Assembly: GCA_034231615.1 (NCBI GenBank)
Contig: CM067311.1
Span: 19,906,173 to 19,970,172, forward strand
Direction of reading: 5' to 3'
From: Meghimatium bilineatum
Lineage: Eukaryota > Mollusca > Gastropoda > Stylommatophora > Philomycidae
DNA: 64,000 nt
The notes below the pieces were generated by a model. The model did no database searches. It saw only the letters and a list, made by a program, of their open reading frames with translations, and was not told the DNA's origin. Each line of letters starts with the position of its first letter. Within the stretch, counting starts at the first letter, position 1. Positions 1-64,000 of this stretch are shown in pieces. The translations under genes and the position numbers were made by a program.

Positions 1-819
1 TCAAAACTTAGTGTTCTGTGGAATATTACTCACAAATTGGTGTACTGCAGCTTACTACACCAGAATTTGTAGTCTGGACACACGCAATTGGTGTATTCCA
101 GCTTACTACGTTAGAACTCGGTGTTTTCTGGCATATTACTGACAAATTCATTGTACTGAAGCTTACTACACTAGAATTGATTGTATTCTGGCATATTACA
201 CATGACTTCGTTGTTTTGCAGATTGATACGTAAGAACACTGGCGTATTACACACAAATTAGGTCTTGCTGTTTAGTATGTGAAAAGTCAGTGTTCTATGG
301 CATATTAATCACAAATTGGGTGTACTGCAGCTTACTACACCAGAATTTGTAGTCTGGACACACGCATTTGGTGTATTCCAGCTTACTACGTTAGAACTCG
401 GTGTTTTCTGGCATATTACTCACAAATTGGGCGTACTGCAGCTTACTACACCAGAATTTGTAATCTGGACACACGCAATTGGTGTATTCCAGCTTACTAC
501 GTTAGAACTCGGTGTTTTCTGGCATATTACTCACAAATTCATTGTACTGAAGCTTACAACACTAGAATTGAGTGTATTCTGGCATATTACACATGACTTC
601 GTTGTTTTGCAGCTTAATACGTAAGAACACTGGCGTATTGCACACAAATTAGGTCTCTTGCTGTTTAGTACGTCAAAACTCAGTGTTCTGTGGAATATTA
701 CTCACAAATTGGGTGTACTGCAGCTTTCTACACCAGAATTTGTAGTCTGGACACACGCATTTGGTGTATTCCAGCTTACTACGTTAGAACTCGGAGTTTT
801 CTGGCATATTACTCACAAA

Positions 820-870
820 TTCATTGTACTGCAGCTTACTACACCAGAATTTGTAGTCTGGACACACGCA
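820..870 (+). repeat. C/A hybrid module (type copy)
   Basis: A 51-bp module begins as C (TTCATTGTAC) and continues as A from TGCAGCTTACTACACC to GGACACACGCA. It reads FIVLQLTTPEFVVWTHA. It occurs repeatedly in the left flank, right transition and right flank and was not seen between about 10.4 and 49.7 kb. Confidence 0.82.
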
Positions 871-1150
871 TTTGGTGTATTCCAGCTTACTACGTTAGAA
901 CTCGGAGTTTTCTGGCATATTACTCACAAATTCATTGTACTGAAGCTTACTACACTAGAATTGAGTGTATTCTGGCCTATTATACATGATTCTGTTGTAT
1001 TGCAGCATAATACGTCAGAATACTGCCGTTTTACACACAAATTAGGTCTTGCTGTTTAGTATGTCAAAAGTCAGTGTTCTATGGCATATTACTCACAAAT
1101 TGGGTGTACTGCAGCTTACTACACCAGAATTTGTAGTCTGGACACACGCA

Positions 1151-1201
1151 TTTGGTGTATTCAAGCTTAATACGTAAGAACACTGGCGTATTGCACACAA
1201 A
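1151..1201 (+). repeat. B/D hybrid module (type copy)
   Basis: A 51-bp module begins as X-type B (TTTGGTGTATTCAAGCTTAA) and ends as D0 (TACGTAAGAACACTGGCG...). It closes the short 162-bp E-A-B/D unit. The switch lies in AGCTTAATACG, which both parents share, as expected for unequal crossover within homology. The same junction recurs throughout both flanks, so it was amplified after forming once. Confidence 0.85.
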
Positions 1202-1311
1202 TTAGGTCTCTTGCTGTTTAGTACGTCAAAACTTAGTGTTCTGTGGAATATTACTCACAAATTGGTGTACTGCAGCTTACTACACCAGAATTTGTAGTCT
1301 GGACACACGCA

Positions 1312-1371
1312 TTTGGTGTATTCCAGCTTACTACGTAAAAACTCAGTGTTCTATGGAATACTACTCACAAA
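1312..1371 (+). repeat. B/E hybrid module (type copy)
   Basis: A 60-bp module begins as B (TTTGGTGTATTCCAGC) and passes through CTACGTAAAAACTCAGTG into an E-type ending. It recurs near 2370, 3428, 5824, 10168, 55016, 56511, 59942 and 63171, so it is flank-specific. Confidence 0.82.
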
Positions 1372-1704
1372 TTGGGTGTACTGCAGCTTACTACACCAGA
1401 ATTTGTAGTCTGGACACACGCATTTGGTGTATTCCAGCTTACTACGTTAGAACTCGGTGTTTTCTGGCATATTACTCACAAATTGGGCGTACTGCAGCTT
1501 ACTACACCAGAATTTGTAATCTGGACACACGCAATTGGTGTATTCCAGCTTACTACGTTAGAACTCGGTGTTTTCTATCATATTACTCACAAATTCATTG
1601 TACTGAAGCTTACAACACTAGAATTGAGTGTATTCTGGCATATTACACATGACTTCGTTGTTTTGCAGCTTAATACGTAAGAACACTGGCGTATTGCACA
1701 CAAA

Positions 1705-1766
1705 TTAGGTCTCTTGCTGTTTAGTACGTTAGAACTCGGAGTTTTCTGTGGAATATTACTCACAAA
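1705..1766 (+). repeat. Unique 62-bp E/B/E hybrid module
   Basis: This module starts as E0 (TTAGGTCTCTTGCTG), switches to B (ACGTTAGAACTCGGAGTTTT), then returns to an E ending (CTGTGGAATATTAC). The double switch adds two bases. I saw no second copy in the window. A short gene-conversion tract or two close crossovers would produce it. Confidence 0.8.
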
Positions 1767-3818
1767 TTGGGTGTACTGCAGCTTACTACACCAGAATTTG
1801 TAGTCTGGACACACGCATTTGGTGTATTCCAGCTTACTACGTTAGAACTCGGAGTTTTCTGGCATATTACTCACAAATTCATTGTACTGCAGCTTACTAC
1901 ACCAGAATTTGTAGTCTGGACACACGCATTTGGTGTATTCCAGCTTACTACGTTAGAACTCGGAGTTTTCTGGCATATTACTCACAAATTCATTGTACTG
2001 AAGCTTACTACACTAGAATTGAGTGTATTCTGGCCTATTATACATGATTCTGTTGTATTGCAGCATAATACGTCAGAATACTGCCGTTTTACACACAAAT
2101 TAGGTCTTGCTGTTTAGTATGTCAAAAGTCAGTGTTCTATGGCATATTACTCACAAATTGGGTGTACTGCAGCTTACTACACCAGAATTTGTAGTCTGGA
2201 CACACGCATTTGGTGTATTCAAGCTTAATACGTAAGAACACTGGCGTATTGCACACAAATTAGGTCTCTTGCTGTTTAGTACGTCAAAACTTAGTGTTCT
2301 GTGGAATATTACTCACAAATTGGTGTACTGCAGCTTACTACACCAGAATTTGTAGTCTGGACACACGCATTTGGTGTATTCCAGCTTACTACGTAAAAAC
2401 TCAGTGTTCTATGGAATACTACTCACAAATTGGGTGTACTGCAGCTTACTACACCAGAATTTGTAGTCTGGACACACGCATTTGGTGTATTCCAGCTTAC
2501 TACGTTAGAACTCGGTGTTTTCTGGCATATTACTCACAAATTGGGCGTACTGCAGCTTACTACACCAGAATTTGTAATCTGGACACACGCAATTGGTGTA
2601 TTCCAGCTTACTACGTTAGAACTCGGTGTTTTCTATCATATTACTCACAAATTCATTGTACTGAAGCTTACAACACTAGAATTGAGTGTATTCTGGCATA
2701 TTACACATGACTTCGTTGTTTTGCAGCTTAATACGTAAGAACACTGGCGTATTGCACACAAATTAGGTCTCTTGCTGTTTAGTACGTCAAAACTCAGTGT
2801 TCTGTGGAATATTACTCACAAATTGGGTGTACTGCAGCTTACTACACCAGAATTTGTAGTCTGGACACACGCATTTGGTGTATTCCAGCTTACTACGTTA
2901 GAACTCGGAGTTTTCTGGCATATTACTCACAAATTCATTGTACTGCAGCTTACTACACCAGAATTTGTAGTCTGGACACACGCATTTGGTGTATTCCAGC
3001 TTACTACGTTAGAACTCGGAGTTTTCTGGCATATTACTCACAAATTCATTGTACTGAAGCTTACTACACTAGAATTGAGTGTATTCTGGCCTATTATACA
3101 TGATTCTGTTGTATTGCAGCATAATACGTCAGAATACTGCCGTTTTACACACAAATTAGGTCTTGCTGTTTAGTATGTCAAAAGTCAGTGTTCTATGGCA
3201 TATTACTCACAAAATGGGTGTACTGCAGCTTACTACACCAGAATTTGTAGTCTGGACACACGCATTTGGTGTATTCAAGCTTAATACGTAAGAACACTGG
3301 CGTATTGCACACAAATTAGGTCTCTTGCTGTTTAGTACGTCAAAACTTAGTGTTCTGTGGAATATTACTCACAAATTAGTGTACTGCAGCTTACTACACC
3401 AGAATTTGTAGTCTGGACACACGCATTTGGTGTATTCCAGCTTACTACGTAAAAACTCAGTGTTCTATGGAATATTACTCACAAATTGGGTGTACTGCAG
3501 CTTACTACACCAGAATTTGTAGTCTGGACACACGCATTTGGTGTAGTCCAGCTTACTACGTTAGAACTCGGAGTTTTCTGTCATATTACTCACAAATTCA
3601 TTGTACTGCAGCTTACTACACCAGAATTTGTAGTCTGGACACACGCATTTGGTGTATTCCAGCTTACTACGTTAGAACTCGGTGTTTTCTGGCATATTAC
3701 TGACAAATTCATTGTATTGAAGCTTACTACACTAGAATTGATTGTATTCTGGCCTATTACACATGACTTCGTTGTTTTGCAGATTGATACGTAAGAACAC
3801 TGGCGTATTACACACAAA

Positions 3819-6489
3819 TTAGGTCTTGCTGTTTAGTATGTCAAAAGTCAGTGTTCTATGGCATATTACTCACAAATTGGGTGTACTGCAGCTTACTACA
3901 CCAGAATTTGTATGGACACACGCATTTGGTGTATTCAAGCTTAATACGTTAGAACTCGGTGTTTTCTGGCATATTACTCACAAATTGGGTGTACTGCAGC
4001 TTACTACACCAGAATTTGTAGTCTGGACACACGCAATTGGTGTATTCCAGCTTACTACGTTAGAACTCGGTGTTTTCTGGCATATTACTCACAAATTCAT
4101 TGTACTGAAGCTTACAACACTAGAATTGAGTGTATTCTGGCATATTACACATGACTTCGTTGTTTTGCAGCTTAATACGTAAGAACACTGGCGTATTGCA
4201 CAGAAATTAGGTCTCTTGCTGTTTAGTACGTCAAAACTCAGTGTTCTGTGGAATATTACTCACAAATTGGGTGTACTGCAGCTTACTACACCAGAATTTG
4301 TAGTCTGGACACACGCATTTGGTGTATTCCAGCTTTCTACGTTAGAACTCGGTGTTTTCTGGCATATTACTCACAAATTGGGTGTACTGCAGCTTACTAC
4401 ACCAGAATTTGTAGTCTGGACACACGCATTTGGTGTATTCCAGCTTACTACGTTAGAACTCGGTGTTTTCTGGCATATTACTCACAAATTCATTGTACTG
4501 AAGCTTACTACACTAGAATTGAGTGTATTCTGGCCTATTATACATGATTCTGTTGTATTGCAGCATAATACGTCAGAATACTGGCGTATTACACACAAAT
4601 TAGGTCTTGCTGTTTAGTACGTCAAAACTCAGTGTTCTATGGCATATTACTCACAAATTGGGTGTACTGCAGCTTACTACACCAGATTTTGTAGTCTGGA
4701 CACACGCATTTGGTGTATTCAAGCTTAATACGTAAGAACACTGGCGTATTGCACACAAATTAGGTCTCTTGCTGTTTAGTACGTCAAAACTTAGTGTTCT
4801 GTGGAATATTACTCACAAATTGGTGTACTGCAGCTTACTACACCAGAATTTGTAGTCTGGACACACGCATTTGGTGTATTCCAGCTTACTACGTTAGAAC
4901 TCGGTGTTTTCTGGCATATTACTGACAAATTCATTGTACTGAAGCTTACTACACTAGAATTGATTGTATTCTGGCCTATTACACATGACTTCGTTGTTCT
5001 GCAGATTGATACGTAAGAACACTGGCGTATTACACACAAATTAGGTCTTGCTGTTTAGTATGTCAAAAGTCAGTGTTCTATGACATATTACTCACAAATT
5101 GGGTGTACTGCAGCTTACTACACCAGAATTTGTAGTCTGGACACACGCATTTGGTGTATTCAAGCTTAATACGTTAGAACTCGGTGTTTTCTGGCATATT
5201 ACTCACAAATTGGGTGTACTGCAGCTTACTACACCAGAATTTGTAGTCTGGACACACGCAATTGGTGTATTCCAGCTTACTACGTTAGAACTCGGTGTTT
5301 TCTGGCATATTACTCACAAATTCATTGTACTGAAGCTTACAACACTAGAATTGAGTGTATTCTGGCATATTACACATGACTTCGTTGTTTTGCAGCTTAA
5401 TACGTAAGAACACTGGCGTATTGCACACAAATTAGGTCTCTTGCTGTTTAGTACGTCAAAACTCAGTGTTCTGTGGAATATTACTCACAAATTGGGTGTA
5501 CTGCAGCTTACTACACCAGAATTTGTAGTCTGGACACACGCAATTGGTGTATTCCAGCTTTCTACGTTAGAACTCGGTGTTTTCTGGCATATTACTCACA
5601 AATTCATTGTACTGAAGCTTACTACACTAGAATTGAGTGTATTCTGGCCTATTATACATGATTCTGTTGTATTGCAGCATAATACGTCAGAATACTGCCG
5701 TATTACACACAAATTAGGTCTTGCTGTTTAGTATGTCAAAAGTCAGTGTTCTATGGCATATTACTCACAAATTGGGTGTACTGCAGCTTACTACACCAGA
5801 ATTTGTAGTCTGGACACACGCATTTGGTGTATTCAAGCTTACTACGTAAAAACTCAGTGTTCTATGGAATATTACTCACAAATTGGGTGTACTGCTGCTT
5901 ACTACACCAGAATTTGTAGTCTGGACACACGCATTTGGTGTAGTCCAGCTTACTACGTTAGAACTCGGAGTTTTCTGGCATATTACTCACAAATTCATTG
6001 TACTGCAGCTTACTACACCAGAATTTGTAGTCTGGACACACGCATTTGGTGTATTCCAGCTTACTACGTTAGGACTCGGAGTTTTCTGGCATATTACTCA
6101 CAAATTCATTGTACTGAAGCTTACTACACTAGAATTGATCTGGCCTATTATACATGATTCTGTTGTATTGCAGCATAATACGTCAGAATACTGGCGTATT
6201 ACACACAAATTAGGTCTTGCTGTTTAGTATGTCAAAACTCAGTGTTTTCTGGCATATTACTCACAAATTGGGTGTACTGCAGCTTACTACACCAGAATTT
6301 GTAGTCTGGACACACGCATTTGGTGTATTCCAGCTTACTACGTTAGAACTCGGTGTTTTCTGGAATATTACTGACAAATTCATTGTATTGAAGCTTACTA
6401 CACTAGAATTGATTGTATTCTGGCCTATTACACATGACTTCGTTGTTTTGCAGATTGATACGTAAGAAAACTGGCGTATTACACACAAA
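3819..6489 (+). repeat. 2671-bp super-repeat, first of three related copies
   Basis: Unit order is 390, 391, 162, 279, 393, 280, 496, 280 bp. It shares its first part with 6490-8273 and 8274-10057 (A with the 3-bp deletion near 3912; CCAGATTTTGTAG near 4683, matching 7354 and 9138). It carries about 0.78 kb (near 5715-6489) that the other two lack at this place, including a C module shortened by 6 bp (GAATTGATCTGGCC near 6131). Confidence 0.85.
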
Positions 6490-9400
6490 TTAGGTCTTGC
6501 TGTTTAGTATGTCAAAAGTCAGTGTTCTTTGGCATATTACTCACAAATTGGGTGTACTGCAGCTTACTACACCAGAATTTGTATGGACACACGCATTTGG
6601 TGTATTCAAGCTTAATACGTTAGAACTCGGTGTTTTCTGGCATATTACTCACAAATTGGGTGTACTGCAGCTTACTACACCAGAATTTGTAGTCTGGACA
6701 CACGCAATTGGTGTATTCCAGCTTACTACGTTAGAACTCGGTGTTTTCTGGCATATTACTCACAAATTCATTGTACTGAAGCTTACAACACTAGAATTGA
6801 GTGTATTCTGGCATATTACACATGACTTCGTTGTTTTGCAGCTTAATACGTAAGAACACTGGCGTATTGCACACAAATTAGGTCTCTTGCTGTTTAGTAC
6901 GTCAAAACTCAGTGTTCTGTGGAATATTACTCACAAATTGGGTGTACTGCAGCTTACTACACCAGAATTTGTAGTCTGGACACACGCATTTGGTGTATTC
7001 CAGCTTTCTACGTTAGAACTCGGTGTTTTCTGGCATATTACTCACAAATTGGGTGTACTGCAGCTTACTACACCAGAATTTGTAGTCTGGACACACGCAT
7101 TTGGTGTATTCCAGCTTACTACGTTAGAACTCGGTGTTTTCTGGCATATTACTCACAAATTCATTGTACTGAAGCTTACTACACTAGAATTGAGTGTATT
7201 CTGGCCTATTATACATGATTCTGTTGTATTGCAGCATAATACGTCAGAATACTGGCGTATTACACACAAATTAGGTCTTGCTGTTTAGTACGTCAAAACT
7301 CAGTGTTCTATGGCATATTACTCACAAATTGGGTGTACTGCAGCTTACTACACCAGATTTTGTAGTCTGGACACACGCATTTGGTGTATTCAAGCTTAAT
7401 ACGTAAGAACACTGGCGTATTGCACACAAATTAGGTCTCTTGCTGTTTAGTACGTCAAAACTTAGTGTTCTGTGGAATATTACTCACAAATTGGTGTACT
7501 GCAGCTTACTACACCAGAATTTGTAGTCTGGACACACGCATTTGGTGTATTCCAGCTTACTACGTTAGAACTCGGTGTTTTCTGGCATATTACTGACAAA
7601 TTCATTGTACTGAAGCTTACTACACTAGAATTGATTGTATTCTGGCCTATTACACATGACTTCGTTGTTTTGCAGATTGATACGTAAGAACACTGGCGTA
7701 TTACACACAAATTAGGTCTTGCTGTTTAGTATGTCAAAAGTCAGTGTTCTATGACATATTACTCACAAATTGGGTGTACTGCAGCTTACTACACCAGAAT
7801 TTGTAGTCTGGACACACGCATTTGGTGTATTCAAGCTTAATACGTTAGAATTCGGTGTTTTCTGGCATATTACTCACAAATTGGGTGTACTGCAGCTTAC
7901 TACACCAGAATTGAGTGTATTCTGGCATATTACACATGACTTCGTTGTTTTGCAGCTTAATACGTAAGAACACTGGCGTATTGCACACAAATTAGGTCTC
8001 TTGCTGTTTAGTACGTCAAAACTCAGTGTTCTGTGGAATATTACTCACAAATTGGGTGTACTGCAGCTTACTACACCAGAATTTGTAGTCTGGACACACG
8101 CAATTGGTTTATTCCAGCTTTCTACGTTAGAACTCGGTGTTTTCTGGCATATTACTCACAAATTGGGTGTACTGCAGCTTACTACACCAGAATTGAGTGT
8201 ATTCTGGCATATTACACATGACTTCGTTGTTTTGCAGATTGATACGTAAGAAAACTGGCGTATTACACACAAATTAGGTCTTGCTGTTTAGTATGTCAAA
8301 AGTCAGTGTTCTATGGCATATTACTCACAAATTGGGTGTACTGCAGCTTACTACACCAGAATTTGTATGGACACACGCATTTGGTGTATTCAAGCTTAAT
8401 ACGTTAGAACTCGGTGTTTTCTGGCATATTACTCACAAATTGGGTGTACTGCAGCTTACTACACCAGAATTTGTAGTCTGGACACACGCAATTGGTGTAT
8501 TCCAGCTTACTACGTTAGAACTCGGTGTTTTCTGGCATATTACTCACAAATTCATTGTACTGAAGCTTACAACACTAGAATTGAGTGTATTCTGGCATAT
8601 TACACATGACTTCGTTGTTTTGCAGCTTAATACGTAAGAACACTGGCGTATTGCACACAAATTAGGTCTCTTGCTGTTTAGTACGTCAAAACTCAGTGTT
8701 CTGTGGAATATTACTCACAAATTGGGTGTACTGCAGCTTACTACACCAGAATTTGTAGTCTGGACACACGCATTTGGTGTATTCCAGCTTTCTACGTTAG
8801 AACTCGGTGTTTTCTGGCATATTACTCACAAATTGGGTGTACTGCAGCTTACTACACCAGAATTTGTAGTCTGGACACACGCATTTGGTGTATTCCAGCT
8901 TACTACGTTAGAACTCGGTGTTTTCTGGCATATTACTCACAAATTCATTGTACTGAAGCTTACTACACTAGAATTGAGTGTATTCTGGCCTATTATACAT
9001 GATTCTGTTGTATTGCAGCATAATACGTCAGAATACTGGCGTATTACACACAAATTAGGTCTTGCTGTTTAGTACGTCAAAACTCAGTGTTCTATGGCAT
9101 ATTACTCACAAATTGGGTGTACTGCAGCTTACTACACCAGATTTTGTAGTCTGGACACACGCATTTGGTGTATTCAAGCTTAATACGTAAGAACACTGGC
9201 GTATTGCACACAAATTAGGTCTCTTGCTGTTTAGTACGTCAAAACTTAGTGTTCTGTGGAATATTACTCACAAATTGGTGTACTGCAGCTTACTACACCA
9301 GAATTTGTAGTCTGGACACACGCATTTGGTGTATTCCAGCTTACTACGTTAGAACTCGGTGTTTTCTGGCATATTACTGACAAATTCATTGTACTGAAGC

Positions 9401-10057
9401 TTACTACACTAGAATTGATTGTATTCTGGCCTATTACACATGACTTCGTTGTTTTGCAGATTGATACGTAAGAACACTGGCGTATTACACACAAATTAGG
9501 TCTTGCTGTTTAGTATGTCAAAAGTCAGTGTTCTATGACATATTACTCACAAATTGGGTGTACTGCAGCTTACTACACCAGAATTTGTAGTCTGGACACA
9601 CGCATTTGGTGTATTCAAGCTTAATACGTTAGAACTCGGTGTTTTCTGGCATATTACTCACAAATTGGGTGTACTGCAGCTTACTACACCAGAATTGAGT
9701 GTATTCTGGCATATTACACATGACTTCGTTGTTTTGCAGCTTAATACGTAAGAACACTGGCGTATTGCACACAAATTAGGTCTCTTGCTGTTTAGTACGT
9801 CAAAACTCAGTGTTCTGTGGAATATTACTCACAAATTGGGTGTACTGCAGCTTACTACACCAGAATTTGTAGTCTGGACACACGCAATTGGTTTATTCCA
9901 GCTTTCTACGTTAGAACTCGGTGTTTTCTGGCATATTACTCACAAATTCATTGTACTGAAGCTTACTACACTAGAATTGAGTGTATTCTGGCCTATTATA
10001 CATGATTCTGTTGTATTGCAGCATAATACGTCAGAATACTGCCGTATTACACACAAA
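6490..10057 (+). repeat. Two tandem copies of a 1784-bp super-repeat
   Basis: Copies are 6490-8273 and 8274-10057, with the same order of unit lengths (390, 391, 162, 279, 282, 280). Both contain A/C hybrids of 60 bp (CACCAGAATTGAGTG): 7881-7940 and 8163-8222 in the first copy, 9665-9724 in the second. In the second copy the position matching 8163 is an ordinary C, so one hybrid has been gained or lost since the duplication. Confidence 0.86.
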
Positions 10058-10827
10058 TTAGGTCTTGCTGTTTAGTATGTCAAAAGTCAGTGTTCTATGG
10101 CATATTACTCACAAATTGGGTGTACTGCAGCTTACTACACCAGAATTTGTAGTCTGGACACACGCATTTGGTGTATTCAAGCTTACTACGTAAAAACTCA
10201 GTGTTCTATGGAATATTACTCACAAATTGGGTGTACTGCTGCTTACTACACCAGAATTTGTAGTCTGGACACACGCATTTGGTGTAGTCCAGCTTACTAC
10301 GTTAGAACTCGGAGTTTTCTGGCATATTACTCACAAATTCATTGTACTGCAGCTTACTACACCAGAATTTGTAGTCTGGACACACGCATTTGGTGTATTC
10401 CAGCTTACGTTAGAACTCGGTGTTTTCTGGCATATTACTCACAAATTGGGTGTACTGCAGCTTACTACACCAGAATTTGTAGTCTGGACACACGCATTTG
10501 GTGTATTCCAGCTTACTACGTTAGAACTCGGTGTTTTCTGGCATATTACTCACAAATTCATTGTACTGAAGCTTACTACACTAGAATTGAGTGTATTCTG
10601 GCCTATTATACATGATTCTGTTGTATTGCAGCATAATACGTCAGAATACTGGCGTATTACACACAAATTAGGTCTTGCTGTTTAGTACGTCAAAACTCAG
10701 TGTTCTATGGCATATTACTCACAAATTGGGTGTACTGCAGCTTACTACACCAGAATTTGTAGTCTGGACACACGCATTTGGTGTATTCAAGCTTAATACG
10801 TAAGAACACTGGCGTATTGCACACAAA
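10058..10827 (+). repeat. Left-flank end segment with 610-bp unit
   Basis: One long unit (E1, A, B/E, A, B, C/A, B, A, B, C, D2) is followed by a 162-bp E-A-B/D unit. It holds the last D2 of the left side (near 10635). One B near 10401 has lost three bases (CAGCTTACGTTAG). The start matches 5721 onward, including the A variant TACTGCTGCTTAC (near 5888 and 10236). Confidence 0.8.
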
Positions 10828-13800
10828 TTAGGTCTCTTGCTGTTTAGTACGTCAAAACTTAGTGTTCTGTGGAATATTACTCACAAATTGGTGTACTGCA
10901 GCTTACTACACCAGAATTTGTAGTCTGGACACACGCATTTGGTGTATTCCAGCTTACTACGTTAGAACTCGGTGTTTTCTGGCATATTACTGACAAATTC
11001 ATTGTACTGAAGCTTACTACACTAGAATTGATTGTATTCTGGCCTATTACACATGACTTCGTTGTTTTGCAGATTGATACGTAAAAACACTGGCGTATTA
11101 CACACAAATTAGGTCTTGCTGTTTAGTATGTCAAAAGTCAGTGTTCTATGGCATATTACTCACAAATTGGGTGTACTGCAGCTTACTACACCAGAATTTG
11201 TAGTCTGGACACACGCAATTGGTGTATTCCAGCTTACTACGTTAGAACTCGGTGTTTTCTGGCATATTACTCACAAATTCATTGTACTGAAGCTTACAAC
11301 GCTAGAATTGAGTGTATTCTGGCATATTACACATGACTTCGTTGTTTTGCAGCTTAATACGTAAGAACACTGGCGTATTGCACACAAATTAGGTCTCTTG
11401 CTGTTTAGTACGTCAAAACTCAGTGTTCTGTGGAATATTACTCACAAATTGGGTGTACTGCAGCTTACTACACCAGAATTTGTAGTCTGGACACACGCAA
11501 TTGGTGTATTCCAGCTTTCTACGTTAGAACTCGGTGTTTTCTGGCATATTACTCACAAATTCATTGTACTGAAGCTTACAACACTAGAATTGAGTGTATT
11601 CTGGCATATTACACATGACTTCGTTGTTTTGCAGCTTAATACGTAAGAACACTGGCGTATTACACACAAATTAGGTCTTGCTGTTTAGTATGTCAAAAGT
11701 CAGTGTTCTATGGAATATTACTCACAAATTGGGTGTACTGCAGCTTACTACACCAGAATTTGTAGTCTGGTCACACGCATTTGGTGTATTCAAGCTTAAT
11801 ACGTTAGAACTCGGTGTTTTCTGGCATATTACTCACAAATTGGGTGTACTGCAGCTTACTACACCAGAATTTGTAGTCTGGACACACGCAATTGGTGTAT
11901 TCCAGCTTACTACGTTAGAACTCGGTGTTTTCTGGCATATTACTCACAAATTCATTGTACTGAAGCTTACAACACTAGAATTGAGTGTATTCTGGCATAT
12001 TACACATGACTTCGTTGTTTTGCAGCTTAATACGTAAGAACACTGGCGTATTGCACACAAATTAGGTCTCTTGCTGTTTAGTACGTCAAAACTCAGTGTT
12101 CTGTGGAATATTACTCACAAATTGGGTGTACTGCAGCTTACTACACCAGAATTTGTAGTCTGGACACACGCATTTGGTGTATTCCAGCTTACTACGTTAG
12201 AACTCGGTGTTTTCTGGCATATTACTCACAAATTGGGTGTACTGCAGCTTACTACACCAGAATTTGTAGTCTGGACACACGCATTTGGTGTATTCCAGCT
12301 TACTACGTTAGAACTCGGTGTTTTCTGGCATATTACTCACAAATTGGGTGTACTGCAGCTTACTACACCAGAATTTGTAGTCTGGACACACGCATTTGGT
12401 GTATTCCAGCTTACTACGTTAGAACTCGGTGTTTTCTCTGGCATATTACTGACAAATTCATTGTACTGAAGCTTACTACACTAGAATTGATTGTATTCTG
12501 GCCTATTACACATGACTTCGTTGTTTTGCAGATTGATACGTAAAAACACTGGCGTATTGCACACAAATTAGGTCTCTTGCTGTTTAGTACGTCAAAACTT
12601 AGTGTTCTGTGGAATATTACTCACAAATTGGTGTACTGCAGCTTACTACACCAGAATTTGTAGTCTGGACACACGCATTTGGTGTATTCCAGCTTACTAC
12701 GTTAGAACTCGGTGTTTTCTGGCATATTACTGACAAATTCATTGTACTGAAGCTTACTACACTAGAATTGATTGTATTCTGGCCTATTACACATGACTTC
12801 GTTGTTTTGCAGATTGATACGTAAAAACACTGGCGTATTACACACAAATTAGGTCTTGCTGTTTAGTATGTCAAAAGTCAGTGTTCTATGGCATATTACT
12901 CACAAATTGGGTGTACTGCAGCTTACTACACCAGAATTTGTAGTCTGGACACACGCAATTGGTGTATTCCAGCTTACTACGTTAGAACTCGGTGTTTTCT
13001 GGCATATTACTCACAAATTCATTGTACTGAAGCTTACAACGCTAGAATTGAGTGTATTCTGGCATATTACACATGACTTCGTTGTTTTGCAGCTTAATAC
13101 GTAAGAACACTGGCGTATTGCACACAAATTAGGTCTCTTGCTGTTTAGTACGTCAAAACTCAGTGTTCTGTGGAATATTACTCACAAATTGGGTGTACTG
13201 CAGCTTACTACACCAGAATTTGTAGTCTGGACACACGCAATTGGTGTATTCCAGCTTTCTACGTTAGAACTCGGTGTTTTCTGGCATATTACTCACAAAT
13301 TCATTGTACTGAAGCTTACAACACTAGAATTGAGTGTATTCTGGCATATTACACATGACTTCGTTGTTTTGCAGCTTAATACGTAAGAACACTGGCGTAT
13401 TACACACAAATTAGGTCTTGCTGTTTAGTATGTCAAAAGTCAGTGTTCTATGGCATATTACTCACAAATTGGGTGTACTGCAGCTTACTACACCAGAATT
13501 TGTAGTCTGGTCACACGCATTTGGTGTATTCAAGCTTAATACGTTAGAACTCGGTGTTTTCTGGCATATTACTCACAAATTGGGTGTACTGCAGCTTACT
13601 ACACCAGAATTTGTAGTCTGGACACACGCAATTGGTGTATTCCAGCTTACTACGTTAGAACTCGGTGTTTTCTGGCATATTACTCACAAATTCATTGTAC
13701 TGAAGCTTACAACACTAGAATTGAGTGTATTCTGGAATATTACACATGACTTCGTTGTTTTGCAGCTTAATACGTAAGAACACTGGCGTATTGCACACAA

Positions 13801-14307
13801 ATTAGGTCTCTTGCTGTTTAGTACGTCAAAACTCAGTGTTCTGTGGAATATTACTCACAAATTGGGTGTACTGCAGCTTACTACACCAGAATTTGTAGTC
13901 TGGACACACGCATTTGGTGTATTCCAGCTTACTACGTTAGAACTCGGTGTTTTCTGGCATATTACTCACAAATTGGGTGTACTGCAGCTTACTACACCAG
14001 AATTTGTAGTCTGGACACACGCATTTGGTGTATTCCAGCTTACTACGTTAGAACTCGGTGTTTTCTGGCATATTACTCACAAATTGGGTGTACTGCAGCT
14101 TACTACACCAGAATTTGTAGTCTGGACACACGCATTTGGTGTATTCCAGCTTACTACGTTAGAACTCGGTGTTTTCTCTGGCATATTACTGACAAATTCA
14201 TTGTACTGAAGCTTACTACACTAGAACTGATTGTATTCTGGCCTATTACACATGACTTCGTTGTTTTGCAGATTGATACGTAAGAACACTGGCGTATTAC
14301 ACACAAA
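10828..14307 (+). repeat. Left transition zone: 1740-bp tandem duplication
   Basis: Copies are 10828-12567 and 12568-14307. Unit order is about 279, 282, 280, 393, 506 (504 in the second). They share ACAACGCTAG (near 11299 and 13039), TACGTAAAAACACTGG (near 11080 and 12820) and a two-base insertion TTTTCTCTGGC (12431-12440 and 14171-14180). Few differences are visible, for instance CTATGGAATATT near 11709 against CTATGGCATATT near 13449. The zone mixes outer markers (TTGGTGTACTG after AACTTAGTG) with the core marker GTCTGGTCACAC (near 11767 and 13507). Confidence 0.88.
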
Positions 14308-15652
14308 TTAGGTCTTGCTGTTTAGTATGTCAAAAGTCAGTGTTCTATGGCATATTACTCACAAATTGGGTGTACTGCAGCTTACTACACCAGAATTTGT
14401 AGTCTGGACACACGCATTTGGTGTATTCCAGCTTACTACGTTAGAACTCGGTGTTTTCTGGCACATTACTCACAAATTGGGTGTACTGCAGCTTACTACA
14501 CCAGAATTTGTAGTCTGGACACACGCAATTGGTGTATTCCAGCTTACTACGTTAGAACTCGGTGTTTTCTGGCATATTACTGACAAATTCATTGTACTGA
14601 AGCTTACACTAGAATTGATTGTATTCTGGCCTATTACACATGACTTCGTTGTTTTGCAGCTTGATACGTAAGAACACTGGCGTATTGCACACAAATTAGG
14701 TCTCTTGCTGTTTGGTACGTCAAAACTCAGTGTTTTGTGGAATATTACTCACAAATTAGGTGTACTGCAGCTTACTACACCAGAATTTGTAGTCTGGACA
14801 CACGCAATTGGTGTATTCCAGTTTACTACGTTAGAACTCGGTGTTTTCTGGCATATTACTCACAAATTCATTGTACTGAAGCTTACAACACTAGAATTGA
14901 GTGTATTCTGGCATATTACACATGACTTCGTTGTTTTGCAGCTTAATGCGTAAGAACACTGGCGTATTGCACACAAATTAGGTCTCTTGCTGTTTAGTAC
15001 GTCAAAACTCAGTGTTCTGTGGAATATTACTCACAAATTGGGTGTACTGCAGCTTACTACACCAGAATTTGTAGTCTGGACACACGTATTTGGTGTATTC
15101 CAGCTTACTACGTTAGAACTCGGTGTTTTCTGGCATATTACTCACAAATTGGGTGTACTGCAGCTTACTACACCAGAATTTGTAGTCTGGACACACGCAA
15201 TTGGTGTATTCCAGCTTTCTACGTTAGAACTCGGTGTTTTCTGGCATATTACTCACAAATTCATTGTACTGAAGCTTACAACACTAGAATTGAGTGTATT
15301 CTGGCATATTACACATGACTTCGTTGCTTTGCAGCTTAATACGTAAGAACACTGGCGTATTGCACACAAATTAGGTCTCTTGCTGTTTAGTACGTCAAAA
15401 CTCAGTGTTCTGTGGAATATTACTCACAAATTAGGTGTACTGCAGCTTACTACACCAGAATTTGTAGTCTGGACACACGCATTTGGTGTATTCCAGCTTA
15501 CTACGTTAGAACTCGGTGTTTTCTGGCATATTACTGACAAATTCATTGTACTGAAGCTTACTACACTAGAATTGATTGTATTCTGGCCTATTACACATGA
15601 CTTCGTTGTTTTACAGATTGATACGTACGAACACTGGCGTATTACACACAAA
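14308..15652 (+). repeat. Core segment with first 3-bp-deleted C and TTTGGTACG E
   Basis: Four units (390, 282, 393, 280 bp). The first carries GGCACATTACTC and the deleted C (AAGCTTACACTAG); the second opens with the E variant TTTGGTACGTC. The same order recurs at 22598 and 44901. The tail, with CGTTGCTTTGCAG near 15321, recurs 3138 bp downstream near 18459. Confidence 0.82.
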
Positions 15653-15710
15653 TTAGGTCTTGCTGTTTAGTATGTCAAAAGTCAGTGTTCTATGGCATAT
15701 TACTCACAAA
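15653..15710 (+). repeat. Module E1 (58 bp) reference copy
   Basis: E1 begins TTAGGTCTTGCTG, two bases shorter than E0, and usually carries TATGTCAAAAGTCAG and CTATGGCATATTAC. The two-base loss puts the upstream D frame onto the TAG of GTTTAG, so any reading through D1 or D2 ends here. It follows D1 or D2, which makes D-E a linked haplotype. Confidence 0.92.
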
Positions 15711-15992
15711 TTGGGTGTACTGCAGCTTACTACACCAGAATTTGTAGTCTGGTCACACGCATTTGGTGTATTCAAGCTTAATACGTTAGAACTCGGTGTT
15801 TTCTGGCATATTACTCACAAATTGGGTGTACTGCAGCTTACTACACCAGAATTTGTAGTCTGGACACACGCAATTGGTGTATTCCAGCTTACTACGTTAG
15901 AACTCGGTGTTTTCTGGCATATTACTCACAAATTCATTGTACTGAAGCTTACAACACTAGAATTGAGTGTATTCTGGCATATTACACATGAC

Positions 15993-16043
15993 TTCGTTGT
16001 TTTGCAGCTTAATACGTAAGAACACTGGCGTATTGCACACAAA
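15993..16043 (+). repeat. Module D0 (51 bp) reference copy
   Basis: Module D0 begins TTCGTTGTTTTGCAGC and ends GTATTGCACACAAA. In the main frame it reads FVVLQLNT, then TAA, then EHWRIAHK. The TAA corresponds to TTA (Leu) in B, so the stop looks like a single T-to-A change fixed in nearly all D copies; a minority of copies read TACGTACGAAC and stay open. D0 is followed by the 60-base E form, with few exceptions. The block TTTTGCAG, eight bases, GTAAGA resembles a splice acceptor followed by a donor; this is a resemblance only. Confidence 0.93.
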
Positions 16044-16103
16044 TTAGGTCTCTTGCTGTTTAGTACGTCAAAACTCAGTGTTCTGTGGAATATTACTCAC
16101 AAA
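16044..16103 (+). repeat. Module E0 (60 bp) reference copy
   Basis: E0 begins TTAGGTCTCTTGCTG and ends TGGAATATTACTCACAAA. It opens each HOR unit and reads LGLLLFSTSKLSVLWNITHK. Variants: TTTGGTACGTC (core and right transition), TCAAACTCAGTTCTG with a net 3-bp loss (inner core, six copies), and AACTTAGTG (mainly flanks). It follows D0, with few exceptions. Confidence 0.93.
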
Positions 16104-16154
16104 TTGGGTGTACTGCAGCTTACTACACCAGAATTTGTAGTCTGGACACACGCA
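16104..16154 (+). repeat. Module A (51 bp) reference copy
   Basis: Module A begins TTGGGTGTACTGCAG and ends GTCTGGACACACGCA. It carries the PstI site and reads LGVLQLTTPEFVVWTHA in the main frame. Compared with B it lacks 9 bp near the 3' end (WTHA against WHITHK). It is the most GC-rich module, about 47 % by hand count. It contains two overlapping dyads: ACTACA with TGTAGT (16122-16141) and CCAGA with TCTGG (16128-16145), each with an 8-base spacer. Variants mark array zones: a 3-bp deletion giving TTTGTATGGACAC (flanks), a 1-bp deletion TTGGTGTACTG (flanks and left transition), GTCTGGTCACAC (core X units) and AATTAGGTGTACTG (core). Confidence 0.95.
16122..16145. other. Overlapping dyads in module A (type copy)
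   Basis: Within A, ACTACA pairs with TGTAGT across 8 bases, and CCAGA pairs with TCTGG across another 8 bases. The two share sequence, so only one hairpin could form at a time. The pattern repeats in nearly every A module; the 3-bp deletion in flank A copies and the ACTGCAGCTTTCTACACC variant disrupt it. Short dyads are reported as enriched in some centromeric satellites that lack CENP-B boxes. A functional role here is inference, and stems of 5-6 bp are weak. Confidence 0.5.
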
Positions 16155-16214
16155 TTTGGTGTATTCCAGCTTACTACGTTAGAACTCGGTGTTTTCTGGC
16201 ATATTACTCACAAA
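16155..16214 (+). repeat. Module B (60 bp) reference copy
   Basis: Module B begins TTTGGTGTATTCCAGC or ATTGGTGTATTCCAGC and ends GGCATATTACTCACAAA. It reads FGVFQLTTLELGVFWHITHK or the same with initial I. It always follows A, and the A-B pair (111 bp) is the element that varies in number between HOR units. Recurrent variants: CTCGGAGTTTT and GTGTAGTCCAGC (flanks), GGCACATTACTC (core), ATTACTTACAAA (innermost core), ATTATTAAAAAA (right flank), ATTACTGACAAA before C in Y units, and AGCTTTCTACG in scattered units. Confidence 0.95.
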
Positions 16215-16436
16215 TTGGGTGTACTGCAGCTTACTACACCAGAATTTGTAGTCTGGACACACGCATTTGGTGTATTCCAGCTTACTACGTTAGAACTCGG
16301 TGTTTTCTGGCATATTACTCACAAATTGGGTGTACTGCAGCTTACTACACCAGAATTTGTAGTCTGGACACACGCATTTGGTGTATTCCAGCTTACTACG
16401 TTAGAACTCGGTGTTTTCTGGCATATTACTGACAAA

Positions 16437-16496
16437 TTCATTGTACTGAAGCTTACTACACTAGAATTGATTGTATTCTGGCCTATTACACATGAC
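16437..16496 (+). repeat. Module C (60 bp) reference copy
   Basis: Module C begins TTCATTGTACTGAAGC and ends CACATGAC. It carries the HindIII site and reads FIVLKLTTLELIVFWPITHD in Y units or FIVLKLTTLELSVFWHITHD in X units. There is one C per standard HOR unit, always before D. Variants: a 3-bp deletion AAGCTTACACTAG (core and right transition), GAATATAGTG (inner core), and TTATACATGATT before the flank-specific D2. A C-to-A recombinant, ATTGTACTGCAGC followed by an A tail, occurs only in the flanks and right transition. Confidence 0.95.
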
Positions 16497-16547
16497 TTCG
16501 TTGTTTTGCAGATTGATACGTAAGAACACTGGCGTATTACACACAAA
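16497..16547 (+). repeat. Module D1 (51 bp) reference copy
   Basis: D1 differs from D0 by GCAGATTGATACG in place of GCAGCTTAATACG and by GTATTACACACAAA in place of GTATTGCACACAAA. It ends Y-type units and is followed by the two-base-shorter E1. In many core copies TACGTAAGAAC is replaced by TACGTACGAAC, which removes the stop; the frame then runs into E1 and closes at its TAG. Confidence 0.92.
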
Positions 16548-17442
16548 TTAGGTCTTGCTGTTTAGTATGTCAAAAGTCAGTGTTCTATGGCATATTACTC
16601 ACAAATTGGGTGTACTGCAGCTTACTACACCAGAATTTGTAGTCTGGTCACACGCATTTGGTGTATTCAAGCTTAATACGTTAGAACTCGGTGTTTTCTG
16701 GCATATTACTCACAAATTGGGTGTACTGCAGCTTACTACACCAGAATTTGTAGTCTGGACACACGCAATTGGTGTATTCCAGCTTACTACGTTAGAACTC
16801 GGTGTTTTCTGGCATATTACTCACAAATTCATTGTACTGAAGCTTACAACACTAGAATTGAGTGTATTCTGGCATATTACACATGACTTCGTTGTTTTGC
16901 AGCTTAATACGTAAGAACACTGGCGTATTGCACACAAATTAGGTCTCTTGCTGTTTAGTACGTCAAAACTCAGTGTTCTGTGGAATATTACTCACAAATT
17001 GGGTGTACTGCAGCTTACTACACCAGAATTTGTAGTCTGGACACACGCATTTGGTGTATTCCAGCTTACTACGTTAGAACTCGGTGTTTTCTGGCATATT
17101 ACTCACAAATTGGGTGTACTGCAGCTTACTACACCAGAATTTGTAGTCTGGACACACGCATTTGGTGTATTCCAGCTTACTACGTTAGAACTCGGTGTTT
17201 TCTGGCATATTACTCACAAATTGGGTGTACTGCAGCTTACTACACCAGAATTTGTAGTCTGGACACACGCATTTGGTGTATTCCAGCTTACTACGTTAGA
17301 ACTCGGTGTTTTCTGGCATATTACTGACAAATTCATTGTACTGAAGCTTACTACACTAGAATTGATTGTATTCTGGCCTATTACACATGACTTCGTTGTT
17401 TTGCAGATTGATACGTAAGAACACTGGCGTATTACACACAAA
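16548..17442 (+). repeat. Second copy of the 895-bp X+Y dimer
   Basis: Head-to-tail copy of 15653-16547 with the same 16-module order and length. Its encoded peptides in the main frame are identical to those of the first copy. A third X half follows at 17443-17833 with one visible change (GAATTTGCAGTC for GAATTTGTAGTC near 17641). The repetition then breaks into a 284-bp unit with a two-base insertion at 17981-17990. Confidence 0.92.
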
Positions 17443-20133
17443 TTAGGTCTTGCTGTTTAGTATGTCAAAAGTCAGTGTTCTATGGCATATTACTCACAAA
17501 TTGGGTGTACTGCAGCTTACTACACCAGAATTTGTAGTCTGGTCACACGCATTTGGTGTATTCAAGCTTAATACGTTAGAACTCGGTGTTTTCTGGCATA
17601 TTACTCACAAATTGGGTGTACTGCAGCTTACTACACCAGAATTTGCAGTCTGGACACACGCAATTGGTGTATTCCAGCTTACTACGTTAGAACTCGGTGT
17701 TTTCTGGCATATTACTCACAAATTCATTGTACTGAAGCTTACAACACTAGAATTGAGTGTATTCTGGCATATTACACATGACTTCGTTGTTTTGCAGCTT
17801 AATACGTAAGAACACTGGCGTATTGCACACAAATTAGGTCTCTTGCTGTTTAGTACGTCAAAACTCAGTGTTCTGTGGAATATTACTCACAAATTGGATG
17901 TACTGCAGCTTACTACACCAGAATTTGTAGTCTGGACACACGCATTTGGTGTATTCCAGCTTACTACGTTAGAACTCGGTGTTTTCTCTGGCATATTACT
18001 GACAAATTCATTGTACTGAAGCTTACTACACTAGAACTGATTGTATTCTGGCCTATTACACATGACTTCGTTGTTTTGCAGATTGATACGTAAGAACACT
18101 GGCGTATTACACACAAATTAGGTCTTGCTGTTTAGTATGTCAAAAGTCAGTGTTCTATGGCATATTACTCACAAATTGGGTGTACTGCAGCTTACTACAC
18201 CAGAATTTGTAGTCTGGACACACGCATTTGGTGTATTCCAGCTTACTACGTTAGAACTCGGTGTTTTCTGGCATATTACTCACAAATTGGGTGTACTGCA
18301 GCTTACTACACCAGAATTTGTAGTCTGGACACACGCAATTGGTGTATTCCAGCTTTCTACGTTAGAACTCGGTGTTTTCTGGCATATTACTCACAAATTC
18401 ATTGTACTGAAGCTTACAACACTAGAATTGAGTGTATTCTGGCATATTACACATGACTTCGTTGCTTTGCAGCTTAATACGTAAGAACACTGGCGTATTG
18501 CACACAAATTAGGTCTCTTGCTGTTTAGTACGTCAAAACTCAGTGTTCTGTGGAATATTACTCACAAATTAGGTGTACTGCAGCTTACTACACCAGAATT
18601 TGTAGTCTGGACACACGCATTTGGTGTATTCCAGCTTACTACGTTAGAACTCGGTGTTTTCTGGCATATTACTGACAAATTCATTGTACTGAAGCTTACT
18701 ACACTAGAATTGATTGTATTCTGGCCTATTACACATGACTTCGTTGTTTTGCAGATTGATACGTACGAACACTGGCGTATTACACACAAATTAGGTCTTG
18801 CTGTTTAGTATGTCAAAAGTCAGTGTTCTATGGCATATTACTCACAAATTGGGTGTACTGCAGCTTACTACACCAGAATTTGTAGTCTGGTCACACGCAT
18901 TTGGTGTATTCAAGCTTAATACGTTAGAACTCGGTGTTTTCTGGCATATTACTCACAAATTGGGTGTACTGCAGCTTACTACACCAGAATTTGTAGTCTG
19001 GACACACGCAATTGGTGTATTCCAGCTTACTACGTTAGAACTCGGTGTTTTCTGGCATATTACTCACAAATTCATTGTACTGAAGCTTACAACACTAGAA
19101 TTGAGTGTATTCTGGCATATTACACATGACTTCGTTGTTTTGCAGCTTAATACGTAAGAACACTGGCGTATTGCACACAAATTAGGTCTCTTGCTGTTTA
19201 GTACGTCAAAACTCAGTGTTCTGTGGAATATTACTCACAAATTGGGTGTACTGCAGCTTACTACACCAGAATTTGTAGTCTGGACACACGCATTTGGTGT
19301 ATTCCAGCTTACTACGTTAGAACTCGGTGTTTTCTGGCATATTACTCACAAATTGGGTGTACTGCAGCTTACTACACCAGAATTTGTAGTCTGGACACAC
19401 GCATTTGGTGTATTCCAGCTTACTACGTTAGAACTCGGTGTTTTCTGGCATATTACTGACAAATTCATTGTACTGAAGCTTACACTAGAATTGATTGTAT
19501 TCTGGCCTATTACACATGACTTCGTTGTTTTGCAGCTTGATACGTAAGAACAATGGCGTATTGCACACAAATTAGGTCTCTTGCTGTTTGGTACGTCAAA
19601 ACTCAGTGTTCTGTGGAATATTACTCACAAATTAGGTGTACTGCAGCTTACTACACCAGAATTTGTAGTCTGGACACACGCAATTGGTGTATTCCAGCTT
19701 ACTACGTTAGAACTCGGTGTTTTCTGGCATATTACTCACAAATTCATTGTACTGAAGCTTACTACACTAGAATTGATTGTATTCTGGCCTATTACACATG
19801 ACTTCGTTGTTTTGCAGATTGATACGTACGAACACTGGCGTATTACACACAAATTAGGTCGTGCTGTTTAGTATGTCAAAAGTCAGTGTTCTATGGCATA
19901 TTACTCACAAATTGGGTGTACTGCAGCTTACTACACCAGAATTTGTAGTCTGGTCACACGCATTTGGTGTATTCCAGCTTACTACGTTAGAACTCGGTGT
20001 TTTCTGGCATATTACTCACAAATTCATTGTACTGAAGCTTACAACACTAGAATTGAGTGTATTCTGGCATATTACACATGACTTCGTTGTTTTGCAGCTT
20101 AATACGTACGAACACTGGCGTATTGCACACAAA
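17443..20133 (+). repeat. Core segment: mosaic of nearby units
   Basis: The segment repeats pieces of 14.1-16.4 kb at two offsets. TTTTCTCTGGC at 17981-17990, followed by CTAGAACTGA at 18031-18040, matches 14171-14180 and 14221-14230 at an offset of 3810. CGTTGCTTTGCAG near 18459 matches 15321 at 3138. The last units carry GAACAATGG (near 19550) and a 250-codon open frame starting at 19861. Confidence 0.8.
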
Positions 20134-21141
20134 TTAGATCTCTTGCTGTTTAGTACGTCAAAACTCAGTGTTCTGTGGAATATTACTCACAAATTGGGTG
20201 TACTGCAGCTTACTACACCAGAATTTGTAGTCTGGACACACGCATTTGGTGTATTCCAGCTTACTACGTTAGAACTCGGTGTTTTCTGGCATATTACTCA
20301 CAAATTGGGTGTACTGCAGCTTACTACACCAGAATTTGTAGTCTGGACACACGCATTTGGTGTATTCCAGCTTACTACGTTAGAACTCGATGTTTTCTGG
20401 CATATTACTCACAAATTGGGTGTACTGCAGCTTACTACACCAGAATTTGTAGTCTGGACACACGCATTTGGTGTATTCCAGCTTACTACGTTAGAACTCG
20501 GTGTTTTCTGGCATATTACTGACAAATTCATTGTACTGAAGCTTACTACACTAGAATTGAGTGTATTCTGGCATATTACACATGACTTCGTTGTTTTGCA
20601 GCTTAATACGTAAGAACACTGGCGTATTGCACACAAATTAGATCTCTTGCTGTTTAGTACGTCAAAACTCAGTGTTCTGTGGAATATTACTCACAAATTG
20701 GGTGTACTGCAGCTTACTACACCAGAATTTGTAGTCTGGACACACGCATTTGGTGTATTCCAGCTTACTACGTTAGAACTCGGTGTTTTCTGGCATATTA
20801 CTCACAAATTGGGTGTACTGCAGCTTACTACACCAGAATTTGTAGTCTGGACACACGCATTTGGTGTATTCCAGCTTACTACGTTAGAACTCGATGTTTT
20901 CTGGCATATTACTCACAAATTGGGTGTACTGCAGCTTACTACACCAGAATTTGTAGTCTGGACACACGCATTTGGTGTATTCCAGCTTACTACGTTAGAA
21001 CTCGGTGTTTTCTGGCATATTACTGACAAATTCATTGTACTGAAGCTTACTACACTAGAATTGAGTGTATTCTGGCATATTACACATGACTTCGTTGTTT
21101 TGCAGCTTAATACGTAAGAACACTGGCGTATTGCACACAAA
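20134..21141 (+). repeat. Two tandem 504-bp Y units with shared private variants
   Basis: Copies are 20134-20637 and 20638-21141. Both are E-A-B-A-B-A-B-C-D and share a BglII-creating change at their left edge (AGATCT at 20136 and 20640) and ACTCGATGTT in the second B (near 20385 and 20889). Their main-frame peptides are identical, so the duplication is recent. The same haplotype recurs at 32955 and 33205. Confidence 0.9.
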
Positions 21142-22597
21142 TTAGGTCTCTTGCTGTTTAGTACGTCAAACTCAGTTCTGTGGAATATTACTCACAAATT
21201 GGATGTACTGCAGCTTACTACACCAGAATTTGTAGTCTGGACACACGCATTTGGTGTATTCCAGCTTACTACGTTAGAACTCGGTGTTTTCTGGCATATT
21301 ACTCACAAATTGGGTGTACTGCAGCTTACTACACCAGAATTTGTAGTCTGGACACACGCATTTGGTGTATTACAGCTTACTACGTTAGAACTCGGTGTTT
21401 TCTGGCACATTACTCACAAATTGGGTGTACTGCAGCTTACTACACCAGAATTTGTAGTCTGGACACACGCAATTGGTGTATTCCAGCTTACTACGTTAGA
21501 ACTCGGTGTTTTCTGGCATATTACTCACAAATTCATTGTACTGAAGCTTACAACACTAGAATATAGTGTATTCTGGCATATTACACATGACTTCGTTGTT
21601 TTGCAGCTTAATACGTAAGAACACTGGCGTATTGCACACAAATTAGGTCTCTTGCTGTTTAGTACGTCAAAACTCAGTGTTCTGTGGAATATTACTCACA
21701 AATTGGGTGTACTGCAGCTTACTACACCAGAATTTGTAGTCTGGACACACGCATTTGGTGTATTCCAGCTTACTACGTTAGAACTCGGTGTTTTCTGGCA
21801 TATTACTGACAAATTCATTGTACTGAAGCTTACTACACTAGAATTGATTGTATTCTGGCCTATTACACATGACTTCGTTGTTTTGCAGATTGATACGTAC
21901 GAACACTGGCGTATTACACACAAATTAGGTCTTGCTGTTTAGTATGTCAAAAGTCAGTGTTCTATGGCATATTACTCACAAATTGGGTGTACTGCAGCTT
22001 ACTACACCAGAATTTGTAGTCTGGTCACACGCATTTGGTGTATTCAAGCTTAATACGTTAGAACTCGGTGTTTTCTGGCATATTACTCACAAATTCATTG
22101 TACTGAAGCTTACAACACTAGAATTGAGTGTATTCTGGCATATTACACATGACTTCGTTGTTTTGCAGCTTAATACGTAAGAACACTGGCGTATTGCACA
22201 CAAATTAGGTCTCTTGCTGTTTAGTACGTCAAAACTCAGTGTTCTGTGGAATATTACTCACAAATTGGGTGTACTGCAGCTTACTACACCAGAATTTGTA
22301 GTCTGGACACACGCATTTGGTGTATTCCAGCTTACTACGTTAGAACTCGGTGTTTTCTGGCATATTACTCACAAATTGGGTGTACTGCAGCTTACTACAC
22401 CAGAATTTGTAGTCTGGACACACGCATTTGGTGTATTCCAGCTTACTACGTTAGAACTCGGTGTTTTCTGGCATATTACTGACAAATTCATTGTACTGAA
22501 GCTTACTACACTAGAATTGATTGTATTCTGGCCTATTACACATGACTTCGTTGTTTTGCAGATTGATACGTAAGAACACTGGCGTATTACACACAAA
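21142..22597 (+). repeat. Core segment with first inner-core variants
   Basis: It opens with the shortened E (TCAAACTCAGTTCTG near 21167) in a 501-bp unit holding GGCACATTACTC and the C variant GAATATAGTG (near 21561). These inner-core markers recur together at 33857, 37818, 41057 and 43625. It ends with units of 280, 282 and 391 bp. Confidence 0.82.
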
Positions 22598-25119
22598 TTA
22601 GGTCTTGCTGTTTAGTATGTCAAAAGTCAGTGTTCTATGGCATATTACTCACAAATTGGGTGTACTGCAGCTTACTACACCAGAATTTGTAGTCTGGACA
22701 CACGCATTTGGTGTATTCCAGCTTACTACGTTAGAACTCGGTGTTTTCTGGCACATTACTCACAAATTGGGTGTACTGCAGCTTACTACACCAGAATTTG
22801 TAGTCTGGACACACGCAATTGGTGTATTCCAGCTTACTACGTTAGAACTCGGTGTTTTCTGGCATATTACTGACAAATTCATTGTACTGAAGCTTACACT
22901 AGAATTGATTGTATTCTGGCCTATTACACATGACTTCGTTGTTTTGCAGCTTGATACGTAAGAACACTGGCGTATTGCACACAAATTAGGTCTCTTGCTG
23001 TTTGGTACGTCAAAACTCAGTGTTCTGTGGAATATTACTCACAAATTAGGTGTACTGCAGCTTACTACACCAGAATTTGTTGTCTGGACACACGCAATTG
23101 GTGTATTCCAGCTTACTACGTTAGAACTCGGTGTTTTCTGGCATATTACTCACAAATTCATTGTACTGAAGCTTACAACACTAGAATTGAGTGTATTCTG
23201 GCATATTACACATGACTTCGTTGTTTTGCAGCTTAATACGTAAGAACACTGGCGTATTGCACACAAATTAGGTCTCTTGCTGTTTAGTACGTCAAAACTC
23301 AGTGTTCTGTGGAATATTACTCACAAATTGGGTGTACTGCAGCTTACTACACCAGAATTTGTAGTCTGGACACACGCATTTGGTGTATTCCAGCTTACTA
23401 CGTTAGAACTCGGTGTTTTCTGGCATATTACTCACAAATTGGGTGTACTGCAGCTTACTACACCAGAATTTGTAGTTTGGACACACGCAATTGGTGTATT
23501 CCAGCTTTCTACGTTAGAACTCGGTGTTTTCTGGCATATTACTCACAAATTCATTGTACTGAAGCTTACAACACTAGAATTGAGTGTATTCTGGCATATT
23601 ACACATGACTTCGTTGTTTTGCAGCTTAATACGTAAGAACACTGGCGTATTGCACACAAATTAGGTCTCTTGCTGTTTGGTACGTCAAAACTCAGTGTTC
23701 TGTGGAATATTACTCACAAATTAGGTGTACTGCAGCTTACTACACCATAATTTGTAGTCTGGACACACGCAATTGGTGTATTCCACCTTACTACGTTAGA
23801 ACTCGGTGTTTTCTGGCATATTACTCACAAATTCATTGTACTGAAGCTTACAACACTAGAATTGAGTGTATTCTGGCATATTACACATGACTTCGTTGTT
23901 TTGCAGCTTAATACGTAAGAACACTGGCGTATTGCACACAAATTAGGTCTCTTGCTGTTTAGTACGTCAAAACTCAGTGTTCTGTGGAATATTACTCACA
24001 AATTGGGTGTACTGCAGCTTACTACACCAGAATTTGTAGTCTGGACACACGCATTTGGTGTATTCCAGCTTACTACGTTAGAACTCGGTGTTTTCTGGCA
24101 TATTACTGACAAATTCATTGTACTGAAGCTTACTACACTAGAATTGATTGTATTCTGGCCTATTACACATGACTTCGTTGTTTTGCAGATTGATACGTAC
24201 GAACACTGGCGTATTACACACAAATTAGGTCTTGCTGTTTAGTATGTCAAAAGTCAGTGTTCTATGGCATATTACTCACAAATTGGGTATACTGCAGCTT
24301 ACTACACCAGAATTTGTAGTCTGGTCACACGCATTTGGTGTATTCAAGCTTAATACGTTAGAACTCGATGTTTTCTGGCATATTACTCATAAATTGGGTG
24401 TACTGCAGCTTACTACACCAGAATTTGTAGTCTGGACACACGCAATTGGTGTATTCCAGCTTACTACGTTAGAACTCGGTGTTTTCTGGCATATTACTCA
24501 CAAATTCATTGTACTGAAGCTTACAACACTAGAATTGAGTGTATTCTGGCATATTACACATGACTTCGTTGTTTTGCAGCTTAATACGTAAGAACACTGG
24601 CGTATTGCACACAAATTAGGTCTCTTGCTGTTTGGTACGTCAAAACTCAGTGTTCTGTGGAATATTACTCACAAATTGGGTGTACTGCAGCTTACTACAC
24701 CAGAATTTGTAGTCTGGACACACGCATTTGGTGTATTCCAGCTTACTACGTTAGAACTCGGTGTTTTCTGGCATATTACTCACAAATTGGGTGTACTGCA
24801 GCTTACTACACCAGAATTTGTAGTCTGGACACACGCATTTGGTGTATTCCAGCTTACTACGTTAGAACTCGGTGTTTTCTGGCATATTACTCACAAATTG
24901 GGTGTACTGCAGCTTACTACACCAGAATTTGTAGTCTGGACACACGCATTTGGTGTATTCCAGCTTACTACGTTAGAACTCGGTGTTTTCTGGCATATTA
25001 CTGACAAATTCATTGTACTGAAGCTTACTACACTAGAATTGATTGTATTCTGGCCTATTACACATGACTTCGTTGTTTTGCAGATTGATACGTAAGAACT
25101 CTGGCGTATTACACACAAA
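22598..25119 (+). repeat. 2.5-kb block duplicated 22.3 kb away (left copy)
   Basis: Unit order 390, 282, 393, 282, 280, 393, 502. Every unit start matches one at exactly +22303 in 44901-47422. Shared rare changes include TGTTGTCTGG (23078 and 45381) and TGTAGTTTGG (23471 and 45774). Changes private to this copy include CACCATAATTTG (near 23745), ATTCCACCTTAC (near 23791) and ACTCGATGTT (near 24363). Confidence 0.9.
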
Positions 25120-27245
25120 TTAGGTCTTGCTGTTTAGTATGTCAAAAGTCAGTGTTCTATGGCATATTACTCACAAATTGGGTGTACTGCAGCTTACTAC
25201 ACCAGAATTTGTAGTCTGGTCACACGCATTTGGTGTATTCAAGCTTAATACGTTAGAACTCGGTGTTTTCTGGCATATTACTCACAAATTGGGTGTACTG
25301 CAGCTTACTACACCAGAATTTGTAGTCTGGACACACGCAATTGGTGTATTCCAGCTTACTACGTTAGAACTCGGTGTTTTCTGGCATATTACTCACAAAT
25401 TCATTGTACTGAAGCTTACAACACTAGAATTGAGTGTATTCTGGCATATTACACATGACTTCGTTGTTTTGCAGATTGATACGTAAGAACACTGGCGTAT
25501 TACACACAAATTAGGTCTTGCTGTTTAGTATGTCAAAAGTCAGTGTTCTATGGCATATTACTCACAAATTGGGTGTACTGCAGCTTACTACACCAGAATT
25601 TGTAGTCTGGACACACGCATTTGGTGTATTCCAGCTTACTACGTTAGAACTCGGTGTTTTCTGGCACATTACTCACACATTGGGTGTACTGCAGCTTACT
25701 ACACCAGAATTTGTAGTCTGGACACACGCAATTGGTGTATTCCAGCTTACTACGTTAGAACTCGGTGTTTTCTGGCATATTACTGACAAATTCATTGTAC
25801 TGAAGCTTACACTAGAATTGATTGTATTCTGGCCTATTACACATGACTTCGTTGTTTTGCAGCTTGATACGTAAGAACACTGCGTATTGCACACAAATTA
25901 GGTCTCTTGCTGTTTGGTACGTCAAAACTCAGTGTTCTGTGGAATATTACTCACAAATTAGGTGTACTGCTGCTTACTACACCAGAATTTGTAGTCTGGA
26001 CACACGCAATTGGTGTATTCCAGCTTACTACGTTAGAACTCGGTGTTTTCTGGCATATTACTCACAAATTCATTGTACTGAAGCTTACAACACTAGAATA
26101 TAGTGTATTCTGGCATATTACACATGACTTCGTTGTTTTGCAGCTTAATACGTAAGAACACTGGCGTATTGCACACAAATTAGGTCTCTTGCTGTTTAGT
26201 ACGTCAAAACTCAGTGTTCTGTGGAATATTACTCACAAATTGGGTGTACTGCAGCTTACTACACCAGAATTTGTAGTCTGGACACACGCATTTGGTGTAT
26301 TCCAGCTTACTACGTTAGAACTCGGTGTTTTCTGGCATATTACTGACAAATTCATTGTACTGAAGCTTACTACACTAGAATTGATTGTATTCTGGCCTAT
26401 TACACATGACTTCGTTGTTGTGCAGATTGATACGTACGAACACTGGCGTATTACACACAAATTAGGTCTTGCTGTTTAGTATGTCAAAAGTCAGTGTTCT
26501 ATGGCATATTACTCACAAATTGGGTGTACTGCAGCTTACTACACCAGAATTTGTAGTCTCGTCACACGCATTTGGTGTATTCAAGCTTAATACGTTAGAA
26601 CTCGGTGTTTTCTGGCATATTACTCACAAATTGGGTGTACTGCAGGTTACTACACCAGAATTTGTAGTCTGGACACACGCAATTGGTGTATTCCAGCTTA
26701 CTACGTTAGAACTCGGTGTTTTCTGGCATATTACTCACAAATTCATTGTACTGAAGCTTACAACACTAGAATTGAGTGTATTCTGGCATATTACACATGA
26801 CTTCGTTGTTTTGCAGCTTAATACGTAAGAACACAGGCGAATTGCACACAAATTAGGTCTCTTGCTGTTTAGTACGTCAAAACTCAGTGTTCTGTGGAAT
26901 ATTACTCACAAATTCGATGTACTGCAGCTTACTACACCAGAATTTGTAGTCTGGACACACGCATTTGGTGTATTCCAGCTTACTACGTTAGAACTCGGTG
27001 TTTTCTGGCATATTACTCACAAATTGGGTGTACTGCAGCTTACTACACCAGAATTTGTAGTCTGGACACACGCATTTGGTGTATTCCAGCTTACTACGTT
27101 AGAACTCGGTGTTTTCTGGCATATTACTGACAAATTCATTGTACTGAAGCTTACTACACTAGAATTGATTGTATTCTGGCCTATTACACATGACTTCGTT
27201 GTTTTGCAGATTGATACGTAAGAACTCTGGCGTATTACACACAAA
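25120..27245 (+). repeat. 2126-bp tandem duplication, copy 1
   Basis: Six units (391, 389, 282, 280, 393, 391) repeat in the next 2.1 kb. Private shared changes: ACTCACACATTGGG (near 25671 and 27797), AACACTGCGTATTG (one base lost; near 25876 and 28002), TACTGCTGCTTAC, GTTGTGCAGATTG, GTCTCGTCACAC, GCAGGTTACTAC, GCGAATTGCAC and AATTCGATGTAC. Confidence 0.92.
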
Positions 27246-29482
27246 TTAGGTCTTGCTGTTTAGTATGTCAAAAGTCAGTGTTCTATGGCATATTACTCAC
27301 AAATTGGGTGTACTGCAGCTTACTACACCAGAATTTGTAGTCTGGTCACACGCATTTGGTGTATTCAAGCTTAATACGTTAGAACTCGGTGTTTTCTGGC
27401 ATATTACTCACAAATTGGGTGTACTGCAGCTTACTACACCAGAATTTGTAGTCTGGACACACGCAATTGGTGTATTCCAGCTTACTACGTTAGAACTCGG
27501 TGTTTTCTGGCATATTACTCACAAATTCATTGTACTGAAGCTTACAACACTAGAATTGAGTGTATTCTGGCATATTACACATGACTTCGTTGTTTTGCAG
27601 ATTGATACGTAAGAACACTGGCGTATTACACACAAATTAGGTCTTGCTGTTTAGTATGTCAAAAGTCAGTGTTCTATGGCATATTACTCACAAATTGGGT
27701 GTACTGCAGCTTACTACACCAGAATTTGTAGTCTGGACACACGCATTTGGTGTATTCCAGCTTACTACGTTAGAACTCGGTGTTTTCTGGCACATTACTC
27801 ACACATTGGGTGTACTGCAGCTTACTACACCAGAATTTGTAGTCTGGACACACGCAATTGGTGTATTCCAGCTTACTACGTTAGAACTCGGTGTTTTCTG
27901 GCATATTACTGACAAATTCATTGTACTGAAGCTTACACTAGAATTGATTGTATTCTGGCCTATTACACATGACTTCGTTGTTTTGCAGCTTGATACGTAA
28001 GAACACTGCGTATTGCACACAAATTAGGTCTCTTGCTGTTTGGTACGTCAAAACTCAGTGTTCTGTGGAATATTACTCACAAATTAGGTGTACTGCTGCT
28101 TACTACACCAGAATTTGTAGTCTGGACACACGCAATTGGTGTATTCCAGCTTACTACGTTAGAACTCGGTGTTTTCTGGCATATTACTCACAAATTCATT
28201 GTACTGAAGCTTACAACACTAGAATATAGTGTATTCTGGCATATTACACATGACTTCGTTGTTTTGCAGCTTAATACGTAAGAACACTGGCGTATTGCAC
28301 ACAAATTAGGTCTCTTGCTGTTTAGTACGTCAAAACTCAGTGTTCTGTGGAATATTACTCACAAATTGGGTGTACTGCAGCTTACTACACCAGAATTTGT
28401 AGTCTGGACACACGCATTTGGTGTATTCCAGCTTACTACGTTAGAACTCGGTGTTTTCTGGCATATTACTGACAAATTCATTGTACTGAAGCTTACTACA
28501 CTAGAATTGATTGTATTCTGGCCTATTACACATGACTTCGTTGTTGTGCAGATTGATACGTACGAACACTGGCGTATTACACACAAATTAGGTCTTGCTG
28601 TTTAGTATGTCAAAAGTCAGTGTTCTATGGCATATTACTCACAAATTGGGTGTACTGCAGCTTACTACACCAGAATTTGTAGTCTCGTCACACGCATTTG
28701 GTGTATTCAAGCTTAATACGTTAGAACTCGGTGTTTTCTGGCATATTACTCACAAATTGGGTGTACTGCAGGTTACTACACCAGAATTTGTAGTCTGGAC
28801 ACACGCAATTGGTGTATTCCAGCTTACTACGTTAGAACTCGGTGTTTTCTGGCATATTACTCACAAATTCATTGTACTGAAGCTTACAACACTAGAATTG
28901 AGTGTATTCTGGCATATTACACATGACTTCGTTGTTTTGCAGCTTAATACGTAAGAACACTGGCGAATTGCACACAAATTAGGTCTCTTGCTGTTTAGTA
29001 CGTCAAAACTCAGTGTTCTGTGGAATATTACTCACAAATTCGATGTACTGCAGCTTACTACACCAGAATTTGTAGTCTGGACACACGCATTTGGTGTATT
29101 CCAGCTTACTACGTTAGAACTCGGTGTTTTCTGGCATATTACTCACAAATTGGGTGTACTGCAGCTTACTACACCAGAATTTGTAGTCTGGACACACGCA
29201 TTTGGTGTATTCCAGCTTACTACGTTAGAACTCGGTGTTTTCTGGCATATTACTCACAAATTGGGTGTACTGCAGCTTACTACACCAGAATTTGTAGTCT
29301 GGACACACGCATTTGGTGTATTCCAGCTTACTACGTTAGAACTCGGTGTTTTCTGGCATATTACTGACAAATTCATTGTACTGAAGCTTACTACACTAGA
29401 ATTGATTGTATTCTGGCCTATTACACATGACTTCGTTGTTTTGCAGATTGATACGTAAGAACACTAGCGTATTACACACAAA
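27246..29482 (+). repeat. 2126-bp tandem duplication, copy 2 (plus one A-B pair)
   Basis: The copy repeats 25120-27245 at offset 2126 but its last unit has one extra A-B pair (111 bp), giving 2237 bp. Few substitutions separate the copies; one seen is AACACTGGCGAATTG near 28958 against AACACAGGCGAATTG near 26832. It was probably made by one unequal exchange, with the A-B change in a later or linked event. Confidence 0.9.
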
Positions 29483-31606
29483 TTAGGTCTTGCTGTTTAG
29501 TATGTCAAAAGTCAGTGTTCTATGGCATATTACTCACAAATTGGGTGTACTGCAGCTTACTACACCAGAATTTGTAGTCTGGACACACGCATTTGGTGTA
29601 TTCCAGCTTACTACGTTAGAACTCGGTGTTTTCTGGCACATTACTCACAAATTGGGTGTACTGCAGCTTACTACACCAGAATTTGTAGTCTGGACACACG
29701 CAATTGGTGTACTCCAGCTTACTACGTTAGAACTCGGTGTTTTCTGGCATATTACTGACAAATTCATTGTACTGAAGCTTACACTAGAATTGATTGTATT
29801 CTGGCCTATTACACATGACTTCGTTGTTTTGCAGCTTGATACGTAAGAACAATGGCGTATTGCACACAAAGTAGGTCTCTTGCTGTTTGGTACGTCAAAA
29901 CTCAGTGTTCTGTGGAATATTACTCACAAATTAGGTGTACTGCAGCTTACTACACCAGAATTTGTAGTCTGGACACACGCAATTGGTGTATTCCAGCTTA
30001 CTACGTTAGAACTCGGTGTTTTCTGGCATATTACTCACAAATTCATTGTACTGAAGCTTACTACACTAGAATTGATTGTATTCTGGCCTATTACACATGA
30101 CTTCGTTGTTTTGCAGATTGATACGTACGAACACTGGCGTATTACACACAAATTAGGTCTTGCTGTTTAGTATGTCAAAAGTCAGTGTTCTATGGCATAT
30201 TACTCACAAATTGGGTGTACTGCAGCTTACTACACCAGAATTTGTAGTCTGGTCACACGCATTTGGTGTATTCAAGCTTAATACGTTAGAACTCGGTGTT
30301 TTCTGGCATATTACTCACAAATTGGGTGTACTGCAGCTTACTACACCAGAATTTGTAGTCTGGACACACGCAATTGGTGTATTCCAGCTTACTACGTTAG
30401 AACTCGGTGTTTTCTGGCATATTACTCACAAATTCATTGTACTGAAGCTTACAACACTAGAATATAGTGTATTCTGGCATATTACACATGACTTCGTTGT
30501 TTTGCAGCTTAATACGTAAGAACACTGGCGTATTGCACACAAATTAGGTCTCTTGCTGTTTAGTACGTCAAAACTCAGTGTTCTGTGGAATATTACTCAC
30601 AAATTGGGTGTACTGCAGCTTACTACACCAGAATTTGTAGTCTGGACACACGCATTTGGTGTATTCCAGCTTACTACGTTAGAACTCGGTGTTTTCTGGC
30701 ACATTACTCACAAATTGGGTGTACTGCAGCTTACTACACCAGAATTTGTAGTCTGGACACACGCAATTGGTGTACTCCAGCTTACTACGTTAGAACTCGG
30801 TGTTTTCTGGCATATTACTGACAAATTCATTGTACTGAAGCTTACACTAGAATTGATTGTATTCTGGCCTATTACACATGACTTCGTTGTTTTGCAGCTT
30901 GATACGTAAGAACAATGGCGTATTGCACACAAAGTAGGTCTCTTGCTGTTTGGTACGTCAAAACTCAGTGTTCTGTGGAATATTACTCACAAATTAGGTG
31001 TACTGCAGCTTACTACACCAGAATTTGTAGTCTGGACACACGCAATTGGTGTATTCCAGCTTACTACGTTAGAACTCGGTGTTTTCTGGCATATTACTCA
31101 CAAATTCATTGTACTGAAGCTTACTACACTAGAATTGATTGTATTCTGGCCTATTACACATGACTTCGTTGTTTTGCAGATTGATACGTACGAACACTGG
31201 CGTATTACACACAAATTAGGTCTTGCTGTTTAGTATGTCAAAAGTCAGTGTTCTATGGCATATTACTCACAAATTGGGTGTACTGCAGCTTACTACACCA
31301 GAATTTGTAGTCTGGTCACACGCATTTGGTGTATTCAAGCTTAATACGTTAGAACTCGGTGTTTTCTGGCATATTACTCACAAATTGGGTGTACTGCAGC
31401 TTACTAGACCAGAATTTGTAGTCTGGACACACGCAATTGGTGTATTCCAGCTTACTACGTTAGAACTCGGTGTTTTCTGGCATATTACTCACAAATTCAT
31501 TGTACTGAAGCTTACAACACTAGAATATAGTGTATTCTGGCATATTACACATGACTTCGTTGTTTTGCAGCTTAATACGTAAGAACACTGGCGTATTGCA
31601 CACAAA
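29483..31606 (+). repeat. 1063-bp tandem duplication
   Basis: Copies are about 29483-30543 and 30544-31606. They share GTACTCCAG (29709 and 30772), CACAAAGTAGGTC (GTAGG at 29871 and 30934), AACAATGGCG and GAATATAGTG. A difference is ACTAGACCAG near 31403 against ACTACACCAG near 30340. The first E differs (E1 in copy 1, E0 in copy 2), so the exchange point lies inside or just after that E. Confidence 0.9.
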
Positions 31607-34600
31607 TTAGGTCTCTTGCTGTTTAGTACGTCAAAACTCAGTGTTCTGTGGAATATTACTCACAAATTGGGTGTACTGCAGCTTACTACACCAGAATTTG
31701 TAGTCTGGACACACGCATTTGGTGTATTCCAGCTTACTACGTTAGAACTCGGTGTATTCTGGCATATTACTGACAAATTCATTGTACTGAAGCTTACTAC
31801 ACTAGAATTGATTGTATTCTGGCCTATTACACATGACTTCGTTGTTTTGCAGATTGATACGTACGAACACTGGCGTATTACACACAAATTAGGTCTTGCT
31901 GTTTAGTATGTCAAAAGTCAGTGTTCTATGGCATATTACTCACAAATTGGGTGTACTGCAGCTTACTACACCTGAATTTGTAGTCTGGTCACACGCATTT
32001 GGTGTATTCAAGCTTAATACGTTAGAACTCGGTGTTTTCTGGCATATTACTCACAAATTGGGTGTACTGCAGCTTACTACACCAGAATTTGTAGTCTGGA
32101 CACACGCAATTGGTGTATTCCAGCTTACTACGTTAGAACTCGGTGTTTTCTGGCATATTACTCACAAATTCATTGTACTGAAGCTTACAACACTAGAATT
32201 GAGTGTATTCTGGCATATTACACATGACTTCGTTGTTTTGCAGCTTGATACGTAAGAACAATGGCGTATTGCACACAAATTAGGTCTCTTGCTGTTTGGT
32301 ACGTCAAAACTCAGTGTTCTGTGGAATATTACTCACAAATTAGGTGTACTGCAGCTTACTACACCAGAATTTGTAGTCTGGACACACGCAATTGGTGTAT
32401 TCCAGCTTACTACGTTAGAACTCGGTGTTTTCTGGCATATTACTCACAAATTCATTGTACTGAAGCTTACTACACTAGAATTGATTGTATTCTGGCCTAT
32501 TACACATGACTTCGTTGTTTTGCAGATTGATACGTACGAACACTGGCGTATTACACACAAATTAGGTCTTGCTGTTTAGTATGTCAAAAGTCAGTGTTCT
32601 ATGGCATATTACTCACAAATTGGGTGTACTGCAGCTTACTACACCAGAATTTGTAGTCTGGTCACACGCATTTGGTGTATTCAAGCTTAATACGTTAGAA
32701 CTCGGTGTTTTCTGGCATATTACTCACAAATTGGGTGTACTGCAGCTTACTACACCAGAATTTGTAGTCTGGACACACGCAATTGGTGTATTCCAGCTTA
32801 CTACGTTAGAACTCGGTGTTTTCTGGCATATTACTCACAAATTCATTGTACTGAAGCTTACAACACTAGAATTGAGTGTATTCTGGCATATTACACATGA
32901 CTTCGTTGTTTTGCAGCTTAATACGTACGAACACTGGCGTATTGCACACAAATTAGATCTCTTGCTGTTTAGTACGTCAAAACTCAGTGTTCTGTGGAAT
33001 ATTACTCACAAATTGGGTGTACTGCAGCTTACTACACCAGAATTTGTAGTCTGGACACACGCATTTGGTGTATTCCAGCTTACTACGTTAGAACTCGGTG
33101 TTTTCTGGCATATTACTCACAAATTGGGTGTACTGCAGCTTACTACACCTGAATTTGTAGTCTGGACACACGCATTTGGTGTATTCCAGCTTACTACGTT
33201 AGAACTCGATGTTTTCTGGCATATTACTCACAAATTGGGTGTACTGCAGCTTACTACACCAGAATTTGTAGTCTGGACACACGCATTTGGTGTATTCCAG
33301 CTTACTACGTTAGAACTCGGTGTTTTCTGGCATATTACTGACAAATTCATTGTACTGAAGCTTACTACACTAGAATTGATTGTATTGTGGCCTATTACAC
33401 ATGACTTCGTTGTTTTGCAGATTGATACGTAAGAACACTGGCGTATTACACACAAATTAGGTCTTGCTGTTTAGTATGTCAAAAGTCAGTGTTCTATGGC
33501 ATATTACTCACAAATTGGGTGTACTGCAGCTTACTACACCAGAATTTGTAGTCTGGTCACACGCATTTGGTGTATTCAAGCTTAATACGTTAGAACTCGG
33601 TGTTTTCTGGCATATTACTCACAAATTGGGTGTACTGCAGCTTACTACACCAGAATTTGTAGTCTGGACACACGCAATTGGTGTATTCCAGCTTACTACG
33701 TTAGAACTCGGTGTTTTCTGGCATATTACTCACAAATTCATTGTACTGAAGCTTACAACACTAGAATTGAGTGTATTCTGGCATATTACACATGACTTCG
33801 TTGTTTTGCAGCTTAATACGTAAGAACACTGGCGTATTGCACACAAATTAGGTCTCTTGCTGTTTAGTACGTCAAACTCAGTTCTGTGGAATATTACTCA
33901 CAAATTGGATGTACTGCAGCTTACTACACCAGAATTTGTAGTCTGGACACACGCATTTGGTGTATTCCAGCTTACTACGTTAGAACTCGGTGTTTTCTGG
34001 CATATTACTCACAAATTGGGTGTACTGCAGCTTACTACACCAGAATTTGTAGTCTGGACACACGCATTTGGTGTATTCCAGCTTACTACGTTAGAACTCG
34101 GTGTTTTCTGGCACATTACTCACAAATTGGGTGTACTGCAGCTTACTACACCAGAATTTGTAGTCTGGACACACGCAATTGGTGTATTCCAGCTTACTAC
34201 GTTAGAACTCGGTGTTTTCTGGCATATTACTCACAAATTCATTGTACTGAAGCTTACAACACTAGAATATAGTGTATTCTGGCATATTACACATGACTTC
34301 GTTGTTTTGCAGCTTAATACGTAAGAACACTGGCGTATTGCACACAAATTAGGTCTCTTGCTGTTTAGTACGTCAAAACTCAGTGTTCTGTGGAATATTA
34401 CTCACAAATTGGGTGTACTGCAGCTTACTACACCAGAATTTGTAGTCTGGACACACGCATTTGGTGTATTCCAGCTTACTACGTTAGAACTCGGTGTTTT
34501 CTGGCATATTACTCACAAATTCATTGTACTGAAGCTTACAACACTAGAATTGAGTGTATTCTGGCATATTACACATGACTTCGTTGTTTTGCAGCTTAAT

Positions 34601-34630
34601 ACGTAAGAACACTGGCGTATTGCACACAAA
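31607..34630 (+). repeat. Core segment with 287-codon open frame and displaced BglII haplotype
   Basis: Units run 280, 393, 280, 393, 502, 393, 501, 282. From 32569 to 33432 one frame stays open for 287 codons, because the D at its middle reads TACGTACGAAC and the next E is the 60-base form. AGATCT at 32955 and ACTCGATGTT near 33204 match the private haplotype at 20134-20637 at offset 12819. CACCTGAATTTG occurs near 31969 and 33145. Confidence 0.85.
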
Positions 34631-36414
34631 TTAGGTCTCTTGCTGTTTAGTACGTCAAAACTCAGTGTTCTGTGGAATATTACTCACAAATTGGGTGTAC
34701 TGCAGCTTACTACACCAGAATTTGTAGTCTGGACACACTCATTTGGTGTATTCCAGCTTACTACGTTAGAACTCGGTGTTTTCTGGCATATTACTCACAA
34801 ATTGGGTGTACTGCAGCTTACTACACCAGAATTTGTAGTCTGGACACACGCATTTGGTGTATTCCAGCTTACTACGTTAGAACTCGGTGTTTTCTGGCAT
34901 ATTACTTACAAATTGGGTGTACTGCAGCTTACTACACCAGAATTTGTAGTCTGGACACACGCATTTGGTGTATTCCAGCTTACTACGTTAGAACTCGGTG
35001 TTTTCTGGCATATTACTGACAAATTCATTGTACTGAAGCTTACTACACTAGAATTGATTGTATTCTGGCCTATTACACATGACTTCGTTGTTTTGCAGAT
35101 TGATACGTAAGAACACTGGCGTATTACACACAAATTAGGTCTTGCTGTTTAGTATGTCAAAAGTCAGTGTTCTATGGCATATTACTCACAAATTGGGTGT
35201 ACTGCAGCTTACTACACCAGAATTTGTAGTCTTGACACACGCATTTGGTGTATTCCAGCTTACTACGTTAGAACTCGGTGTTTTCTGGCATATTACTCAC
35301 AAATTGGGTGTACTGCAGCTTACTACACCAGAATTTGTAGTCTGGACACACGCATTTGGTGTATTCCAGCTTACTACGTTAGAACTCGGTGTTTTCTGGC
35401 ATATTACTTACAAATTGGGTGTACTGCAGCTTACTACACCAGAATTTGTAGTCTGGACACACGCATTTGGTGTATTCCAGCTTACTACGTTAGAACTCGG
35501 TGTTTTCTGGCATATTACTGACAAATTCATTGTACTGAAGCTTACTACACTAGAATTGATTGTATTCTGGCCTATTACACATGACTTCGTTGTTTTGCAG
35601 ATTGATACGTAAGAACACTGGCGTATTACACACAAATTAGGTCTTGCTGTTTAGTATGTCAAAAGTCAGTGTTCTATGGCATATTACTCACAAATTGGGT
35701 GTACTGCAGCTTACTACACCAGAATTTGTAGTCTGGACACACGCATTTGGTGTATTCCAGCTTACTACGTTAGAATTCGGTGTTTTCTGGCACATTACTC
35801 ACAAATTGGGTGTACTGCAGCTTACTACACCAGAATTTGTAGTCTGGACACACGCAATTGGTGTATTCCAGCTTACTACGTTAGAACTCGGTGTTTTCTG
35901 GCATATTACTGACAAATTCATTGTACTGAAGCTTACACTAGAATTGATTGTATTCTGGCCTATTACACATGACTTCGTTGTTTTGCAGCTTGATACGTAA
36001 GAACACTGGCGTATTGCACACAAATTAGGTCTCTTGCTGTTTAGTACGTCAAACTCAGTTCTGTGGAATATTACTCACAAATTGGATGTACTGCAGCTTA
36101 CTACACCAGAATTTGTAGTCTGGACACACGCATTTGGTGTATTCCAGCTTACTACGTTAGAACTCGGTGTTTTCTGGCATATTACTCACAAATTGGGTGT
36201 ACTGCAGCTTACTACACCAGAATTTGTAGTCTGGACACACGCAATTGGTGTATTCCAGCTTACTACGTTAGAACTCGGTGTTTTCTGGCATATTACTCAC
36301 AAATTCATTGTACTGAAGCTTACAACACTAGAATTGAGTGTATTCTGGCATATTACACATGACTTCGTTGTTTTGCAGCTTAATACGTAAGAACACTGGC
36401 GTATTGCACACAAA
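34631..36414 (+). repeat. First innermost-core block: two ~502-bp Y units plus two 390-bp units
   Basis: Units 34631-35134 and 35135-35636 are near-identical nine-module units and introduce ATTACTTACAAATTGG (near 34901 and 35403). They are followed by a unit with GGCACATTAC and deleted C, and by one with the shortened E (TCAAACTCAGTTCTG near 36049). The first two have private changes, ACACACTCATTTG near 34733 and GTAGTCTTGACAC near 35225. Confidence 0.85.
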
Positions 36415-39400
36415 TTAGGTCTCTTGCTGTTTAGTACGTCAAAACTCAGTGTTCTGTGGAATATTACTCACAAATTGGGTGTACTGCAGCTTACTACACC
36501 AGAATTTGTAGTCTGGACACACGCATTTGGTGTATTCCAGCTTACTACGTTAGAACTCGGTGTTTTCTGGCATATTACTCACAAATTGGGTGTACTGCAG
36601 CTTACTACACCAGAATTTGTAGTCTGGACACACGCATTTGGTGTATTCCAGCTTACTACGTTAGAACTCGGTGTTTTCTGGCATATTACTTACAAATTGG
36701 GTGTACTGCAGCTTACTACACCAGAATTTGTAGTCTGGACACACGCATTTGGTGTATTCCAGCTTACTACGTTAGAACTCGGTGTTTTCTGGCATATTAC
36801 TGACAAATTCATTGTACTGAAGCTTACTACACTAGAATTGATTGTATTCTGGCCTATTACACATGACTTCGTTGTTTTGCAGATTGATACGTAAGAACAC
36901 TGGCGTATTACACACAAATTAGGTCTTGCTGTTTAGTATGTCAAAAGTCAGTGTTCTATGGCATATTACTCACAAATTGGGTGTACTGCAGCTTACTACA
37001 CCAGAATTTGTAGTCTGGACACACGCATTTGGTGTATTCCAGCTTACTACGTTAGAACTCGGTGTTTTCTGGCATATTACTCACAAATTGGGTGTACTGC
37101 AGCTTACTACACCAGAATTTGTAGTCTGGACACACGCATTTGGTGTATTCCAGCTTACTACGTTAGAACTCGGTGTTTTCTGGCATATTACTTACAAATT
37201 GGGTGTACTGCAGCTTACTACACCAGAATTTGTAGTCTGGACACACGCATTTGGTGTATTCCAGCTTACTACGTTAGAACTCGGTGTTTTCTGGCATATT
37301 ACTGACAAATTCATTGTACTGAAGCTTACTACACTAGAATTGATTGTATTCTGGCCTATTACACATGACTTCGTTGTTTTGCAGATTGATACGTAAGAAC
37401 ACTGGCGTATGACACACAAATTAGGTCTTGCTGTTTAGTATGTCAAAAGTCAGTGTTCTATGGCATATTACTCACAAATTGGGTGTACTGCAGCTTACTA
37501 CACCAGAATTTGTAGTCTGGTCACACGCATTTGGTGTATTCAAGCTTAATACGTTAGAACTCGGTGTTTTCTGGCATATTACTCACAAATTGGGTGTACT
37601 GCAGCTTACTACACCAGAATTTGTAGTCTGGACACACGCAATTGGTGTATTCCAGCTTACTACGTTAGAACTCGGTGTTTTCTGGCATATTACTCACAAA
37701 TTCATTGTACTGAAGCTTACACTAGAATTGAGTGTATTCTGGCATATTACACATGACTTCGTTGTTTTGCAGCTTAATACGTAAGAACACTGGCGTATTG
37801 CACACAAATTAGGTCTCTTGCTGTTTAGTACGTCAAACTCAGCTCTGTGGAATATTACTCACAAATTGGATGTACTGCAGCTTACTACACCAGAATTTGT
37901 AGTCTGGACACACGCATTTGGTGTATTCCAGCTTACTACGTTAGAACTCGGTGTTTTCTGGCATATTACTCACAAATTGGGTGTACTGCAGCTTACTACA
38001 CCAGAATTTGTAGTCTGGACACACGCATTTGGTGTATTCCAGCTTACTACGTTAGAACTCGGTGTTTTCTGGCACATTACTCACAAATTGGGTGTACTGC
38101 AGCTTACTACACCAGAATTTGTAGTCTGGACACACGCAATTGGTGTATTCCAGCTTACTACGTTAGAACTCGGTGTTTTCTGGCATATTACTCACAAATT
38201 CATTGTACTGAAGCTTACAACACTAGAATATAGTGTATTCTGGCATATTACACATGACTTCGTTGTTTTGCAGCTTAATACGTAAGAACACTGGCGTATT
38301 GCACACAAATTAGGTCTCTTGCTGTTTAGTACGTCAAAACTCAGTGTTCTGTGGAATATTACTCACAAATTGGGTGTACTGCAGCTTACTACACCAGAAT
38401 TTGTAGTCTGGACACACGCATTTGGTGTATTCCAGCTTACTACGTTAGAACTCGGTGTTTTCTGGCATATTACTGACAAATTCATTGTACTGAAGCTTAC
38501 TACACTAGAATTGATTGTATTCTGGCCTATTACACATGACTTCGTTGTTTTGCAGATTGATACGTACGAACACTGGCGTATTACACACAAATTAGGTCTT
38601 GCTGTTTAGTATGTCAAAAGTCAGTGTTCTATGGCATATTACTCACAAATTGGGTGTACTGCAGCTACTTCACCAGAATTTGTAGTCTGGTCACACGCAT
38701 TTGGTGTATTCAAGCTTAATACGTTAGAACTCGGTGTTTTCTGGCATATTACTCACAAATTGGGTGTACTGCAGCTTACTACACCAGAATTTGTAGTCTG
38801 GACACACGCAATTGGTGTATTCCAGCTTACTACGTTAGAACTCGGTGTTTTCTGGCATATTACTCACAAATTCATTGTACTGAAGCTTACAACACTAGAA
38901 TTGAGTGTATTCTGGCATATTACACATGACTTCGTTGTTTTGCAGCTTAATACGTAAGAACACTGGCGTATTGCACACAAATTAGGTCTCTTGCTGTTTA
39001 GTACGTCAAAACTCAGTGTTCTGTGGAATATTACTCACAAATTGGATGTACTGCAGCTTACTACACCAGAATTTGTAGTCTGGACACACGCATTTGGTGT
39101 ATTCCAGCTTACTACGTTAGAACTCGGTGTTTTCTGGCATATTACTGACAAATTCATTGTACTGAAGCTTACTACACTAGAATTGATTGTATTCTGGCCT
39201 ATTACACATGACTTCGTTGTTTTGCAGATTGATACGTACGAACACTGGCGTATTACACACAAATTAGGTCTTGCTGTTTAGTATGTCAAAAGTCAGTGTT
39301 CTATGGCATATTACTCACAAATTGGGTGTACTGCAGCTTACTACACCAGAATTTGTAGTCTGGTCACACGCATTTGGTGTATTCAAGCTTAATACGTTAG

Positions 39401-39654
39401 AACTCGGTGTTTTCTGGCATATTACTCACAAATTGGGTGTACTGCAGCTTACTACACCAGAATTTGTAGTCTGGACACACGCAATTGGTGTATTCCAGCT
39501 TACTACGTTAGAACTCGGTGTTTTCTGGCATATTACTCACAAATTCATTGTACTGAAGCTTACAACACTAGAATTGAGTGTATTCTGGCATATTACACAT
39601 GACTTCGTTGTTTTGCAGCTTAATACGTAAGAACACTGGCGTATTGCACACAAA
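36415..39654 (+). repeat. Inner-core super-repeat copy 1 (3240 bp)
   Basis: Unit order 502, 502, 390, 501, 280, 392, 280, 393. The first five and the last match the next super-repeat; the extra 672 bp is one additional E1...D0/E0...D1 pair. It has private changes: TCAAACTCAGCTCTG near 37833, GTATGACACACAAA near 37408 and TGCAGCTACTTCACC near 38660. Confidence 0.87.
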
Positions 39655-42221
39655 TTAGGTCTCTTGCTGTTTAGTACGTCAAAACTCAGTGTTCTGTGGA
39701 ATATTACTCACAAATTGGGTGTACTGCAGCTTACTACACCAGAATTTGTAGTCTGGACACACGCATTTGGTGTATTCCAGCTTACTACGTTAGAACTCGG
39801 TGTTTTCTGGCATATTACTCACAAATTGGGTGTACTGCAGCTTACTACACCAGAATTTGTAGTCTGGACACACGCATTTGGTGTATTCCAGCTTACTACG
39901 TTAGAACTCGGTGTTTTCTGGCATATTACTTACAAATTGGGTGTACTGCAGCTTACTACACCAGAATTTGTAGTCTGGACACACGCATTTGGTGTATTCC
40001 AGCTTACTACGTTAGAACTCGGTGTTTTCTGGCATATTACTGACAAATTCATTGTACTGAAGCTTACTACACTAGAATTGATTGTATTCTGGCCTATTAC
40101 ACATGACTTCGTTGTTTTGCAGATTGATACGTAAGAACACTGGCGTATTACACACAAATTAGGTCTTGCTGTTTAGTATGTCAAAAGTCAGTGTTCTATG
40201 GCATATTACTCACAAATTGGGTGTACTGCAGCTTACTACACCAGAATTTGTAGTCTGGACACACGCATTTGGTGTATTCCAGCTTACTACGTTAGAACTG
40301 GTGTTTTCTGGCATATTACTCACAAATTGGGTGTACTGCAGCTTACTACACCAGAATTTGTAGTCTGGACACACGCATTTGGTGTATTCCAGCTTACTAC
40401 GTTAGAACTCGGTGTTTTCTGGCATATTACTTACAAATTGGGTGTACTGCAGCTTACTACACCAGAATTTGTAGTCTGGACACACGCATTTGGTGTATTC
40501 CAGCTTACTACGTTAGAACTCGGTGTTTTCTGGCATATTACTGACAAATTCATTGTACTGAAGCTTACTACACTAGAATTGATTGTATTCTGGCCTATTA
40601 CACATGACTTCGTTGTTTTGCAGATTGATACGTAAGAACACTGGCGTATTACACACAAATTAGGTCTTGCTGTTTAGTATGTCAAAAGTCAGTGTTCTAT
40701 GGCATATTACTCACAAATTGGGTGTACTGCAGCTTACTACACCAGAATTTGTAGTCTGGACACACGCATTTGGTGTATTCCAGCTTACTACGTTAGAACT
40801 CGGTGTTTTCTGGCACATTACTCACAAATTGGGTGTACTGCAGCTTACTACACCAGAATTTGTTGTCTGGACACACGCAATTGGTGTATTCCAGCTTACT
40901 ACGTTAGAACTCGGTGTTTTCTGGCATATTACTGACAAATTCATTGTACTGAAGCTTACACTAGAATTGATTGTATTCTGGCCTATTACACATGACTTCG
41001 TTGTTTTGCAGCTTGATACGTAAGAACACTGGCGTATTGCACACAAATTAGGTCTCTTGCTGTTTAGTACGTCAAACTCAGTTCTGTGGAATATTACTCA
41101 CAAATTGGATGTACTGCAGCTTACTACACCAGAATTTGTAGTCTGGACACACGCATTTGGTGTATTCCAGCTTACTACGTTAGAACTCGGTGTTTTCTGG
41201 CATATTACTCACAAATTGGGTGTACTGCAGCTTACTACACCAGAATTTGTAGTCTGGACACACGCATTTGGTGTATTCCAGCTTACTACGTTAGAACTCG
41301 GTGTTTTCTGGCACATTACTCACAAATTGGGTGTACTGCAGCTTACTACACCAGAATTTGTAGTCTGGACACACGCAATTGGTGTATTCCAGCTTACTAC
41401 GTTAGAACTCGGTGTTTTCTGGCATATTACTCACAAATTCATTGTACTGAAGCTTACAACACTAGAATATAGTGTATTCTGGCATATTACACATGACTTC
41501 GTTGTTTTGCAGCTTAATACGTAAGAACACTGGCGTATTGCACACAAATTAGGTCTCTTGCTGTTTAGTACGTCAAAACTCAGTGTTCTGTGGAATATTA
41601 CTCACAAATTGGGTGTACTGCAGCTTACTACACCAGAATTTGTAGTCTGGACACACGCATTTGGTGTATTCCAGCTTACTACGTTAGAACTCGGTGTTTT
41701 CTGGCATATTACTGACAAATTCATTGTACTGAAGCTTACTACACTAGAATTGATTGTATTCTGGCCTATTACACATGACTTCGTTGTTTTGCAGATTGAT
41801 ACGTACGAACACTGGCGTATTACACACAAATTAGGTCTTGCTGTTTAGTATGTCAAAAGTCAGTGTTCTATGGCATATTACTCACAAATTGGGTGTACTG
41901 CAGCTTACTACACCAGAATTTGTAGTCTGGTCACACGCATTTGGTGTATTCAAGCTTAATACGTTAGAACTCGGTGTTTTCTGGCATATTACTCACAAAT
42001 TGGGTGTACTGCAGCTTACTACACCAGAATTTGTAGTCTGGACACACGCAATTGGTGTATTCCAGCTTACTACGTTAGAACTCGGTGTTTTCTGGCATAT
42101 TACTCACAAATTCATTGTACTGAAGCTTACAACACTAGAATTGAGTGTATTCTGGCATATTACACATGACTTCGTTGTTTTGCAGCTTAATACGTAAGAA
42201 CACTGGCGTATTGCACACAAA
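39655..42221 (+). repeat. Inner-core super-repeat copy 2 (2567 bp)
   Basis: Unit order 502, 501, 390, 501, 280, 393. Two consecutive 502-type units carry ATTACTTACAAA (near 39924 and 40425), then a GGCACATTAC unit, a shortened-E unit with GAATATAGTG, and an X/Y pair. One base is missing in GTTAGAACTGGTG near 40294, which accounts for 501 instead of 502. Confidence 0.88.
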
Positions 42222-44900
42222 TTAGGTCTCTTGCTGTTTAGTACGTCAAAACTCAGTGTTCTGTGGAATATTACTCACAAATTGGGTGTACTGCAGCTTA
42301 CTACACCAGAATTTGTAGTCTGGACACACGCATTTGGTGTATTCCAGCTTACTACGTTAGAACTCGGTGTTTTCTGGCATATTACTCACAAATTGGGTGT
42401 ACTGCAGCTTACTACACCAGAATTTGTAGTCTGGACACACGCATTTGGTGTATTCCAGCTTACTACGTTAGAACTCGGTGTTTTCTGGCATATTACTTAC
42501 AAATTGGGTGTACTGCAGCTTACTACACCAGAATTTGTAGTCTGGACACACGCATTTGGTGTATTCCAGCTTACTACGTTAGAACTCGGTGTTTTCTGGC
42601 ATATTACTGACAAATTCATTGTACTGAAGCTTACTACACTAGAATTGATTGTATTCTGGCCTATTACACATGACTTCGTTGTTTTGCAGATTGATACGTA
42701 AGAACACTGGCGTATTACACACAAATTAGGTCTTGCTGTTTAGTATGTCAAAAGTCAGTGTTCTATGGCATATTACTCACAAATTGGGTGTACTGCAGCT
42801 TACTACACCAGAATTTGTAGTCTGGACACACGCATTTGGTGTATTCCAGCTTACTACGTTAGAACTCGGTGTTTTCTGGCATATTACTCACAAATTGGGT
42901 GTACTGCAGCTTACTACACCAGAATTTGTAGTCTGGACACACGCATTTGGTGTATTCCAGCTTACTACGTTAGAACTCGGTGTTTTCTGGCATATTACTT
43001 ACAAATTGGGTGTACTGCAGCTTACTACACCAGAATTTGTAGTCTGGACACACGCATTTGGTGTATTCCAGCTTACTACGTTAGAACTCGGTGTTTTCTG
43101 GCATATTACTGACAAATTCATTGTACTGAAGCTTACTACACTAGAATTGATTGTATTCTGGCCTATTACACATGACTTCGTTGTTTTGCAGATTGATACG
43201 TAAGAACACTGGCGTATTACACACAAATTAGGTCTTGCTGTTTAGTATGTCAAAAGTCAGTGTTCTATGGCATATTACTCACAAATTGGGTGTACTGCAG
43301 CTTACTACACCAGAATTTGTAGTCTGGACACACGCATTTGGTGTATTCCAGCTTACTACGTTAGAACTCGGTGTTTTCTGGCACATTACTCACAAATTGG
43401 GTGTACTGCAGCTTACTACACCAGAATTTGTAGTCTGGACACACGCAATTGGTGTATTCCAGCTTACTACGTTAGAACTCGGTGTTTTCTGGCATATTAC
43501 TGACAAATTCATTGTACTGAAGCTTACACTAGAATTGATTGTATTCTGGCCTATTACACATGACTTCGTTGTTTTGCAGCTTGATACGTAAGAACACTGG
43601 CGTATTGCACACAAATTAGGTCTCTTGCTGTTTAGTACGTCAAACTCAGTTCTGTGGAATATTACTCACAAATTGGATGTACTGCAGCTTACTACACCAG
43701 AATTTGTAGTCTGGACACACGCATTTGGTGTATTCCAGCTTACTACGTTAGAACTCGGTGTTTTCTGGCATATTACTCACAAATTGGGTGTACTGCAGCT
43801 TACTACACCAGAATTTGTAGTCTGGACACACGCATTTGGTGTATTCCAGCTTACTACGTTAGAACTCGGTGTTTTCTGGCACATTACTCACAAATTGGGT
43901 GTACTGCAGCTTACTACACCAGAATTTGTAGTCTGGACACACGCAATCGGTGTATTCCAGCTTACTACGTTAGAACTCGGTGTTTTCTGGCATATTACTC
44001 ACAAATTCATTGTACTGAAGCTTACAACACTAGAATATAGTGTATTCTGGCATATTACACATGACTTCGTTGTTTTGCAGCTTAATACGTAAGAACACTG
44101 GCGTATTGCACACAAATTAGGTCTCTTGCTGTTTAGTACGTCAAAACTCAGTGTTCTGTGGAATATTACTCACAAATTGGGTGTACTGCAGCTTACTACA
44201 CCAGAATTTGTAGTCTGGACACACGCATTTGGTGTATTCCAGCTTACTACGTTAGAACTCGGTGTTTTCTGGCATATTACTGACAAATTCATTGTACTGA
44301 AGCTTACTACACTAGAATTGATTGTATTCTGGCCTATTACACATGACTTCGTTGTTTTGCAGATTGATACGTACGAACACCGGCGTATTACACACAAATT
44401 AGGTCTTGCTGTTTAGTATGTCAAAACTCAGTGTTCTATGGCATATTACTCACAAATTGGGTGTACTGCAGCTTACTACACCAGAATTTGTAGTCTGGTC
44501 ACACGCATTTGGTGTATTCAAGCTTAATACGTTAGAACTCGGTGTTTTCTGGCATATTACTCACAAATTGGGTGTACTGCAGCTTACTACACCAGAATTT
44601 GTAGTCTGGACACACGCAATTGGTGTATTCCAGCTTACTACGTTAGAACTCGGTGTTTTCTGGCATATTACTTACAAATTGGGTGTACTGCAGCTTACTA
44701 CACCAGAATTTGTAGTCTGGACACACGCATTTGGTGTATTCCAGCTTACTACGTTAGAACTCGGTGTTTTCTGGCATATTACTGACAAATTCATTGTACT
44801 GAAGCTTACTACACTAGAATTAATTGTATTCTGGCCTATTACACATGACTTCGTTGTTTTGCAGATTGATACGTAAGAACACTGGCGTATTACACACAAA
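42222..44900 (+). repeat. Inner-core super-repeat copy 3 (2679 bp)
   Basis: Unit order 502, 502, 390, 501, 280, 502. It matches copy 2 until about 44.6 kb, where an X unit (GTCTGGTCACAC near 44494) joins a Y tail bearing ATTACTTACAAA (near 44669). This is a recombinant unit and the last place the innermost marker occurs. Small private changes include CGCAATCGGTG near 43941, GAACACCGGCG near 44375 and GAATTAATTG near 44817. Confidence 0.87.
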
Positions 44901-47422
44901 TTAGGTCTTGCTGTTTAGTATGTCAAAAGTCAGTGTTCTATGGCATATTACTCACAAATTGGGTGTACTGCAGCTTACTACACCAGAATTTGTAGTCTGG
45001 ACACACGCATTTGGTGTATTCCAGCTTACTACGTTAGAACTCGGTGTTTTCTGGCACATTACTCACAAATTGGGTGTACTGCAGCTTACTACACCAGAAT
45101 TTGTAGTCTGGACACACGCAATTGGTGTATTCCAGCTTACTACGTTAGAACTCGGTGTTTTCTGGCATATTACTGACAAATTCATTGTACTGAAGCTTAC
45201 ACTAGAATTGATTGTATTCTGGCCTATTACACATGACTTCGTTGTTTTGCAGCTTGATACGTAAGAACACTGGCGTATTGCACACAAATTAGGTCTCTTG
45301 CTGTTTGGTACGTCAAAACTCAGTGTTCTGTGGAATATTACTCACAAATTAGGTGTACTGCAGCTTACTACACCAGAATTTGTTGTCTGGACACACGCAA
45401 TTGGTGTATTCCAGCTTACTACGTTAGAACTCGGTGTTTTCTGGCATATTACTCACAAATTCATTGTACTGAAGCTTACAACACTAGAATTGAGTGTATT
45501 CTGGCATATTACACATGACTTCGTTGTTTTGCAGCTTAATACGTAAGAACACTGGCGTATTGCACACAAATTAGGTCTCTTGCTGTTTAGTACGTCAAAA
45601 CTCAGTGTTCTGTGGAATATTACTCACAAATTGGGTGTACTGCAGCTTACTACACCAGAATTTGTAGTCTGGACACACGCATTTGGTGTATTCCAGCTTA
45701 CTACGTTAGAACTCGGTGTTTTCTGGCATATTACTCACAAATTGGGTGTACTGCAGCTTACTATACCAGAATTTGTAGTTTGGACACACGCAATTGGTGT
45801 ATTCCAGCTTTCTACGTTAGAACTCGGTGTTTTCTGGCATATTACTCACAAATTCATTGTACTGAAGCTTACAACACTAGAATTGAGTGTATTCTGGCAT
45901 ATTACACATGACTTCGTTGTTTTGCAGCTTAATACGTAAGAACACTGGCGTATTGCACACAAATTAGGTCTCTTGCTGTTTGGTACGTCAAAACTCAGTG
46001 TTCTGTGGAATATTACTCACAAATTAGGTGTACTGCAGCTTACTACACCAGAATTTGTAGTCTGGACACACGCAATTGGTGTATTCCAGCTTACTACGTT
46101 AGAACTCGGTGTTTTCTGGCATATTACTCACAAATTCATTGTACTGAAGCTTACAACACTAGAATTGAGTGTATTCTGGCATATTACACATGACTTCGTT
46201 GTTTTGCAGCTTAATACGTAAGAACACTGGCGTATTGCACACAAATTAGGTCTCTTGCTGTTTAGTACGTCAAAACTCAGTGTTCTGTGGAATATTACTC
46301 ACAAATTGGGTGTACTGCAGCTTACTACACCAGAATTTGTAGTCTGGACACACGCATTTGGTGTATTCCAGCTTACTACGTTAGAACTCGGTGTTTTCTG
46401 GCATATTACTGACAAATTCATTGTACTGAAGCTTACTACACTAGAATTGATTGTATTCTGGCCTATTACACATGACTTCGTTGTTTTGCAGATTGATACG
46501 TACGAACACTGGCGTATTACACACAAATTAGGTCTTGCTGTTTAGTATGTCAAAAGTCAGTGTTCTATGGCATATTACTCACAAATTGGGTGTACTGCAG
46601 CTTACTACACCAGAATTTGTAGTCTGGTCACACGCATTTGGTGTATTCAAGCTTAATACGTTAGAACTCGGTGTTTTCTGGCATATTACTCACAAATTGG
46701 GTGTACTGCAGCTTACTACACCAGAATTTGTAGTCTGGACACACGCAATTGGTGTATTCCAGCTTACTACGTTAGAACTCGGTGTTTTCTGGCATATTAC
46801 TCACAAATTCATTGTACTGAAGCTTACAACACTAGAATTGAGTGTATTCTGGCATATTACACATGACTTCGTTGTTTTGCAGCTTAATACATAAGAACAC
46901 TGGCGTATTGCACACAAATTAGGTCTCTTGCTGTTTAGTACGTCAAAACTCAGTGTTCTGTGGAATATTACTCACAAATTGGGTGTACTGCAGCTTACTA
47001 CACCAGAATTTGTAGTCTGGACACACGCATTTGGTGTATTCCAGCTTACTACGTTAGAACTCGGTATTTTCGGGCATATTACTCACAAATTGGGTGTACT
47101 GCAGCTTACTACACCAGAATTTGTAGTCTGGACACACGCATTTGGTGTATTCAAGCTAAATACGTTAGAACTCGATGTTTTCTGGCATATTACTCACAAA
47201 TTGGGTGTACTGCAGCTTACTACACCAGAATTTGTAGTCTGGACACACGCATTTGGTGTATTCCAGCTTACTACGTTAGAACTCGGTGTTTTCTGGCATA
47301 TTACTGACAAATTCATTGTACTGAAGCTTACTACACTAGAATTGATTGTATTCTGGCCTATTACACATGACTTCGTTGTTTTGCAGATTGATACGTAAGA
47401 ACACTGGCGTATTACACACAAA
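44901..47422 (+). repeat. 2.5-kb block duplicated 22.3 kb away (right copy)
   Basis: Partner of 22598-25119, with the same order of unit lengths and shared rare changes. Its own changes include ACTATACCAG near 45761, AATACATAAGAAC near 46887, TCGGTATTTTCGGGC near 47062 and AAGCTAAATACG near 47154. The two copies bracket the inner core from both sides. Confidence 0.9.
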
Positions 47423-48656
47423 TTAGGTCTTGCTGTTTAGTACGTCAAAACTCAGTGTTCTATGGCATATTACTCACAAATTGGGTGTACTGCAGCTTAC
47501 TATACCAGAATTTGTAGTCTGGACACACGCAATTGGTGTATTCCAGCTTACTACGTTAGAACTCGGTGTTTTCTGGCATATTACTGACAAATTCATTGTA
47601 CTGAAGCTTACACTAGAATTGATTGTATTCTGGCCTATTACACATGACTTCGTTGTTTTGCAGCTTGATACGTAAGAACACTGGCGTATTGCACACAAAT
47701 TAGGTCTCTTGCTGTTTGGTACGTCAAAACTCAGTGTTCTGTGGAATATTACTCACAAATTAGGTGTACTGCAGCTTACTACACCAGAATTTGTAGTCTG
47801 GACACACGCAATTGGTGTATTCCAGCTTACTACGTTAGAACTCGGTGTTTTCTGGCATATTACTCACAAATTCATTGTACTGAAGCTTACAACACTAGAA
47901 TTGAGTGTATTCTGGCATATTACACATGACTTCGTTGTTTTGCAGCTTAATACGTAAGAACACTGGCGTATTGCACACAAATTAGGTCTCTTGCTGTTTA
48001 GTACGTCAAAACTCAGTGTTCTGTGGAATATTACTCACAAATTGGGTGTACTGCAGCTTACTACACCAGAATTTGTAGTCTGGACACACGCATTTGGTGT
48101 ATTCCAGCTTACTACGTTAGAACTCGGTGTTTTCTGGCATATTACTCACAAATTGGGTGTACTGCAGCTTACTACACCAGAATTTGTAGTCTGGACACAC
48201 GCAATTGGTGTATTCCAGCTTTCTACGTTAGAACTCGGTGTTTTCTGGCATATTACTCACAAATTCATTGTACTGAAGCTTACAACACTAGAATTGAGTG
48301 TATTCTGGCATATTACACATGACTTCGTTGTTTTGCAGCTTAATACGTAAGAACACTGGCGTATTGCACACAAATTAGGTCTCTTGCTGTTTAGTACGTC
48401 AAAACTCAGTGTTCTGTGGAATATTACTCACAAATTGGGTGTACTGCAGGTTACTACATCAGAATTTGTAGTCTGGACACACGCATTTGGTGTATTCCAG
48501 CTTACTACGTTAGAACTCGGTGTTTTCTGGCATATTACTGACAAATTCATTGTACTGAAGCTTACTACACTAGAATTGATTGTATTCTGGCCTATTACAC
48601 ATGACTTCGTTGTTTTGCAGATTGATACGTACGAACACTGGCGTATTACACACAAA
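47423..48656 (+). repeat. Right edge of the core
   Basis: Units of 279, 282, 393 and 280 bp. The series partly repeats 45298-46534 at offsets 2411 and 2129, without one 282-bp unit. ACTATACCAG near 47500 also occurs near 45761, so a short stretch was copied within this end of the core. GCAGGTTACTACATCAG near 48447 is a private change. Confidence 0.82.
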
Positions 48657-51506
48657 TTAGGTCTTGCTGTTTAGTATGTCAAAAGTCAGTGTTCTATGGC
48701 ATATTACTCACAAATTGGGTGTACTGCAGCTTACTACACCAGAATTTGTAGTCTGGTCACACGCATTTGGTGTATTCAAGCTTAATACGTTAGAACTCGG
48801 TGTTTTCTGGCATATTACTCACAAATTGGGTGTACTGCAGCTTACTACACCAGAATTTGTAGTCTGGACACACGCAATTGGTGTATTCCAGCTTACTACG
48901 TTAGAACTCGGTGTTTTCTGGCATATTACTCACAAATTCATTGTACTGAAGCTTACGACACTAGAATTGAGTGTATTCTGGCATATTACACATGACTTCG
49001 TTGTTTTGCAGCTTAATACGTAAGAACACTGGCGTATTGCACACAAATTAGGTCTCTTGCTGTTTAGTACGTCAAAACTCAGTGTTCTGTGGAATATTAC
49101 TCACAAATTGGGTGTACTGCAGCTTACTACACCAGAATTTGTAGTCTGGACACACGCATTTGGTGTATTCCAGCTTACTACGTTAGAACTCGGTGTTTTC
49201 TGGCATATTACTCACAAATTGGGTGTACTGCAGCTTACTACACCAGAATTTGTAGTCTGGACACACGCATTTGGTGTATTCCAGCTTACTACGTTAGTAC
49301 TCGGTGTTTTCTGGCATATTACTCACAAATTGGGTGTACTGCAGCTTACTACACCAGAATTTGTATTCTGGACACACGCATGTGGTGTATTCCAGCTTAC
49401 TACGTTAGAACTCGGTGTTTTCTGGCATATTACTGACAAATTCATTGTTCTGAAGCTTACACTAGAATTGATTGTATTCTGGCCTATTACACATGACTTC
49501 GTTGTTGTGCAGCTTGATACGTAAGAACACTGGCGTATTGCACACAAATTAGGTCTCTTGCTGTTTGGTACGTCAAAACTCAGTGTTCTGTGGAATATTA
49601 CTCACAAATTAGGTGTACTGCAGCTTACTACACCAGAATTTGTAGTCTGGACACACGCATTTGGTGTAGTCCAGCTTACTACGTTAGAACTCGGAGTTTT
49701 CTAGCATATTACTCACAAATTCATTGTACTGCAGCTTACTACACCAGAATTTGTAGTCTGGACACACGCATTTGGTGTATTCCAGCTTACTACATTAGAA
49801 CTCGGAGTTTTCTGGCATATTACTCACAAATTCATTGTACTGAAGCTTACTACACTAGAATTGATTGTATTCTGGCCTATTATACATGATTCAGTTGTAT
49901 TGCAGCATAATACGTCAGAATACTGGCGTATTACACACAAATTAGGTCTTGCTGTTTAGTATGTCAAAACTCAGTGTTTTCTGGCATATTACTCACAAAT
50001 TGGGTGTACTGCAGCTTACTACACCAGAATTTGTAGTCTGGACACACGCATTTGGTGTATTCCAGCTTACTACGTTAGAACTCGGTGTTTTCTGGCATAT
50101 TACTGACAAATTCATTGTACTGAAGCTTACTACACTAGAATTGATTGTATTCTGGCCTATTACACATGACTTCGTTGTTTTGCAGATTGATACGTACGAA
50201 CACTGGCGTATTACACACAAATTAGGTCTTGCTGTTTAGTATGTCAAAAGTCAGTGTTCTATGGCATATTACTCACAAATTGGGTGTACTGCAGCTTACT
50301 ACACCAGAATTTGTAGTCTGGTCACACGCATTTGGTGTATTCAAGCTTAATACGTTAGAACTCGGTGTTTTCTGGCATATTACTCACAAATTGGGTGTAC
50401 TGCAGCTTACTACACCAGAATTTGTAGTCTGGACACACGCAATTGGTGTATTCCAGCTTACTACGTTAGAACTCGGTGTTTTCTGGCATATTACTCACAA
50501 ATTCATTGTACTGAAGCTTACGACACTAGAATTGAGTGTATTCTGGCATATTACACATGACTTCGTTGTTTTGCAGCTTAATACGTAAGAACACTGGCGT
50601 ATTGCACACAAATTAGGTCTCTTGCTGTTTAGTACGTCAAAACTCAGTGTTCTGTGGAATATTACTCACAAATTGGGTGTACTGCAGCTTACTACACCAG
50701 AATTTGTAGTCTGGACACACGCATTTGGTGTATTCCAGCTTACTACGTTAGAACTCGGTGTTTTCTGGCATATTACTCACAAATTGGGTGTACTGCAGCT
50801 TACTACACCAGAATTTGTAGTCTGGACACACGCATTTGGTGTATTCCAGCTTACTACGTTAGTACTCGGTGTTTTCTGGCATATTACTCACAAATTGGGT
50901 GTACTGCAGCTTACTACACCAGAATTTGTATTCTGGACACACGCATTTGGTGTATTCCAGCTTACTACGTTAGAACTCGGTGTTTTCTGGCATATTACTG
51001 ACAAATTCATTGTTCTGAAGCTTACACTAGAATTGATTGTATTCTGGCCTATTACACATGACTTCGTTGTTGTGCAGCTTGATACGTAAGAACACTGGCG
51101 TATTGCACACAAATTAGGTCTCTTGCTGTTTGGTACGTCAAAACTCAGTGTTCTGTGGAATATTACTCACAAATTAGGTGTACTGCAGCTTACTACACCA
51201 GAATTTGTAGTCTGGACACACGCATTTGGTGTAGTCCAGCTTACTACGTTAGAACTCGGAGTTTTCTAGCATATTACTCACAAATTCATTGTACTGCAGC
51301 TTACTACACCAGAATTTGTAGTCTGGACACACGCATTTGGTGTATTCCAGCTTACTACATTAGAACTCGGAGTTTTCTGGCATATTACTCACAAATTCAT
51401 TGTACTGAAGCTTACTACACTAGAATTGATTGTATTCTGGCCTATTATACATGATTCAGTTGTATTGCAGCATAATACGTCAGAATACTGGCGTATTACA
51501 CACAAA
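48657..51506 (+). repeat. Right transition zone: 1565-bp-offset duplication
   Basis: 48657-49941 and 50222-51506 are near-identical 1285-bp copies separated by a 280-bp unit (49942-50221). Shared private changes: TTACGACACTAG, ACGTTAGTAC (49291 and 50856), TTTGTATTCTGG, CATTGTTCTGAAG, GTTGTGCAGCTTG, TTTTCTAGCATATT, CTACATTAGAAC and GATTCAGTTG. A difference is GCATGTGGTG near 49378 against GCATTTGGTG. Each copy joins a core-type X unit (GTCTGGTCACAC) to an outer-type unit with GTAGTCC, C/A and D2. Confidence 0.9.
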
Positions 51507-53179
51507 TTAGGTCTTGCTGTTTAGTATGTCAAAAGTCAGTGTTCTATGGCATATTACTCACAAATTGGGTGTACTGCAGCTTATGACACCAGAATTTGTA
51601 TGGACACACGCATTTGGTGTATTCAAGCTTAATACGTTAGAATTCGGTGTTTTCTGGCATATTACTCACAAATTGGGTGTACTGCAGCTTACTACACCAG
51701 AATTTGTAGTCTGGACACACGCAATTGGTGTATTCCAGCTTACTACGTTAGAACTCGGTGTTTTCTGGCATATTACTCACAAATTCATTGTACTGAAGCT
51801 TACGACACTAGAATTGAGTGTATTCTGGCATATTACACATGACTTCGTTGTTTTGCAGCTTAATACGTAAGAACACTGGCGTATTGCACACAAATTAGGT
51901 CTCTTGCGGTTTAGTACGTCAAAACTCAGTGTTCTGTGGAATATTACTCACAAATTGGGTGTACTGCAGCTTACTACACCAGAATTTGTAGTCTGGACAC
52001 ACGCATTTGGTGTATTCCAGCTTACTACGTTAGAACTCGGTGTTTTCTGGCATATTACTCACAAATTGGGTGTACTGCAGCTTACTACACCAGAATTTGT
52101 AGTCTGGACACACGCATTTGGTGTATTCCAGCTTACTACGTTAGTACTCGGTGTTTTCTGGCATATTACTCACAAATTGGGTGTACTGCAGCTTACTACA
52201 CCAGAATTTGTATTCTGGACACACGCATTTGGTGTATTCCAGCTTACTACGTTAGAACTCGGTGTTTTCTGGCATATTACTGACAAATTCATTGTACTGA
52301 AGCTTACTACACTAGAATTGATTGTATTCTGGCCTATTACACATGACTTCGTTGTTTTGCAGATTGATACGTAAGAACACTGGCGTATTACACACAAATT
52401 AGGTCTTGCTGTTTAGTATGTCAAAAGTCAGTGTTCTATGGCATATTACTCACAAATTGGGTGTACTGCAGCTTACTACACCAGAATTTGTAGTCTGGAC
52501 ACACGCATTTGGTGTATTCCAGCTTACTACGTTAGAACTCGGTGTTTTCTGGCACATTACTCACAAATTGGGTGTACTGCAGCTTACTACACCAGAATTT
52601 GTAGTCTGGACACACGCAATTGGTGTATTCCAGCTTACTACGTTAGAACTCGGTGTTTTCTGGCATATTACTGACAAATTCATTGTTCTGAAGCTTACAC
52701 TAGAATTGATTGTATTCTGGCCTATTACACATGACTTCGTTGTTGTGCAGCTTGATACGTAAGAACACTGGCGTATTGCACACAAATTAGGTCTCTTGCT
52801 GTTTGGTACGTCAAAACTCAGTGTTCTGTGGAATATTACTCACAAATTAGGTGTACTGCAGCTTACTACACCAGAATTTGTAGTCTGGACACACGCATTT
52901 GGTGTAGTCCAGCTTACTACGTTAGAACTCGGAGTTTTCTGGCATATTACTCACAAATTCATTGTACTGCAGCTTACTACACCAGAATTTGTAGTCTGGA
53001 CACACGCATTTGGTGTATTCCAGCTTACTACGTTAGAACTCGGAGTTTTCTGGCATATTACTCACAAATTCATTGTACTGAAGCTTACTACACTAGAATT
53101 GATTGTATTCTGGCCTATTATACATGATTCTGTTGTATTGCAGCATAATACGTCAGAATACTGGCGTATTACACACAAA
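51507..53179 (+). repeat. Right transition to flank segment
   Basis: E-module TTG landmarks fall at 51514, 51904 (here CTCTTGCGGTTTAG), 52406 and 52796. The segment holds the flank marker TTTGTATGGACAC (near 51594) beside core markers GGCACATTACTC (near 52552), AAGCTTACACTAG (near 52690) and TTTGGTACG (near 52802), the last copies of these in the window. ACGTTAGTACTCGG near 52138 links it to the duplication before it. Confidence 0.83.
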
Positions 53180-54742
53180 TTAGGTCTTGCTGTTTAGTAT
53201 GTCAAAACTCAGTGTTTTCTGGCATATTACTCACAAATTGGGTGTACTGCAGCTTACTACACCAGAATTTGTAGTCTGGACACACGCATTTGGTGTATTC
53301 CAGCTTACTACGTTAGAACTCGGTGTTTTCTGGCATATTACTGACAAATTCATTGTATTGAAGCTTACTACACTAGAATTGATTGTATTCTGGCCTATTA
53401 CACATGACTTCGTTGTTTTGCAGATTGATACGTAAGAACACTGGCGTATTACACACAAATTAGGTCTTGCTGTTTAGTATGTCAAAAGTCAGTGTTCTAT
53501 GGCATATTACTCACAAATTGGGTGTACTGCAGCTTACTACACCAGAATTTGTATGGACACACGCATTTGGTGTATTCAAGCTTAATACGTTAGAATTCGG
53601 TGTTTTCTGGCATATTACTCACAAATTGGGTGTACTGCAGCTTACTACACCAGAATTTGTAGTCTGGACACACGCAATTGGTGTATTCCAGCTTACTACG
53701 TTAGAACTCGGTGTTTTCTGGCATATTACTCACAAATTCATTGTACTGCAGCTTACTACACCAGAATTTGTAGTCTGGACACACGCATTTGGTGTATTCC
53801 AGCTTACTACGTTAGAACTCGGTGTTTTCTGGCATATTACTCACAAATTCATTGTACTGAAGCTTAGTACACTAGAATTGAGTGTATTCTGGCCTATTAT
53901 ACATGATTCTGTTGTATTGCAGCATAATACGTCAGAATACTGGCGTATTACACACAAATTAGGTCTTACTGTTTAGTACGTCAAAACTCAGTGTTCTATG
54001 GCATATTACTCACAAATTGGGCGTACTGCAGCTTACTACACCAGAATTTGTAGTCTGGACACACGCATTTGGTGTATTCAAGCTTAATACGTTAGAACTC
54101 GGTGTTTTCTGGCATATTATTAAAAAATTGGGTGTACTGCAGCTTACTACACCAGAATTTGTAGTCTGGACACACGCAATTGGTGTATTCCAGCTTACTA
54201 CGTTAGAACTCGGTGTTTTCTGGCATATTACTCACAAATTCAGTGTACTGAAGCTTACAACACTAGAATTGAGTGTATTCTGGCATATTACACATGACTT
54301 CGTTGTTTTGCAGCTTAATACGTAAGAACACTGGCGTATTGCACACAAATTAGGTCTCTTGCTGTTTAGTACGTCAAAACTCAGTGTTCTGTGGAATATT
54401 ACTCACAAATTGGGTGTACTGCAGCTTACTACACCAGAATTTGTAGTCTGGACACACGCATTTGGTGTATTCCAGCTTACTACGTTAGAACTCGGTGTTT
54501 TCTGGCATATTACTCACAAATTGGGTGTACTGCAGCTTACTACACCAGAATTTGTAGTCTGGACACACGCAATTGGTGTATTCCAGCTTTCTACGTTAGA
54601 ACTCGGTGTTTTCTGGCATATTACTCACAAATTCATTGTACTGAAGCTTACTACACTAGAATTGAGTGTATTCTGGCCTATTATACATGATTCTGTTGTA
54701 TTGCAGCATAATACGTCAGAGTACTGGCGTATTACACACAGA
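53180..54742 (+). repeat. Right-flank entry segment
   Basis: Units of 280, 499, 393 and 391 bp. The 499-bp unit joins the 3-bp-deleted A (near 53550), an ordinary A-B, a C/A hybrid and D2. Its C has TGAAGCTTAGTACAC (near 53861), seen also near 58247 and 59182. The first ATTATTAAAAAATTGGG copy lies near 54116. Confidence 0.8.
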
Positions 54743-56237
54743 TTAGGTCTTGCTGTTTAGTATGTCAAAAGTCAGTGTTCTATGGCATATTACTCACAAA
54801 TTGGGTGTACTGCAGCTTACTACACCAGAATTTGTAGTCTGGACACACGCATTTGGTGTATTCAAGCTTAATACGTAAGAACACTGGCGTATTGCACACA
54901 AATTAGGTCTCTTGCTGTTTAGTACGTCAAAACTTAGTGTTCTGTGGAATATTACTCACAAATTGGTGTACTGCAGCTTACTACACCAGAATTTGTAGTC
55001 TGGACACACGCATTTGGTGTATTCCAGCTTACTACGTAAAAACTCAGTGTTCTATGGAATATTACTCACAAATTGGGTGTACTGCAGCTTACTACACCAG
55101 AATTTGTAGTCTGGACACACGCATTTGGTGTAGTCCAGCTTACTACGTTAGAACTCGGAGTTTTCTGGCATATTACTCACAAATTCATTGTACTGCAGCT
55201 TACTACACCAGAATTTGTAGTCTGGACACACGCATTTGGTGTAGTCCAGCTTACTACGTTAGGACTCGGAGTTTTCTGGCATATTACTCACAAATTCATT
55301 GTACTGAAGCTTACTACACTAGAATTGATTGTATTCTGGCCTATTATACATGATTCTGTTGTATTGCAGCATAATACGTCAGAATACTGGCGTATTACAC
55401 ACAAATTAGGTCTTGCTGTTTAGTACGTCAAAACGCAGTGTTCTATGGCATATTACTCACAAATTGGGTGTACTGCAGCTTACTACACCAGAATTTGTAG
55501 TCTGGACACACGCATTTGGTGTATTCAAGCTTAATACGTAAGAACACTGGCGTATTGCACACAAATTAGGTCTCTTGCTGTTTAGTACGTCAAAACTTAG
55601 TGTTCTGTGGAATATTACTCACAAATTGGTGTACTGCAGCTTACTACACCAGAATTTGTAGTCTGGACACACGCATTTGGTGTATTCCAGCTTACTACGT
55701 TAGACCTCGGTGTTTTCTGGCATATTACTGACAAATTCATTGTACTGAAGCTTACTACACTAGAATTGATTGTATTCTGGCCTATTACACATGACTTCGT
55801 TGTTTTGCAGATTGATACGTAAGAACACTGGCTTATTACACACAAATTAGGTCTTGCTGTTTAGTATGTCAAAAGTCAGTGTTCTATGACATATTACTCA
55901 CAAATTGGGTGTACTGCAGCTTACTACACCAGAATTTGTAGTCTGGACACACGCATTTGGTGTATTCAAGCTTAATACGTTAGAACTCGGTGTTTTCTGG
56001 CATATTATTAAAAAATTGGGTGTACTGCAGCTTACTACACCAGAATTTGTAGTCTGGACACACGCAATTGGTGTATTCCAGCTTACTACGTTAGAACTCG
56101 GTGTTTTCTGGCATATTACTCACAAATTCATTGTACTGAAGCTTACAACACTAGAATTGAGTGTATTCTGGCATATTACACATGATTCTGTTGTATTGCA
56201 GCATAATACGTCAGAGTACTGGCGTATTACACACAAA
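54743..56237 (+). repeat. Right-flank super-repeat, short copy (1495 bp)
   Basis: Units 162, 501, 162, 279, 391. The first four match the starts of the next two super-repeats. The last joins an X-type C (CATATTACACATGATT near 56169) directly to D2, which is a local recombinant. GGCTTATTACAC near 55830 and CAAAACGCAGTG near 55428 are markers shared with the later copies. Confidence 0.86.
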
Positions 56238-59200
56238 TTAGGTCTTGCTGTTTAGTATGTCAAAAGTCAGTGTTCTATGGCATATTACTCACAAATTGGG
56301 TGTACTGCAGCTTACTACACCAGAATTTGTAGTCTGGACACACGCATTTGGTGTATTCAAGCTTAATACGTAAGAACACTGGCGTATTGCACACAAATTA
56401 GGTCTCTTGCTGTTTAGTACGTCAAAACTTAGTGTTCTGTGGAATATTACTCACAAATTGGTGTACTGCAGCTTACTACACCAGAATTTGTAGTCTGGAC
56501 ACACGCATTTGGTGTATTCCAGCTTACTACGTAAAAACTCAGTGTTCTATGGAATATTACTCACAAATTGGGTGTACTGCAGCTTACTACACCAGAATTT
56601 GTAGTCTGGACACACGCATTTGGTGTAGTCCAGCTTACTACGTTAGAACTCGGAGTTTTCTGGCATATTACTCACAAATTCATTGTACTGCAGCTTACTA
56701 CACCAGAATTTGTAGTCTGGACACACGCATTTGGTGTAGTCCAGCTTACTACGTTAGGACTCGGAGTTTTCTGGCATATTACTCACAAATTCATTGTACT
56801 GAAGCTTACTACACTAGAATTGATTGTATTCTGGCCTATTATACATGATTCTGTTGTATTGCAGCATAATACGTCAGAATACTGGCGTATTACACACAAA
56901 TTAGGTCTTGCTGTTTAGTACGTCAAAACGCAGTGTTCTATGGCATATTACTCACAAATTGGGTGTACTGCAGCTTACTACACCAGAATTTGTAGTCTGG
57001 ACACACGCATTTGGTGTATTCAAGCTTAATACGTAAGAACACTGGCGTATTGCACACAAATTAGGTCTCTTGCTGTTTAGTACGTCAAAACTTAGTGTTC
57101 TGTGGAATATTACTCACAAATTGGTGTACTGCAGCTTACTACACCAGAATTTGTAGTCTGGACACACGCATTTGGTGTATTCCAGCTTACTACGTTAGAA
57201 CTCGGTGTTTTCTGGCATATTACTGACAAATTCATTGTACTGAAGCTTACTACACTAGAATTGATTGTATTCTGGCCTATTACACATGACTTCGTTGTTT
57301 TGCAGATTGATACGTAAGAACACTGGCTTATTACACACAAATTAGGTCTTGCTGTTTAGTATGTCAAAAGTCAGTGTTCTATGACATATTACTCACAAAT
57401 TGGGTGTACTGCAGCTTACTACACCAGAATTTGTAGTCTGGACACACGCATTTGGTGTATTCAAGCTTAATACGTTAGAACTCGGTGTTTTCTGGCATAT
57501 TATTAAAAAATTGGGTGTACTGCAGCTTACTACACCAGAATTTGTAGTCTGGACACACGCAATTGGTGTATTCCAGCTTACTACGTTAGAACTCGGTGTT
57601 TTCTGGCATATTACTCACAAATTCATTGTACTGAAGCTTACAACACTAGAATTGAGTGTATTCTGGCATATTACACATGACTTCGTTGTTTTGCAGCTTA
57701 ATACGTAAGAACACTGGCGTATTGCACACAAATTAGGTCTCTTCCTGTTTACTACGTCAAAACTCAGTGTTCTGTGGAATATTACTCACAAATTGGGTGT
57801 ACTGCAGCTTACTACACCAGAATTTGTAGTCTGGACACACGCATTTGGTGTATTCCAGCTTACTACGTTAGAACTCGGTGTTTTCTGGCATATTACTCAC
57901 AAATTGGGTGTACTGCAGCTTACTACACCAGAATTTGTATGGACACACGCATTTGGTGTATTCAAGCTTAATACGTTAGAATTCGGTGTTTTCTGGCATA
58001 TTACTCACAAATTGGGTGTACTGCAGCTTACTACACCAGAATTTGTATGGACACACGCATTTGGTGTATTCAAGCTTAATACGTTAGAATTCGGTGTTTT
58101 CTGGCATATTACTCACAAATTGGGTGTACTGCAGCTTACTACACCAGAATTTGTAGTCTGGACACACGCAATTGGTGTATTCCAGCTTACTACGTTAGAA
58201 CTCGGTGTTTTCTGGCATATTACTCACAAATTCATTGTACTGAAGCTTAGTACACTAGAATTGAGTGTATTCTGGCCTATTATACATGATTCTGTTGTAT
58301 TGCAGCATAATACGTCAGAATACTGGCGTATTACACACAAATTAGGTCTTGCTGTTTAGTACGTCAAAACTCAGTGTTCTATGGCATATTACTCACAAAT
58401 TGGGCGTACTGCAGCTTACTACACCAGAATTTGTAGTCTGGACACACGCATTTGGTGTATTCAAGCTTAATACGTAAGAACACTGGCGTATTGCACACAA
58501 ATTAGGTCTCTTGCTGTTTAGTACGTCAAAACTTAGTGTTCTGTGGAATATTACTCACAAATTGGTGTACTGCAGCTTACTACACCAGAATTTGTAGTCT
58601 GGACACACGCATTTGGTGTATTCCAGCTTACTACGTTAGAACTCGGTGTTTTCTGGCATATTACTGACAAATTCATTGTACTGAAGCTTACTACACTAGA
58701 ATTGATTGTATTCTGGCCTATTACACATGACTTCGTTGTTTTGCAGATTGATACGTAAGAACACTGGCGTATTACACACAAATTAGGTCTTGCTGTTTAG
58801 TATGTCAAAAGTCAGTGTTCTATGGCATATTACTCACAAATTGGGTGTACTGCAGCTTACTACACCAGAATTTGTATGGACACACGCATTTGGTGTATTC
58901 AAGCTTAATACGTTAGAATTCGGTGTTTTCTGGCATATTACTCACAAATTGGGTGTACTGCAGCTTACTACACCAGAATTTGTAGTCTGGACACACGCAA
59001 TTGGTGTATTCCAGCTTACTACGTTAGAACTCGGTGTTTTCTGGCATATTACTCACAAATTCATTGTACTGCAGCTTACTACACCAGAATTTGTAGTCTG
59101 GACACACGCATTTGGTGTATTCCAGCTTACTACGTTAGAACTCGGTGTTTTCTGGCATATTACTCACAAATTCATTGTACTGAAGCTTAGTACACTAGAA

Positions 59201-59673
59201 TTGAGTGTATTCTGGCATATTACACATGACTTCGTTGTTTTGCAGCTTAATACGTAAGAACACTGGCGTATTGCACACAAATTAGGTCTCTTGCTGTTTA
59301 GTACGTCAAAACTCAGTGTTCTGTGGAATATTACTCACAAATTGGGTGTACTGCAGCTTACTACACCAGAATTTGTAGTCTGGACACACGCATTTGGTGT
59401 ATTCCAGCTTACTACGTTAGAACTCGGTGTTTTCTGGCATATTACTCACAAATTGGGTGTACTGCAGCTTACTACACCAGAATTTGTAGTCTGGACACAC
59501 GCAATTGGTGTATTCCAGCTTTCTACGTTAGAACTCGGTGTTTTCTGGCATATTACTCACAAATTCATTGTACTGAAGCTTACAACACTAGAATTGAGTG
59601 TATTCTGGCCTATTCACATGATTCTGTTGTATTGCAGCATAATACGTCAGAGTACTGGCGTATTACACACAAA
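56238..59673 (+). repeat. Right-flank super-repeat (3436 bp)
   Basis: Units 162, 501, 162, 279, 393, 607, 162, 279, 501, 390. The 607-bp unit has a tandem pair of deleted-A/X-B modules (near 57937 and 58050), so the array grew by one 108-bp A-B step there. Its E reads CTTCCTGTTTACTACG near 57741. The last unit's C has lost one base (CCTATTCACATG near 59609). Confidence 0.87.
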
Positions 59674-62600
59674 TTAGGTCTTGCTGTTTAGTATGTCAAA
59701 AGTCAGTGTTCTATGGCATATTACTCACAAATTGGGTGTACTGCAGCTTACTACACCAGAATTTGTAGTCTGGACACACGCATTTGGTGTATTCAAGCTT
59801 AATACGTAAGAACACTGGCGTATTGCACACAAATTAGGTCTCTTGCTGTTTAGTACGTCAAAACTTAGTGTTCTGTGGAATATTACTCACAAATTGGTGT
59901 ACTGCAGCTTACTACACCAGAATTTGTAGTCTGGACACACGCATTTGGTGTATTCCAGCTTACTACGTAAAAACTCAGTGTTCTATGGAATATTACTCAC
60001 AAATTGGGTGTACTGCAGCTTACTACACCAGAATTTGTAGTCTGGACACACGCATTTGGTGTAGTCCAGCTTACTACGTTAGAACTCGGAGTTTTCTGGC
60101 ATATTACTCACAAATTCATTGTACTGCAGCTTACTACACCAGAATTTGTAGTCTGGACACACGCATTTGGTGTAGTCCAGCTTACTACGTTAGGACTCGG
60201 AGTTTTCTGGCATATTACTCACAAATTCATTGTACTGAAGCTTACTACACTAGAATTGATTGTATTCTGGCCTATTATACATGATTCTGTTGTATTGCAG
60301 CATAATACGTCAGAATACTGGCGTATTACACACAAATTAGGTCTTGCTGTTTAGTACGTCAAAACGCAGTGTTCTATGGCATATTACTCACAAATTGGGT
60401 GTACTGCAGCTTACTACACCAGAATTTGTAGTCTGGACACACGCATTTGGTGTATTCAAGCTTAATACGTAAGAACACTGGCGTATTGCACACAAATTAG
60501 GTCTCTTGCTGTTTAGTACGTCAAAACTTAGTGTTCTGTGGAATATTACTCACAAATTGGTGTACTGCAGCTTACTACACCAGAATTTGTAGTCTGGACA
60601 CACGCATTTGGTGTATTCCAGCTTACTACGTTAGAACTCGGTGTTTTCTGGCATATTACTGACAAATTCATTGTACTGAAGCTTACTACACTAGAATTGA
60701 TTGTATTCTGGCCTATTACACATGACTTCGTTGTTTTGCAGATTGATACGTAAGAACACTGGCTTATTACACACAAATTAGGTCTTGCTGTTTAGTATGT
60801 CAAAAGTAAGTGTTCTATGACATATTACTCACAAATTGGGTGTACTGCAGCTTACTACACCAGAATTTGTAGTCTGGACACACGCATTTGGTGTATTCAA
60901 GCTTAATACGTTAGAACTCGGTGTTTTCTGGCATATTATTAAAAAATTGGGTGTACTGCAGCTTACTACACCAGAATTTGTAGTCTGGACACACGCAATT
61001 GGTGTATTCCAGCTTACTACGTTAGAACTCGGTGTTTTCTGGCATATTAATCACAAATTCATTGTACTGAAGCTTACAACACTAGAATTGAGTGTATTCT
61101 GGCATATTACACATGACTTCGTTGTTTTGCAGCTTAATACGTAAGAACACTGGCGTATTGCACACAAATTAGGTCTCTTGCTGTTTACTACGTCAAAACT
61201 CAGTGTTCTGTGGAATATTACTCACAAATTGGGTGTACTGCAGCTTACTACACCAGAATTTGTAGTCTGGACACACGCATTTGGTGTATTCCAGCTTACT
61301 ACGTTAGAACTCGGTGTTTTCTGGCATATTACTCACAAATTGGGTGTACTGCAGCTTACTACACCAGAATTTGTAGTCTGGACACACGCAATTGGTGTAT
61401 TCCAGCTTTCTACGTTAGAACTCGGTGTTTTCTGGCATATTACTCACAAATTCATTGTACTGAAGCTTACTACACTAGAATTGAGTGTATTCTGGCCTAT
61501 TATACATGATTCTGTTGTATTGCAGCATAATACGTCAGAGTACTGGCGTATTACACACAAATTAGGTCTTGCTGTTTAGTATGTCAAAAGTCAGTGTTCT
61601 ATGGCATATTACTCACAAATTGGGTGTACTGCAGCTTACTACACCAGAATTTGTAGTCTGGAAACACGCATTTGGTGTATTCAAGCTTAATACGTAAGAA
61701 CACTGGCGTATTGCACACAAATTAGGTCTCTTGCTGTTTAGTACGGCAAAACTTAGTGTTCTGTGGAATATTACTCACAAATTGGGTGTACTGCAGCTTA
61801 CTACACCAGAATTTGTAGTCTGGACACACGCATTTGGTGTATTCCAGCTTCCTACGTTAGAACTCGGTGTTTTCTGGTATATTACTCACAAATTGGGTGT
61901 ACTGCAGCTTACTACACCAGAATTTGTAGTCTGGACACACGCATTTGGTGTATTCCAGCTTACTACGTTAGAACTCGGAGTTTTCTGGCATATTACTGAC
62001 AAATTCATTGTACTGAAGCTTACTACACTAGAATTGATTGTATTCTGGCCTATTACACATGACTTCGTTGTTTTGCAGATTGATACGTAAGAACACTGGC
62101 GTATTACACACAAATTAGGTCTTGCTGTTTAGTATGTCAAAAGTCAGTGTTCTATGACATATTACTCACAAATTGGGTGTACTGCAGCTTACTACACCAG
62201 AATTTGTAGTCTGGACACACGCATTTGGTGTATTCAAGCTTAATACGTTAGAACTCGGTGTTTTCTGGCATATTATTAAAAAATTGGGTGTACTGCAGCT
62301 TACTACACCAGAATTTGTAGTCTGGACACACGCAATTGGTGTATTCCAGCTTACTACGTTAGAACTCGGTGTTTTCTGGCATATTACTCACAAATTCAGT
62401 GTACTGAAGCTTACAACACTAGAATTGAGTGTATTCTGGCATATTACACATGACTTCGTTGTTTTGCAGCTTAATACGTAAGAACACTGGCGTATTGCAC
62501 ACAAATTAGGTCTCTTGCTGTTTAGTACGTCAAAACTCAGTGTTCTGTGGAATATTACTCACAAATTGGGTGTACTGCAGCTTACTACACCAGAATTTGT

Positions 62601-62897
62601 AGTCTGGACACACGCATTTGGTGTATTCCAGCTTACTACGTTAGAACTCGGTGTTTTCTGGCATATTACTCACAAATTGGGTGTACTGCAGCTTACTACA
62701 CCAGAATTTGTAGTCTGGACACACGCAATTGGTGTATTCCAGCTTTCTACGTTAGAACTCGGTGTTTTCTGGCATATTACTCACAAATTCATTGTACTGA
62801 AGCTTACAACACTAGAATTGAGTGTATTCTGGCCTATTCACATGATTCTGTTGTATTGCAGCATAATACGTCAGAGTACTGGCGTATTACACACAAA
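59674..62897 (+). repeat. Right-flank super-repeat (3224 bp)
   Basis: Units 162, 501, 162, 279, 393, 391, 162, 391, 393, 390. The first four match 56238 onward at offset 3436. The last unit (62515-62904) matches 59291 at offset 3224, including the one-base loss in CCTATTCACATG. Private changes include GGCATATTAATCAC near 61042, GGAAACACGC near 61660, TACGGCAAAACTTAG near 61742 and GCTTCCTACG near 61848. Confidence 0.87.
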
Positions 62898-64000
62898 TTA
62901 GGTCTTGCTGTTTAGTATGTCAAAAGTCAGTGTTCTATGGCATATTACTCACAAATTGGGTGTACTGCAGCTTACTACACCAGAATTTGTAGTCTGGACA
63001 CACGCATTTGGTGTATTCAAGCTTAATACGTAAGAACACTGGCGTATTGCACACAAATTAGGTCTCTTGCTGTTTAGTACGTCAAAACTTAGTGTTCTGT
63101 GGAATATTACTCACAAATTGGTGTACTGCAGCTTACTACACCAGAATTTGTAGTCTGGACACACGCATTTGGTGTATTCCAGCTTACTACGTAAAAACTC
63201 AGTGTTCTATTGAATATTACTCACAAATTGGGTGTACTGCAGCTTACTACACCAGAATTTGTAGTCTGGACACACGCATTTGGTGTAGTCCAGCTTACTA
63301 CGTTAGAACTCGGAGTTTTCTGGCATATTACTCACAAATTCATTGTACTGCAGCTTACTACACCAGAATTTGTAGTCTGGACACACGCATTTGGTGTAGT
63401 CCAGCTTACTACGTTAGGACTCGGAGTTTTCTGGCATATTACTCACAAATTCATTGTACTGAAGCTTACTACACTAGAATTGATTGTATTCTGGCCTATT
63501 ATACATGATTCTGTTGTATTGCAGCATAATACGTCAGAATACTGGCGTATTACACACAAATTAGGTCTTGCTGTTTAGTACGTCAAAACGCAGTGTTCTA
63601 TGGCATATTACTCACAAATTGGGTGTACTGCAGCTTACTACACCAGAATTTGTAGTCTGGACACACGCATTTGGTGTATTCAAGCTTAATACGTAAGAAC
63701 ACTGGCGTATTGCACACAAATTAGGTCTCTTGCTGTTTAGTACGTCAAAACTTAGTGTTCTGTGGAATATTACTCACAAATTGGTGTACTGCAGCTTACT
63801 ACACCAGAATTTGTAGTCTGGACACACGCATTTGGTGTATTCCAGCTTACTACGTTAGAACTCGGTGTTTTCTGGCATATTACTGACAAATTCATTGTAC
63901 TGAAGCTTACTACACTAGAATTGATTGTATTCTGGCCTATTACACATGACTTCGTTGTTTTGCAGATTGATACGTAAGAACACTGGCTTATTACACACAA
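62898..64000 (+). repeat. Right-flank super-repeat, truncated by window end
   Basis: Units 162, 501, 162 and the start of a 279-bp unit repeat 59674 onward at offset 3224. A private change is CTATTGAATATT near 63208. The window stops one base before the end of a D1 module bearing GGCTTATTACAC. Confidence 0.87.

Follow-up and report, generated by a model that had tools for sequence, protein, structure and literature searches.

Layered repeat arrays are usually interpreted as the trace left by centromere expansions that followed one another. The stretch of DNA analysed here (hereafter the window; positions 1 to 64000, + strand) was described in an initial annotation as a nested, roughly symmetric layering of repeat variants, in which variants common to both ends enclose others confined to the middle, some of these with a still narrower range, and this arrangement was attributed to successive expansions from the middle. 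The locus raises the question of how many of these layers can be told from chance, and of whether the flanks of the array are older than its centre.

Composition of the array

Monomer decomposition resolved the window into a single unbroken satellite array of 2293 monomers, mostly 22-30 bp in size, which fall into ten classes (h, i, j, a, b, c, d, e, f, and g). Two basic types of approximately 30 bp alternate along the array in one orientation, with a 60-bp period that shows 59-65% matches in most rows; the basic higher-order repeat (HOR) is a 10-mer of 282 bp, extended by 0-3 inserts of 111 bp. As in HOR satellites generally, units are arranged head to tail (0 of 8663 self matches are on the minus strand), and diverged monomers within a unit are combined with near-identical units (800-bp tiles have median best identities of 99.4-99.6% within their own region). 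AT content, from base counts, is 60.7%. The monomer decomposition shows no interruption; the first and last modules are truncated where the window stops, and at 26415 a row of 28 monomers represents two modules, since an h variant was classed as d.

A coding repeat was rejected; the longest ORF encodes 287 aa, and the four ORFs scanned against Pfam, among 29 listed with at least 150 aa, gave weak matches (best E value, 0.0014), none of them at the family cut-off. No tRNA genes were found in the window, Rfam gave zero matches at gathering score, and a pattern for the CENP-B box, which part of the alpha-satellite monomers carry, had zero matches on either strand. A bacterial, phage, or plasmid origin was likewise rejected: the one exact 21-base match among genome contigs, in Bacteroides MAG contig L001, was taken as chance because local comparison showed a match of 24 bases only, and zero matches were obtained with two array patterns in viral contigs and with one 2795-base array query in plasmids and phages. 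The window is eukaryote-type, non-coding satellite DNA built of HORs. Among open-licence main texts, a search for HORs with 30-bp monomers found none, and array strings were not found either, which says nothing on whether the satellite is published.

Table 1. Coordinates of domains, junctions, and selected features in the window
Feature	Position	Strand	Content
Left flank, domain F	1..10780	+	GCATAATACGTC modules (10), 160-bp hijabc modules (7), d-a junction modules (5)
Monomer h4, flank-only example	1155..1176	+	17 copies: 7 left, 10 right, 0 centre
Left junction	10781..14260	+	Duplicated ~1.46-kb stretch (11062-12520), copies offset by 1740 bp (module map)
Centre core, domain C	14261..48609	+	C-only variants; free of the three flank strings, 160-bp modules, and d-a modules
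Second recent local amplification within C	24743..29292	+	Offset 2126 bp, 99.34% over 2424 columns
Multi-kb units repeated within C	34302..44853	+	Carries ATTACTTACAAA
Right junction	48610..53911	+	Three hybrid units of 1565-1673 bp (48610-53412), then one transitional module
Right flank, domain F	53912..64000	+	160-bp hijabc modules (10), d-a junction modules (4), right-only variants

Two sequence domains in the order F-C-F

The window falls into flanks (F; 1-10.8 and 53.4-64 kb) and a core (C; 14.2-48.6 kb), with locally amplified hybrid junctions between them; marker and variant counts use 53.4 kb as the right border of the junction. All 11 marker strings of the initial annotation were recovered at the ranges given for them, on the + strand only. 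Three are flank strings with 0 copies in the core (GCATAATACGTC, 24 copies; GTAGTCCAGC, 14; TTTGTATGGACAC, 8), and eight are centre strings with 0 copies in either flank (GTCTGGTCACAC, 24; TACGTACGAAC, 20; GGCACATTAC, 16; TTTGGTACG, 16; AAGCTTACACTAG, 16; GAATATAGTG, 9; TCAAACTCAGTTCTG, 5; ATTACTTACAAA, 9). A "162-bp unit" reported as flank-restricted is indeed so, but is really the 160-bp module hijabc, with 17 copies of which 7 start at or before 10,621 and 10 at or after 54,696. The same restriction holds for "C/A hybrids" if these are equated, which is our own reading of the term, with modules that contain a d-a junction (nine modules; five start at or before 10,011 and four at or after 54,856). 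Monomer h4 is an apparent recombinant of monomers d2 and h1, which agree over a 12-bp zone, AGCTTAATACGT.

Among 51 monomer variants with at least 5 copies, 5 are common to both flanks and absent from the centre, while block shuffles gave means of 0.03 (2-kb blocks) and 0.08 (4-kb blocks) and reached 5 in 0 of 3000 cases at either size. Centre-only variants numbered 12, versus shuffle values of 1.19 and 2.03 for 2-kb and 4-kb blocks (P = 0.0003 and 0.013, respectively). Under two other null models, the 5 observed variants are not an excess: circular rotation gave a mean of 2.22, and sliding with no wrapping a mean of 4.41. Both were replaced by the block shuffle, since under them the gap of each variant is retained or shifted in one piece.

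Of the 176 modules, 150 were aligned and 131 labelled on a module tree, on which 17 short flank-only modules were not placeable. The clades of F modules and C modules are almost distinct, with 5 F/C changes as compared to a shuffled mean of 29.6 and a rotation minimum of 7. Left and right flank modules are only partly separated; the 9 changes observed equal the lowest value among 200 shuffles (mean, 12.8), but 12% of rotations do as well. For tile similarity, distance alone gave an R2 of 0.107, which rose to 0.405 with the F/C label and to 0.440-0.450 when radial position (centre at 30-32 kb) was used instead; 0 of 500 block shuffles gained as much. Flank kinship is uneven tile by tile: the opposite flank is a better match than the core for 15 of 27 left tiles and for 18 of 25 right tiles, and left and right blocks are more alike than either is to the centre, as in layered centromeres, despite the 12 left and 7 right tiles that lie closer to the core.

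This kinship could also arise if an F block had been copied across C, or if F and C had been duplicated together as a unit of ~53 kb, so that left and right flanks would be copies rather than split halves. Long-range copying does happen in this array, as 2-3.6-kb blocks are shared at 97-99% identity over 13-33 kb inside C and its right border; however, left and right flanks are not collinear over long distances (the longest match at 95% or more extends over 1839 columns at 96.1%), and each flank holds private variants with at least 3 copies (4 left, 6 right), which makes such long-range copying a quite unlikely origin of the flanks.

Between 49.5 and 52.9 kb, the ranges of flank and centre markers overlap. 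The hybrid units of the right junction combine C markers (TTTGGTACG, AAGCTTACACTAG, and GTCTGGTCACAC) with F markers (GCATAATACGTC and GTAGTCCAGC) and have private variants too. In the left junction the repeated stretch carries C marker GTCTGGTCACAC, its two copies (tiles 99.7-99.8% identical) being separated by an F-type j/a module at 12521. That an assembler wrongly joined similar repeats is barely credible given that the hybrid junctions hold private variants in several copies and that module order is regular, even though 1000-base tiles of full identity do occur. Two sequence domains follow one another as F-C-F along the window; the junctions between them are hybrid, the private variants of each domain are excluded from the other, and the centre is well mixed.

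Homogeneity and relative age

On the prediction that the centre is the most homogeneous part, the results are mixed: 8-kb intervals at 16-48 kb contain 982-1074 distinct 21-mers versus 1205-1467 elsewhere (junctions included), but best-match identity shows no centre-to-edge gradient. Within-block best identities are 99.38 (L), 98.88 (C1), 99.00 (C2), 99.75 (C3), and 99.38 (R); the highest median, 99.75%, belongs to the block at 37.9-48.6 kb, which overlaps the part of C at 34302-44853, where 38624-42142 and 41190-44710 (offset 2566 bp) are 99.35% identical over 3521 columns. Between equal-sized blocks, median best identity is 97.69% for L-R (6% of tiles at 99% or more) and 99.19% for C1-C3 (60%), although the latter are 13 kb apart and L-R blocks lie further apart, so that these identities differ in distance too. 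Recent duplications of 99-100% are found in left flank, centre, and right flank alike. By local identity, the flanks are not older. Flanks carry their own derived recombinants, and C also holds private variants of derived look, so F is not simply the ancestor.

Nesting within the core

Within the core, similarity shows no decay with distance (R2 = 0.000; tiles 30-35 kb apart still have a median of 99.00%, n = 19) and no radial structure (P = 0.14-0.80). A first centre test with P = 0.004 used 22 tiles that included junctions and is not significant for the core only; over 12-50 kb, which again includes junction, P was 0.013-0.057. An inner/outer label on the module tree required 21 changes versus a shuffled mean of 19.6, and a label for the innermost interval (34.5-44.7 kb) was borderline (12 changes versus 17.0; rotation fraction 0.057). 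A mirror order of long-range core partners was rejected, as midpoints of the 55 far pairs with at least 99% identity are no tighter than random (P = 0.86); the left-right coordinate correlation of far pairs is 0.441 versus 0.376 at random.

Nestedness depended on which variants were counted. For 22 centre-only variants listed without bias (at least 3 copies each), nestedness was below that of random placement (0.398 versus 0.514), whereas it exceeds random when 6 border-local variants are left out (0.675, P = 0.011), for the 14 centre-only variants with at least 4 copies (0.703, P = 0.012), and for the 12 that have 5 copies or more (P = 0.038). After linked variants were collapsed into 4-9 groups, no excess was found (P = 0.45-1.0). 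The inner markers reflect a small number of events, and variants that are linked occur together on a single module; of the five TCAAACTCAGTTCTG copies, four are located at 33.9-43.6 kb and the fifth at 21.2 kb.

A full layered expansion of the human centromere type, with at least three nested generations around a centre at ~34-44 kb, is very improbable. The nestedness of the 14 variants, the lower number of distinct 21-mers at 16-48 kb, the top best-match identity at 37.9-48.6 kb, and the borderline innermost label would all fit such generations, but the nestedness is lost on collapsing, the core lacks radial and inner/outer structure, and by best-match identity the flanks are more homogeneous than C1 and C2. 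Of the nested symmetric layering, then, one level (F-C-F) stands, layers inside the centre are not clearly above chance, and successive expansions from the middle are not established.

Models for the origin of the two domains

At a probability of roughly 0.54, the reading that we favour is that one lineage (C) was amplified inside an older F array by multi-kilobase block duplication. In its favour are the variants shared by the flanks, the module tree, the tile similarities, and the lack of distance decay in the core, with the closer likeness of distant core copies than of left and right flank copies bearing on the order of events; against it, the flanks are not older by local identity and their kinship is uneven. 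F and C would be sister lineages from one ancestral two-module HOR, with F originally contiguous; a short run of modules lacking F-specific recombinants would have been amplified within F, through out-of-register exchange or duplication of several-kilobase blocks. Growth of C would have separated F into two halves while C homogenised within itself, the junctions may have given rise to hybrid units amplified 2-3 fold, and local turnover would afterwards have continued in every part, flanks included. The 160-bp and d-a modules set F out of register with C and may, hypothetically, confine exchange to each domain.

In simulations with blocks of ~20 modules and equal mutation rate, the three observed traits appeared in 7 of 30 focal-expansion runs versus 2 of 30 steady-state runs; other focal-expansion settings gave 2, 0, and 0 of 30, 1 of 30 after later whole-array turnover, and 0 of 80 in another set. 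With parameters set by hand and a small difference (7 versus 2 of 30), the simulations may lend weak support to focal expansion. Only two boundaries fall within the 64-kb window, so the F-C-F order may represent a single section of an array in which F and C alternate. Moreover, as copying internal to C moves sequence over more than 30 kb, flank sharing could also come from transfer.

A patchwork produced by random duplication and deletion, in which one C block came by chance to lie between two F blocks with no central expansion, is a possible though somewhat unlikely alternative. Such steady-state turnover would be compatible with only three segments within the window, a core without radial order, 99-100% duplications in all three parts, and nestedness within chance once linked variants are collapsed, and with large blocks it yielded the three traits as above; at other settings of these simple models, however, all three never appeared together (0 of 60, 0 of 120, and 0 of 200, the last set including conversion models and a slightly different boundary search).

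A further proposal, which we regard as unlikely, is that the HOR itself sets the domains of homogenisation, so that register mismatch, and neither age nor chromatin, makes the layers. Exchange would then be free over more than 30 kb inside C, without distance decay, and would end at the border where the 160-bp and d-a flank modules lose register, cross-products being the hybrid units amplified right at the borders.

Comparison with known systems

The layering is of a known kind, in a satellite without a match in the searches above. As far as the descriptions drawn on from each source extend, plant satellites with monomers of 26-59 bp resemble the array, by description alone, in short monomers and long arrays; in Vicia faba, FokI (59/57 bp) and VfSat2 (~26 bp) are examples, with an AT content of 59.3% for FokI versus 60.7% here, and the portion of the source consulted presents no HOR of the present kind for these satellites (PMC5895790). 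A similar symmetry, in which older repeats lie on both sides of a younger one, is described for Papaver, where PCEN338 is flanked by other satellites (PMC11406182), and for Brachypodium, where layered expansion is tied to retrotransposons (PMC10910784); new repeats are read there as expanding in old ones. The layers in Papaver are different satellites, whereas both domains here are variants of one HOR, and the retrotransposon-linked layering of Brachypodium contrasts with a monomer decomposition that runs on uninterrupted.

Human and ape alpha-satellite centromeres, such as that of chromosome 8, share with the window, in the passages used, an HOR array with nearly identical HOR copies and left and right blocks more alike than the middle (PMC8099727, PMC9549924). 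They differ in monomer size (171 bp versus mostly 22-30 bp), in extent (megabases versus the 64 kb seen here), in number of layers (five reported for chromosome 8 [PMC8099727] versus one established here), and in a centre-to-edge divergence gradient, which is not clear in the present array. The window is a worked case in which convincing nesting by eye was reduced to one established level after linked variants and interval lengths were accounted for. Two things that are joined in the layered model, kinship of the flanks (present) and their ageing (no clear sign), come apart here, and models of satellite turnover should be able to account for a measurable feature of the array, similarity that does not decay with distance inside the borders of a domain.

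Composition and register of the array

The window holds a single tandem array without interruption, which a two-seed decomposition resolved into 2293 monomers, mostly 22-30 bp long, that alternate between two related types and fall into ten classes, whose order (h-i-j-a-b-c-d-e-f-g) gives a 10-mer of 282 bp. Insertion of a 111-bp group, b-c-d-e, one to three times yields modules of about 390, 500, and 610 bp. The module table, cut at h, has 176 rows, of which 66 are 14-mers, 45 plain 10-mers, 29 two-insert 18-mers, 17 short (160-bp) hijabc modules, and 19 rows of other kinds. There were no minus-strand matches among 8663 self matches within the window, no tRNA genes or Rfam matches at gathering score were found in the window, and no Pfam family reached cut-off in the 4 ORFs scanned out of 29; we read the window as non-coding, higher-order-repeat satellite DNA. 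Usual lengths of b (27 bp), c (24 bp), and d, e, f, and g (30 bp) are divisible by three and, as read by eye, one frame is open across b-c-d-e and is interrupted by stops in g and within h-i-j. This is probably a by-product of the repeat, given how often 10 codons are free of stops by chance alone.

Positions of features within the window
Feature	Position	Detail
Left flank (domain F)	1-10.8 kb	
Right flank (domain F)	~53.4-64 kb	
Core (domain C)	~14.2-48.6 kb	
160-bp modules	last left start 10,621; first right start 54,696	flanks only; 7 copies left, 10 right
Flank and central string sets overlapping	49.5-52.9 kb	
Left junction unit		~1.46 kb repeated at 1740 bp
Right junction hybrid units	48610-53412	three units, 1565-1673 bp; private variants, e.g., TTGTTCTGAAGCTTACACTAGAATTGA, 3 copies
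Common block	22.2-25.3 and 44.5-47.6 kb	98.8%
Common block	14.0-17.6 and 31.0-34.6 kb	97.3%
1000-base tiles	25001-28626	100% identical, 2126 bp apart
10-mer modules ending e-b-g	7665-8226 and 9449-9728	three modules with monomer GTGTACTGCAGCTTACTACACCAGAATTGA, 3 copies
Lengths divisible by three	40-208 and similar stretches	

A flank-centre-flank pattern beyond chance

The initial annotation proposed nested, roughly symmetric layers expanding from the middle, and all 11 strings that it used were recovered, on a single strand, where it had placed them. With domain borders at 10.8, 14.2, 48.6, and 53.4 kb, its three flank strings had no core copies and its eight central strings had none in the flanks; its "C/A hybrids", taken here as modules with a d-a junction, numbered 5 on the left and 4 on the right. 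The two string sets overlap in one interval (Table), where the layers therefore lack a clean boundary.

The flank-centre-flank pattern exceeds chance. Of the 51 monomer variants present in five or more copies, 5 occurred in both flanks and were absent from the centre (block-shuffle means of 0.03 and 0.08 for 2-kb and 4-kb blocks, with 5 never reached in 3000 trials), and 12 were centre-only (means of 1.19 and 2.03; P = 0.0003 and 0.013). Distance alone accounted for tile similarity with an R2 of 0.107; adding the flank/centre label raised this to 0.405, and adding instead radial position around a centre at 30-32 kb raised it to 0.440-0.450, a gain matched by 0 of 500 block shuffles. The module tree covered 150 modules, with 26 of the 176 rows, the 17 short flank modules among them, omitted; on it, labels for the 131 modules outside the junctions required 5 flank/centre changes, versus 29.6 for shuffled and at least 7 for rotated labels. 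Left and right flank modules separated partially: they required 9 changes, a value equal to the lowest among the shuffles (mean 12.8) and matched by 12% of rotations. Single 800-bp tiles gave a less clear picture, which counts against the pattern: on the right, 18/25 were closer to the left flank and 7/25 to the core; on the left, 15/27 were closer to the right flank and 12/27 to the core. This uneven kinship is probably due to ordinary modules common to both domains.

Nesting within the centre

While block shuffles and the tree thus support one level of layering, nesting within the centre was not established. Within 14-48 kb, radial position gave a gain of 0.043 (P = 0.17-0.42) and distance accounted for none of the similarity (R2 = 0.000); other core ranges gave P = 0.14-0.80, and only 12-50 kb, which includes junction sequence, gave values as low as 0.013-0.057. 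An inner label (21-44.5 kb) showed no clade structure on the tree (21 changes versus 19.6 shuffled), and an innermost label (34.5-44.7 kb) was borderline (12 versus 17.0; rotation fraction 0.057). Nested pairs were below random among 22 centre-only variants (0.398 versus 0.514) and above random among the 14 with at least four copies (0.703 versus 0.512; P = 0.012). Several of these variants sit together on one module, and collapsing linked variants into 4-9 groups left no excess (P = 0.45-1.0); the inner layers of the initial annotation are therefore real in position but represent few independent events. The duplication at 25001-28626 is very recent and lies outside the supposed innermost layer.

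Age and relationship of the domains

The layered model named in the initial annotation predicts older, more divergent flanks (PMC9549924, PMC8099727); here the evidence was mixed. Median best identity within 10.7-kb blocks showed no gradient (left, 99.38; core, 98.88, 99.00, and 99.75; right, 99.38), and copies 99-100% alike lie near one another in the left flank, centre, and right flank. Distinct 21-mers per 8-kb window were fewer at 16-48 kb (982-1074) than elsewhere (1205-1467), which fits a more uniform centre, but the flanks and junctions also have more module kinds. Flank-only variants look derived in sequence: h4 looks like monomers d2 and h1 joined within a common 12-bp stretch, and d5 like d1 joined to an end resembling j, its last 14 bases differing at one position. 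Centre-only variants, judged by eye against sister monomers, look derived too, which makes sister lineages the best reading of F and C. GTGTACTGCAGCTTACTACACCAGAATTGA looks like a b/f hybrid monomer, another recombinant, confined to the left flank. The only indication of order is that left and right flanks had a best-match median of 97.69%, versus 99.19% for core blocks 13 kb apart and 99.00% for core tiles 30-35 kb apart (n = 19); from this we infer that the flanks separated before the last mixing of the core, in a comparison where distance is not fully controlled since the flanks lie farther apart than any core pair.

Proposed origin

Multi-kilobase blocks whose copies lie far apart make the core a patchwork (Table), and both junctions carry mixed units, each present two to three times; those on the right mark local amplification at the domain border. 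Most likely, the C lineage was amplified once inside F by large blocks, with local turnover afterwards throughout the array; exchange may have been kept within domains by their differing register. A steady state of duplication and deletion would be an alternative. Simple simulations that used ~20-module blocks and the same mutation rate for both processes produced the three observed traits together in 7/30 runs of focal, short-seed amplification and in 2/30 steady-state runs; other steady-state settings gave 0/60, 0/120, and, with conversion models included, 0/200. Focal amplification gave 2/30 at a lower rate, 1/30 when followed by whole-array turnover, 0/60 with smaller blocks, and 0/80 in further runs. 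As parameters were set by hand, the simulations indicate only that single amplification can work.

Comparison with known systems

No sequence relatives were found in the collections searched, none of which was a eukaryote genome collection. Mirror-symmetric layers round a homogeneous core have been described in human and ape alpha satellite (PMC9549924, PMC8099727), and layered expansion in plants (PMC11406182, PMC10910784). The window differs from alpha satellite in monomer length and in lacking the CENP-B box pattern, and from the layered alpha-satellite model in having no clear gradient, while it shares with these arrays a symmetry of one level.
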